A stretch of 64,000 nucleotides of DNA, from assembly GCA_023375675.1 (NCBI GenBank), contig JALQBC010000008.1, positions 868,001-932,000 of the forward strand. Direction: 5' to 3'. Positions within the stretch are counted from its first letter, which is position 1; each line of letters starts with the position of its first letter. Positions 1 to 64,000 of this stretch are shown here, piece by piece. The position numbers and the translations under genes were made by a program. This stretch comes from Cytospora piceicola (lineage: Eukaryota > Ascomycota > Sordariomycetes > Diaporthales > Cytosporaceae). Under the pieces are notes generated by a model. That model made no database searches and had not been told where the DNA came from. It worked only from the letters and a program-made list of their open reading frames with translations.

Positions 1-3000
1 ATGCTGTTGTACCTGCTTGACGAGAGATGATTGTAGTCCGCGGAACGGATATCCGCCAATAGCATATACTGCGCCCAGATGCACGCGAGAAGGAACCTCC
101 ACCGCGTGGTGAAGTTGCTTCAAGGCTCCAAGGGACAGGCCGGGAAGCGATGGTGAGGAAGGGCTTAACTCCAAGGCACCGAAAACTCTTCCATGTCAGG
201 CTCAAAGAACAATGGCACCATGGACAGCTACATGGAGCTCACGCGCCTTGGGGTTACACGCGGAGACGGGTAGGTGCTTCGTCGGAGGATCTCTGGAATT
301 CCGCAGGCGTCGGTGGAAACACTTTTGAGTTTCCAGATGATAGTTAGCCACCAGTTGCAGCGAGAAGTTCCGCCATTCTGGACGGTGGTAGGATGAGGCT
401 GCCGTGGAGAGCTACTTTCCAGGTTGCGATAATATCGTGCGGCTGAAATTCGGTCGCGAGAATAATTATCCTGTCGTTAAAGCAGGAAGTGCTACAATAT
501 GGCTTAGTTTGGTGACCCTGATTCCCATTCTCGGAAGCTACTCGCAACATCAGTACACTGCTTCGAGCCATCATGGCACAGCATTCCTCGTAACTTACAT
601 GTAGTAACGTGGTGCAGCTGCTTAGGGGCAAAATGCCCACGTGTTTGTGCGCCTCGGCGTTGCGAGCCGCTGTCATAGCTGCGTCCTGCTGCTGCAGTTC
701 CTAGAAGGGACTGATCTCACTTCGTACCTATGATGATGTCTCAAGCCGTACCGTCTGCCGAAAAGCGACGACCACACACGTCTTGTTCTGTTTACGACGG
801 CGGATGAAATAAAAAATAAGTTGTAATCTTTTCAGTGATTTTGGTGACGGGTGTTGGAGACCATGGCCTTTTCCCCGGCAATGCGACCGGCCGTCCGTTC
901 AAGCCTCACGTGGGTTCGAACTGTCTTGTTCCCGGAGGCCTCGGGAGACACTTGGGCATTCTCGTGCGGTGAGGAGGATTGTGCTGTATCTGTGTTGTGT
1001 TGTGCTGGTGGCTTGGACGAGAGCTTCGTCAGACGCAAACGGCGTGCGGGGAACTTCACACCATCACCACCCAAAGCTCTCGATGGACCCCGCCATGCCC
1101 GCCCCAAGTAAGCCACGCAGCAAGTCCTAGAATAGATGGTTTCCGAGTGGCATCAAGTGGCATATAACTGACCATTTGAAGCCCCGTGACTCGAATTAGT
1201 GCCGGCAATCGGCAATTGCCACGAGTTGAAGTTTCCATCAGGACTTCAATGTTCTACCTCCTCTAGTGCCGCCTCCCTATCCCATATTTTTATTGTGTTG
1301 TGCCGCTGTGTATTTCCGGAGCGGAAAATAACAATACCTACAACGGATGATCTCTTGTCGAACCTGACCCCCCACCCACTTTCTCCGAAGCAAACCAACT
1401 CATTGTCACCACGGCAACCAACGATGGAAGTTTTTGAGGAACCCGTGAAAGTTTCAGTATCCCAAAGGCTTCTTGTAGCGGTGACGGCAGAAGCACAAGG
1501 AGCCCTAACCTCAGTCAGGTCTATTACCTGTCATACCAAGTGCATGGTGCCAGTTCGTCCAACGCTAGGATCTCAGACACCGCAGTGGATGATTGTGTCC
1601 AGGCATCTCCAGATCCCACGTCCCACGCCGAGAGTCAATCCACCGGGGGATTCTCCGGTCTGGCCGGTGCCTTCCGGTGGTTCTACAGTATTGCATGATG
1701 GCCACTCTGATTGACATTACACCTGGATGACAGGAGATTCAGCCTGGGTTTTACCGACAAGACATGGCTGGGAGATAGCTGGGCAGTGGACGGACGGTGA
1801 AATTCACCAATCGGAGCCATCTTGCTGCAATGTCTTAGATTCCGTTGGCGTTGTTTGGTTCAGACGGCATCGTGGAAAGGGGACACGGTAAAGATGATAG
1901 AAGGACGGATGTGGGAGTACGGTACGACGGAATACCCGCATTGGGATGAGGTCAGACATCGATTGCTCATCAGGTCCATCTGCCCTGAGGTCTAGAGGGG
2001 GCTCAGTCAGTAGAAGAGGTGGGAATCAGCACGTACGATATACCAGATACAGGCAACGAGCCGATGCTGCATCCCGGAAGTGTTAGATGGTAGGCAGCAT
2101 GTTGCAGATACAATAACCGAGGCGGAAGAACTGCACAGGCTCTTCATGCTTGTAAAAACTACTATCAATTGCATTGGTGCCGCTGCGCACTGCCGGAACC
2201 CAAATGGAACCCAAATGAGTAGAAGGCTTGTAGTTGCATCAATGATGGCTGCATGGGTGTGTGGGTCTGTCACTCGGGGAACGAAGGCCTAAGGGGGCGC
2301 TAACACCTCCGCATTTTGGGGGCATCTGGGGCCTCCCCAAACCCCAGACCCACCAAAGCCCCACTGTGGGTCGGCGAGTTGACTTCAACATTCTACGATG
2401 TGCATCTGGAACGTCGTCCAGGCCCCTGGAGCATCTACAATACTGGTCTGTACTTGTCTCTGAAGACCCAGGATTTTATTTTCATAGTGAGAAGACCATT
2501 CCTGATAGTGTCTTCTTTCTTCTTGCTAGACATAATACCGGAAACAACTCCTTCCTGTGCAGTGATCAAAGTGATATATACCGGCCAGGCTGGGCCTTGA
2601 TCCAACAAGTGATGCTAACCTTCCCAGGTGCCAACACCATCGCTGCATCTGTGCATCTGTGCATCTTATTGACCAGGTGACATTGGAGCTATCGTGTACC
2701 TAGGTACTTACCTATCAAGTCCACGGTTCACCCCCTTCGTCGGCAGCCCTGGAAAAGAAATCCTGACCCACCCAGCATCCTTTAACATTCAAACCTCTCT
2801 CGTTTTATCCTGACCTTCCATACATACCTACCCACATGTGCACCCAATCCCACACTACCTAAAGACATCCTGTTCGGTATTCTTCCTAGGATTTATTCTC
2901 TGCATCATCGATCATCCGTGCAGAGAGATAGAGAAACCGAAACCCAATCAGAGTTGGCCTAGTAAGCTCGACACCACTAATTTCGACAGTTTTCTTCTTG

Positions 3001-3712
3001 GATGGATCTTCAAAACCTTCAGGACAAGTCACCATTGGTATACACCCTCTTCAACCTCGCCCCCCATACACCCTTTCACATCTGAGCAAACAGCAGTCTG
3101 GCCTTGCAAACCCTTCTATGCCGTGGTACCGCTAGCAGGAACACTTGAGTTATTTGAGAACGCACCTCCGTGCCTACCTGTACTGCACAGCGGCCTCGGT
3201 AGTTTCTTCGGTCCATAGTTGATCAACCCCCTCCCGCGATCGTGGGTCTTTGCAAACATCATCTTCTTTCACATTCTCCCTCCTTTACTCTGCACATTTC
3301 TGCATCTCTCCATTCAAGACCATTTTTCTGTGTGTTATTTGTTTACCACATTCCAGTCGTCGGGGAGACTGCGGTGCTTTTTGCAAGGTTACTCATCCAA
3401 CCTTTGTTCGTACTCCCACTGAGCCCATGAACCCAATTACACATCCCCGTCTCCAACTACCGGCGAAACAATTCCAGGGCGGCCAGATGAAGTGTGCTTC
3501 AAGTGAGCCACAGAAAAAACAAAAACTGGTTCTCCCAACATTTCTCATGAAAGCCACCTGTTTACCATATACAGTTTTACTTCCCAGGCCTTAGTTGAGA
3601 TTGATGCAAATACCGACACTGACGTCACCTTAGCACTTGACCGATTTGCGAGCACGACACTCTCAGCATCAGCTTCATCATAAATCTTGAGATAAACACA
3701 TTTCAGACTATC
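1..3712. other. Intergenic, no supported gene
   Basis: No frame here shows a recognisable domain, consistent codon use or a convincing intron chain; the short open frames overlap on both strands and look random. The last kilobase before the MFS gene (about 2,700-3,700) is rich in pyrimidine tracts and CA-type A/C runs, as is common in promoters of filamentous ascomycetes. A TACCTAGGTACTTACCTA-like palindromic stretch lies near 2,697-2,716. A lineage-specific or non-coding transcript cannot be excluded. Confidence 0.5.
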
Positions 3713-5427
3713 ATGGCTGGAAACAACACATCGACAAACATGTCGGACAACGACACGGAGAAGGCCACAGAGAAAGCCACCGAGATCAGCCAAGATTACT
3801 TGGGAACTCTGCGGGACTTGCCACCTGACCCCGACGCTCAACTATCCGACCATGAGCGTGCTGCCATCGACAGGAGGCTGGTTTGGCGCTTGGATCTTAT
3901 GATGATTCCCTGGCTGAGCCTGCTGTACCTCTTGGCCTTTCTCGACCGTACCAACATTGGAAACGCTAAGATCTCTGGTCTTACTAGTCCGCCCGGCCAG
4001 GGAGGCATTGGCCTCACAACCCAGCAGTACAATTCCAGTCTCACCATCTTCTTTGTGTCCTACGCTGTTTTTGAACCTCTGACCAACATCCTCCTGAAAC
4101 GCATGCGTCCTTCGCTCTTTATCCCCATCATTATGTGAGTTCCTACGGCCCTCGACATGGCTTATATAGGGTAATCTGGGCCTGGGGTCCATGAAATGAT
4201 ACTGATTAGAGTCAATAGGGTTGCGTGGGGCTGCTGCATGGTTGGAATGGGTTTTGTTTACAACTGGTCGGGACTGATGGCAGCTCGATGGTTTCTGGGT
4301 CTTGCTGAGGCTGGACTGTTTCCTGGTATCAACTACTATCTATCATGCTGGTACAAGCGAGAAGAGTTTGGCGTTCGAGCAGTAAGTCTCCCCCACTTTT
4401 CGACCTCGCTTGACCCAATGCCAGAAACTGACCACCTCTGCAGGCCATCTTCTTCTCTGCAGCCGCTCTTTCCGGTTCCTTTGGCGGTCTCTTGGCTGCT
4501 GCTATTGAGAAGATGGACGGCGTCGCTAACCGACCTGGCTGGGCCTGGATATTCATTCTCGAGGGAATTGCAACCGTTGTCTTCGGATTCATATCCTTTT
4601 GGATGGTGCACGACTTCCCTGACGATGCCAGGTTTCTCTCGACCGACGATCGCGCCCGCGTCATCCGCCGCCTCAAGCTCGACCAGCAATCATCAGCCTT
4701 GCACGAGGAGTTCACTATGAGGTACTTCTGGCAGAGTTGGTACGACTGGAAGATGTGGGTCGGGATGGTGATTTATATGGGTTGCGACATGCCTCTTTAC
4801 GCCTTCAGTCTCTTTCTCCCCACCATCGTCAAGAATCTTAAGCTTCCCGGCACCTCGGGCACGGCAATGCATTCCACCGTCATGTCACAGCTATACACGG
4901 TCCCGCCGTATGCAGTTGCGGCCATCATGACCGTTGTCATCGGGTTTGTGGCTGATCGTACCAAGGCCCGTGGCCTCTGCAACATTTGCGTCTCCATTGT
5001 GGGAATCGCCGGTTTTGCGATGCTCCTTGCCACTTCCGACCCCGGGGTACAGTACGCGGGCACTTTCCTCGGCGCCCTTGGCATCTACCCTTGCATAGCC
5101 AATACCATTACCTGGATGGCGAACAATATCGAGGGCGTGTACAAGCGCGGCGTCGTCCTGGGATTTGTCATCGGCTGGGGCAACCTGAACGGAATTGTTT
5201 CTTCCAATATATTCTTCCATGGGGACCGATACTTCCAGGGCCACGGTATAATCCTTGCCTACATGGTGATATTCTTACTAGGAGGGTCAATATTCATGAC
5301 GGTTGGTCTTCGCCGCGAGAACAAGAAGCGCCGGGATGGTAAGCGCGACAACTGGGCCGTGGGCAAGTCTGAGAAGGAGCTGGAGCAGATGGGTGACCAG
5401 CGACCCGACTTCTTCTACACAATCTAG
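3713..5427 (+). CDS. MFS permease, anion:cation symporter (allantoate/nicotinate permease-like)
   Basis: Plasma-membrane transporter of the major facilitator superfamily, resembling the fungal DAL5/TNA1-type ACS family that imports organic anions such as allantoate, nicotinate or vitamins. Three exons join in frame: 3,713-4,134, 4,219-4,381 and 4,444-5,427, with introns of 84 and 62 nt (donors GTGAGT and GTAAGT, acceptors ATAG and GCAG), giving 522 residues, the usual family length. The N-terminal tail is acidic and threonine-rich. The first membrane helix is followed by LDRTNIGNAKISGL, the typical ACS motif, and the end of exon 2 carries RWFLGLAEAGLFPGINYYLS. About twelve hydrophobic segments can be followed, with a charged central loop and a basic C-terminal tail. 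The substrate cannot be told from sequence. The frame is intact and the gene looks functional. It reads away from the left edge and has no obvious partner. Confidence 0.93.
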
Positions 5428-7671
5428 AGGCCAAAGGTTCATTGACAGGACACGATCGTGATGGGATTGGTCTATACGTCTTACACAGACAAAAGTCTGT
5501 ATTTTGTTTTACTTCACTTTTCACATTCTACGCTGGTTCTGTCGGCATCGACATAATTGGGTTAGGTCGAGATCCTTGCACACTCGCAGGATCACTTTCA
5601 GGGCCTCAACATGGTACCTCATCCTTGAAGACGAACGAGCTCAAGGACATCGGGAAACGGGATACTTTGGGGAGCTTTCTGGACCGGTCTCAGCCCTCTG
5701 CAAAACCCCACTGGAGAACTTTCGACGTCGATCCGCTGTGGATCCGTCTGTTACCTTCTCTGAGTATGAAGTCTATTTTCTGCGTTGATCGATTTAAAGC
5801 ACTGTTTACTGTTGGACTACGTGGAAGCTACTATTCCCCCTCCACTCTCGAATTTTCTACTGCCGTCAAAGGGAGTCCACCACAGCTTGGTGTTGGCGGC
5901 GTTCTCATCTAACATCTCGGTTGCCTCACTGCGCAATTACGGCCTATGATTGCTGAGGTTCAACCCTGCCGGTTTTTCCAAGGGGATCAAGTGTTTCTGT
6001 ACATAATTTCATGAGGGTTGAATATCTGGAACTGGATGTCGTGCCTAGGAAGGACAGAAATTGTACATAAAACTATGGAGTGCTTCACCATGTCCTGCGA
6101 TGGTTGCAAGATATTTGATTCGGTAGGCTTCGAATTCAGGGTCCAATAAATGAAGCCTTTATTGTAGCTAATTTCTCCGAGCTTCAATTAGAGCCTGTCT
6201 CGAAGTATCACGACCTAAGCGAGTGGAAAGCCAAGGGAGCACAGAGGTAGCCAGCATCATCCGACCTGCGGGGGCCTACTATGACTGGATGCCGTGTTGC
6301 CCCGGGAGCACATGTACCTGCCTCGCAATATCCACAGGGCTGTTTTAATGTAATTCGGAGAATTCTTACCATGTTGATGGGGCGACCTGTCTCGGAAGGT
6401 TGGCGGGGTGGATAGGTGATACTGTGCATGTCCAAGGTATGGGTAAGTAGTGATTCGCAGCAAGGTTTAGTAAGAGGTTTCAACTTGGTACTCAAACTTA
6501 CAAACAACTCAACCGATCATGCTTGCGTCGTGAGATGTTAAACGGTAGCAAACATCTCTGCCTACTCCCACTTTTCGGTGATACTGGACCGTCGGGTAGA
6601 AAGACTGCCTGCGGCTGGCCCCATTACTCCGCGAGAGGGGAAGTGAACGGAGATAGGCACACCGTTGAATTTCAGCTTATCGTCCGTTGATGCAGGTCGC
6701 TGTCCACGTTTGTCATGCTTTAGAGCGCTTTCGGTAAAGTAATCACTTGCAGTGGTAAAATTAGAATCGCACATAAGGAGTACAGATCCGCGCGGTTTGC
6801 TTGGTGAGGGTGGTGACATGTAACAGAAGATGCTGTTACGTCTGAGTTTGGTGTACAGTTTCCACTCACTGGAATTAGATAAGGACTGATATGCGGTAGC
6901 ATCGATTCAGAATGTTTGTGATTTTCTGTGATATATCGAGGATTTAATAACTATTAATGATCGGCAACTGTGATTAATATCACAAGGCCTACAGAGTCTC
7001 GCCCTCAGGCCTACCACCATGATTATTCACCTTTGATACTCAAGACTTACATCCATCTAACTATTATCTTTCTAGTTCCCCTATATTTCTCACCATTCTG
7101 GCTCTATAATCGAGGTATTTAGTAACCTATGACATGCGGACTACTGGAAGGCTTTTCAAAGTATAAATTGCAGAATATAAACACGTAATTAATAATGTGA
7201 AGTTATCGGGATAGGAGGACAGAACTTTACCCAAGTAGTCAGGGACCTGCATCGTGCTTCAGTCATAGTTGATGGGATCACAGGCAGATGATTTTTCATT
7301 CATTCATAAGTCTAGTAACCCCTCTGATTTTTTTTTCATTGATTCTTAAGTCTAGTAACCCCTCTGAATCCATTTCTATCGTGGTTTTACTGTACATCCT
7401 GAAACCATTCTGCCCCCAAGAGGGTTATTGACACCATCTCTGCTATATGAGTTATAGACTTCGGAGATAATGACGCGTGATACTGTTCCTTCTCTTCGTA
7501 CAAAACGACACCAAATCTGGATCTAAACATCTGAAACCAAAGGTATCTTGTGTGCCTCCAATGTCCGACATTGACCGAGTCTAAAGCCACTGATCTAAAG
7601 CCGCGTCTGAACATCATTCACGGCTTGTAAAGACCGGTGGTGCCACGCCGCATGTCAGGTCTGGTAACATC
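5428..7671. other. Intergenic, no supported gene
   Basis: About 2.2 kb between the 3' end of the permease gene and the 3' end of the glycosyltransferase relic. Short overlapping open frames only, none with a recognisable domain. AT content rises around 6,900-7,200. A short direct duplication lies at 7,291-7,368 and is listed separately. Confidence 0.5.
7291..7368. repeat. Two-copy direct repeat ending CTAGTAACCCCTCTGA
   Basis: Two adjacent copies of roughly 37-40 bp. Each is a T-run, then CATTCAT/CATTGAT, then AAGTCTAGTAACCCCTCTGA. The second half is identical in both copies and the first half differs by a longer T-run and two substitutions. It looks like a local slippage or tandem duplication; no function is implied. 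Confidence 0.8.
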
Positions 7672-9018
7672 CTAAAAATTCTCCTTCTCGATGTTTTTGA
7701 CCGATGCCATCTCCGTCAAGGCAAGGTTGCGTCCGTTCCAGGTGTGGTCCCAGAAGGTGAGGCCACAGTAGAACTTGACCAAGGAATGCCAGTACGCATA
7801 GGCGAGATATCCAGGCAGCCAGACCAGATCAGACGGGTGGTCCCAGAAGTGCGGCGCGATGCTGACCATCTTGGAGCCCAGGATCCACAACACCATGAGC
7901 CCCAGAAGCAGGGCAGGCCGGCCAGCCTCGACGTAGAAGCTGGTACGGGCCAGCGACCAGACGAGCAGGGGGTCCCAGACAAGGGCGAAGTTGACCAGGC
8001 TCGAGATGTAGATAGCGTAGACGCTCCAGGGGAAGTTGCGCCAGGTGTGCCACCGCCGGAGACTCGCGAAGTTGCTGCGCCAGGTAGTCCGGGTCTAGCG
8101 GAGGACCTGTCCGTGGAACTTGCGGGGGTCGCCGAGGGGCGTGACGATCTGGCACTCGGGCGTGTACTGGATGCGGACCTTCCAGCCGTTGCGCAGGACC
8201 CAGCGCGTGATGTAGTTGTCGTCGTCCGGGTTGAGGGGCCCGAGGAGGCCGAAGAGGAACGACTCGTGCTGGAAGCCGGCGCGGAAATCCTCGTTGTGGA
8301 GAATTTCGGTGCGGATGGCCGAAGTCCGGCCGGAGACGACGAAGACGCCGCCATCGATGTAGGGCTGGGAGCGGATATGAAAGTTGTGCCGGACGAGGTA
8401 GATGCAGGCGAGGAAGTTGGTATAGGAAGCCCAGAGGCCGCCGGCTGTGTCCCTGATGACTTTCTTGTTGGTGCCCACGAAACCGACCTTGGGGTCCTCG
8501 AATGCGGCGAGGAGTGACTTGAGGAAGGACGTGCCCCAGTAGACGTGGTCGTCTACGCAGATAGTGATGGGTGTAATTCTCGAGTCGATCTTGCTGCTTG
8601 CAAGGGACACTTGCTTTCTCTTGTTGGCTTGGTTCGTCTTGACGACAAGGAACTCAGTGCTAGGGAACCGAGACTGGAAGTTGTGGGTTTTGAGGGTTTC
8701 CAGGACATCTTGGTAGAGCTTCATTCCAACTGTCGAAATAACGAGGAGTCGCGGTTGATTGGAGAGTACAGTCTCGCAACAGTGGAGGAAAGCCTGAGTG
8801 TTAGGTGCCACTGTCGGGATAATCACCGCAACATTGTTGCTAGTATAGCGAGGCTTCTCCTTCACCTGTGCTGGCTTGTAGAGAAAGATTCCAGTGATAG
8901 TGTGGACAATGAAGCGGAGGTATCGGAAGAAGAAGAGTAGCATGAATATGAGGTCGGCGTTGGTGAATCGTGGCGCGTCGCCAGGGCCAGTAGCGAATAT
9001 GAGAGAAGCTGGCTCCAT
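7672..9018 (-). pseudogene. Family-2 glycosyltransferase (Cps1/GT2 type) with nonsense codon at QxxRW
   Basis: One frame of 449 codons starting at 9,018 encodes a membrane glycosyltransferase of family 2, like the fungal GT2/Cps1 proteins related to hyaluronan and cellulose synthases that make an extracellular polysaccharide. There is a hydrophobic N-terminal segment (about residues 24-48), the sheet segment NVAVIIPTV, the DD of ICVDDHVYW, the acceptor-side YIDGGVFVVSG, the acidic NPDDDNY, and C-terminal membrane segments (WSVYAIYISSLVNFALVWD and later). Codon 308 (8,095-8,097) is TAG exactly where the family has the Trp of QxxRW: the frame reads QVLR-stop-TRTTWRS, then continues without shift for 140 codons to 7,672. 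A TGG to TAG change is a CpA to TpA transition on the other strand. The protein would lose its product-binding motif and C-terminal pore helices, so it is probably a null allele; a sequencing error is the alternative. Confidence 0.85.
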
Positions 9019-10590
9019 AGTTGGCAGCGAGATGAGTGCTTGGGAATACTATGTTGTCGGTGGTTCCCAAGAAGAGGAGGCTCTTGCTGAGAGATTACCA
9101 GTTCGCTGATAACTTAGGATGCCTTCCAAGGTGGATTACCTGGGATTGTGCTAATAGTAGAACTGAAGGTGTATATTTATAGATATGCGAGAAGGGTGCG
9201 AAAGAAGGGAGACGGAAATACTTTATACCCCATAAGCACCAGCATGTGCATTGAAGACTTAAAGTGCGTAACTAAGTATTCCCTTAGGCTAAGTGGGGCC
9301 ATTTCTGCGAATTTCTTTATATTCTACATACAATAAGATCAAAGGTCAGAGGACTCGTCTTGGATAGGGCATTCGACTGAGAACTATTATTGGTTCTGGC
9401 CAGGGGAAGTTAACAATCATCATTGAAAAGAGGAGCATTGTTCTCAATTGACCGAGGCCTCAGCCGTGCGGATCAACAAGGCCATAATATCAATGAATTG
9501 TCCTTTTTCCTAGTCAAGTAAGGCTTTCAATGTTGACAATGGCTTTTTTGATTGTTGAGTTCGGTACGTGGGGGAGACACATAGTTATGAAGTCCACTCC
9601 TCATCCAACTTGCCAATACTCCTCTTGTATCCTTGGAAACAGTCGTTATGTCCCGCATCGACAGACTGGTCGAGCGTGAGGGTCGGGTACGGTTTCTCAT
9701 CCCGTCCTGCAGAGAAGGGTCACTGTTTATCAGAGACGCGGTAGGTGTTGTGGCACGCACGGGTATCAAGGCGGAGTTGGGGCGTTATGTTGTAGCGATA
9801 AAATACATCCATTTATGCAATCACATCAATTGATGTGTATTGTGTAGCTTTATCGTTCCGCTATCCGTTCAGATGTTTATCCTCTCAGATCGAGAAAACC
9901 GTCCCATTCCCATGTGAATCCCATCCCGAAAGCGTTAAGATAGCTCTGGGAACTGTTTTTCAGAACCACGAAGTAAGGAAGCGGGGCTGAGATGGTAGCA
10001 GCTGCTACCATGTTCCACAGGTAGGAGAGCCATTTCCATCATCATATTCTACAGATTCAAGTGCTTTCTGACTTTCAGGGAAGGTTATTGGGGTATGCAA
10101 GACCAGACGGATTCCTTTAGGGTACATATGTACTTGTACACATATTGAAGACTTTTGGCGGCATATTTCAGACGTATGTTACCCTAGGGTAGCATACCTG
10201 AGTAGCGAAAAGATTAAAGACTCCAAAGCTATGTTGACGAACCTAAGAGACTAGCCATCGCCATCTCGATTAGATGGAGTGGCAATAGTACTCGCACTGA
10301 TATATCTGACTACTTAGGTAAGTCTTCTTGGCCAGCTGAAACTGACGTCTCTGTTTCGAACAATGATGCTTGGTTGGCTCAGCCTTTGCCGTCTCAGTCG
10401 CAGTAACATTGTTAATGGACCCAGTCGCCACGGCGGCTACAGATGAGGGGAGGCCACTGTCGCCGACGAGCTGTATAATGGAGGATACCGGCTCGCTCAC
10501 AGCGGCGACGGCGATAGGTACCATGGACAAGAAGGTAGCGATCAGAACAGCTGAGGATGATGCGACAGATACAACGACCTACGTCATTGA
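9019..10590. other. Intergenic, no supported gene
   Basis: About 1.6 kb upstream of the glycosyltransferase relic and downstream of the secreted-protein gene. I see no conserved frame. It holds a perfect 20-bp palindrome (9,992-10,011) and a TACCCTAGGGTA palindrome near 10,180. In the part nearest 10,590 an open minus-strand stretch continues, after two stops, in the frame of the secreted-protein gene; this is discussed in the findings. Confidence 0.5.
9992..10011. repeat. Perfect 20-bp palindrome
   Basis: ATGGTAGCAG is followed directly by its reverse complement CTGCTACCAT with no spacer. It lies in intergenic DNA about 1 kb upstream of the start of the glycosyltransferase relic. It could be a dimeric-regulator binding site or chance; nothing else supports either reading. 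Confidence 0.85.
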
Positions 10591-12132
10591 TTAAGCAGCA
10601 GCAGCCGAAGGGGCAGAGCTGGAAGAAGACTTGCCCGAGGAGGATGAGCTGCCCAAGCTCATGCAAGCAAAGCTCATCTTGGTGACGTTGGTAGCGGTAT
10701 AGCCCCAGCCAACAACACCACTCAGGTCCCAGTCCATGCTAGGGGGGCCCACATAGGGCCAGCAGATACGGCCGTCGTTCATAGTGACCATGTCACCAGC
10801 CACAAGGACATCCATGCTCACCAACGGCTCGCCAACAAGAGTCCCATTGCCATCATTGGTAACAAGCTGGTAGTACGCGCCAGTGAAGGTACCGCGGCAG
10901 CCCATAGCGACGTACTCGCAGAAGGGATCCGCAATCTCCTCCCAGGTGACGAGAGCATGGGTGCCGTCAAAGGTCGCCACGTGCGCGTTGCTCTGGTCAG
11001 CAGTAGAGCCGGTGGTTACCCAGTTCACCTGCGAGTCGCCCGACGAGGCACCCACCTCACTAGAAGCCTGCTGCCCAGCCAGGGTGTACTTATCAGAGAG
11101 AGTAGCGATAGCGACGTTCCGGCCGTTGGTGCGGTTCTGCGCGTTGGTGTATCCAGCCCCCATCCACTCATTCTCCGTGAGGTCCACGGCGCCACGTGAC
11201 ACCCACGCGAAGATATACGCATCGCTCTCCTGGAATCGCGCCAGGTTGCTGAAGGACCCGGACATGCCCCCCATGGGCTCGCCGTCCGCGCCGTTGGTGG
11301 TGTTCTCGTTGGAGACCTTGACGCTCGTCGTGTACATGCCCTGGCCGTTGGTGTTGAGCCAGATGGCGCCCTGGTCCTCGGCGCAGACGCTCGCGTACGG
11401 CGCGGCGTCGGCGGCCTCCAGCGCGATGCCCGTGTTGTGGCTGCACCCCCAGTCGGAGCTGGCCCCCGCGATGGTGACGATGCCCCCGGTGGCGTCCTCG
11501 ACGTAGCGGATGGTGTCTCCATAATGGCCGTCTGCGTCGCCGCTGTAGGCGGTCACGACGGTGTAGGCGGCGTATCGGCCGGTGGAGTTGCTGTAGACGA
11601 GGTCCCCGTTCATGTCAGGGGCGGCCATGTTACCCATGCTGTTCGTGACGTCCGGGCCGCCGAGCCAGGTCTTCCAAAGCTGGGTGCCGGAGGCGTCGAA
11701 TCGGTAAAGCACAGGGACAGGGGTGTTGTCTGGAGGGGCGTCGGTCGTGCCGGAGGGCATGGCCTCGTTCGTCAGCAAGGCGAAGCCGTCATCTTGAGCT
11801 ACCAAGCCGCCAGCCTCTTTGCCACCGGGAATGGTGACGACAGTGCCCGTGGCCTTGAAGGTGGTGGGATCAAGTGGCTGGACATGCACTCCAGTCTCAG
11901 ATCCGTCGAGATAGGCGAGGTATGCGACATCTCCCGAAGGAGACACTGCGAATGGCGTGCGACGGTGGTGCACGTAGCCGGTCCAGTAGGCAGCCTTGAC
12001 GGGGTTAAAGTTGCTCGAGAGAGTAAGGGCATTGGCATACGACTCCAGAGACGAGTTTGTGAGGCCCTGCGCCGCCACGGATCCAGCTAGGGAGAGGAGG
12101 GTGGGAAAGAATGACAATAGCGACTGTTTCAT
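10591..12132 (-). CDS. Secreted conserved fungal protein of unknown function
   Basis: Single-exon gene of 513 residues. I place the start at the second Met (12,132), because the protein then opens with a clear signal peptide (MKQSLLSFFPTLLSLAGSVA, cleavage likely near AQG); the frame is open 15 codons further upstream without adding anything signal-like. The mature part is rich in Gly, Asn, Thr and Trp, with segments such as YVHHRRTPFAVSPSGDVAYL and DGRICWPYV that suggest repeated beta-sheet blades (propeller-like; an inference). There are several N-glycosylation sequons (NSS, NST, NRT, NGT, NVT) and a few Cys. The C-terminus is a Ser/Ala-rich low-complexity tail, as in cell-wall or secreted fungal proteins. 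I know of similar uncharacterised proteins in filamentous ascomycetes but no assigned activity. Confidence 0.85.
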   Translation of the reverse strand: MKQSLLSFFPTLLSLAGSVAAQGLTNSSLESYANALTLSSNFNPVKAAYWTGYVHHRRTPFAVSPSGDVAYLAYLDGSETGVHVQPLDPTTFKATGTVVTIPGGKEAGGLVAQDDGFALLTNEAMPSGTTDAPPDNTPVPVLYRFDASGTQLWKTWLGGPDVTNSMGNMAAPDMNGDLVYSNSTGRYAAYTVVTAYSGDADGHYGDTIRYVEDATGGIVTIAGASSDWGCSHNTGIALEAADAAPYASVCAEDQGAIWLNTNGQGMYTTSVKVSNENTTNGADGEPMGGMSGSFSNLARFQESDAYIFAWVSRGAVDLTENEWMGAGYTNAQNRTNGRNVAIATLSDKYTLAGQQASSEVGASSGDSQVNWVTTGSTADQSNAHVATFDGTHALVTWEEIADPFCEYVAMGCRGTFTGAYYQLVTNDGNGTLVGEPLVSMDVLVAGDMVTMNDGRICWPYVGPPSMDWDLSGVVGWGYTATNVTKMSFACMSLGSSSSSGKSSSSSAPSAAAA

Positions 12133-14524
12133 GTTGTGAGAAAGGATTGTGATTATGGAAATACAAGTATCAGACAAGAAAGGAAGTAAAGGAGTGGATG
12201 CAGATCAACCGTCCAGATATCGTCCGTGTTCAATTTCCAGAAGCCATCAAGTGTCAATCAGACCTGTTCTCGGATAGAAGAGGACAGAGCCACAGTTTTA
12301 TAGGTGCTTGGAAATTATGTAACAGATGGAGTCGATGTCAGCCTGCTATTCGAACCACAAATCAATCTTACGATTTGATGGTAGGGACTCTATTGCGGAT
12401 GCATGCATGACACTGATTCTCAGTCAAAAGTGGCATCGTGCTCGTGAGATTGACCAGGGCTCCCATGACAGCCCGGGATATTCTCTGGTCAATATCGTGG
12501 GCGGAGAAACCTTTTCTCTCCATATGTTTCAAATAAGACGCCCGCACAATTTATTTCTTACGAGATCCACAATAGGCGTGTTTGCAGGCGCCAGGGTCTT
12601 CTTGACCGTTACATACAAAGTGTCTTTGTTGAATGGTAGGATATATTCTGTCACTTTCCCCATCTTATATTTACTCATCGATATAATTATGCAAAGTGGA
12701 CAGATGATAGATATCAATCAAGTAAATCACCATGCAAATCGCATGCACGCATAATTACGTAGTGCTTCCTTTTTACACTAGATCTACTTGACAGGCCTGG
12801 CAAGTCAAAGTCAATAAGTGGATCGGGAATTTCAGGAGATGCAACGGACAATACCGCTTTCAGTGGGGCTAAAGGATTGTCTGTATGTACAGTACAGTCT
12901 GCACCGAACTTTATATCAACGACCGACCGACCAGATCTCAATAACCATCTCCCTCAATACCCTAGGGTACCCACCCGTCCCCGTAGGTATGGACCCTCGA
13001 TTTTGATCATTCTAGTAGAAACACTACGGTCCACTATAACTACCATCTGGTTTGTAAAACCCGGTAGAGATCAGGTTCTTGACCTGGAAAAAACCTGTCG
13101 ACTAGTTTCCTTCATGGTAGACCTTCGGACCCTACAGCCTCCCGAACCTCATAAACGGCAATGTGGCCTATCCATACAAGACATGGCGAAAGCTATATGT
13201 ACAGGTCGACAAATCTAAAAGTAAGTGACATTTTCTCCTTCTCCATGTCCACTATCAATAAACGGATATTTCTCGACTTTATCTTTGCAAGTTCCAACTA
13301 AAGTACGGATAAACCCACGTCGGTCTTGAAGACTGTCTTATAACCGCTCCAATGTATTATCATATCTTACTCCAATCTTTCGACTATACCGGATCTAGAA
13401 CACTGAAGGCAAATCTGAGTTGGACTGAAATTGCGTCTCTTTGAGGAGATGTGGGTTGAGAAGCGGGTATAGGGTGTACTGACAGAAGGATGTATTTGGG
13501 TTCCGTCAGTAACGACATGGAAATAGTGGCGCAGAATTTGGCCCTTGTAAAACAGACAAAACATGTGAAGTGACGATCGAGGCAGCGAAAAAGGGGCCAA
13601 AACTCTTAACATCATGGCATATATCTCGATTGCCTAATTAGGCGATCCCACCCTAGGCATGGGTATCCGCCCGAGGGCACATGCTGCACAGGCTCGTATG
13701 CGTCCTTTCTATTTTTGCAGCGTGCCTTCCCATAATCTAGGTTGAGCAATTCATCGCCAATTAGTCAGTTGAAAGGAACAACTAACACGTACAACCTACT
13801 TAGGTACTATTGCTACAACCAGGCTCTGTAAGCCCTTTAACTTCTCAGACAAGTAGAAGCCGCAGGAGCGGCCTATGCTTCCCAAGCACTTGAGTTCTAC
13901 CAGCGGTACCTGGTGCTGAAGTTCCCTCGATGGTGGTTGCATCTGTTGGTACCTTTGGAACACCTAAATAGATGGAATGTAACGTCCTTTGTTGGCTGTA
14001 GGAGCCATATTAAAGTCATCAAGTGTGTGTGTCGTGTAGCTTAATTTCGAAGGCTACAGATGGTACAAAGAAGCCTACTTATAGTAGGAAACCCTAACCC
14101 CCTGTGGTGGCCACCGCATTAGCACCCGGGCAACAATGCGGTGGGATTGTGATGGAAAGATGCAAACTCCCACCATAAGTAAGAGACAAGCCATAATACC
14201 TACCTAGGTACCTACCGAGGTACTTAGCCATTTTTGTAGTGACTGCCCAGATGCCCAGGTGGCTTTTCCGATGTTCCTGCTGCTGTTGACATTTCAGACG
14301 CAGGGGGCCCACAAGGCTGTAAAACCAGGGATGCTGCGACTCATGGCAGTCGCAGCCTCGTCTCAGTTACCGATACGAGCTTAGCTTAGAAGCTTGGACC
14401 GTCTCTCACCTCTCTTCCACCTCCAGACTTCAGTTTACAGTTGATTTAGATCGCCCGACAACCTTGAGAGCAAACTGGATCAACCCATCATCCTTCCATC
14501 TTCCCCACCCAGATATTATGCAAG
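12133..14524. other. Intergenic, no supported gene
   Basis: About 2.4 kb between two divergently transcribed genes, so it should hold both promoters. No frame shows a domain. Palindromic TACC/GGTA motifs occur near 12,958 (TACCCTAGGGTACCCA) and 14,201-14,225 (TACCTACCTAGGTACCTACC). CT-rich DNA at 14,400-14,520, just before the 2EXR gene, resembles a fungal core promoter. Confidence 0.5.
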
Positions 14525-15586
14525 ATGGTCGCAGCTATTGCGTGGTCGCTTGCTTTGGCCATGATGGCCCTCACAGCATTCAGCAGATCATCCATACGTC
14601 CGCAGGTAAGATCTTCCTCGCTGGACTTTCCAAACGCTTACAGCTTGTCAAGTAAAGTCAATACTTACTCTCCTAGCATCAACAGGAATGCAAGACATCA
14701 CATGAGGATAGAAAAGCACCCCAGCAAGAAAATGAAGCCCAATTGGTAAGCAGCTTCGTCCAAGGCATCCATTGTTCAAGATGAACCTTCCTTACGATAC
14801 TTCCAGGCGGCCCTAAACTTCGAGCCCGCGGGGCCATTTCCCTTCTTGAAGCTTCCCCCAGAGATCCGCAATATGATATACCGGCTCATTCTTGTCGACG
14901 TCGATTACGAAGGACAACACAGACCTTGGTTTCCTGCATTCCGACAGCCAACAGTCACCCAGGTGAATCGACAGATCCGCAAAGACACACTGCCCATGTT
15001 CTACGCCAACAACATGTTCAAACTCCGAGTTCCCTCGCCCCATCACAGCTTCGACCTCGATCATGCCAAAGAGGAACAGCGGTGGATGAGATTCGTCCGC
15101 GGCCTGAAGCTGGTTGCTGCGTGCGGATATCTGCCCATCGTCCGTCACCTGACTATCACGTATACAGATCGGGGATTGGAAAGAGATCAGAACCTGGGTC
15201 CCTTCAGCATTGACACAGGAATGAACATCATCATCGAATGCTTCCGTGCTGAGTATAAGACGCCGAACTTCGAGGAACTTGCCCGGAAAATGGGTATAAG
15301 TAAGGAGAGGTTCAAGGCCAACTGGGATTTGATGATGGGTATCAGAGTCGGAAACGACGACACGGACTGGAAGGACTGTGACGCGGTCGACGAGGCGCTG
15401 CAAATTGCGATTGATCAATTCACGGCCAAACTCGAGGACAGAGGTTACCTTCGTGCGGCAGATACGGTCCGACGTATGACGGTCGGCAGACTAGTGGAAG
15501 CTCTGCATGCATTGCTTCAAGGGCAGGGATCGGTGATGAGATACATGGTTTTTAGTGCGGCTGATCGCAGGATTTACGTGGACTGA
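14525..15586 (+). CDS. 2EXR-domain (F-box-like) protein
   Basis: Three exons join in phase 0: 14,525-14,605, 14,677-14,745 and 14,807-15,586, with introns of 71 and 61 nt (donors GTAAGA and GTAAGC, acceptors CTAG and CCAG), giving 309 residues. The domain starts with FPFLKLPPEIRNMIYRLIL, the signature of the fungal 2EXR family, which resembles an F-box, followed by PTVTQVNRQIRKDTLPMFY, the second conserved block. Such proteins are abundant in Pezizomycotina and are thought to act in protein-protein contacts; no substrate is known. The first exon encodes a hydrophobic stretch (MVAAIAWSLALAMMALTAF), odd for this family. Exon 2 is Gln/Lys-rich. The true start could be internal, but continuous frame across both introns favours the model given. 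The gap to 15,973 holds nothing I recognise. Confidence 0.8.
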
Positions 15587-15973
15587 CTGGTGTGGAAGGT
15601 GTTAAGGTCGTAGAAAGAGGAGGTGGCCATTGGACTTGACACACGGCTGTAGTTCTTGGATTGCCTTCTTCAATAAGTGTGATCCCGAGCATGCTCAGAA
15701 AGCCTGTATTTAGGAATGAATATATAATTCTGTGCGGTCAAAACAAAGTCCCATATCCTTTATGATCCAGATCCAACGAAGTACGTAACCCACTTTGGGT
15801 TCAATGATTGTGAATCGTCACTTTGCTTTCAAAAATGAGTTCAAAATTCCAGCGCTAGACGAGCAACTTTGATGCGCTATGAGCTACCGCGACATTGATC
15901 CAAAAAATGTTAGGACCGTTTCCTTGTGTTGTATCAATTTGGAGAGAGCGTTGATGCATCCGACATCTGGAGT

Positions 15974-16909
15974 CTACTTGCCTCCAACCCACCACTCAAC
16001 AACCTTTGTGAAGGCTTCCCCAGCCGCCTTCACTTCGGAGCCTTCTCTCGCGACCCAAGCTACTCTCAAGTCCGGACGGAGAAGGATCGCTGCAACTCCG
16101 TTCCACTTTGGACTTGTAGGTTTGAGCAACCCTCCAAGTGTTCTGACCTTGCCGAAACCACCGCCCAGCTGAAAAGCCTGTTCGAGGCTGTGGTGCTGTT
16201 CCACCGCGAAGCCCGAACCCTCAATGAAAGCAACTACGAACATATTATTCTTAATCGCTTCGAGTATTCCGTTGAAGCTTTCGTCCGAGACATGAGTCAA
16301 TCGAGTTCCTACGAGATCATCGACCTGTCCCAGACCTGCACACGCGACATGGTAAGGCTCAACCGGATCCGCGAACCCGCACACACGGCGAGCCCACAGT
16401 TTGTTCAACGCCGGTTCATCGAGGGCCTCCGCCATGAAGTCGGCAACGGCCTTGTCCCTTTCGGTCATTACCCACAGGCTAACAGTCTGCATTCGGACGT
16501 TGTGTTCCACCGCCCTGACCGCCGCTAATCGTTCCTCAGTGTAGCTATCAAGAACACGCTCGACGACCTCGCGGTCTGTCCCGGTCTTCCCCGTGATCAC
16601 CAACGCAAGCTTCCACGCCAGGTTGGTCGCGTCCAGCAGCCCCGTGTTCAAGCCCTGGCCTCCAGCCGGGAACAACTGGTGCGCAGCATCACCCGCGAGG
16701 AAGACACGACCCGACCTGAAGCTGTCCGCGCACCGCATCCCATCGCCCACCACGGACGTCCAGATGAGGTCGCGAAAGTTGTAGTGCGAGCCGAAGTTGC
16801 GGACCGCCCACTCCCGGATGGAGTCCAGGTCCGGGGGAAGCGGGCGCTGGCCGGCGACGAGCTTGGAGGCCGGGATCTTGCCCACCTCGATAACGTGAGG
16901 CGATAATTT
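15974..16909 (-). pseudogene. C-terminal half of split FAD monooxygenase (PHBH type)
   Basis: About 303 codons, open from VGKIPASKLVAGQ to a stop at 15,974-15,976. It carries the GD motif RVFLAGDAAHQLFPAGGQG about 60 residues in, which binds the FAD ribityl chain, then the LDATNLAWKLALV helix and a C-terminal thioredoxin-like region, as in phenol-hydroxylase/PHBH-type aromatic hydroxylases (FAD_binding_3). The N-terminal FAD fold is missing here and lies 34 kb away at 50,762-51,466 on the same strand. There are no stops or frameshifts, so the half was intact until recently. The frame meets AT-rich foreign DNA about 25 nt before GTG-GGC. A possible acceptor (CGAG) directly precedes that GTG, so the break may lie in a small intron. 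Confidence 0.9.
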
Positions 16910-17112
16910 CCGATTTTAGCAGGTTTCGGCTCCTAAGACATTGTCTTATATATGTTTCTAAAGTACATTTTCGAGTATAATACATGTTTCTAGAGTGTAT
17001 TTTCGAGTATAATATATATTTCTAGAGTGCATTTTCGAGTATAATACATATTTCTAAAGTGTATTTTCGAGTATAATATATGTTTCTAGAGTGTATCTCG
17101 AGGTTAAAACCT
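16910..17112 (+). repeat. Left terminal region with five 32-bp subterminal repeats
   Basis: An outer block (GCAGGTTTCGGCTCCTAAG near 16,919) is followed by units of the form TGTTTCTAAAGTACATTTTC-GAGTATAATACA. Units start at about 16,953, 16,985, 17,017, 17,049 and 17,081, an exact 32-bp spacing, and then fade into GAGGTTAAAACC-type copies. The same units occur inverted at 50,575-50,755. Arrays of this kind usually bind the transposase or recombinase of the element. Confidence 0.85.
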
Positions 17113-17479
17113 GTTTTTAAAGTAATTTCGATATCTACCTTAGAATAGGTTTTTAAAGTATATATATCTCGAGTATTTTCGAGGTAAAACCTTTTATTTA
17201 GCCCCTTCCTTTTAAGACTAAAACCGTTTTTATAAGGGTTAAGGGTTTTATAGCCTATATAGCCTTAACGCCTACCTCGGCGGTCGAACCTGTTTTAAGG
17301 TTCTGTTAAATAGTATACCTATATTAAAACCTTTAGCTATATAAACTTACTTCTTTACCTCTTTATCTTTAATTCTATTTTTCTTTTTTATAATTAACTT
17401 TTTTAACCTTTTAGCTGTTAGCTTATATTAATAAGTACTAACTTAAAATTAAAGGTTAAAACTATAAAGTAAATCTAAA

Positions 17480-20400
17480 AGCTAGATTAAAAATACTACT
17501 TAAAAAAAAGAAGGCTAAAGTAAAGCTAAAGGCCCCGGTTAAGCTAAAGGCCTCGGCTAAACTAAAGGCCCCGGCCGAGCCTTTTACCCCGTCTTACCGT
17601 TTAAGCAAGAAAAGGCTAAGTAGTACTACCGTTTTAAATAGCGATAATAAATAGCCCGGACTTAGTATACCTGCTAATATTATATCTAATAATATATATA
17701 AGGCTTAAAAAACCGAAGCTATTAATATTATTATAATCTAGTTTCTATAAGACTATTTTAAACTAAACCGGGACTTAAAAATACTACTTATTCTCCCGGA
17801 TTTAAAATAATTCCCGGAAGTTATCGATAAAGTAACGTTTAAAGCTATCGTTAATACCTTAAGTATATCGTAGAAGTATAGGCTTCTTATAAATTTCGGA
17901 TTTTTACCTATATATAAAATCTATACTAAAAAGGATAAAAGTAACCGCTTAGTTTTAAATTAATAAAACCCGGTATTAAACGCTTTTATTTTCCGGGAAA
18001 AGTAGCTTCGAAGTCTTTTTAAAAATAAAGTAAAGAATAACTTTAACTTTATTAACTGTAAGTACGATAAAGTTATATTATTCTATTTACTTATAGCTAT
18101 TAAAAAAAGTACGGAAATCGTCGGCGAGATCTTTAGCTTTAATAAGGTAAAATATATATATATATACTAGACTTATATCGGTAAGTAAACGACCTCTTTC
18201 TTTTATATCCGGTTAATATTAAATAATACCGACAGACCTTAATAATTTTAATACTATTTAGTATTAACAGACTTTAATAATCTTATATTATTTAATACTA
18301 ATAATTTAAATAACTTAATACTATTTAATACTAACAGACCTCGATAATCTTAATACTATTTAATACTAATAAGACTTAAATAAACTTAATACTATTTAGT
18401 ATTAACAGACCTTAATAAACTTAATACTATTTAATACTAACAGACCTCGATAATTTTAACACTATTTAATACTAACTACCTATAAATAATACTAATAACC
18501 TTATAGCGTATACGTTCTACGGCCCTTTAATTAAAGCTAAACTATATAAGTTTTAATTATACTTATATACTTTAGCAGATATATATAGATAATATATCGA
18601 ATTAGTCGAAGGGTTTTAAAACCTTAGCTTAAAACGGATTTATAAGTCGGTACTTAGTAACCTAAAATAGCCGGTTCGTCTAATTAAAAATAATAACGTC
18701 GGAATACCTTAACTTAAGAAGATTAATATAAACGTAATTATAAATATAGCAATCTTATAGTATTTTATTTATTACCTTATAAGTATTTACTTAGATATAA
18801 AAGGTATTAGGCGGTATAAACGTTATAAACCGAGTAAGGAATTTCTATAAAGCTTTTCGTATAATAACTTATTTCGTAACTTTATATTATATTTAGTATA
18901 TATCCGATAGTAGTATACCTTCGAGTTTACTACTATTAAAAAGTCTAGTAGGTTAAACTCGAATAAAAAGCCTTCCGGTAATAAGAATACTATCTAGACT
19001 TATATATATACTACTATTATATAATATAGATAATTTATAGGCGATAACGTTAAAAGTATTTTAAATAATACGGCTTTTTAGTCGGTTATAAATATATCTA
19101 TAGTATTTCGCTAACTATACGACGAAATAAAAGACGTCTTTATCAAGGCTTTAAAAGGCGTTTACTAAAACCTTTAACGTTATATAGAATTCTTAGCTAA
19201 AGCGTTCTAGTATAGCCGGCTAAACCGTAGCTATATAAAAAGCTACTAATAAAACTATAAAGCCGAAGTCTTCGACGTTATAGCTAATATTCCCTTTATA
19301 AACTATTAAATAGTATTAGCTGTAATCGAAGAGATTTATACTTAAGGTTTTTTAAAAAAGCTATACGTTATATCTATTTAAAACGAGGATATTTTTTAAA
19401 ACTTTAGAATCTTACTGCTCGAGATCTTTAATATCGAGTAGTATATCGCCGGCCTCGATATAAACGCTGCCGTACTTACTATAAATATTAAAAAAAATAA
19501 TAAAAAGGTCGACGAAAATAGTAGTAGCGCCTTTATATAGGACAAGTATTAAAATAAACTAAAATAATATTACGTAATATTAAGTCTTTTACCCTCTCGA
19601 CTTTCGATTAATATCGATTTTATAACTATATTTAATAAACTTAATATATACGATAAAAAGGCCGAAGACGATATTAAGTATTAAAACCTTTACGTAAACC
19701 GGCGAAATAGTAAAGATAGAAAGCCTTTAAACCTATACGGTATTAAACTTAAAGAGTTTTAGGTTATCGGTAAGCCTTATTTCTTAGTTAATACTTATTA
19801 ATACTAATATTAATGCTTTCTGTATCTTTTAATATTAACTTACTTTAATATAGTTTATATACTAACTAACTAATTAAATATATACTACTTATAACTTATA
19901 GTAAATAACGCGATATATAACGTTTTACTTATTAATAAGGTCGGTATAGGTAAAACCTTTATTTTTTTAATAAAACGTAAGGTAGCTATTAATAACTGCT
20001 TAGCCGTTTTAGCTAAGCTAAACCTTACTAAAAATAAAGATACCGGAAGGTATATAAAGTTATATATACCTACGATACTTATACTATCTGCTATTATTAT
20101 CGAGTAATACTTCGACGAGATTTACCGGTTCTTTCTATTAAAAACCTTTTATATCCGGTTTTACTATAGTTTAAAAAGTAATACTAGCTATAACCCCGGT
20201 TTTTAGCAGGCTATAATAATAACCGACTAACTTTATATCGAAATAAAGCTTACCGTTTAAAAGAAAAATACCTCGAAAATAAGATTTAAGCTTTAAGGTT
20301 AATACTAAATAATATTAACATCCTCTTTCTTATCGGTACTATTTAATACTAACTGCTTTAATTAACTATTAACGGTTAAATATAAAACAGAATATATATA

Positions 20401-23310
20401 AAATCTAGCTTTTCTTTTACTTTACTTCGGTATTCCGGATATTAAAAAAGACTTAAGGCTTTAGCTTTATTAAAAAGAAAAGTAATTTATTATTCGACTA
20501 TAGCTTATAAAAACACGATATATAAAACTTAGTCCGAGAGTTTAACGAAAAGAAGATAGTTTATATTTATAAAATAGTATCGAACGTATATAAAAACAAG
20601 TCTTTTTAATATAAAACGAATATAGTATAAAAACTAGACTTACCTCTCGATAAAAAGAAGGCAGACTTTAAGTTTTATACTTTAAAAGACCGAAAAGCCT
20701 ATAACGCCGACTGTATTAATAATAATATTAATAATAAGCTACCCGAGTAAAATAACTAAGTTAATAATAATAGTATAAAAGCTAAACATTAAGTTAATTT
20801 ACTTAACGAAAAGCTTAAAATCCTTATTAATATCTATAATAAACTACTTTCCGTATAGATAGATACCGGTAAGCTTTTAATATTTATAAACGAAAAGATA
20901 AAAAAGAATAAATTTATAATACTTAAGTTTTTTAACTATTATTAAATAATATAATTCCTGCTTAAGTTCTACTTTTAGTATATTATCTTCGATAAGTATT
21001 AAACAGTATAAAACCTTTATACCGGATAGTTTCGGCTTATACGTATAGTAATTTATATAGCTTATTAGCTAAACTACGAGAATAAAAAGACTAGCTTAGC
21101 CTTTTTAGTTATAGTATCTGTTACGTCTATTATTAATAAAATTATAAACTACTACGGTTTTACCTTTCTGTTTTAATAGAATATAGACTTAAATAACGTA
21201 GCTTTTTTTAAAAAAGAGTTTATAATAGATATTAAAGATAACGTTTTAAAGTTCTTACCGAAGGCTATATCTTAAGAACGGAAAGCGACGTTTACTTATA
21301 TATATACGTATTATAGTTAGTAGTAATAAACGCTATCTCTCGGCTTATAAGGTATACGGAATATCGGCGAAGATTATAACGGCCGAGATATTGTAAAAGC
21401 GATACTTTAGTATATCGGAATACGTTAAAAGATAAATACAATTACCTACCTTTTTAAATATACTAATAGTAAGCCTTAATTAGTCTACCTTTATAACGAT
21501 ATCCTTTTATATATAGTAGAAATATATAAGCTAAAATACAGAATTAATAAGTACTTTATAAACGATTATATAAATAATTATTTTTAAGACTTTATATTAA
21601 GTAATAATAACGCCGGCGTAATTAAAAATAAGATCGAACTGCTTTTAAAAAAAAGCTAGGTTAAGGTAGCTATCGATAATAGCGAAAAGGTAACGCTTTA
21701 CTTAAACGCCGGTATCCTCTATATACTAATAATTATATCGATAGATATATTTAGTTATAACGTTATATTAAGTAGGGACGTTATAAGGAATATACCGGAA
21801 GAGGTTATCGTAAACGATTTTATCGAGTTTGGAATTTAGCTAGTTCGGGTAAGAGGCGGTAAAAAAAAGAAAAAGAATACCCGACAGGCTATTAAAAAAA
21901 TAGCTAACTAAAGCGATAGCTCGATCTCTTTTAACGTAAAGTATATAGACGTTATCTTTTATAGTACTAGGGATTTAAGCCTGTTATACCTTTAACTTTT
22001 TATATATAGATTTAACCTATATAACTTTATCTTTACCGAACAGAAAGCCGTCTTTAGTTATATTATCTATAAGTCGTTAATTAACTACCGTATATTAAAG
22101 CTAATCGTTAAACAAGCTGTTAAGTAGGAAAAGACTTTAGTTATAGTTATTACTTTTTAAAAGTAACTATAAGTATAACTCCTTTTCTTATTAATATTAT
22201 TTAATACCGATAACCTTTAATTTTATTTATATTATTTAATACTAATAACCTTTTCTCCGGTTAATACTATTTAATGTTAACGGTTTTCTTTTTATTTATA
22301 TTATTTAATATTAATAACTTTTATATTATAAGCTAACTATTTAATAGCCTTTTAGTTACTATTTTAAAAAAGGCCTTTTTATCGGTTTTATCGATCTGCG
22401 TTAGTATAATCTTATTAGAGAAGGCTATATATATTTTTAAGTTTAACGATAATATATCTAATATTAATATTCTAATACTAAACTAGTAGTATAAATCCGC
22501 CGGCTTAAACCTTTACTATTATTATTACTACGGTATTTAAGTTTAGTATCTTTAAAACTTCGATATTACTATATAGTCTTTTAAGCGCCTTATCCGGGTT
22601 AACTAGTATACAAAAGTAACGTAGGTTATATTATAAGTTAACGATACCGTTTACAACTACTTTAAATATAAGGTATATATAAAAGAAGTATAAATATTCG
22701 CTGTCGAGCTTATATTCCCCGACTAGTTAAAGAAGTATATTAAGCTTAAAACTCTTATAATATATAAAGTACTACGTGTTATTTAAAGCTAGCCTTTTAA
22801 CTATTACGTTTAAAATATTTATTACTTTAAGGTTATCGAAGACTTTAACTCGGTAGTTACTTATAATATTACCGAGTTTTATAAGTAGCTTAGGCTATTA
22901 TTATTAAGTATTTTAAAAGAAAAACCCTTCGAGTAAAACTTTTTAAAAAAGCTCGACGATAAGCTAAATACTTTTTTTAAAACGTAACTTACTAATAATA
23001 ACCTTAGCTATAATTTTAGTTAAAAAGTTATAACCGAGCTTTTAGCTATAACGGTCAATAAAGCTAACGAAACTATAAGCTAGGTAAATAGTATACGGAA
23101 GAAGATAGCCGATACGACTTTCGATAATATAAAAAAGAGGAAGGTATCGACGTTAAAGTAAATCTTCGACGGTAATAACCTTACGGCTAAGCGGCGGAAG
23201 TAAAAAGAGGCTAAAAAGGCTAAAAAGGCTAAAAAAGCCGAAAAGGCTAAAAAGGCCGATAAGTTCGAAGAGGCCGATAAGTTCGAAAAAGCTTAAAAGT
23301 TTAGATATTT
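17480..23310 (+). pseudogene. SNF2-family helicase, RIP-degraded
   Basis: A long degraded gene read with TAA/TAG at places expected for CAA, CAG or TGG. Ahead is a Lys/Pro-rich N-terminus (17,500-17,620). The helicase N-lobe has Walker A at 19,940-19,957 (LINKVGIGKTF, where D-to-N fits a TGAT to TAAT change), then a strand and helix matching the SNF2 motif Ia region (YIPTILILSAIIIE, YFDEIYRFF at about 20,080-20,140). The C-lobe near 22,440-22,720 reads SAGLNLYYYYYYGI and then SFKRLIRVN-stop-YTKVT, which are motifs V and VI with the Arg finger. The tail (23,110-23,300) is very Lys/Ala/Glu-rich. Several introns interrupt it, some filled with short repeats. SNF2 helicases remodel chromatin or DNA; this one probably belonged to the element. 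It cannot encode a full protein now. Confidence 0.75.
18225..18475. repeat. ~40-bp tandem repeat with TTAATACTATTTAATACTAA core
   Basis: About seven units that alternate ACAGACCTTAATAAACTTAA with TACTATTTAATACTAA. The core is an imperfect palindrome (TTAATACT / AGTATTAA). The array sits after a GTAAGT at about 18,180 inside the helicase relic, so it is probably an expanded intron. The same core recurs singly near 20,290-20,340, 22,190-22,320 and elsewhere. Confidence 0.75.
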
Positions 23311-23759
23311 AATCTTAATAAAATATAAGTAAAGATATAATTAAGTTAGGTAAACCGAACTTTATACTTTATAAAATAGCTAAACAGATAGTTAAAGATA
23401 AAGGCTTAAAGATTCGATAGTCTTTTATATTTAAGCTTTACTTAATAAATAACCTACTCTTTTAAAACGTTTTTTTAATTAATTAGTACTTATTAGTACT
23501 ATTATTTACTACTCTTTTATATTTATTAGTACTAACTTATTATTTATAATTTATTAGAGATAGGTTTTCGGATTTTTATAACTATTATTTTAAAGTATAC
23601 TAATTAAGTAAATAATTATATTTACGTAACTATAGAATAATATAACCTATACAACTTTAGTCGTCGAGCTAGTAATCGAGATATTACTATTTACAACAGT
23701 TAGCTAACTTATATTATTTTTTTTCTCTATTATTATAGTTTATAATATAGTATTTACCG

Positions 23760-24380
23760 AAACTTTTATAGTATAAAAAGTATATAAAAATAAGTTAGCT
23801 AAGTTAGTTTTAACTAAAGATATTAAAGCCTATATTTTTTAAAAGTATTTCTATAGTAAACTAAACAACGTCGAAAATATTTTAGTTTAGTTTATATATA
23901 TTATATAAAATATATACTTCGGGCTTAGCGGCCTTATATACGCTTTAATAAACCTTAAGCTCGATAAAAAGGAGCGTTACGTTTTAACCTTCGAGGTTCG
24001 AGTAGCGGAAAAAAAGTAAAACGTTTCGAAATAAAAGTGTTTAACAGACGAAAAGGAAAGGCTTATAAAGGTTTCAGACCGTTAGCTCGAAGATAAAGAC
24101 GTTAGCGTATAGAAGAATAAGTAGTATATTTAAAACTAAAAGGTATAAGTCGAAAGTTAAAAATAACATATAAACGAATATATATAGTTTATCTCTTAAG
24201 CCTTTATAAAGGTCGAGTTTTCGAACGTTTAAGCTAAGTAAAATATAAGCGTTATTAAGTAAACTGTTTCGAAAAGTAAAGTAAGGATTTAATAAGTCCG
24301 GGAAGCTATAAAGAATTTAGTTAATATCTTAAGAGGTATAGAAGCTACGAATTAAAGGTAATTATACTTTTTTATTAACT
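23760..24380 (+). pseudogene. Degraded frame, unidentified (Lys/Glu-rich)
   Basis: A frame of about 200 codons with TAA/TAG as the only stops. It begins FTKTFIVQKVYKNKLAKLVL and contains LSGLIYALINLKLDKKERYV, then a strongly charged Lys/Glu/Val stretch. It follows the helicase relic in the same direction. No family recognised. It may be a small accessory gene of the element or an exon of a longer one. Confidence 0.35.
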
Positions 24381-24849
24381 TAACTAAAAACTTATTAAAC
24401 TATAGTATAAAAAGGTAAACGCTTACCAGTAAAAAAGATTTAAAACTTAAATTAAAAGGTAATGTTTTATAAGGTATAAGGTAAGATAGATAATATTACT
24501 ACTTATATTACTACTTAGATAATAAATAGTATAAGATTAATCCTTATAAAGAAATAAGCCTTTAAAATATTTAAGTAACTTATTACTTTTTTCTATTATA
24601 TCTATTATTACTATTAATACTGTTATTATTATTATCGTTTTAATAAATATTAGCGATTATTTTCTTATTATAAAATACTTAATATACCGTTATTATATTA
24701 ATAATAACGTTTATTAGTCTATAAAGTAAAATACTTATCGACTTTACCGAGTTAACTAAACGCTTTAAGTTAGCCGGATTAAGCTTAACCGCTATCTTTT
24801 TAATAGTTTTAAAAAGCTTATAGTCTGTTATAGCTTACCTTTTTAATAT

Positions 24850-25920
24850 ACCGCCTTCGGCCGGTTTAATAATAGTGTTAGGTTTTTATATTTAATATAC
24901 CGGCGTTTAATTTTATTAGTATCGGAATATTTAGTTATAGGAAAGACTTACTATATCGAACTGTATTTTAGTACCGGGAACTTTAAAAATATCGATAAAG
25001 TCGTTTATAAAGAGATTTATATCTGCTAACTATTTTCTATTAATAGTAAATAAGCGCCGGAGCCTTATATCGAAAAGGCTAGCTTATAAAGTAATTTCGA
25101 CTTTATTAGCTATAGTCGAAAGCTAGGAAGTAGTATAAATTATAGCCGAAAGGATATCTTTCTTTTTAGTATTAAGTATACTAACGTTAAAATAATCGTA
25201 AACGTAGTTAACTATACGGCTTTTTTAAAGGCCGGCGGTAAGGTAAATAAAAGTAAAGGTATCGTTAAAACGACTTTTAAAAACGCTTAAGTTATATATA
25301 GCCTAGTAAATAATATTATCGAGGTAGCTATATTTATAGCTACCGGTAACGAAAGGAAGGTTATACGCTTTATTCTTTTCTTTAAAGCTATAAAAGGACT
25401 TAGACTAGTAGTTATAGTAGTAGTTTAAAAGAGGTAAGGTAAGAGTATTTATTATAGAAAGTAAAGTACCGGTAAGAAGTTAATATATAGCCGATAATAA
25501 AAAGCTTAAATTTTTCGGTAAATATATAACTAGTAGTATATTAAAGTATTATAAGATATTTTAAATAGTAGTAGCTTAGTTTAAAGTAATAAAGAGATAA
25601 GCTTATTATTATACTTACTTTTAAAAGGATAGGTTTACCGTTTAAAGGCTTTATCTATAGTAAACTATTATAGTCGGAAACAGATATAAGTTATAGTTAA
25701 TAAAGTTATACTATATTTTTTTATTTAGCTAATATATTATATTAATAATACTTAGACTTTAAAAGATAAAAGTAAAACGTTATAAACTTAAAGATAACTC
25801 TTTTATAATTTAAACGTTAAAGAAAATAAGGTTGTTTATAAGTATAATAGTATAGTAAAACAATTATAAAAACTAAACTACTACTTTTCTTATTTAAAGA
25901 CTAATAGCTATACTACTATT
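24850..25920 (+). pseudogene. Degraded frame, unidentified
   Basis: About 350 codons can be read through RIP-type stops, including LVIGKTYYIELYFSTGNF, DIFLFSIKYTNVKIIVNVV, AFLKAGGKVNKSKGIVKTTF and VIYSLVNNIIEVAIFIATGN. The last two parts look like a folded domain rather than chance, because charged and hydrophobic residues alternate regularly. No family recognised. The frame ends in A-rich simple sequence near 25,930. Confidence 0.4.
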
Positions 25921-26499
25921 CTTAGCCGAAGAGTATTATTTTTTAAAATAAAATAAAAATAAAAATAAAAAAACTATTTAAAACTAAAATAAAAATAAAA
26001 AAATTATTTAAAACTAACCTTTAAACTAAAAAAAAAACTACTATAAAACTATAAAATAAAAACTATAAAATAAAAACTATAAAAAAAAACACTATTATTA
26101 TAACTATTTAACCCGGTATTACTATACTGTTAAAGATAAGTAATTATTTAAGCCGCTACTCGGTGTTACTTTTAAAGACTAAAACCTGTTTCTTTTATAA
26201 GGTTTAAGGATTTATATCTTTAGCTTAAAATAAGTAATAAAACCGTATTACGTTTAACGATTACTACGTTAGAATAAAACACTATAATAATCTAAAAGGT
26301 AAAAGTATTAACGAAATAAGTAGTAACTAATACTTTATAAAGGGTTTTAAGGTTAGTTACTTAAAACTTCCTTATAGGTTTTATAGTAACTACCGGGATT
26401 ATAAAAAGTTCTATAAAAGAGTACGGATAGAGAAAAGAGGTAAGGCGTAGTAAAAGCTGTACGGCCTTTAACGTATATTTTTAACAGTAGTAGGTTTTA

Positions 26500-27660
26500 T
26501 TAGTAATAGTATTTTAGTATATAGGTATTTAGTATATAAGTATTAAAGGGTTAGCTGTCTTTAATACTTTAATACCGGGTTTTTATAATACGAAATAATA
26601 CGTTTAAAAACAGTCTTAAAGCAGATAGAAATAAGGATAGTATAGGTTATTATTATTATTCCGGCGGTATATTCGCGATTAAAACTATTTAAAACACTTA
26701 GGCCTTTATTAAGAAAGCTACTTAAAACTAGCCTTTTAAGTAGTTCTTTTAATAAAAGCTTAAGAGAGATAGCTAGATTTAATACTTTAGTAAAGTGTTT
26801 AAAGTAAGTAATATACTTTACTTTTAGTATTAAACTAAACGTAGCTTTTTATATAAAATACCTAACTAGATATTAAGCTAAGTATTTAAGTATAGTTTTA
26901 TAAATCCTTATACTTTATACCGTTACTATTATATTATTAATTCCCTTTTATCTATTAAACAGCTATAAATATTATTAAAACATTCGTCGACTACTACGTT
27001 AAAAAGCTTCCGTACTTTTAATTCGAGATCTTTTACTAAAGGTTTTTAACTTTTTATACTTTACTATATTATAAAAAGTTATAAACGGCCGAAAAACGTA
27101 TTAGCTTTTTAAAGGATAATATCGAAAAGGCTATTAACCGCTTTTTCGATACTTTCGGCCTTAACTACTTTAATAACTTACTTTATAACAGACTTTAAAA
27201 AGGCGAACTAGCTATCAGCTAGTTCTATTATTTTAAAGTTACCGACGCGATAAAGACTATTAGTATTAATATCTTTACTTACTTAACTTTTACTTAACTC
27301 GGTACCGTCGATAACGTTATAACGATTTACTACTTTAAAAAGTAGGTAGAAAACCGCCGGCGGATAGTTTATAAGTTCTTTTAAATTATAAAAAAAAGCT
27401 TAACGTTTAAACTTAAGTAAATCTTTAACGTTATAAACTCCGAAGATTTAACGGATATCGACTACTTTCCGGATAATATTATATAAAAGAATAGTAAGTT
27501 CTTATAAGTATAGAATAATATTAAGGATAAAGATAGGGAAAAGGATAAGGAAGATAAAAAGAAAGAGAATAAGGATAAAAACGAAAACGAAGATAAAGAT
27601 AAAGACGAAAATAAAGGTAAAGATAATAAGCTATAAGGCTTTACCGGTAAAATAAAGCTA
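26500..27660 (+). pseudogene. Degraded frame with Lys/Asp/Glu-rich tail, unidentified
   Basis: About 380 codons with TAA/TAG stops. The central part (NRFFDTFGLNYFNNLLYNRL, then GELAISQFYYFKVTDAIKTI) is well ordered, and the last 50 codons before 27,640 are almost only Lys, Asp, Glu and Asn, a charged low-complexity tail. No family recognised. The tail resembles that of DNA- or chromatin-associated proteins, but this is weak evidence. Confidence 0.4.
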
Positions 27661-28259
27661 ATTAGAATAAGTAAAGGAGCTAGTTTTATAACCTGTTTAT
27701 ATAAAATAAGGATTATATAGGCTAGATAGTATATAACCTTTATAAAACGGTAATAGATATATAAAGAACTTTACTTTTAAAAAAAGGCTTATATAAAATT
27801 AGTAAATTTTATTAAAGTTTAATTCTATTTCCGAGATAGCTGTTAATCTTTATATTAATATAAATACTTTTTAAGTCTTTTAAAACTATAGTACGATTAA
27901 TATTTTTACTTACGCTTCTGTTATATTAGCCGCTTAACTTAACTAGTTTAATAAGGTAATATAAGTAACAACTATCGTATTATATATTATTACCGCGAAA
28001 AGCTAGTAAACGGTATTACTTATAAGAAGACGTTTATACGGTAGTAGAATCTTTACCGCTATATATACGTATAATACTAGAGATAGCCGAAAGCCGTTAG
28101 TTATACTTTTATTATTATTAAGCTTAAAGTATCGCGTCGGATTACCTTATCGTTTATTATGTTACCTTATACTTTTATACCCTGCCTTTTACTCTTTATA
28201 TTACCTTACCTTTTACTTTAAACGTTACTTTATATTTCGATTAGTAGCTTATTTAACCG

Positions 28260-29530
28260 GCTAGTTTAACCTTTTAACCCGAACCTTTTAAGGCGTCGTT
28301 AAGACTACTATAGTAACTACTACGATACTTTACCTATATATAATACTAAAATCTTTAAAAAGGCTTATTAGTAAAAAGGTATCGTTTAGCTTATATATAA
28401 AGCTAAGTAACGGCTAAACCGACGTATTATAAAGCTTATAAGCTTATAGAGTATAGTAAACCGTTACGCTAATACTTATATACTTTTAACTTTAAACTAA
28501 GCTACCGTACTACTTAAAGTTTTAATATAAAAGTTTAAGCCGGCGGCATATATTAAAATCTCGTTATTATACGTTATTTATAAAGAAGGTAACTATATTA
28601 CGTTCTTATTTAAGGCGTAAGCTTAGTTTTTAACTTAGCCTTATAACGGTATTTAGTTTAATAACTTTATTAAGTATAAGCCGTTTATTAGATATAACAG
28701 GAACTATATATATTATAACTTACTATATATTAACCCGAACTATATTATATAGGAGTTATACGATATTAACTAATTTAAAATAAAGTGCTATAATTATACT
28801 TTTATCTTTTGCCGGAACGGTTTTCTTATTCCGGTAAAGTATTTAAAATATAGCTTATTTTATTTTTTTTAAGTAAATCTTATACCCGTTTATATATTAT
28901 AAGCCTTAACTAATATAATAGTACGTATTCTTTATAATACTTAAACGTGTTTCGTTTTAGATTTAAGTATTTAAAAACGTTTATAGGCTATTAAAAAATC
29001 TTGCTTTTAAACGCTTACGGTAGTATACTTTTCTTACGTTCGAAGCTATATTATCTTTTTAGTTTTATAAAGGCTTTATTGTTATATTAAACCTACGTTA
29101 CGTTTACCGGGTAAAGGTATATATAAAAGTCGACCGGCTTTAGCTTATTTACTTTTTTTATTTTATAATTAGGTTTTTTATATAAGTCGTAGTTTATTAA
29201 AGGTATTTACTCTTCTGTTACGCCGAATAGTTAAAGGCCGGCCGGCTATTAAAAGTTTAACGTTCGGCGGCTAGCTAGTAAACGTACTTTAAGGCGTAGC
29301 TTAAGCCGTTTTTAAATAAACCGATAATAAGGAAAGTCCGATAAGCTTTATAGCCGGGGTTTTAATAGCGTTATGTAAAAGCGTAACGTTTAAAGAAATA
29401 AAGGCTATAGGTTTAAGGTTTCGAATTATAACGTTTCGAGGATTTAATTAATTAAGTGTTATCGTATCGTTTAAAGTATTTTATTTAAGTATTAATAAAA
29501 CCCTTTTTATTAAATAGTATCTTTTAAGTT
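28260..29530 (+). pseudogene. Degraded long frame, unidentified
   Basis: About 420 codons readable through TAA/TAG stops. It contains YYDTLPIYNTKIFKKAYQ near the start, NYITFLFKAQAQFLTQPYNG-type sequence in the middle (Q where TAA or TAG stands) and GVLIALCKSVTFKEIKAIGL near the end. Hydrophobic and charged residues are spaced as in a real protein. No family recognised. It is one of the longest single frames of the element and so a reasonable place to look for its mobility enzyme. Confidence 0.4.
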
Positions 29531-29814
29531 AATACGTTACTACTATCTGCCTGCTATCTATACCGTTACCTATACCGTTACCTATATTATTATCTACTAT
29601 TTACGTTTACGCTTATACTTACTACTTACGTTATTACCGTCGCTGTTAGTAAATCGCTTATTATTACCGTTACCTAATTATTATTTAATACTTTATCTAC
29701 TATCTACTATCTACTACCTACTACCTACTGCTTACGCTATCGCTATCGCCGTTACTATCGCCGTTACCGTCGTTATCGGTTAATTACCTGCTATTACCGT
29801 TACCTAATACTGTT

Positions 29815-29840
29815 ATCTACTACTACTATTACTACTACTG

Positions 29841-29877
<37 letters not shown>

Positions 29878-29882
29878 CGAGT
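29815..29882. repeat. TAC microsatellite
   Basis: An almost pure TAC repeat of about 20 units in a stretch of CTAC/CTAT-rich simple DNA (29,530-29,890). It is followed by a C-run (CACCCCCC) near 29,937, which is unusual in this AT-rich block. Confidence 0.9.
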
Positions 29883-30214
29883 AGTAATTACTATCGACCT
29901 AAAAGTATATTATACTATTTAGGTATATATCTTAATCACCCCCCTTATAGTCCTTCCGATTTTAGTTTACTTTATAGTATACTATAGTAAGCTTTATTAT
30001 ATAAATTATAATCCCGATAAATTTATTTTATATAGATAATTAAAAAATCGATTTACTGTTATTAAACTTATTTTTATAAACTATTATAGAAAGTGTTTAG
30101 TTACTTTAAAAATAAAGTAACCGACGTTATTATAATCCGTTTTATTTTAATTAAATAAAATCTATTTAATAATAAAGGCAGCTAATATACTACTATAGTT
30201 TTTTAACGTTATAA

Positions 30215-31340
30215 CCTTATTCGTCCTTATTATTAAAGGCCACGCTTTTATATAAGGTATTAAAACCGAAACGTTTTATTTAGTCGGCTATTCTGTTTAT
30301 AGTATTATATATTTAGTCGATGTTATACGCGATAATATTAAACTACTACTAAGCTGTTTTTTAAACGGTATTAAACGTTACTTTAGCTTTATCTTTAATT
30401 TAAGCCGTCTGTTTATTAACCTCTATAATAGCCTCGAAGAATATACGTATAACCTTTTTTATATTTTAGTCTTTTCTATTACCTTTTAAGATTAAGACGA
30501 CTTTAAAGTACTTTTCCTCGATTACTTTAGCGAAGTCGACTAAAAGGTTTTAAGCCTGGCCCGGGTTTTTTATAATAAAGCTTATAAAAGTAGCAGGTAC
30601 TTTATTCTGTTTTTAAAGCTTTTAAAGCCGTATAAAGCCTTATACAATCTTATTTATAAGGTTAAAGATAGTACGCCTCGAGGTAAGGCTATAGCTAAAG
30701 ACCGACGATATAGATTATATAGAAATATCTTTTATATTCGATACTAACGGGGATAATACAGGCTTATTTACCTATTTCTAATACGAATTCTAGTATACGA
30801 ATAAAAAGCCCGGCGGCGTAATAGTTAGTTTATTAAAAGTAAAGATACCGGTATTATAAAGGGTAAAGATATCGTTTTTTTTTTATAGTTAAGTTTCGGT
30901 AATAGTATTTAGCTAACGTTTAGTAATCTCGAAAATAATACTTTAAAAGACTTATACCTTAGTTACGTTATTATCGAGCTATAGGCCGTACTCCTTCTTT
31001 TTATATATACGTATAGGCTTTATATTTATCTCCGAAGCTTTACTTACGTTTTTATATACCGTTTTAAAAAAGCTATACGGTATCTTTGCGTTATATATAA
31101 TAGTATATAGTAGCAGCTCTTTTTTAGTTTACTTATTTTAGCTAGTTCCGGGCTTCGGGAGTATACGCTTTTTATAGTATAAATATAAGTCGGAAAGGTT
31201 TTAATAGTTAAAGTAGGTTTTTATCGAGGGTAGTATAATATATTTTTAGCTAGAAAATATATCGGGCCGAGAACAGGTATATTTAAAACAGCGGTATATA
31301 GACGTTACTAGCTAAAACCTAAGTTAGTATATATAAGCGT
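30215..31340 (-). pseudogene. Degraded frame on the minus strand, unidentified
   Basis: Read on the minus strand, about 370 codons pass through TAA/TAG stops only. Parts are AKIPYSFFKTVYKNVSKASE, VPATFISFIIKNPGQAQNLL and LLVDFAKVIEEKYFKVVLIL, followed by a Gln/Lys-rich helical end. It is the only long frame I find opposing the rest of the element, so it may mark a divergent gene or a nested insertion. No family recognised. Confidence 0.4.
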
Positions 31341-32249
31341 TATAAATAATAGGCGGGATAGCTTTTTATATTATTTATTTACTCGGTTTTCGGCCTATAA
31401 GCGTTTAGTCTTTAGCTAATACTAAGTAGTAATATATATATATAAGGTAATATATATATATAGGGTAGCGGTAATAGTAGTAGTATCGGTATCGGCTCGG
31501 GTTTATCTTTATACTACAGCTACGGTAATAGTAATATTAGTATCGATAGTTTAATAGGAAAGTAGCTTTACGTTTTTAAGTTAAGATTTCGTATTTATAT
31601 AAACGATTATTACCTCCGATAGATAATCTTAGCTTTATATCCGATAGGTCGGAGGGGCTATATACTTATTTCGGATATATACTTAGATAATATATCTTAT
31701 ACCGCTATAATCTGTTTAAATTAAACTTTAAAAGATATTAGTAGTAAACCTAGTCTTTTTTACTAAATATCGCTTTTTTAGCTATTACTTTAATATCTAA
31801 TAAATATACTTACGACCTTCTTTATTTCTTTTTTTTTATAACGCTATTTAGGTAGGTTACCTTACTTTAATAGTATAAAGACAGAAGCTTCTTATAATTC
31901 GTACCTCTGTTCTTTAGTTGTTTAGCTTTTAAAGGGAAGCTTTCGTTTTAATTAGTATTAAAAAGTATAAACGAAATTAGTATATAAACTATTAGCACCT
32001 TTTAGTGTTAACTACTACTAGCTACTAATTAGTAATTCTAATTTGTTTTTAAGGTTTGTTATTATAGTCTTTAAAGTTATTAATTATACTTATTAAATTT
32101 TAAATAAACGTTATATTAATACGGTTAAAGACTGTATTAAACGTAATATAGTCTTTTTTTATATTTATTATTAGATATAAACGGTATAGTTACTTAAAAT
32201 TAAACTTTAATTCTTATAGTCGTTTACTATTACCGATATATAGCAGAAG

Positions 32250-33910
32250 TTTATTAAACGACCTTATAACTATCTGCTAGCTTTTTATAAAGGGCCTGTT
32301 ATTAGATATTAGCTCTTTCTTAAATATAAAAAGAGAAAGGAAAGCTTTAATACTTACTATAGTCGTTTTTAATACCTTTTTATAGTATAGTTAATTATAT
32401 TATAGATTATATCCTTTATATTATATACGGCCTTTACGCTAAGTACTTTATAGCTTAAAAGGAAGAAAACTACTTTATATTATCGAGCTTAAAAACTGCT
32501 CCCGATCCCTTTTCTTATAGCTACTATACCGAAACTAAAAACTCCCTTAATAATAGCTACTATACTAAGACTAAAAACCTCTTTAATAACAGCTACTATA
32601 CTAAAACTAAAGACCTTTCTAATAATAACTACTATACCGAAACTAAAAACCTCCTTAATAACAGCCTCTATACTAAAACCGAAGACCTTCTTAATAATAG
32701 CCTTTACACTAAGACTAAAGACCTCCTTAATAACAGCTACTACACTAAGACTAAAAACCTCCCTAGTAATAGCCTCTACACTAAAACTAAAAACCTCCTT
32801 AGTAATAGCCTCTATACTAAAACCGAGGACCTCTTTAATAATAGCCTTTATACTAAAACCGAAAACCTCTTTAATAACAGCCTCTATACTAAAACCGAGG
32901 ACCTCTTTAGTAACAGCCTCTATACTAAAACCGAAGACCCCCTTAATAACCTTTACTACAGCCTTTAGATAATACCGGATAGTTAACTATCTATAAGCGT
33001 TTACCTTTTATACGAGATCGTCGAAGAGATTACCGAGATATTTATCTTAAGCAGGTTTCTCGATATATACTTAAGAGAATAGTTCTCTTTTTTACCTTTT
33101 ACCTAAATAAGTAGCTTTTTCCGGCAGGCTTATATATAAAAGGCTAAATACGCCTTTTCGATAAAGATAATAACTTATAAAAAAGATAAGTAATAAGGTA
33201 TATAAATATTAAATAATATATCTCTTATAAACTAATAATTTTATAGTAAATATAATAAACCTGCGTTAGCTAACCGAATACGATATACTCTTTATCGATA
33301 TAAATAAATACTTATACTAAAGTAATACCTTTACGCTAATTCTTTAAAATATAACGGCTATTATTAAGATTATCTTATATAAACTTATAGAATTATTTAA
33401 CTAATCTATTATACTTAAAAGCTTACTAAACTTAAAGAAGGTAATATTAGTATACTTTATAAAGCCTTACTTTAATATATATATAAGCCTCGAGGTAAAT
33501 AATAGACTACTATATCTTATAAACACGACCTTTTATACCGAGTAGTAAAGGTTTATAAGGTAGTTTTAAAACCTTTTCTTATTAAGTATTATAATATTTA
33601 ACGATAAAAACTTTATTAGCTTTATACTTATACCTTATAAAAATATTTAAAGTATCGAGTATAAGCTTAAAACGTAGTTTTTTAAAAACTAGCTTAGCTT
33701 AGCCTTTAAAAAGAAAAAGCTTTCTTAAGTTTATAACTACGCTTTTTAGCCTATTAACCTCTCGGATTCTATTAGGATATAAAAGAATAAAATTACCTTT
33801 TCTTAAAGTTAAAGCGAGTATAACTAAGGTACGTTATTTTAAGCGTTTTAAACTCCTCGTTATATTAAGTTAACGTTATATAACGTTTCGCTTTACTTAA
33901 GATTTAAAAG
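32250..33910 (+). pseudogene. Degraded frame with twelve 12-residue repeats
   Basis: One frame can be followed for about 550 codons. It has a hydrophobic lead-in (VNYIIDYILYIIYGLYAKYF), then APDPFSY and an exact run of 12-residue units of the type SLYTKTEDLLNN (32,519-32,950), then a non-repetitive domain (LYEIVEEITEIFILSRFLD, TYKKDKQQGIQILNN, YKNIQSIEYKLKTQFF). All stops are TAA or TAG. The DNA repeat is strictly 36 bp with no frameshift, which argues that it was under coding selection. No family recognised. Confidence 0.5.
32519..32950 (+). repeat. 36-bp coding tandem repeat, 12 units
   Basis: Twelve consecutive 36-bp units, consensus S-(L/Y)-Y-T-K-T-(E/K)-(D/N)-L-(L/F)-(N/S)-N. Units differ mostly by C/T and G/A changes, as RIP would produce, and length is strictly conserved. 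Probably a surface or linker repeat of the encoded protein. Confidence 0.85.
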
Positions 33911-34129
33911 GACTAAGGAATTAAGGTAGTATAGATAATATAGTACGAATAGAAAGTATATACTTAAATACCTAAGTACTTAAGACAGATTTAATTATTT
34001 TTAAAAACTAATATAAACTAGTAGGCTAATTTAGTATAGTATAAAAGTTAGTATCTCCTATCTTAGTTAGTATTAAAAGGTACCGATAGTCTATAAGTCG
34101 ATTAAATATACCTTTTAGTACTAACTACT

Positions 34130-35520
34130 AACTACCGCTAGTTAAAAGCTAACAGCTAACAGTTAAAAGCTAACAGTTAATAGTTAGTAGTTAGTAGTTA
34201 GTAGTTAGTAGTTATAGCTTCTATTATCCTAGCTGTTAATTAGCCTTTATATAAGAAATAATATACGATTTAGCCGTATACGTATAGCACTTTAGCTAAG
34301 CCTATTTATTAAAATAAACCTCCGTTCGATATTTCGCTCGCTATTAATTAAGCTACTTAAGCGAATTTAGTACTATATTCAGAGTTTTTTAATTACCGGT
34401 AAAATTACTAATTACTAATTACTAATTTCGACTACTAGCTAGTATTAGCTATAGCTAAGTATTAGCTATTAATTATTAGCCGTTATTATTAATATAATTA
34501 CTAAAATACTAAAATACTACGATATTTAGTAAATATATACTATATACTTATAGGGTTAGCCTTATTTATATAAGATCGCGATAGGGTAGTATAAGTCCCG
34601 GCTTATAGATCCCGCTCGGTAAGCTTAATTCTACTTAATTTAGTAAAAGGTAGGCTTAAAGATTAAAGCGAGTTAGTTCTCTATTATATACTTTATATAC
34701 GGCTCTATAAGGCTATAAGGATAGCCGCCGAGCTTTAATTACTTAGTAACCTATAGCCGAAAACAGCTATATTATAAATAGCCTTACTATTTACTCCTTT
34801 ACCGCTAATTAGCTATATATTAATTATATAAAGACAGTATAAATTAATCTGTTTAGCCGGTCGTTTTTATATATAAAAGTAGAGTATATATAAGTATAGG
34901 TTATTTAATATATACTTTCTAATCTTTATAATCTCGTTAAAAATACCTTTATCTAACTACAGATTTTAATAATAGTTAATATTAAAAGATATAAACAGAT
35001 TATACCGCAGGTTCGAAAGTATACTTACCTTAGATATTTACCTTAAACTTATAGAGTTTACTTACTTTAAACGTTTTAAAGTATATACGTTTACGTTAAA
35101 AGATAAGTTTAATAGCTATAAGTCGATTTATTACGTTTACTATATAAATTAATTAGTTAGCCTATATAAATATATACCGGAGCTTACTATAGCGTATATC
35201 GGGGTAAATATATATTAAAAGGACTATAAGAGAGCCGATAGGAAAGCAGACTCGAATAACAGTATATAACATTTAAGGGCTTTAATACCTATACTATAGA
35301 AAGTCTAGTCGGCTAAATTAACTAACGGTAGTAATATTAGTAATAATTACTAATAGTATATAGTAGGTAATAACCTATAGGTAAAGCTATAGGTAGTAGG
35401 TAGTGGGTAGTAGGTAGTAGGTAGTAGGTAGTAAGTAGTAGGCAGTAAGTAGTAGGTAGTAGGTAGTAGGTAGTAAGTAGTAGGTAGTAGGTAGTTAGTA
35501 CTAAATAGCGTTAATAGATT
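34130..35520. repeat. AGTTAGTAG and GTAGTAG(G/T) simple arrays with a diverged duplication
   Basis: An array of (A)GCTAACAGTTAAA / TAGTTAGTAG units at 34,130-34,220 and a GTAGGTAGTAG array at 35,380-35,500 flank mostly unreadable AT-rich DNA. A segment near 35,060-35,260 (containing AAGTCGATTTATTACGTTTA and GCTTACTATAGCGTATATCG) is related to one near 35,715-35,850, suggesting an old duplication of about 130 bp or more. No gene recognised. Confidence 0.6.
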
Positions 35521-35899
35521 AATTAGTAGTACTATATAGTACTATTAATTAGTTTATTCGTATCTTTTAATACTAATTAAAGCGAGAACTATATTATATA
35601 GTTTTACTGTAAAGATATTAGTAGTCTGTAAAGCTATTTATAAGTTAGACTTAAGTAAATAGTTAAGTAAATAACTATAGACTTACGAGAATAACTATCT
35701 TCCTTTAATACGTATATATTAAAAGATAAGTTTAATATATATAAGTCGATTTTTTACGATTTTTATATAAAATAATTTATTAGTAATAGAAAAGTATATA
35801 CTTAAGCTTACTATAGCGTATTATATTATAAACCTATATCGGAGGGACTATAAAAAGGCGTTCGAATTAAAAGAAAAATACCGGAGATAAAATTAAAAG

Positions 35900-37800
35900 T
35901 AGTAACTTAAGCGAGGCTATTTAACTTATTAAACACCTCGTTCTTAAACGTAACCTTTTATAAAACATACCTTTTTTTAAGTAGCGTATATACTTAAATA
36001 GATATTTTACGTAATAATAGCTTATCTTTTTTTAGCTTAGCTAATAATACTTTCCGAGTATATAATTATAGTAGTAATAAAACCTTAAGCGGTATATAAT
36101 AATAGCTAGTTAAAGCTTATAGTTTATCTTTAAGCTTTAAAGGTTTATTTTTAGACTTTTTATATAAGATATAAGCTCGTTTTTAAATAAAAGACTATCT
36201 GTATATAGTATAGGCTTAATTTGTTAAAGTAAGTTATAGTAAGTTTATACTATTTTTTAAGTAGTATTACTTAAGTATATTATATAGGTATAGCTTATCT
36301 CTTTCTATTTTAGCTATAGCTTAAATAGTAATACTTTCCGAATATGTAATTATAGTAGTAATAAAAACTTAAGCAGGTTAACGGCGTAGTTTTAATAATA
36401 ATCTAAGTTTTAGGCTTTTAAGCGTATAATAGCTTCTTAGAAACTCTGTTTATAGAATATTATAGTTATTTACTAAACTAATTTTTTAAAAGATTCCGAG
36501 ACGGCGTTTTAACGCGCGGCTTTTTAGCTATAAGAGTTACTAGCGGGTTTTTTATTTTATACGGTTTTTATTACGTAGTTTTTTAAATAGCTTAATAGAC
36601 TAAAAGTTTCGGTTATAAAGGATTTATAGTAGGTTTTAACCTTATAAGCGTAGCTATTCCGGCGACTTACGTTAATAAGAAGCGTTAGTTATACTAGTAT
36701 AGGCTTTTCTTTAGATAAGTAATAAGTAATACCTACCTTTAAAGAACGTTAAATAGCTATACCCGAAGTATTATAGCCGCCTTAGTATTAAAAGAGTTAA
36801 AGTTAATCGAATCTATAGCTATACTTAAAGATATTTAAGGGTATAAGGGCTTATACGCTAAAAGTAGAATCTGTATCGTATAAGCCTTTACTATAGCGAA
36901 AGCTTATATTAAGGATATTTTCTTTAGCTATAGGTTTAGTTAATAAGGTATATGTAAACGGAATATATAACGTTTAAAAGGGCGTTAAAGGTAATACGAT
37001 TTTATAATAAGGTATATTAATAAAACCGCCCGGGAGGACTATACTATATCGATAGCTATTATTAAACTTAAATATAAAACCTTAGTAGTAATACAGATAT
37101 AGACAGGGATAGCTAATAAGCCTATAAGTAGTAATTCTGTTTCTTACGACGGCTTTTTACTTTAAATTTAAAATAAGGTTCTCGGCCGGAGGAGTTTAAC
37201 GTGTTTACTAAATCTGTTATAGCTTACTAGTTTTTTAAAAACCTTTTATAGGATTATAGGTTTTACGCTTTATTTAGTTAGATAATATTATAACGTAAAG
37301 TAGTTTCGAAGAACCTATAATAACAGATCGTTTTTTAATTTAAGTTTATATAGAAATTAAGTGTAGACTTAAGAGTAAGTACTTAAGGAACTTATAATAC
37401 GGATCGTTTTTTAATTTAAGCTAGAGATTAAGTATAAACTTAAGAGTAAGTACTTAAAGAACCTGCGATACAGATCGTTCTTTAATTTAAGCTAGAGATT
37501 AAAATATATACTTACTGTATTAATTAACCTTATAAACTTTTCCCGCTTATACGCTTATACTAGTATATCGTGCCTCTTACTTTTAAAGCAGAGACTTATA
37601 AACTATTATTTAAATATATAGTTTTATTATATTCTAAATCTATAATTGTTTTAAGGATATTCGGAGGTATAAGGACTTATACGTTAAGAGTAATATCTAT
37701 TAAACTATATAAGTGCTACTTACTACGAAAGTATTTACTAAGGATATTTTTATTAATTATAGGTTTAGTATAAGTTTATAATAATATAGCTGCTTATAAG
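35900..37800. repeat. Several diverged direct duplications
   Basis: Three sets can be seen. CTTTCCGAGTATATAATTAT at about 36,050 recurs as CTTTCCGAATATGTAATTAT at about 36,330, with similar flanks. A 130-bp segment near 36,825-36,960 (GGGTATAAGGGCTTATACGC ... AAGGATATTTTCTTTAGCTA) recurs near 37,650-37,770. A unit of about 70 bp with GATCGTTTTTTAATTTAAG occurs three times at 37,320-37,510. The last copy region contains a 67-codon open frame (37,570-37,773, +) that I regard as chance. Confidence 0.65.
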
Positions 37801-37884
37801 TGTAAAACTAAGGCGGCGATAAAGGCCTGGGCAGCTTAGTCTTTATATTAGAGGTTACTATAGACTTCGTTACCGTAAGCTGTT

Positions 37885-38060
37885 GCCGATAGATCTGTTC
37901 CCCTACTGGATCTGTTACCTCGTTGGATCTGTTACCCTGCTGGATCTGTTACCCTGCTGGATCTGTCCCTTTGCTAGATCTGTTACCTAGATCTGTCCTT
38001 TAGATCTGTTACCTAGATCTGTTACCTAGATCTGTTACCTGGATCTGTTACCGTGGGCTG
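37885..38060. repeat. GGATCTGTTACC minisatellite, little RIP
   Basis: About eleven units of GGATCTGTTACC(CTGCT) and shorter AGATCTGTTACCT forms. Unlike the DNA around it, it keeps many TG dinucleotides, so it was mutated less or arose after the main RIP wave. Confidence 0.85.
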
Positions 38061-41000
38061 TGCTGTCATTCTGCTACCCTATTAGATTTATTACCGTAGG
38101 CTTTATTGTAAGATAATGCTTTTACTGTATTTAGATCGAGATCGCCTTACCTGGGCCGGCTTATAAAAAGACAGATTAAAAGACGTTTAGAAATATATAC
38201 TTATACCGTGATTTATCTTTATTATTAATTAGCTGCTACTTTTAAAGAGTATTAGTAAATAGTAATTTTTATAATACCTTGTTAAGTAGTAAGGCTATAG
38301 TTTAAGTTATTAATAATAAAAGAATAAAGATTATATAAGACTTTCCGGGTTCTTCGGATTTATCGATATTAATTTACGGTATAATAGCTTATCTGTATTT
38401 TCTATCTAAAATAACTTAAATAACTTTAAGTTTTATAGGTTAGTACCTATAGAATCGTGTTTATAAAAGGCTAAAACCGTTAAAAAGCTTTGAAAACTCG
38501 TCGACGTTATAGTGTTTTTAATAGGCTTTATTTAGAGAAAGTGAAATTTATTTTTAACGTACTCTTGTTTTTCGGGACTTTCTTTTTAAGTAAATAGGTC
38601 TTTTAAGTCGATTACTATTATTCTTAGTGCTATTACGGCGAATAGTTAGTAAGCTAGAATTAATTAGTATAAGAGCCGTACTTTATCTATTTAACTACTC
38701 GACACTCGGCTATTAAACCTTACTCTTTCTTAGCTACTCGGCTACTCGGCTACTCGGTAACTCGACTAATTAGTTAATTAATATCCTTTCGGCTTAGACT
38801 TACCGATATTACGATTTTATTAATTAAAATCTTTAAACGTTATTTACCTGTTAAATTAACCGATTTACGCCTTAAGCGGACTTTCGACTTTCGACCTCTT
38901 TTCTGACCTTTTTTCCGATCGCCTTATAGATATAGTATTTCTACTATAACCTCAGATAATAGTACGGTTAAGCGTATTAATATATATAAAGAGCGACGTT
39001 CTATTTCGAGCTTAAATAAGGCTTTAAATTTAAAGGACGTTAAGGTTAAGTCTTTTAAGAAGGAGATAGCTATTGCGTTAAAGGCGGTAAAAGAAGAGCT
39101 TAAGGTTAAGGTTAAAACCTTAGTAGGGCGTAGAAGATATATCTTTTTATATAGAGTTAGTATTATTTAATACTAAAATAATATTATCTAAATAATTCTT
39201 ACTACTATAATTTACCCTGATTAAACATTAATCGTAATGTATATAATATTTATTTATTACTTATATATTTACTAGAAAAGGAGCGTAACTAGTACTTGAG
39301 TTAGTATCTATAGGTACTAACTTTAAACCTGATTAATTAAACGTTTTAGTACTTTTTAGTGCTAACTAGCCTTATAACTTTTTTAGGGCTTATGTTCGAT
39401 GCTTTATAGATCGGGCTGCTGTTTAGTTTCGTTACTTAAAGACTACTTAGGTATCTGGGTATTGCTAACTCATTTCTTAATTTAAACACCCTACTTAATG
39501 TTACACATCCTGTTATATTTATAAAACAAATGCTACTTTAATATATTGTATAGTCTTATTATTAAACTAGTATTACTAACTCCTTTCTTTAAATCTAAAT
39601 ACCTTACTAAACATTATACTTTATTATCTTTATAAATAATGTGTTAACTAGTATTATTAACTCTATTCTTTAATCTAAACACCTTATTAAATATTATACT
39701 CTGTTATATTTATAATTAAATACCTGTTAATATATCGATATAGACTAGACTAGTACTTACCGTCGCTTATTACTTAGCCCGTTTAGCTATTGTTTAGTCT
39801 TTTTTTTATAAGAGAGTTTGCCGGCGTAAGGTAGCCGGCTATTTATCTAATTAAGCTATATCCGAGCCGACGGAAAGTCGGGGTATATCAGGTTTATATA
39901 TATCTTTAAAGGTTTTTTTCTGTTTAGTAGAAGGTAGTAAGATAGGCCGGAGAAACGATAGCTTTACGTCGATATTACGTATAATAAGCTTAGCGAAACT
40001 TTACTACCTTAGATATAGGCTTTAAATATTCTTACTTTAAGTATAAATTTTTATATCTTAATATTTTATCCCGGCTACGTTTAAGACCTCGTATAATATT
40101 ATCTTATATACGTTCGGATTCTGTTATAGGCTATTATCGGTTATAGTATCGGCTATAACGTTTATAATTACTAAGTAAGCGATTAGCGGTTTTCGTTACT
40201 ATATCTTTTACTCGTTATAAACCTAAGGGATATATCGATTAGTAAGTTTACTGCGGAGCTTTACAGCTATTATTTTAAACTAGTTCGGCTTATCGGGTAG
40301 CTGTTACGGCTACTGCAGCTGTTATGTCTGCTATATCTGCTATATCTGCTATATCTGCTGTATCTGCTATATCTGCTGTGTTTACTATATCTGCTATATC
40401 TGCTATAGCGAGAGTTACTTAACAGGTTATTATAAGGTTTCTTAACCTAACTATTTTAAAGCTAGCTGTTAAGCTATTATATAACGTCGGAAGAGTTTAC
40501 CTTAAGTAATAGTTAGTAATATACCTTTTAGGACTAAGATAATAAAAACAGACTTAAATACGTTATTCGATAAGATTTACCTTAGTTAAAGCAGGATCTT
40601 ATTTATTTATTTACTTTCGGATTTTATATTTAGTTATATTTATAAGGGGGAGTAGCTTTAGCTCGAGTAAGTTGTTTTACAATAGCTTAAATTCTTATAG
40701 CGTAAAGAGGATTATAAGCTCTTTTTATTCTTTTTAGTCTTTAATCGGGATAGCCCGCTTTTTAGCTTAGTTTTTAAGGTTTTTCTATAGATTGCTATTT
40801 AATACGGATCTACGATCCGTTTAAACAGTCTGCTATAAGAAGATACGTCGCGATAAGGTTAGTTATATACTGTTTACCGAGTTTATTATATCTGTAAAAG
40901 GTAAAGTATATAATGTTTCGGGTTTAAGATTTAGTAGTTTCGAAGGCGATATATATAGCTTAAGTAGGTAGTAACGATTAAAAGGTTTAGAACTCGGGCT

Positions 41001-41150
41001 TAAAGCTGTTATAACGATTTTCTTTAGCTTAAGGCTATTATTTAACGCCTTTCTATTAATAGCTTTTAGCTTTTTATCGACTACTTAAAGCTGTCTTAGT
41101 ATTATCTCTCTTGCTTTTATTAGCTTTATTATTAGCTAAGTTACTTTATA
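38060..41150. other. AT-rich degraded DNA, no frame recognised
   Basis: About 3 kb with weak or broken frames only. Short arrays occur near 38,725-38,765 (CTACTCGG) and 40,315-40,400 (CTGCTATAT). Around 39,360-39,720 TG and CA are somewhat more frequent than elsewhere in the element. An acidic/basic coding-like stretch near 38,990-39,130 (Lys/Glu/Val-rich, +) may be a gene fragment. Confidence 0.4.
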
Positions 41151-41395
41151 GCCTTCCGATATTTTAAGATATAAAAGAGAGCGGTTTAAGACTTTTAAAA
41201 ACTTACTACAGCCTTCCGATATTCTAAGGTATAAAAGAGACCGGTTTAAGGTTTTAAAGTTATTTCTATAGGCTACTAATATTATTAAAGTATAAAGGAG
41301 AGCGGTTTAAGACTTTTAAAAGCTTACTATAGCCCTCCGATACTTTAAGATATAAAAGAGACCGGTCTAGGATTTCGGTATTATTTCTAAAGGTT
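41145..41395. repeat. ~60-bp minisatellite, four units
   Basis: Units of the form AGCCTTCCGATATTTTAAGA-TATAAAAGAGAGCGGTTTAA, alternating between AGAGCGG and AGACCGG versions, so the higher-order period is about 120 bp. Four units are readable. Confidence 0.8.
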
Positions 41396-41529
41396 ACCGA
41401 TATACTCTGAGATCGTTTAAAGCTATATTAACAGCTTTAGGTAGCCGCTAGGTAGGTAACTTACTTAGTAGGTATATAGATTTAAAGGCTTACCTCTTTA
41501 ATACTAACTTTCTTAGAATTTTCAGATCT

Positions 41530-42215
41530 CTATAAACCTCTTCTACTATACCTTATCCTATAACTATCATCCTATAGACCTTATCTGCTAGACTATATCT
41601 TTACAGACCTTATCTGCTAGACCTTATCTGCTAGACCTTATCTGCTAGACCTTAATTCCTAAACCTTATCTACTAGACTATATCTTTATAGACCTTATTT
41701 GCCAGACCTTAATTCCTAGACCTTATCTGCTAGACTATATCTCTACAGACCTCATCTGCTAGACCACATCTCTACAGACCTCATCTGCTAGACCTCATCT
41801 GCTAGACCTTAATTCCTAGACCTCATCTGCTAGACCACATCTTTACAGACCTCATCTGCCAGACCTCAATTCCTAGACCTTATCTGCCAGACCACATCTC
41901 TACAGACCTCATCTGCCAGACCACATCTCTACAGACCTTATCTGCCAGACCTCATCTGCTAGACCTCAATTCCCAGACCTTATCTGCCAGACTACATCTC
42001 TACAGACCTCATCTGCTAAACCTTAATTCCCAGACCTTATCTGCCAGACCATATCTCTATAAACCTTATCTACCAGACCATATCTCTACAGACCTCATCT
42101 ACTAGACCTTATCTGCTAGACCTTAATTCCCAGACCTTATCTACTAGACTATATCTCTATAAACCTTATCTGCCAGACCTTATCTCCTAGACCTTATCCC
42201 TTAGACCTTAATTCC
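41530..42215. repeat. AGACC(T/A)-rich minisatellite of ~690 bp, little RIP
   Basis: A long array built from short subunits: AGACCTTATCTGCT, AGACCACATCTCTAC and AGACCTTAATTCCT in varying order, about 45-50 subunits. CA and TG are frequent (CAGACCTCATCTGC), in contrast with the DNA on both sides. The mix of T and C at the same positions looks like partial RIP of a once uniform array. Confidence 0.9.
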
Positions 42216-42599
42216 TAGCTACGTTTATAAAACAGCAGAAACCGGATACTATAGGTAAGGTAAGCTCGATACTATATACTATTTCCTATCTTATTATTAA
42301 TATAGATAATTCGAAAAATAAAATATCGCTTTCGAAGGCTACTTTTACCGTTACCTCGAAAGCTACGAAAGGCTAATAAACTATTAACGATCTTTATATT
42401 TATAATAAAGCAATATTAATAGTAAGTTTAAACTCTTTAAATATCTTAGTCTTTACTTTTATACTAACTAAATCTATAAAAAGTTAACATATAAAAGTAA
42501 GCCGTTACTATTACTGTTATTATTACTACTATTATTACCGCTATTGTTAAGTAGTCTTTTTATATCCGAAAGGACGATAAGCTAGCTAACAGCCCTTTA

Positions 42600-45500
42600 T
42601 AGTTTTAATAAGGAATAAAGGATAGATTTAAGGTGTTTATATAGCTAAACTAAATATACTTTTTTAATAGCGCCTTTAAAATTATAAACCGATAGGCTTA
42701 AATTAACGATAACGAACTAGATAGGTTAGTTTAACTCGTTTAACAGGAAGGTAATTTAAAGTTCTTTTTTATTAAAGTAGTTTTATTAGAAGTAAATATA
42801 AGAAGTACGTATATAATAAATATAACTGCCGATTCTTAATAAAAAGTCCGAAACTATATTAAGTCGGCTTTTATATATATAGTAATTATAGATCTGTTAA
42901 AAGAAAAAGGTAGCTTATACTAAGCTTTAATCGTTATATATAAAGGTAAGCTCTTATACTTCGATACGTCGGCTTCGTAATATATATTTACTCTTTATAC
43001 TCGAGAACTCTTTATATTTATTTTAACTTTAGCCGGTATCGATACTTATTTCTTACTTATTATAATCGTTAAAGTACTTTAGTAACTAAACAAGTAAAAG
43101 TATAAACTTCTTATTATAGAGATATAACGTAAGATCGTTTATAAAAGTAACCCGACGGCGGTTATAAGTTAAGGCGAGAGTATTAAAAAGGTTATCGAGC
43201 TATAAAAGGCCGCGATTATCTAAAAGCTCGGCAATATTAAAGACGAGGATAAACCTAAGAGATTATTTAAGCCTTATATTTAAAACGGCTATATAACTAT
43301 TACTAAAGTAAACAGCGATAAAAAGGCTAGCAACTAAATGTTTTTAGTCGGTTTTAAGGATATTTTTACGTTAAGATTAAAAAACGTTTTATTTTAAAAG
43401 AATATTCGAAACGAGAAACTTATACCCGGCCTTTTTAAAAAAGAGTATAACGAACGCTTTAAAGGTATTATAAACAGCTTCCGGTATAACTTTTATTTAA
43501 TCCCGTTAGCTAAAATTATATCTGTAAAGGCCGACGATATTTTAAACTTATAAGCCTTCGACTTCTTAACTAGTTAAAATACTTTCTTCCCGGCTTCGCT
43601 ATTTACACTATCCTTAAAGGCTTTTATACCGTTTATTCGTTATTAAAAGGCTTTATACTATTATATAAAGGCTAATATAGTAGTTATAATAGGCTTTTTA
43701 AACTAAGTAAAGGGTTAAAATTAGTTTCTCTTCGACTTTATAATCGGCGTATATTAGTAAAGAGTTTCGCGAGATTTCGAGACTTTTTAAATTTAACGTT
43801 TTTCCGTTCTTTAATAGCTTACCGTAGCCGTAAAAAACCTAGTAGTAGCTCGACGTTTACTAAGGGTCGTCGGGATATATTAAGCTCGGAATACGTAATA
43901 GGTAAAAGAAACGAACGAGGACTTTAAAATAGTACTTAAGACTGTTTCGATAGGGAGAAAGATACGAATCGTAAAAGAGAAGCTTATAAAGGCTAAATAT
44001 CTACTTCTTATCCGTTACTATAAAAGAAGATTTCTTAATAAGATATCGGTTTAAGAGGCGTCTCGGATCTAATAAGGCTACTTAGATATTTTTAAAAGCT
44101 ACGGCTTTAGCGAACTAAAATTTAAAACCTATATACTTCTCGACGGTATATATATTTATCTATTTTATATCTTTTACTATAGTTAGCTACGCTCTTTTAG
44201 CTATATAATCGGTATTTTATATATTATAGTAGTTTTATTAGATTTCTATAAAAAATATAATAAAGCTATAGTACGCTTCGACCTTTATAAGCTTAAACTA
44301 AGTGTTTATTAAAAGCAGTTCTTTTTTTAAATTATTTATAACGTTTTATAATAAGTTATTTAAGCTATTTAAAAGGTTAGTAACCGGCGGTTAAGTAAAA
44401 ACCGTTACTCGCTAAACTTTATACTCGAAGTTTAATAGTCGATTATAAATCGTTAAAGCTTTCTAATTATACTATTCGAAAATAGCCTTTTCTAGTTTAT
44501 TACTACTATATAAAGACCTTTAAACTCGGTAATATTTTCAGGGTATTAGAGTCTTTTATTACCGGTAGTTAGACCTGTTAAGTACTCGGACTTATTCGAT
44601 CCGGTTAAAAGCTTTTAAAATAAGTTTTATAGAGTTTTTTAAGATAGTAATATTACTAATAAGGTTATAAGTACCTCGGATCCTTTATTTTAGTTAGCTT
44701 AGTTTACTTATTTATCGTAGATCCCGATAAGTAAACTATTTTAAAAGCTTAAACCCGAACTTAGTAAAAAGCGATAAGCTTTAAAAGAACGTTTTAAGAT
44801 AAAAGCCTTTAACTTTTTATTTTTAAACCTTAACCTGCTAGACTTTTTATATACTTAACTTATAAATAGTTAAAACTAGCTTTTTTTTTTTTAATACCTT
44901 AATTATATTACCGGTAACCTCGACGTTAGCTAGCTTTAGTACTACCTTAACCGCTTTTATAATAAGTAAAGGTATAGGTATAATAATTACTAAAGGTTAT
45001 TTTTTAACTAAGAAGCTTTAAAAGCTTATCGGGATATTAACTTTTATTTTAATACGAAAGGGGTTTTCGATTAAGCTTACGACTTCTTCCGAAAATACCT
45101 CTATTATAACTATATCGACTATACCGGGAAGCGAGAGAGATTCGGTATAAAATAAGATATCGATTAATACTGTTAAATTTATATACTTTTAAAAAAGCGA
45201 TCGTCTCCGACGATAATTTATAAATACGGCTTTTATTAAGCGAGTATAATAAGTAATCTTAACAGGTATTAATCTATTTAATTTTACTAACGATATATAA
45301 ACGACCGCGATAAGCCTAATTAAAGGCTGTTTAAAAAGTACTAGTGTTTAATCTGCTATATAAAGACTAATAATCAGCGGGTTTAAAAGGGGTATTAACG
45401 TTTAAAGAACTATTAAAAGAGCGTCTTATATTCTCCTTTTTAAAGAAACTTTTAAAGGATCGATAAGGCTATAGTTAAGAAGTAGAAGGCCGGGTAGGTT

Positions 45501-46560
45501 TTAAAGCCTTTTTTATCGTAAGTATTTTAAGATTCGTAGAATAATAGTAAGGCTACGTAAGATCGCGGTTTATAAAAGAGGGGCTAAAGCGACGAATAGT
45601 AGAAAAAACCTGTTATATATTAAGCTTACAGACAAGGCTTTAAAGATATAACTAATCGTAATAAATATTTTAAAACTATAGAATACGAATTCCGAGATTT
45701 TACTTCTGTTTTATTACTAAAAAGGTTTTATTATTAGCTTTATAACTTCGAAACAAATATCTTTTACCGGTCGAAGAAATATATTATAAAGTATTATTTA
45801 ATACTTAAAATCGAGCCGTTAAACCTTATAAGGAAGGTTAAAAACTTTTTTAAAAAGCTTTAAGATATCCTTTCGAGTAATAACGGTATTCCTACCGATT
45901 TAAAAGAATATATATATTTTTAATACCTTAGTAGTTTTTAGTAGTTAAAAGACTTTCGAAAACATCGTTTAATAAGTAGCTACTATATAAACCGAAATAC
46001 TTTTAAGCTAATTAACGATAACTTTTCGATTACCTACGTTAAAATATAAGTATATTTTAAAAAAGAAAGTTAACTTTTTACCGGAAGCGATAGTTAGACT
46101 TTATAGCTATTACTTTAAGATAAAGCTTCCGAGAAAGGTAAAGCGGTTATCGTTATAAAGGGTATAGTAGCTATTAAAGGTATTATTATTAAAAGTATTT
46201 TTATTAAAGGTATTATTACTAAAGGTGTTATTACTAAAAGTATCTTTATTAAAGGTACTGTTAAAAGTGTTACTATTAGATAATAGCCGGTTTCGAGTAC
46301 TATAAAGCTAACTTTAAAACGTCGGATTTCTAATAACGACTAGTATACCTTAAAACGATCTTTAAAGCGTTAGTTTCCGGATATAAAATTAAGTACTAAA
46401 ATCGGGACTACTATACGTCGGCGTTTAGTACGGCTAGCCGTCTTTTAGCTATCGAGTAGTAGTATATTACTATTAGTATAAAAGATAACGTTAAACGATA
46501 TTATAAACGAAAGTAATAACGGTTTCAAAGGTAACGACGATTTTAATAGTAATAAAGGTA
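42600..46560 (+). pseudogene. Very long degraded frame, possible zinc-finger protein
   Basis: A single direction of reading gives about 1,200-1,300 codons, with TAA/TAG stops and perhaps introns. Parts are FLVGFKDIFTLRLKNVLF (about 43,350), EYNERFKGIINSFRYNFYLI, FKTYILLDGIYIYLFYIFYY, AYDFFRKYLYYNYIDYTGKR (about 45,080) and KYQCLICYIKTNNQR (about 45,340). The last, with Tyr positions that RIP would make from His (CAC to TAC), could be a C2H2-type finger; this is tentative. Near 46,150-46,270 a short I-K-G-I repeat occurs. No family recognised. It is the largest reading frame of the element besides the helicase. Confidence 0.45.
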
Positions 46561-46669
46561 ATAACAAAAATTAAAATATCGAGTAAGGATATATATTTAG
46601 TCGTTCTTTATTATTTATAATATTATATATTATATCTCTTTTACTTTTAAGTATTAAAGTTTAGTACTA

Positions 46670-47130
46670 AAAGGCGTTAACTTTAAGTAAGTTTTACAGT
46701 TAATACTAAAAGGTACGAACTCGTAGTTATTAACTATAAGTTCGTACCCTTTAATACTAATTATAAACTAGTATCGAGCCTTTTAACTATTCTTTAAATA
46801 TTTTAGCTACCTTCGAGTTAACACTTTTTAATACTAGTTTCGAGCTTTTTAACTACTCTTTAAGTATCTTAGCTACCTTTAAGTTAGCACTTTTTAATAC
46901 TAGTTTCGAGCCTTCTAACTATTTCTTAAGTATTTTAACTACCTTCGAGTTAATACTTTTTAATACTAGTTTCGAGCCTTTTAACTACTCCTTAAGCATT
47001 TTAGCTACCTTCGAGTTAGCACTTTTTAATACTAGTTTCGAGCCTTTTAACTACTCTTTAAGTATTTTAGCTGCTTTCGAGTTAATATTTTTTAATACTA
47101 ACTATAAACTAGTTTCGAGCCTCTTAACTA
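46670..47130. repeat. 66-bp tandem repeat, about five units
   Basis: Units of exactly 66 bp, marked by AGCTACC at 46,805, 46,871, 46,937, 47,003 and 47,069, each containing CTTTTTAATACTAGTTTCGA. The array starts and ends with TTTAATACTAATTATAAACT-type sequence, the same AATACTAA motif as in the helicase introns. Confidence 0.9.
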
Positions 47131-47164
47131 TACCTTATATATTTTAACTAACTTTAAGCGATTA

Positions 47165-47915
47165 GGTTGCTTATTACTAACTAAGATACTTAAAGTAAGT
47201 TAGTATACTTAAAGTAAGTTAGTATACTTAAAGTAAGTTAGTATACTTAAAGCGAGTTATAATACTTAAAGCGAGTTAAGGTGCTTAAGGCGAGTTAAGG
47301 TACTTAAAGCGAGTTAGTATACTTAAGGTAGAGTTAAAATACTTAAAGCGAGTTAGAATACTTAAGGCGAGTTAGTATACTTAAGGCGGGTTAGTATACT
47401 TAAGGCGAGTTAATATGCTTAAGGTAGGTTAGAATACTTAAGGCGAGTTACGATATTTAAGGCGAGTTAAGGTGTTTAAAGCGAGTTAGTATACTTAAGG
47501 TAGAGTTAGGATACTTAAGGCGAGTTAAGATACTTAAGGCGAGTTAGTATACTTAAGGCGGGTTAATATGCTTAAGGCGAGTTAGTATACTTAAGGTAAG
47601 TTAAGATACTTAAGGTAAGTTACGATATTTAGGGCGAGTTAAGGTATTTAAAGCGAGTTAGTATACTTAAGGTAAAGTTAAAATACTTAAAGCGAGTTAG
47701 AATACTTAAGGTAAGTTAAAATACTTAAAGCGAGTTAGTACGCTTAAGGTAGAGTTAGAATGCTTAAGGCGAGTTAAAATACTTAAGGCGAGTTACAATA
47801 CTTAAGGTAGTTAGTATACTTAAGGCGAGTTAAAGTACTTAAAGTAGTTAGTATACTTAAAGCGAGTTAAGGTGTTTAAGGTAACTTAAGATACTTAAGG
47901 TAAGTTTTTAAATAG
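47165..47915. repeat. 19-21-bp minisatellite, about 37 units
   Basis: A long array of GTATACTTAAAGTAAGTTA and variants (AAGGCGAGTTA, AAGGTAGAGTTA). Most units differ by A/G at positions that keep or lose CG. It is the most homogeneous array of the element. Confidence 0.9.
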
Positions 47916-48290
47916 TTAGTACTTAAGGTATAAAAAGGGCTACTAAAAGTATGTAATTACGTAATACGGCGTAGATAAGCTCTTTTACTTAAAGGGCTCG
48001 GAAGCTATACTATACTTATCTCGAGCTATTATACTTATTTCGAGCTATCGTACTTATTTCTAATAAAATAAAGTACGTATTTATATACTTAATATACCGG
48101 GTATATTAACGCTTATGCCGGCTTTACTGCCTTTAAGGCCGGAGCTTTCTTTAAAAGCTTAATTGCTCTGTATAGCGTATAATTAAATTACTTTTTATTA
48201 TTAGCGCGTTTTCGCTTTCTGTTATTTTAATATAAGTATATACCTAAGTACTTTTAAACGTGTTTTTAAAGTTAAGCTTAAAAAATATCC

Positions 48291-48375
48291 TTATTACTAC
48301 TATTACTACTATTACTACTATTATAACTACTACTACTACTAACAATAATAATAATAATAATAATAATAAAAATAA

Positions 48376-48406
<31 letters not shown>

Positions 48407-48415
48407 AATAGTTCG
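48291..48415. repeat. ATT/ACT trinucleotide microsatellite
   Basis: Runs of TACTAC / ATTACT followed by AATAATAAT. The minus strand is open for 65 codons as a poly-Ile/Ser frame (48,278-48,475); this is a by-product of the repeat and is not annotated as a gene. Confidence 0.9.
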
Positions 48416-48933
48416 TATTACGCTTTCTGTCTGTAGCTCGATTAAAGTAATTATAAAACTAACTACTATATACAAATAAGATGCCCTTTACCTTCCTTAT
48501 TAAGTTACTTATAGCCGCCTAGGCTATAAAGGCCGGTATATACGCTTTTTAGCTCGATTATAACCTTTATACTAATAACTTACTAAGTAAGAAGAAAAGC
48601 CGCGCCGGCGGTATTAAAAGTATGTATATATTAACTTACTTTATTTATTTTAGTTACTATTATCCGAAAGTAATTATTAACTTTTATAATTAAAGAGCGC
48701 AGCTTCGAAGCCCGTTTATAAGAGTAAGATCGGCGGCTTAAGCCTTTTCTCGTATAAGTTACGCCTTTTATTATTTATTGTTTATATAAATTACCTATTG
48801 TATTCTATACTTACTCGAGCATTATTACTACCCTTTATATTCCCTACTTATCTCGAGTATTATTACTGCCTTTTATATTCTTACTTATCTTAAGTATTAT
48901 CGCTTATATTACTAACTAGTATATAGCTGCCTA

Positions 48934-49600
48934 TATGCGCGGCCGTTTAGCCGAGCCCTCTTCTTCCCCCTCCCCCGACGACGATAATAACGACGATAAC
49001 CCCGGCTCGCCTATAGCCGCCGCCGCTTACCGTTAGTCCGCCTGTTTTTAAAAAGCTAAAAGTAAGGCTAAAGGTAAAGCTAAAAAAAACCCTTTTAAGC
49101 CTAAGGTACTTAAAAGCAGCTTATACGCCGACCTATATATTAGTTACGTAAAGTCGGCTTTAGCTAGTCGGAGTACAGGATAGTATTTCGACGTTTTTAA
49201 AGGTAGTCTTTTAAGTATAAGAACACGTTATATTTATTATATTTAGAACGGCTATACCTATACTGCTATTACCGGCTTAACGAAACCGGTTTATTACGTT
49301 TTTATAGATACTTTAGCCGGCGGAGTTAAGGCTTAATAGGTTAAGGTATTTCGTAGTTTTATTTATAAAGTCTTCGAAGATTTTACGTTAAGGTCTGCCT
49401 TTAGTAGGGTAAACGCTTCGGTAAATAAGGGTTATACTTAGCTACGTATAGCTAAATACGCCTTTATAAACTCGCTTTTAGACTTAGTTTAATAAAACGC
49501 TTTCGTATAAGGTTTTTAGTTTAGTTTAAGTATTTAGTTTTATACCGGCGTATACGCCTTATAAGGCTTTTTATTTATTTATTTACGGTTTATACCGGCG
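48934..49600 (+). pseudogene. Degraded frame near the right end, unidentified
   Basis: It starts with ATG at 48,934 in an unusually GC-rich patch (MRGRLAEPSSSPSPDDDNND), an acidic, Pro/Ser-rich leader followed by a Lys/Ala-rich stretch. Then comes a possible domain (YADLYISYVKSALASRSTG, FDVFKGSLLSIRTRYIYYI, TLRSAFSRVNASVNKGYT). Stops are only TAA or TAG. It points toward the right terminus. A disordered leader before a helical domain would suit a DNA-binding protein, but no family is recognised. Confidence 0.45.
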
Positions 49601-49904
49601 TATACGTTTTTCGGGGTAAAATTATAAATTAAATATTACGCTAACGTATATATCTTTTTTAAGTATTTAATATCTTTTACTCCTTTTCTATATATATAAT
49701 ATCTGGTATTAAAATAGTTAGTATTAAACGGTATTAACTTAAAGTTAGTTAAAATATTCGAAATTACTTAAGTTTTTAAGTAGCTACTTTAGTACTTTAG
49801 ACGGCTATAAAATAAGATATAGGCGATATAAGAATTATAGCTAAAAGGTTAGTTATAAAAGGCTTAATAGGCGTAAAAGTAAGGTTATTATATAAGTAGT
49901 TATA

Positions 49905-50335
49905 TATTCTGTAGCGGACCGACTGTAAAAGATATTGTAGATATACGTTACATATTCTATAGCGGACCGACTATAAAAAGTATCGTAGCTATCGTAAATC
50001 TTCTAAGGCGGACCGACCGTAAGAGGCATTATAGTTATACGTTATATATTCTGTAGCGGACCGACCGTAAAGGTATCGTAGCTATACATCACGTGTTTCG
50101 TAGCGGACCGACTGTAAAAGGCATCGTAGCTATTATAGATCTTTCGTAGCGGACCGACTGTAAGAGGTATTATAGCTATACGTTACGTGTTCTGTAACAG
50201 ACCGACCGTAAAAGGCATTATAGCCTCCCGTATCGCCTTTCCCACTCGGTATAGCCTAAGCCGACCGTAAGGGACCGGCCGTAAGAGGTATCGTATATAG
50301 ATCTTCCGGGGCAGACCGACCGTAAGATATATTAG
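49905..50335. repeat. ~47-bp minisatellite with GCGGACCGAC core, about nine units
   Basis: Units spaced 46-48 bp (cores at 49,914, 49,962, 50,008, 50,056, 50,103, 50,149 and on), of the form GCGGACCGACTGTAAAAGG-CATCGTAGCTATACGTTA. It lies just inside the right terminal array and has no counterpart at the left end. Confidence 0.85.
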
Positions 50336-50384
50336 AAACACTACCTATATAGCTACAGTTAAATGAACAGAGGACTATTAGCTA

Positions 50385-50552
50385 GGGCTCGAGGGCGATA
50401 TAGAGACAGATGGCTACGATTAGACTCGAAGGTCGAAGGTCGAGGGCAATATAGAGACAGATAGCTACGATTAGATTCGAAGGTCGAGGGTCGAGGGCGA
50501 TAGAGATAGCTACGATTAGATTCGAAAGTCGAAGGTCGAAGGTCGAAGTAAA
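50385..50552. repeat. ~60-bp tandem repeat, three units
   Basis: Units contain GGGCGATATAGAGACAGAT and GGCTACGATTAGACTCGAAG, separated by small GGTCGAA triplications. It sits between the 47-bp array and the right terminal region. Confidence 0.85.
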
Positions 50553-50574
50553 CCTTACAATATATGTATTAGCT

Positions 50575-50755
50575 TTAAATGTATTCTAAAAACATGTATT
50601 ATACTCGGGATATACTTTAAAAATATATATTATACTCGAAAATGTACTTTAGAAACTGTTTTAACCTCGAAAATGCACTCTAAAAACATGTATCAGACTC
50701 GAGATGTACTTTAGAAACAGTGTCTTAGGAGTTAAAACCTGCCGAAAATGGAGAA
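50575..50755 (-). repeat. Right terminal region, inverted copy of the left
   Basis: Read on the minus strand, the outer block CCATTTTCGGCAGGTTTTAA is followed by CTCCTAAGACACTG and then units such as TGTTTCTAAAGTACATCTCG and TGTTTTTAGAGTGCATTTTC. This is the same order and unit as at 16,910-17,112. Differences between the two ends are mostly C/T and G/A. Confidence 0.85.
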
Positions 50756-50761
50756 AATTTA

Positions 50762-51466
50762 CTCTCGCTTAACAGGGATGAAACGACGTCCTGTCTTGCC
50801 TTCGCCCGTGGCAAAGAGCATCGCCCGCCCGCCTTCGCCCCCGTTGTCGAAGAGGTTCTTCATGACCGGCGCGTCCTCGTCGGCGTGGCCGTCGGCGAGC
50901 CAGCCGTACTGCTCCGCGGTCGTGCCGTCGAAGGCGATACCAAGTGCTTGGCGCACTTGACTGCGCGTGCCGTCACAGCCCACGAGCCATGGGGAGCGGA
51001 TAGTCTCGGTGTCAGCCTCGCCGGCCTGGAAGGTCGCCGAGACTTCCTCACCGCTCTGCGTCAACCCCACGAGCCGCCGGCCCCAAGCAAACGAGATACC
51101 GACCTCCTCACACCGCCGGAGGAGGATCTCCTCCGTGCGCACCTGCGTGACGAGCATGTTGAACGAGTACTTGGTGCCGAGGACGTCGTAGTTTAGGTCG
51201 AGCAACGTCTTCCCACCGCCGAAGTGTGCTGTCTTGGTGGGCATGCCCGCAGCCACGAGTTCCTGGGCGATGCCCAGGATGCGAGCCACTTCGATGGTGC
51301 TGGCGCTGGCACTAAGGCCCCTGGACCCAATCCTGGGCTGGATCCGGGATGGGCGCTGGTCTGCGATGAGGATGTTGCCGGCGGGAACGCCGGCTTGCTG
51401 TAGGGCTAGGGCTGTGGTAAGCCCGACGGGGCCGGCCCCAATGATAAGGACTGTAGGGGATGTCAT
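50762..51466 (-). pseudogene. N-terminal half of split FAD monooxygenase (PHBH type)
   Basis: 235 codons from ATG at 51,466. The Rossmann motif VLIIGAGPVGLTTALALQQA (residues 6-25) binds the ADP part of FAD, and WLVGCDGTRSQVRQALGI (160-177) is the DG motif of aromatic hydroxylases. The frame runs through GGRAMLFATGEGKTGRRFIP and hits a stop (50,759-50,761) at the edge of the AT-rich element. The missing GD motif and C-terminal domain are at 15,974-16,909, same strand, order and family, so together they made one protein of about 540 residues. No internal stop or frameshift is seen. The 5' part with its promoter could still make a short, probably inactive protein. GTTAAG directly after the FIP codons could be an intron donor. 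Confidence 0.92.
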
Positions 51467-53353
51467 GATCTTTGATCAAGTCCTGCTGTGTTTAGGAGTT
51501 GGCATATACTGGTGAATTCTGTAAAGGAAAGTTCTTATTGCGACAAGAAGTTGGCAGGCGTCTCCTTTATATGCCGCATATATCTTCTACATGCTGTGGA
51601 TGGTTGCACATGTGTGGCCGATGAACACGCGACCACAACGGTGAGCACTGAACATTACTCCATTTTTTTACTGGACCTCCTCTTCGTATCTCCGCTATAA
51701 TGCCGAATCGGCGACATTCTGCTGATGGTGGAGCTGATGAATCTATCGACCCGACGTCCGATTTGAAGACGCGAGTCTGACCAAATGCTGAATCAAGGTT
51801 GCAACGGCACAGGCTCTGATGTGAGATATGTGATTCGTACTTTGTAAATAGGTCCTTTGCCCAACAAGTCATGATTCCCATTGCAGGCGCTCTTCGGACT
51901 CGGTGATGGTCGCCGATGTAACCTCGGAACCGGTCGAGTGAAGTCACTGGTCATCAAGATTTCGAAACTGCCGACTAGGAATAATTATGCAGTGGCCAGG
52001 AGTAACTTCTCGCCGAGGAAGTCGTCAAGGACTTATGAATGAAGCAACAAAGCTCGTAGCCTAAGGTCCTGGATTGGAAGCTTTCTTGTTGTTTCCTCCG
52101 GTCCATCCTATCTGCTCAATGTAGAGTACTCACCTCCGAGAAAATATCGCTTCAGCGACGCTAGCGAGGAATGCCTGATCTATTAGAAGTAGCTCCGTGT
52201 ATTTCACCGACTTACACAATGAGGGTATAGTTGTAAGCCATAGATATATATCGGGAGACGCAAAGTATCAGTCTAGACCTCAAAGGATGTTCACGAGAGA
52301 CAGGATGGTCAACAAAACATATACCTGGCAGAGTATGATTACTTCCATATCGAATAATATGGTTAATATCTACAACGTCGTCTGGCTTGAACGTTTTTCC
52401 AAGAAACACTCGACCTTCCTCAATGAACAGTTCTTCGACAGTTCTTTGACAGTAGACAGAGTATGAAGCGTCGTACGCTGATCACGGTGATTTGGATGCT
52501 GTCTTTTGTCTCTTTTGTCTCTTTAACATTATTTCATGGCGTGGAAATCATGGCATTGTCGTTGGGAAGCGTAACGGCAGTCATATTGAACAAGAAGTAT
52601 TAATCACACTTGAAGATTTTATCGACACACTGTCCGCATATTTAAAGAAAACAACAAACGTTGCATCCCTCATTTCCCCACCGTTATCGATCTGGAGCAA
52701 CATTATTTGATTAATAGAACGTACCTGCTGAGTGGTTGAGATATTCAGCAGGTTTGCATTAGGCTTTTATATAGTAGTGAGGGTATGCCTCCTCCATCTT
52801 CAGTTGGGGACAACAATCAACCTACCTCATACTACCTCCTTATGAGATACTTTTCGAGGTTATATGTACCAGTGGTCCACCAGAGTAGTTTCTTTGTGCT
52901 CGAAATTATCGATACTGATTGATTCACTGGCCTTCGCGGCTCTACGATTGGAGCAGGGTCAGTCAGTTCAATGGTTGGATGTACGCTCATGCACAAAGAC
53001 GGAACCAGACCACTTTCAGATTTAGGACATCGTGAGAGGAAGGTAGATAGGTCGAAGGAAGGGTGAAGGATGAATGACTGCCAAGAGGAGACTGGTAGTT
53101 CCTGCAGACACCGACCGGAATCCAGTCGACTGAAGTAGATAGTGCGTCGCTACGCACCACACTCGCCCATATTGAATGTTGGAAGGGAATATCCACGGAT
53201 ACCCAAGGCCTCAGTTCCAGACCGCCGATGACTACCATCCCTCGAATTGGAGCGAGATACGCATAGCCAAACAATCAGAGAAGCTAGCATCACGAATTCT
53301 GGGCACTATGGTAGACAAGAATCGTCGTATGCAGTAAGCCTACAACAAGTTGA

Positions 53354-53632
53354 ATGTCAGGGCCAGATTTACATACGACCCCAGGTGCCAAAAGCCAGAG
53401 GAGCACTTCCTATGTAGCACCTGTTAAACGTCAATCTGGCAGAAGAAAAATATGCAGCGGATTGGAAGTCACAGAGACTGGGGGAACTGGGGAACAAGAC
53501 GAAGAGGAACCAGATTATACTGACAAGGATGATGACAGAGGAGGAAGTGCGATGTTTCCAATAGATGCCCAATTCAAGGCGAACCAAAACCTAGCGGCGC
53601 AACGCCTCCATCACCTCTACCAACGTATTTAG
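53354..53632 (+). CDS. Possible small hypothetical protein
   Basis: 92 codons from ATG, hydrophilic, with an acidic centre (GEQDEEEPDYTDKDDD) and a Gln/Asn/Leu-rich end. No domain, signal peptide or membrane segment. It may be chance or an exon of a larger gene; no intron could be placed. Confidence 0.25.
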   Translation: MSGPDLHTTPGAKSQRSTSYVAPVKRQSGRRKICSGLEVTETGGTGEQDEEEPDYTDKDDDRGGSAMFPIDAQFKANQNLAAQRLHHLYQRI

Positions 53633-54003
53633 TCTTCGAAGAATGGCTTGGAGCTGTAAAACGAACAGAACAAGGTTATTTTATGGTTTAGAGACTTGCG
53701 GATGATTGAGCAAACTGGGATACATAATTGAAAAGGAGAATGTATTGGTTGTTCCAGGGAATGTAATTGTGGAAGACGAAGACGCTGAAAAAGGCCAAAA
53801 AAGAAATAAAAAAACAAGTGAAATGGCACGGACAGGAACTGAACCCGTGAGGGTCGGACCCTTCGTTAAAGCTCCTTCTCTCGGAATGAGAGCGAGAATC
53901 AATTACCCCTGAGCCAACCGGTCATTTCAATTGTTGATAACTGGGGGGCTTCCGACCATTATAAGGCTGATTTCGAGTGCAACTGAGTGAGACGTCCTTT
54001 TGC

Positions 54004-54100
54004 AGTACCTAGGTACCTACCTACTTAAGTAGGTAGGTAGGGCCTGACAGCACGTACTTCGGTACTATCTAGGTACCTAGGTAGGTGATCAGGTACCAAG
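54004..54100. repeat. Cluster of TACCTAGGTA-type palindromes
   Basis: CCTAGGTACCTACCTACTTA is followed by AGTAGGTAGGTAGG, then CTATCTAGGTACCTAGGTAG; the halves are mutually inverted and could fold. Similar single copies occur near 2,700, 14,205 and 59,225. They are common in Pezizomycotina intergenic DNA; a role is not known to me. Confidence 0.75.
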
Positions 54101-54358
54101 GCATTCACAGTATCTACTTGTACTGTCAAGTACCCAATCCCGATGCTCACATACACTTTATACTCGCGTTTGGATTTATTTACTTCGACAGTGGGATAAA
54201 TCCAGCCTCCCTCACACTACCTACCTGCAGGATAACCAGAAGCATACCTCCGACTTACCTGCCTGTTGGAGAATCGCTTATTCTACTGCTCTAACATCCT
54301 GCCATCGACTTCGAATATCCTCCAACCTTTCTAGAACCAAACTGTCGACTCCCTGACG

Positions 54359-55314
54359 ATGTCTCGCATTTGGAACTGGTCTGGTTTCTCCTTCGAGCGC
54401 GAGCGCACGCCGCATCTCGACTCGACCTTGCGCCAGGCGCACCCGTACTCCCTCGGCGGCGACGTCACCACCAACAACGTTGTCGTGTACCTTCGCGTCT
54501 TGGTCGCTTTGCGACAGTTCCGGGACTTGCCCGGTTTCGACGGAGATGTTGGCAGGCTGTTGGGGTGGCGCCCACGCCTCATCTATCAGCTCCAAAGCCG
54601 CCTCTTCAAGGGCAGAGAGCGCTTCCTGGCTCGGCGTGGAGAGAGAGCTTCGCCTGCGACGCGTGTCACCGCGTTGGTTGACGAGTAAGAATTATTCACC
54701 ACTACTTTGTTTTGTCTCTGCGACAAACCACGATCCCAGTCGAGCAATTAAGCTAACCTGTCATTCCCAGGGTTTCCAGGTGGCGCAGCCAGCCCAGACT
54801 CGCGTGGCAAATCACCGCCACGAGACTGCAATACTACCATCGCTGCCTTGACGCGATCAGAGAGATTCTCGCTTCGGTGCCTGGCACCATCCTCGACGTC
54901 ACGCCCATGACCACCACCAACCCGGCCCTGCCGCGCCCCCCTCGCCCCGACTGGTTCCGACCTCGGGCCAGGGGCTCCCGACAAGAGGAGATGGCTCTCC
55001 GCCTCGAGGTCGAGAGAAGCCTGGGTCTGGGTGCTGCGGAGGGCTCGTTGTTCGAGCTTCCCTTGCGTCCTGGTGGGCATGGCATCCCACAGCCTGAGCC
55101 CCAGCCCCAGACCCAGCCCCAGCAGAGTATCGCTCCTGCGATTGCCGCTGCCGATCCCGCGGTTTCCCTGGTTGCTGCCGGTCCGTCGTTCTCCCTGCCA
55201 TTGCGGCAGAGGCAGGACAGGGAGGAGGAGGAGGAGCAGCAGGAGCAGCAGGAGCAGGGGGAGCAGGAGCAGCAGGAGGAGGAGCAGGAGGAGAACGCCA
55301 GAGATGGCGAGTAA
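54359..55314 (+). CDS. Hypothetical protein with Glu/Gln-rich tail
   Basis: Two exons, 54,359-54,684 and 54,771-55,314, separated by an 86-nt intron (donor GTAAGA, acceptor CCCAG). They join in phase to 289 residues across ALVDE-VSRWRSQPRLAWQIT. The N-terminal 150 residues are basic and Arg/Leu/Trp-rich with helical segments (VVYLRVLVALRQFRDL, ATRLQYYHRCLDAIREIL). The middle is Pro-rich (PALPRPPRPDWFRPRARGS), then a P-Q repeat. The last 40 residues are almost only Glu and Gln from GAGCAG repeats. GC-rich coding bias and a clean intron support a real gene. No domain recognised; probably lineage-specific. Confidence 0.65.
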
Positions 55315-56438
55315 GAGAGAGAAAGGGTTTACGTTCTCAGGAACAATGGGCTTCGGAACCCGAAGTACCGGCTTGGGAACGTTACCCCTTATTCAGAACT
55401 TGGGGAGAAGTTCTTGGCGTGTTTGTAAGAAGGGGCTTCGGATCCCAGAGGAAAGGTACCGGCTTGGGAACGTTACCCCTTATCTGGAGGCTGGGGCGTG
55501 GTGTTTTCTGCTTTGCCGTCTCTTGGGGTCGCCCTGTGGTCGTTTTACGGGCACTAATCTTGAGGCGGGTTTTATGTCTGAATATAACGAGTCCCCAACA
55601 TTCTTCTGTATATTGGGACATGTTTGTGCTTCCAAAGCCAGCTATATTGAACGTTGGTTCTGCAGCTACCTAAAACTGGAATCTGTAAGACTGTGCCAAA
55701 ATTTGGATCGATGCTTATGCGTCTTGTTGTTTTCCCCCGTTACAAGAAATTGCAGGGCATCTTCAGTGGCATATGCAAGGGTAGTTGGCCCTGGACAGTG
55801 CAAGAAATGTCCCCCAATTTGATTCTTCGCAGTCACCTGTAATGCCCAATCCAGAAAGGATTGAGCCGGCTGTAGATTGTGATATCAATACCACGGTATT
55901 GGTGACCAGCCCATAAAGTACCAGGCGCACTTGATCTCAGCGCCGCAGTCATCTCGCAAAAGATTAGAAGTGTCCCGACCCCACTTCCAGCGCGGTATCA
56001 TCATAGCGAAGGACAAGCGAGCCTCACGAGAAGCGTGCCGGAGCCTAATAAGAAGAGCAATGGGCGGTGGTGATAGTGGCCAGTGTTTGCAGGCGAGCGG
56101 CTCAATCTATTAGCCAATGGGAAGTTTCCATACTCCCGAGGTCTCGGAGTATCTAGGTAGGGGGTTAGGTCCAATTTGTACCGATGGTATCCACGTAGAT
56201 TGCTACACCTTGTTGCTCCTTCGACATTCGAGGGGCAAATATGATTTTTAATCACCCTGGTTGTGAAGCTGCAAGCCTTGACTAATAACAACCGTTGCGT
56301 TTGAAAACGTACATAAGGCTCAAGGGATCTTGAGTCCGATCACAAACATGCTGTTCATTGCGCGTCTGGAACGAAAGCATTGAGGTTGCAACATGCAACC
56401 GTTCTACGAAGCCGCCAAGATGTCTTCAGATGATGTGC
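55315..56438. other. Intergenic with a short direct duplication
   Basis: About 1.1 kb between two convergent genes, so both 3' UTRs should be here. At 55,349-55,405 and 55,433-55,497 a block containing GTACCGGCTTGGGAACGTTA and CCCCTTAT is duplicated with small changes. A 263-codon frame overlaps this region and the gene before it in another phase; it lacks any domain and is not called. Confidence 0.5.
55349..55497 (+). repeat. Two-copy direct repeat, ~84-bp spacing
   Basis: Each copy has GGGCTTCGGA, then a variable 10-20 bp, then TACCGGCTTGGGAACGTTAC and CCCTTAT, then a loosely matching TTGGGG/CTGGGG end. It lies just after the stop of the Glu/Gln-rich gene. Confidence 0.8.
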
Positions 56439-57474
56439 TCAAGGCTTTCTTCCAATGACAGTGTACCTAGTGAACGCCCACCAAGCCCCCTTCTTGGTCT
56501 CTGCCGTGACCTCAGGCAAGAGCTCACTGACAACTTTTCCGAGCTCTTCGTTCTGGGATTGTCGGATGAGGATTTCATGGATCGTCAAATTGCACTCATG
56601 ACTGAAGTAGGCCAAAGGCGCCGGCATCTCACGCACATCTGATTCTGTATCGGCCAACCCAGCTTCAACAAAGAGCTTGGGCAATTGGCGGGCCCACGTT
56701 GGACTCAATCGGGAGTCCTGCGGCTGGACTGCCTGCAAAAGGCGAATTAAGGCATCAGTCTTGCATTCCGGGTGCATCGTTTCGATACGGAACGATGCAA
56801 CGTCTGGCTCGCCCCATTGCAGGTAACCACCGGGCTCTGTGGGTATCTATTAGCTTACTGCACGCTGTTTGCATATTAACGAAGACGGAAGAGGATCGCA
56901 ATTCGACTGGAATTCGTAAGAAGATAAGGTTGCCACTTACTGATGAGGTCCATGATGTTGCGCAGAATTCGCGGGATTTCCTCATCCCTCAGAACGAAAG
57001 AAAAGTTACGAATGTGCACAATGTCGTAGACTCCTACCAGGTCCTCGGGCACTGGGGTCTTGATGTCCCATTCACGGAGGGTAACATTCTTTGGAAACAA
57101 ACTGGGCTGCGGCGCTGCGTCGAGGGAGAGATCCAGACCATCAAGTCTCACTGACACTGGTAGCTTACTGGCGATGTCCAGGAGCCAGATTCTGTAGCAT
57201 TACCCAAAGTTTATCAGTACGATTCTCAAAAGCAGTAGTGGTCAAATAGAAACCACGAACCCGGTTCCGGTACCAATGTCTGCAATTCTGGCCTCCGAGA
57301 CATCTGTCGAAATGTTGGGGTGTATATGATATCCGAAGAGCTGGATCCACATGTAATGTTGCAAGTTGATACTGGTCTGCCGTGAGTTACTTTCCCAAGG
57401 ATTTTGTTCAGGGGTACAAACCGATTGTCATCTAAGACATCGCGACTGAAAACATAATCCGGCTGCGAAGGCAT
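56439..57474 (-). CDS. LaeA/UMTA-like SAM-dependent methyltransferase
   Basis: Four exons join to 270 residues: 57,422-57,474, 57,261-57,371, 56,941-57,191 and 56,439-56,836, with introns of 50, 69 and 104 nt. Starts MPSQPDYVFSRDVLDDNR and then INLQHYMWIQLFGYHIHPNI, the usual opening of this fungal family. Motif I is ARIADIGTGTGIWLLDIA (about residues 46-62), and the post-I acidic strand is VRLDGLDLS. NVTLREWDIKTPVPEDLVG and YDIVHIRN follow, then PGGYLQWGEPDV. Typical class I fold; members methylate small secondary metabolites or act as LaeA-like regulators. The first two donors (GTTTGT, GTTCGT) are weak, but the family sequence is restored exactly at each join. It appears intact and lies among secondary-metabolism-type genes. 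Confidence 0.88.
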
Positions 57475-58433
57475 TTTGTTCACTTTGGGGTCCCTTAACT
57501 AGCTCAAGGGTTACCAGGAGGGTGTTCAAGTAGGATGGGACAAGATCCAGCGACGCTTGGATGTTGATTTGGATCGTCTACCGAAGTATTGCCAGGACGA
57601 AATATAAAGTTTCAACCAAGAAAGGTGGTGCAATCGCGATGGTTAGTAGGACAAATATAGACCTTTTCAAGCATTAGTCGATATCTGCACGTGGAATAAG
57701 CGTGCCAATATTCGCGGTACAACGACAACAGTACATGAGGCACAGCAGCAGGCCTGGGCACTGCAGGCACTGCCCGGCATGATGACAATCATACGATTAA
57801 TTCCCTGTACAGCAATAACCGCATGATCTCATGCGCTTCTAAAGGTCTGCTTGATGGCCACAACACAACGACCACAGCCAAAAGGCCCATACCGTAAGCT
57901 TACCAACAGGCGGGCATTGCAGGACCAAGACATCAGTTGGTTCATAGAAATGACCCAACATCTGAGCCACAGGCTTTCAGCCAGGGTGGTATGGGGCAGT
58001 CAAATGGGAACTTCTAGTTAGATGAGACCCTCAAACTGACAAATTATGCAATTGCACTAGTACAATGTATGCCCATGGACCTGGAATATTCAGCAAGACC
58101 AGAACTGGTTGGAGAGCACTTGAGGGCTTTTGCATATATTGCAACACTAGGGGATTATCCCCGACCATTACCGGGCATGTTTCTCAAGCTCCACCCACCC
58201 AGTCGACAACCAACACTCGAAAATGTCTGCCCTTGTTGTCCATGACCTTGCTTAAGAAAAGACCTCCAAGATCATGTGTCTACTTGGATTAGGAACGAAT
58301 GCAGACGTGTGTGCTATGCATCCCCGCCTCCGAGCCTTCGTGTCCCTTGTCCCGTCCAGAACCCTGACAGGTCGCGTGACAGATTCTTGAGGCCCAGAAA
58401 GGCACGCGTTAACATTGATTTCATCTTTTCCGG
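57475..58433. other. Intergenic, no supported gene
   Basis: About 960 bp between the methyltransferase start and the hydrolase relic, which are divergent. It holds the methyltransferase promoter. The last part may include an unreadable 5' end of the hydrolase gene, because the family N-terminus with its HG motif is not found in frame. Confidence 0.5.
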
Positions 58434-59132
58434 GTGCCCATCAATCTCATGATGAACGCTAACCGTGATCTGAGGACAACAGCATCCCTCCGCTACCACC
58501 TGGGGCCAGCAACTGCCTACGACTTTGATTTTGTGGGAGGAGCATACCACTGGCCGGCATATCCGGGTATTTCAGATTTATTCGGCCCCCAACAAGCATA
58601 TCTGTCATACATCGACGGGTCTGCTGCAGGTGCCATTGCATTTCTCGAGGATCTAGCTGCTCGTTTAACAGAGAACGGGCCCTTTGATGCAGTCATGGGA
58701 CTCTCAGTGGGCGGCGCAAAGCTGGCAACACTGTTACTTCGGCCCCGAGACACAAGTTTGGATAAGCGGGAGTGAATAAGTGCCAGGGCAATGGTACGCG
58801 GCGCGGTGTTCATATGCGGCACTTCTCCGGTGGATGTGATAGGACTGCGGCGTGGTGAGCTGACGTGGGTCAGTCTGGAGGATGTGATAGGCCCGAGAGG
58901 AAGTATTTATCCTATTGAGGTACCAACAGTGCAGGCTTAGAGTCCTCAAGACGTGGAGCATTGGAATGAAAGCAGGACTCTGGCGCATATGTGTGACGGA
59001 AGCAAGCGGGTTGAGATTATGCACAATGCAGGCCACAACGTCCCGTCCACAGGGGTTGAGCTTATCGCCATAGCGGATGCAATGAGAGAGTCTACGCAGA
59101 TAAAACCGGGCATAGAAAAAGAAAACACCTGA
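58434..59132 (+). pseudogene. FSH-type serine hydrolase relic (CtnB-like fold)
   Basis: One frame with two internal stops. It contains LRTTASLRYHLGPATAYDF, GISDLFGPQQAYLSYIDG and FDAVMGLSVGGAKLATLLL, where GLSVG holds the nucleophile Ser of the alpha/beta hydrolase fold (GxSxG). A TGA follows at 58,773-58,775, but the same frame continues ARAMVRGAVFICGTSPVDVI, IYPIEVPTVQA, a TAG at 58,938-58,940, then SPQDVEHWNESRTLAHMC and the catalytic His in MHNAGHNVPST, ending at 59,132. The family has Trp or another residue where TAG stands (TGG to TAG fits CpA to TpA). The 5' end with the usual LCLHG is missing. Such FSH hydrolases act in polyketide clusters, for example citrinin CtnB. The product would be truncated before the Asp/His half. 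Confidence 0.8.
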
Positions 59133-59977
59133 TTTATACAGCTAAAAGCCATATTAACTCACTATTTATACATGCTGTGGGTCAATGCGGGGTCGTTTTG
59201 CGCTCTACATAACTACCATACCAGGTACCTACTTAAGAGTACTTAAGTAGGTACCTAGGTACCCTAGGGCGAGTCTGTAAGTAGGTAGTCGATATGTACG
59301 ATTGTGCCAGGTTGAGATCATTCAATACATACATAGGTAGGTACTACATTCAGTCTCGCTGTAAGATGACTGTGGAATACAGTCAACCATTTCCCATTGC
59401 ACTTCTCTGCTCAACCACCCGTGAAAACAATATCGATCAAAGGCATACATCTATTCAACTCCTAGATGGACAAGAAAGTTTCCCACAGTACCCGGGTTGC
59501 AGGAAGACGATGTGGATACAGAGAAACCGGTTCATACTTAGGTACGTATGGCATGTGGTCCCCCAGTGTGGACTATTATCGCGATCCAACCTCAGTGTCG
59601 GCGCTTGTTTACCACTGGTTATGATGGGGCCCTAAGTATAACTATCTCTTCCTACGTGGCCTCTGGCGTCAGATGTTGCTTATCATAAGCCCCATTCTGG
59701 AAGCGTTTCGACGATGATCACAGCTTGGCCCCAGGACTCGATTAGCACACTCCCGATCTAGTATGAAAAGCAAAGCGGCTGCGCAACACACCGTAGACTT
59801 ATAGCAGGTGTTTGTATTCTACATCTAGATTGGCGAAGATGATATTGGTATATAGCATACTCCTTACGTCCAAGGTTATCAATTTATCAGTCTCAAAGAC
59901 TTACTTACCCTAGGGTATTGAGTAGACGTTGAGATTCCAAGCATGATATGGACTAATTATGATTTCGGCAATTAAGT
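59133..59977. other. Intergenic with a palindromic cluster
   Basis: About 850 bp between two convergent genes. At 59,222-59,272 GGTACCTACTTAAGAGTACT is followed by its near-inverse TAAGTAGGTACCTAGGTACC. TACCCTAGGGTA recurs near 59,905. No gene recognised. Confidence 0.5.
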
Positions 59978-61428
59978 TTACTTGTACAACACCTTCATTA
60001 GCCTCTCAACTGCATCCTGCGTGTACGCCGTTAAGTCTACCCCCTCAATAAGAGCTGCCCTCGCGGACAACTCGTCCCGCATCTTTTCTATATCCAACCC
60101 GACTGTTTGGTCTGCCCCGCAAAGGATCATGCCCGAGGCCCGGCTCGAGTCCAGTATCTTCTGAGCACGGGGCCGACGGACCTCGTCATAAAGAGCAAAG
60201 GCCGATGGGACCTGGTCGGCCGAAGAGATGCAGCTCAACAAAGCGCCAAGAATCATGGCATCTTCAAACGCCTGGCCACCTCCGGAGCCCTGCCACGGCG
60301 TCGAAGCGTGTGCGGCGTCGGCCATGATGCAAACGGAACCGTTGGCGTACGTGGGTGTGGACTTGTGTTCATAAAGGGCATAGCGTTGCAGCTGCGGCGT
60401 TGGCTGGTCCATGATGAGCTCGATGACGCCCTTGGCAATCGGTCCGTCCATCCATGTACCGAACGCGTCGGTCAAAATCTCCCTTGTAAGCGGCCTCTTT
60501 TTGGCATCTTGGGGAGCATTTTGCTCAAGGACAGACGCGACGAACATGACAAGATTACGGTTTTCGATGACCTATTTCGTACGGGAGTCAGCACCTGGAG
60601 AATGGCTTGCTTGGAGGAAAGGGTACAGATGAAGACTTACAACGTGCATGATGAAACCACCGTCACCTGGCCAACCCTGTGCCCTATTCACTTCGAAGAT
60701 CTTGTCTCCCAGCACCTTCCTCGCCTTCTCGAACGGAACCAGATTTCTGCAGTCCCACCACCCGGCGTTCACAGGCTTGTGCTCCTCGGCGACATCGCCT
60801 AGGACATGCTGCCTCACGTGGCTCCAGATGCCATCAGCGCCGATGACAGCATCGTAGGTGACCGATTCGCCATCCTCGAATGTGATCTCAACGGTGTTCG
60901 AGTCTGGCAAGGTTCTGAGCGACGCTAGCCTCTTGCTCGTGTGAAGCCGCTCCTTGGGAAGCCCGGCAACCAGCTCTCGGAGTAGGGACCCGCGATGCAA
61001 GCTGACTCGAGGGAGCCTCTCTGCTCCTTGGGGTGCGGTGTGCAAGTCGGATACGATGGTGCCGGCTTGGGGTCCCACGCCCTGTATGTTGAAGCATGAA
61101 CGTTCTTTTCTTGGGACTCTTGGCCTCTGGTTTGGTCTTCTGAGGAGCGACACGGTGTAAGACACGAACTCACCATTACCATCCGCATAGAATCTTGAGC
61201 CACGGCACCCGCGCGCTTAAGCAGCCCTGGGTCATCGGGATCGACCTGAGCCAAGGCTCGCTGGGCGTTGTTCGCAAGGCCGATGCTAGCACCACGCTCG
61301 GAGAAGGTGGCATCGGCTTCGTAGACATGTACATCCAGCTTTGGGTTCCTTACGAGGGCCCGGGCCAGCGCGGTGCCGCCAAGCCCGCCGCCGATGATGG
61401 CTATCCGGATCGCCTGTCCACTAGGCAT
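59978..61428 (-). CDS. Salicylate hydroxylase-like FAD monooxygenase
   Basis: Three exons join in phase 0 to 429 residues: 61,174-61,428, 60,641-61,081 and 59,978-60,571, with introns of 92 nt (donor GTGAGT, acceptor ACAG) and 69 nt (GTAAGT, ATAG). IRIAIIGGGLGGTALARALV (residues 7-26) is the FAD Rossmann motif. YDAVIGADGIWSHVRQHVLG is the DG motif, and VCIMADAAHASTPWQGSGGG is the GD motif, with Ala in place of the usual Gly before Asp. Length and motif spacing match single-component NAD(P)H-dependent aromatic or polyketide hydroxylases. It lies between the hydrolase relic and the UstYa-type gene and could hydroxylate an intermediate of the same pathway; the substrate cannot be read from the sequence. 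Confidence 0.9.
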
Positions 61429-63194
61429 GGTAGCTGCGGAGCAGGTTGCGGAGCAGGCTACGAAAGATCAGGAAGGTGTGTAGGTGAACAGAAGATGCTC
61501 AAAGGAGATGAGATGATTTGTGGAGTTTATATAAGTCATTTATTCCGCTCATCACCTTCGTCCCTATTGCATTGTCAACCAACACCCTTCCGCATGTCGG
61601 CCACCAACACTATCGGAAACCGATTTGGACCAAACTCCGATTTCTCCAAAACCATGTTGTAACGACCCCCTGGTTATATCTATACGCCCCACTGGTTCAC
61701 ATGAGGATGGATGTTCGTGTAAGACTCGGAGGGGGGGTGGGGGTTCGGCCTCTAAAATAGCGGCTCACTGTATTATAGGGTCAGTATAGTATAAAACATA
61801 CAGTAGTACATATATCTTTCCACAATATAATGTAGTTGACTTGATAAACTTTATTTTCAACAATTTGTTTTTCATCTTATCAACTTCTCGACGCCACCCA
61901 CACCTAGCGAAGACTGGAGTTGACGGCGAAGCAAATCCTAACCTAAAACTTCTGCCAACCTCACAGCGAAAATCGACTGTCTGGGCTTAAGGTGTGTAAG
62001 AGCTCATGGGAGTGGTGGTAATACTCGAGGTCCAGAAGCCATCTCGTCAGCCACATTCACACAGCCATGTCATTTGTGATTTTATCTACCGCCGCGGACC
62101 TGATTGTACGTACTTAGGTATGCACCAGGATGTCATGAGGCCGATGCACCGGCGTGGGTTCTTTTGCGTCGTATCATGCTTGCGCGCTATTTGGTATCAT
62201 TTACGACCGAGAAAGGCAACTCAGTGATGTCATTGAGCCAATAGATTCATGCATACTTAAGTATATAAGTATACAGCTGGGCCACTCATCTCATGTGGGT
62301 CGGATCGTAAAGCCGGTCGACATCAAGATGCAGGTGAGACGGAATGGCGTCAGACACCCAGACTACATAGCATCCCTGAGGGAGGAGGACTCAATAAGGA
62401 CAAGAGGTCGATAAGGAAGAGAGGATTGGTGCGCTATTCTCGGAAGATAGGTACTATCAAGGAAGGATCTGCAACCAACTGTGGTGTAGTTAACACCACA
62501 TGTAGGGTAACATTTCGGTAGGTGTGGTGCTAAGGCTGAAGGGCTGCAAACCCAAGTACGCTGGGCATCAACCCGGCCGATACAGCCCATGATAATCAGT
62601 CCTACCATCCTGCAGGAATATTGCAACATACGGAAACCAACACACGGACTTTAAAATTTACTGTGAAATTACTGTGCAAGTCACATCACAGGTAGCAGTA
62701 ACAGTGCTCAAAACCGCATCCGCCCGTCTAGGGTCGTTGTTTTCCCGCAAGACGAAGCTGATTCGAATCATTTCCATGTAATAATAAGTAAAGCAGATGT
62801 CACAAACCGACTAATGACAGCTAACCTAAGTAAGTATTTGAACGAAAAATTTAGAAAGTCGTGGGATTTTCGGTCTAGTCCCTGTCTGGGTGGCCACATG
62901 TTCACATCCAAGGTTCCGAGGTTGTTAATTACCTGCCGTCTTCTGAGGCAAGGCCAGTTAATGGACAGACCAATTCCTCCACTCATCCACCTATATAGCA
63001 CAGGACAATGGTGGAATGGATCCATGTAACGCCCTGATCTTCCCTGTATACTAATTACGGTGTTGATGTTCGTGCTCATGTCCATGCTCATGCTCATGCA
63101 ATTGCGTTTTGTTACTGCCAAGCAACTAGGTGAGTATTCCCTTCAACAATCACGGTGTGGATTGTGAGGAGAAAAAGGAATGAAAAAGGAACAC
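61429..63194. other. Intergenic, no firmly supported gene
   Basis: About 1.8 kb upstream of the monooxygenase and downstream of the UstYa-type gene. No conserved frame. A G-run (GGAGGGGGGGTGGGGG) lies near 61,728-61,743. At 63,051-63,125 the minus strand can encode a His/Glu repeat that might be a last exon of the UstYa-type gene (see findings). Confidence 0.5.
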
Positions 63195-64000
63195 TCACAC
63201 CTCCGGCCTCGGCTTCACCGGCGGCTCGTCCCCTCTCACGAATCGTGATCTACTCCAGTCATGAAGAGAATCCCACTTGATGCACACGCGCTTGGCGCTG
63301 GACCTGGCTTCGGGCAGCTCATCCGAGTTCTCCCCCCAAAAGAATACCTCAAAGTCCGTGGTGCCATGGCACATGATGGTGGTTCGGAGGAGCTCGATGC
63401 AGTGGTCGATGTGATGGCGTATGACGAATCTTTCCGAATCTGACATATTTGGGTAATAGTACTGCTCGTGGGCATAAGTGCGTATGCGGTGAAGGCAGTG
63501 CAGCTCGTGGTAGACACCAAGGCCAGCGAGGTACCCGCCCATCGTCACCTCAGCGACATCCTCGAGGGTCTCCCCCGCTCGTTCAATCTCCTCGGCTGAG
63601 GCATTAAACAAGGCCGCTAAATAGTAGAGTGATCAGTTAGTCGGCACATCCATGGCCATCTGTATGGGGTTTATGTGGACGGGAGAGTTCTACTCACGCT
63701 CAACGAGCTCCCACCATGCATCGTCACTTTCCTCACTCGGTGGCCCCGAGTACTTGGATTGTGTATTGTACAAAGAAGAGTTGTCAGCCCTGACCTCATA
63801 CTCTATAAAGGGATGAACGGGTGCTGGCCGGCCATGTTAGATGGGACTGTTGTGTTGAAAGAATTGAGGAGGGACCCTGGCAGAATGTTACGTACACCAT
63901 GAGCGACCCGCCAGCGGGATTACTCCAGAGTCCTTCTGGCTGCTTATCCAAAGGAAGGTCCCAGTCAGGATAAGTGCGACGTGGAGGGTGAAGACGTAGA
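63195..64000 (-). CDS. UstYa-family (DUF3328) oxidase, 5' partial
   Basis: Fungal membrane-anchored oxidase family known from RiPP and other secondary-metabolite clusters, where UstYa-type enzymes cyclise or oxidise peptide products. The last clear exon is 63,195-63,616, preceded by an 81-nt intron (donor GTGAGT) and an exon from 63,698 to about 63,823. The join reads SKYSGPPSEESDDAWWELVE-PALFNAS. The two family signatures are YHELHCLHRIR and HHIDHCIELLR (HxxHC), with CHGTTDFEVFFW between them and the C-terminal VCIKWDSLHDW. A hydrophobic stretch near 63,935-64,000 (YVFTLHVALILTGTFLWISS) may be the N-terminal anchor, but its splice join and the start codon are uncertain or beyond the window. 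Expected length about 240 residues. Confidence 0.85.

What the first reader, a model, noticed from the sequence alone, without database searches (positions are those of the whole stretch)
15974..51466. A 33.8-kb element splits one FAD monooxygenase gene
The C-terminal half (GD motif) at 15,974-16,909 and the N-terminal half (GxGxxG and DG motifs) at 50,762-51,466 are on the same strand, in the right order, and of the same subfamily. All the DNA between is AT-rich and foreign in composition. Seen directly: the two half-genes and the composition change. Known: the domain order of PHBH-type hydroxylases. Inferred: one insertion event.
Basis: partly seen in the sequence, partly recalled or inferred. 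Interest (0 to 1): 0.9.

Follow-up and report, generated by a model that had tools for sequence, protein, structure and literature searches.

The report
Giant fungal jumping element splits gene
A 33.9-kb mobile DNA element, one of about eighteen copies in this fungal genome, has jumped cleanly into an enzyme gene and was then damaged by the fungus's own mutation defence; the enzyme that moved it could not be identified.

Summary
The two half-genes are one 532-codon FAD-dependent hydroxylase, cut inside one codon: they match residues 1-229 and 231-532 of an intact 532-aa Cytospora relative, and no close intact paralogue turned up in this genome. The insert is 16,885-50,777 (33,893 bp), with imperfect inverted ends full of 31-32-bp repeats and a single A outside each end.

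Its composition is not foreign: CpA/TpG depletion shows RIP, the fungal repeat defence. It belongs to a family: 18 places carry the exact 33-bp left end; of 16 paired ends, 13 are left-right copies with A on both outer sides, 11 of them 33.2-36.1 kb. Three internal blocks, found in 18-19 copies each, keep their order in the two copies checked. Nine copies differ mainly by transitions. So one unit moved.

The enzyme is unknown. A six-frame Pfam scan found no transposase, reverse transcriptase or Starship captain, though stop-riddled reverse transcriptases and DDE_1 transposases elsewhere in the genome are detected. A SNF2-like helicase is suggested by motifs only. I file it as a captain-less giant TIR element: a new variant of a known kind.

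The parts
50779..51466 (-). N-terminal part of the split FAD monooxygenase (229 codons + 1 nt)
   Evidence: PF01494 3-182; matches P0003 residues 1-229, 70.0%
15974..16883 (-). C-terminal part of the split FAD monooxygenase (1 nt + 302 codons + stop)
   Evidence: PF01494 245-348, sub-threshold PF21274; matches P0003 residues 231-532, 69.5%
16885..50777 (.). The inserted element, 33,893 bp, RIP-mutated
   Evidence: ends located; RIP indices
16884..16884 (.). outer A at left end (possible 1-bp target duplication)
50778..50778 (.). outer A at right end (possible 1-bp target duplication)
16885..17124 (+). left terminal inverted repeat, CCTCGATAACG..., with 5.5 copies of a 32-bp subterminal repeat (16948-17123)
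50540..50777 (-). right terminal inverted repeat, reading inward CCCTGTTAAGCG..., with about 4.6 copies of a 31-bp repeat (50577-50719)
18701..20250 (+). probable RIP-broken coding remnant, present in 18 copies; helicase motif I-Ia-like pattern at about 19,943 (inferred SNF2-like N lobe; strand and frame not secure)
22100..23300 (+). probable RIP-broken coding remnant, helicase motif V-VI-like pattern at about 22,502 (inferred SNF2-like C lobe; strand and frame not secure)
28942..31689 (+). possible RIP-broken coding remnant (916 residues read through), in 19 copies (some in pieces) plus more divergent matches in the genome
43254..45599 (+). RIP-broken coding remnant conserved with a second-subfamily copy (62% over 793 aa; most gaps multiples of three); plus frame favoured, not secure

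Best explanation
A giant, terminal-inverted-repeat-bounded mobile element of 33.9 kb inserted as one unit into a single-exon FAD-dependent aromatic-ring hydroxylase gene, splitting one codon and leaving at most one duplicated base (A). The element is one of about eighteen copies in this genome, which were nearly identical when they spread; a second, divergent subfamily is also present. RIP converted most CpA/TpG in the copies that were read and made them AT-rich. Mechanism, inferred: an element-encoded recombinase or transposase recognises the terminal repeats with their arrays of subterminal repeats and inserts at a pyrimidine-A position. Shown: the split gene, the ends, the copy number, RIP, collinearity in the copies compared. 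Inferred: the enzyme, the order insertion-then-RIP, a helicase among its genes.
For: Halves tile one 532-aa relative with one residue between them. 18 places in the genome match the 33-bp left end with 0 mismatches (two positions A or G) and 8 more with 1-2; reversed-pattern control 0. 16 neighbouring end pairs were found; 13 are left/right pairs of the main family and all 13 carry A on both outer sides in element orientation; 11 of the 13 are 33.2-36.1 kb, the others 40.7 and 44.4 kb. Left outer base A in 16 of 18 flanks (two of the 18 are the abutting C26 ends), right outer base A in 17 of 17; the base before the left A is C or T in 17 of 18. Internal blocks: 5' block in 18 copies, central block in 19, some in pieces, 38.1-40.1 kb block in 18, at similar distances from the left end in C22 and C11, the two compared with the window. 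Nine copies over a 5.7-kb stretch have 28 columns with a transversion although the eight others are only 83.8-84.7% identical to the window copy. In the 33 bins from 17,001 to 50,000 (CA+TG)/(AC+GT) is 0.04-0.62 and TA/AT 1.55-3.42; outside the first is 0.93-1.41.
Against: No uninterrupted allele of this species was seen; the empty site is inferred from relatives' proteins. Reads were not available, so assembly error was not excluded directly. Two of 16 end pairs do not carry the same outer base: C23:213346-248447, and the 29.7-kb C26 copy that abuts a neighbour. L067, fetched as the presumed partner of the C22:506697 end, showed no clear end (best 0.68). No transposase was identified, so movement by its own enzyme is not shown.
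Confidence: 0.93

Rival explanations
1. About its class: it is a Starship whose tyrosine-recombinase captain is too damaged or too divergent to detect.
For: Size, fungal host, asymmetric terminal inverted repeats and a preferred target base fit; in passages seen, inverted repeats are reported in 18 of 20 and direct repeats of 2-12 bp in 19 of 20 Aspergillus fumigatus Starships (PMC12153272) and asymmetric inverted repeats as a frequent feature (PMC12257634). The one DUF3435 locus detected here is less RIP-damaged (CA+TG 23-25 per kb) than the window element (11.5 per kb at L021), so a worse-hit captain could be missed.
Against: DUF3435 (PF11917) is found in this genome only as two adjacent pieces on C51, with 11 stops in all, in none of the copies. 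Six-frame Pfam scan finds none. Outer repeat is at most 1 bp. About 18 copies seems many for a Starship (recalled).
Confidence: 0.25
2. About its class: a DDE-type (cut-and-paste) TIR transposon of a superfamily hidden by RIP or not yet described, which carries large extra genes.
For: Long terminal inverted repeats with subterminal repeat arrays are typical binding sites of DDE transposases (established knowledge). Many copies with identical left ends.
Against: I recall no DDE superfamily with a 1-bp target duplication; no DDE family in Pfam matched in six frames, while stop-riddled DDE_1 copies elsewhere in the genome are found.
Confidence: 0.45
3. An integrated virus or Polinton-like element.
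For: Size and inverted repeats.
Against: No polymerase, integrase or capsid family detected in the Pfam scans, with the RIP caveat; Polintons make about 6-bp duplications (recalled).
Confidence: 0.05
4. The AT-rich block grew stepwise from nested small transposons after a first small insertion.
For: RIP-rich blocks in fungi often are nests (recalled); the 40.7-kb copy on C1 holds a reverse-transcriptase match (C1:1839039).
Against: The window element has the same ends, and internal blocks in the same order and similar spacing as the copies compared; none of the 58 scored reverse-transcriptase matches lies in it.
Confidence: 0.03
5. Two separate genes, or each half from a different paralogue.
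For: None found.
Against: Halves tile one relative exactly; the next best-scoring match to that relative in the genome is 32% identical over about 200 residues.
Confidence: 0.01

Closest known systems
Starship elements (fungi)
   Same: Giant, terminal inverted repeats, short outer repeat, site preference, can be hit by RIP (PMC12257634, passages)
   Different: No detectable DUF3435 captain; outer repeat at most 1 bp; about 18 copies
'Icarus' of Pyrenophora tritici-repentis (PMC9594970, passages)
   Different: 294 kb, described in two isolates, has DDE genes and cargo; ours is 33.9 kb, multicopy, no DDE family detected
CACTA (En/Spm) DNA transposons
   Same: Terminal inverted repeats followed by arrays of subterminal repeats (recalled); enlarged 16-20 kb families are reported in Chondrus (PMC6431247, passages)
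   Different: Ends are CCTCG/CCCTG, not CACTA; 1-bp rather than 2-4 bp duplication (recalled); no CACTA transposase family matched
Cytospora FAD-binding monooxygenases P0002, P0003, P0004, P0006
   Same: Uninterrupted relatives, 64-71% identical to the halves
   Different: Intact, 529-535 aa

Membership tests
FAD-dependent aromatic-ring hydroxylase (split gene) | FAD_binding_3 (PF01494) over both halves in order | tested here: met
   positions 3-182 and 245-348 of PF01494
FAD-dependent aromatic-ring hydroxylase (split gene) | C-terminal Rng_hyd_C (PF21274) | tested here: inconclusive
   22.3 bits against cut-off 27.5; precomputed for most of the intact relatives listed
Starship | DUF3435 tyrosine-recombinase captain as first gene | tested here: not met
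   only C51 hits in the genome; six-frame Pfam scan negative; limit: RIP and divergence may hide it
Starship | flanking direct repeats of 2-12 bp | tested here: not met
   at most 1 bp
Starship | terminal inverted repeats | tested here: met
Class II TIR DNA transposon | terminal inverted repeats shared among copies | tested here: met
   inverted ends; 33-bp left end, 18 exact
Class II TIR DNA transposon | target-site duplication of superfamily length | tested here: inconclusive
   14 of 16 pairs carry the same single outer base (13 A, 1 G); 2 differ
Class II TIR DNA transposon | DDE transposase | tested here: inconclusive
   no family hit in six frames; detection limited by RIP, but 10 of 11 DDE_1 matches elsewhere contain stops
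LTR or other retroelement | reverse transcriptase | tested here: not met
   58 RVT_1 matches scored in the genome (a lower bound), none in the window element
Polinton/Maverick | protein-primed DNA polymerase B and retroviral-type integrase | tested here: not met
   no hit in six-frame Pfam scan, RIP caveat
Helitron | 5' TC, 3' CTRR, insertion between A and T, no long inverted repeats (recalled) | tested here: not met
   ends CCTCG.../...CAGGG with inverted repeats; base after the right A is T in 8 of 17

The most novel reading that the evidence does not exclude
A so far undescribed superfamily of giant (33-45 kb) fungal TIR elements, without captain or DDE transposase of any known family, that inserts at pyrimidine-A with a one-base duplication, carries a SNF2-like helicase and other large proteins, and reached about 18 copies in one burst before RIP hit it.
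Probability: 0.35. Interest if true: 0.8.

Novelty: new variant of a known kind. Interest (0 to 1): 0.58.

Why it matters
Giant fungal mobile elements are now mostly discussed as Starships, which are found by their captain gene. A multicopy 33-kb element with precise ends and no detectable captain would be missed by captain-based searches, and suggests that large units other than captain-bearing ones can multiply in fungal genomes. RIP makes such elements look like ordinary AT-rich filler. The exact ends given here make them searchable.

Tried and rejected
Foreign DNA by composition: rejected, since RIP indices explain it. Starship captain: PF11917 over the whole genome, only C51 hits. SNF2 helicase: by eye first; five host SNF2 proteins scored against the element with RIP-tolerant codon scores stayed within the shuffle null (best 52.5 against a null maximum of 60.7 in 240); PF00176 and PF00271 whole-genome searches list no element copy; a PDB sequence search gave one unrelated weak match (E 0.084). 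Two motif patterns, written after seeing the sequence, match once each in one frame and in none of 300 x 6 codon shuffles, so it remains a suggestion. Six further RAD5-like host loci were fetched and read but not scored. Pfam scans: the best chance-like hits were VraX (E 0.008; 0.043) and others at E 0.02-0.5, all below their curated cut-offs. Open-frame tests by stop counts and by stops shared in nine copies were uninformative, since RIP hits the same sites in all of them. The plus frame at 43.3-45.6 kb has evidence against it too: its stop density is 0.10 near 44.5 kb, the opposite strand aligns almost as well (750 against 791 bits) and transversions over the whole stretch differ little by phase (77, 109, 105). 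Database relatives of the 18.7-23.3 kb and 43.3-45.6 kb remnants: none. Structure predictions of two remnants were useless (mean pLDDT 30), so no fold search was made. A longer target motif right of the A is at most borderline. Eight paper searches that ran (two of them returned no paper) listed no title or abstract start that describes this family; the library lacks most subscription journals. PMC10799480 was seen in passages and not used. Rfam at gathering scores: nothing. No tRNA in the window. One search aligned a wrong frame and was replaced.
Full report
What was checked. The window lies at G000:C79:868001-932000 of an unnamed 43.6-Mb genome. The C half gives four named Cytospora relatives of 529-535 aa, 66-71% identical, so the host is probably Cytospora or a close relative (inference). 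Searched separately, the N half (51,466-50,779) matches residues 1-229 and the C half (16,883-15,974) residues 231-532 of the 532-aa relative P0003; neither has an internal stop, and 688 + 1 + 910 nt is exactly 532 codons and a stop. Apart from the halves, the best-scoring match to that relative in this genome is 32% identical over about 200 residues; shorter stretches reach 48%. The halves are therefore one gene, cut within one codon, with nothing lost.

The ends. Inverted repeats close the block (for example arms of 74 nt at 82% and 47 nt at 89%; aligned): left CCTCGATAACG..., right, read inward, CCCTGTTAAGCG.... Both ends carry arrays of a 31-32-bp repeat. The element is 16,885-50,777, 33,893 bp, with an A just outside each end. 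Because the relative has exactly one codon at the split, only one of the two A positions can belong to the gene: either the A was duplicated, or the element brought one.

A family. The 33-bp left end occurs 18 times with no mismatch and 8 times with one or two; the reversed control occurs 0 times. From 38 end regions (L001-L020 and L053-L070) I found 16 neighbouring end pairs. Thirteen are left-right pairs of the main family; all 13 have A on both outer sides in element orientation, and 11 of them are 33.2-36.1 kb long. A 40.7-kb copy on C1 holds a reverse-transcriptase match; a 44.4-kb copy on C57 is unexplained. Of the other three pairs, one subfamily-2 copy has G on both sides, one has different bases, and one, on C26, has two left-type ends, is 29.7 kb and abuts a full copy. 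One more likely pair, C16:132349 with the end in L070, fell just under the match threshold, and L067 showed no clear end. Over all flanks read, the left outer base is A in 16 of 18 and the right in 17 of 17. Beyond that base the flanks share nothing obvious by eye; one right flank looks like part of a tRNA gene (L068, by eye).

One unit. A 5' block is found in 18 copies, a central block in 19, some in pieces, and a block at 38.1-40.1 kb in 18. In C22 the offsets from the left end are about 1.69, 11.92 and 21.19 kb, in C11 1.70, 11.93 and 21.15 kb, in the window 1.82, 12.06 and 21.22 kb, so order and spacing are kept in the copies that I compared. Nine copies over a 5.7-kb stretch show 28 columns with a transversion, while the eight others are 83.8-84.7% identical to the window copy: the copies were nearly identical before transition mutations.

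RIP. (CA+TG)/(AC+GT) is 0.04-0.62 in the 33 bins from 17,001 to 50,000 and 0.93-1.41 outside; TA/AT is 1.55-3.42 inside. The central-block loci L021-L050 have GC 0.25-0.36 and 7-28 CA+TG per kb, against roughly 115-160 per kb in most bins outside the element. The low GC fits the host defence and needs no foreign origin.

What it encodes. A six-frame Pfam scan of 17.2-50.7 kb with stops masked or read through gave no credible family (extra pieces; the best E-value was 0.008 for an unrelated small family). The same kind of profile does find damaged genes here: 56 of 58 scored RVT_1 matches and 10 of 11 DDE_1 matches contain stops, and DUF3435 is found once, in two pieces. How RIP-damaged those RVT_1 and DDE_1 loci are by dinucleotides was not measured, and the DUF3435 locus is less depleted than the window element. 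So the absence of a reverse transcriptase, a DDE_1 transposase and an ordinary captain is meaningful, but a divergent or worse-hit enzyme could still be hidden. The 43.3-46.4 kb stretch aligns with the opposite strand of a subfamily-2 copy (L082) at 72% DNA identity; 11 of 15 and 4 of 6 gaps are multiples of three, and within it 62% of 793 residues agree in the plus frame, so it probably once coded for a protein. Strand and frame are not secure. No database relative was found for it or for the 18.7-23.3 kb remnant. In the latter, two helicase-like patterns occur in one frame and in the expected order; they were written after reading the sequence and occurred in none of 300 x 6 codon shuffles. 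Host SNF2 proteins did not score above the null, so the helicase is a suggestion only.

What it is. The split gene, the family, the ends and RIP are shown. The class is not. Starship membership fails on the captain and on the outer repeat as far as tested; passages say that all Starships have a captain at the 5' end (PMC12153272; PMC12257634). A giant TIR element that appears to lack a captain is described in passages of PMC9594970 ('Icarus'). I therefore call this a captain-less giant TIR element, new variant of a known kind, and give 0.35 to a new superfamily. The confidences given for Starship and for a DDE transposon concern the class and do not compete with the best explanation.

Neighbourhood. 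Of 10 flanking open frames scanned, four gave a match: an MFS transporter piece, a family-2 glycosyltransferase piece, a sub-threshold 2EXR-like piece and a flavin oxidoreductase piece. None suggests that the split gene belongs to a toxin cluster, but only these 10 frames were scanned.

Noticed in passing
window 37,000-42,300: RIP is weaker and strand-asymmetric here: CA is depleted but more TG is kept (6 CA against 28 TG in the bin at 37 kb), while the bin at 41 kb keeps 35 CA. The 38.1-40.1 kb part is present in 18 copies, so it is not a private nested insertion.
   Followed up: partly
G000:C26:318390-381586: Two elements abut with only TA between them; the junction-side end of the first (29.7 kb) is of left type, with right-type sequence further in.
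   Followed up: partly
L068 (G000:C22:506697): Right end of a copy lies against a sequence that looks like the T arm and 3' part of a tRNA gene (by eye).
   Followed up: no
G000:C15:99478-141089, G000:C23:213346-248447: Second subfamily: ends CCTCGAYAACG / CCCTTGTYAACC; in C15 the end types sit on the opposite sides relative to the conserved 43-kb stretch.
   Followed up: partly
G000:C90:1159961-1221601: A subfamily-2-like left end and a main-type right end lie 61.6 kb apart with a reverse-transcriptase match at 1,179,451 between them; whether they belong together was not tested.
   Followed up: no
G000:C51:181911-182709: A stop-riddled DUF3435 gene, the only captain-like match in the genome.
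   Followed up: no
window 60,572-61,216 minus: Another flavin oxidoreductase piece (PF01593 above cut-off, PF01494 below it) about 9 kb from the split gene.
   Followed up: no
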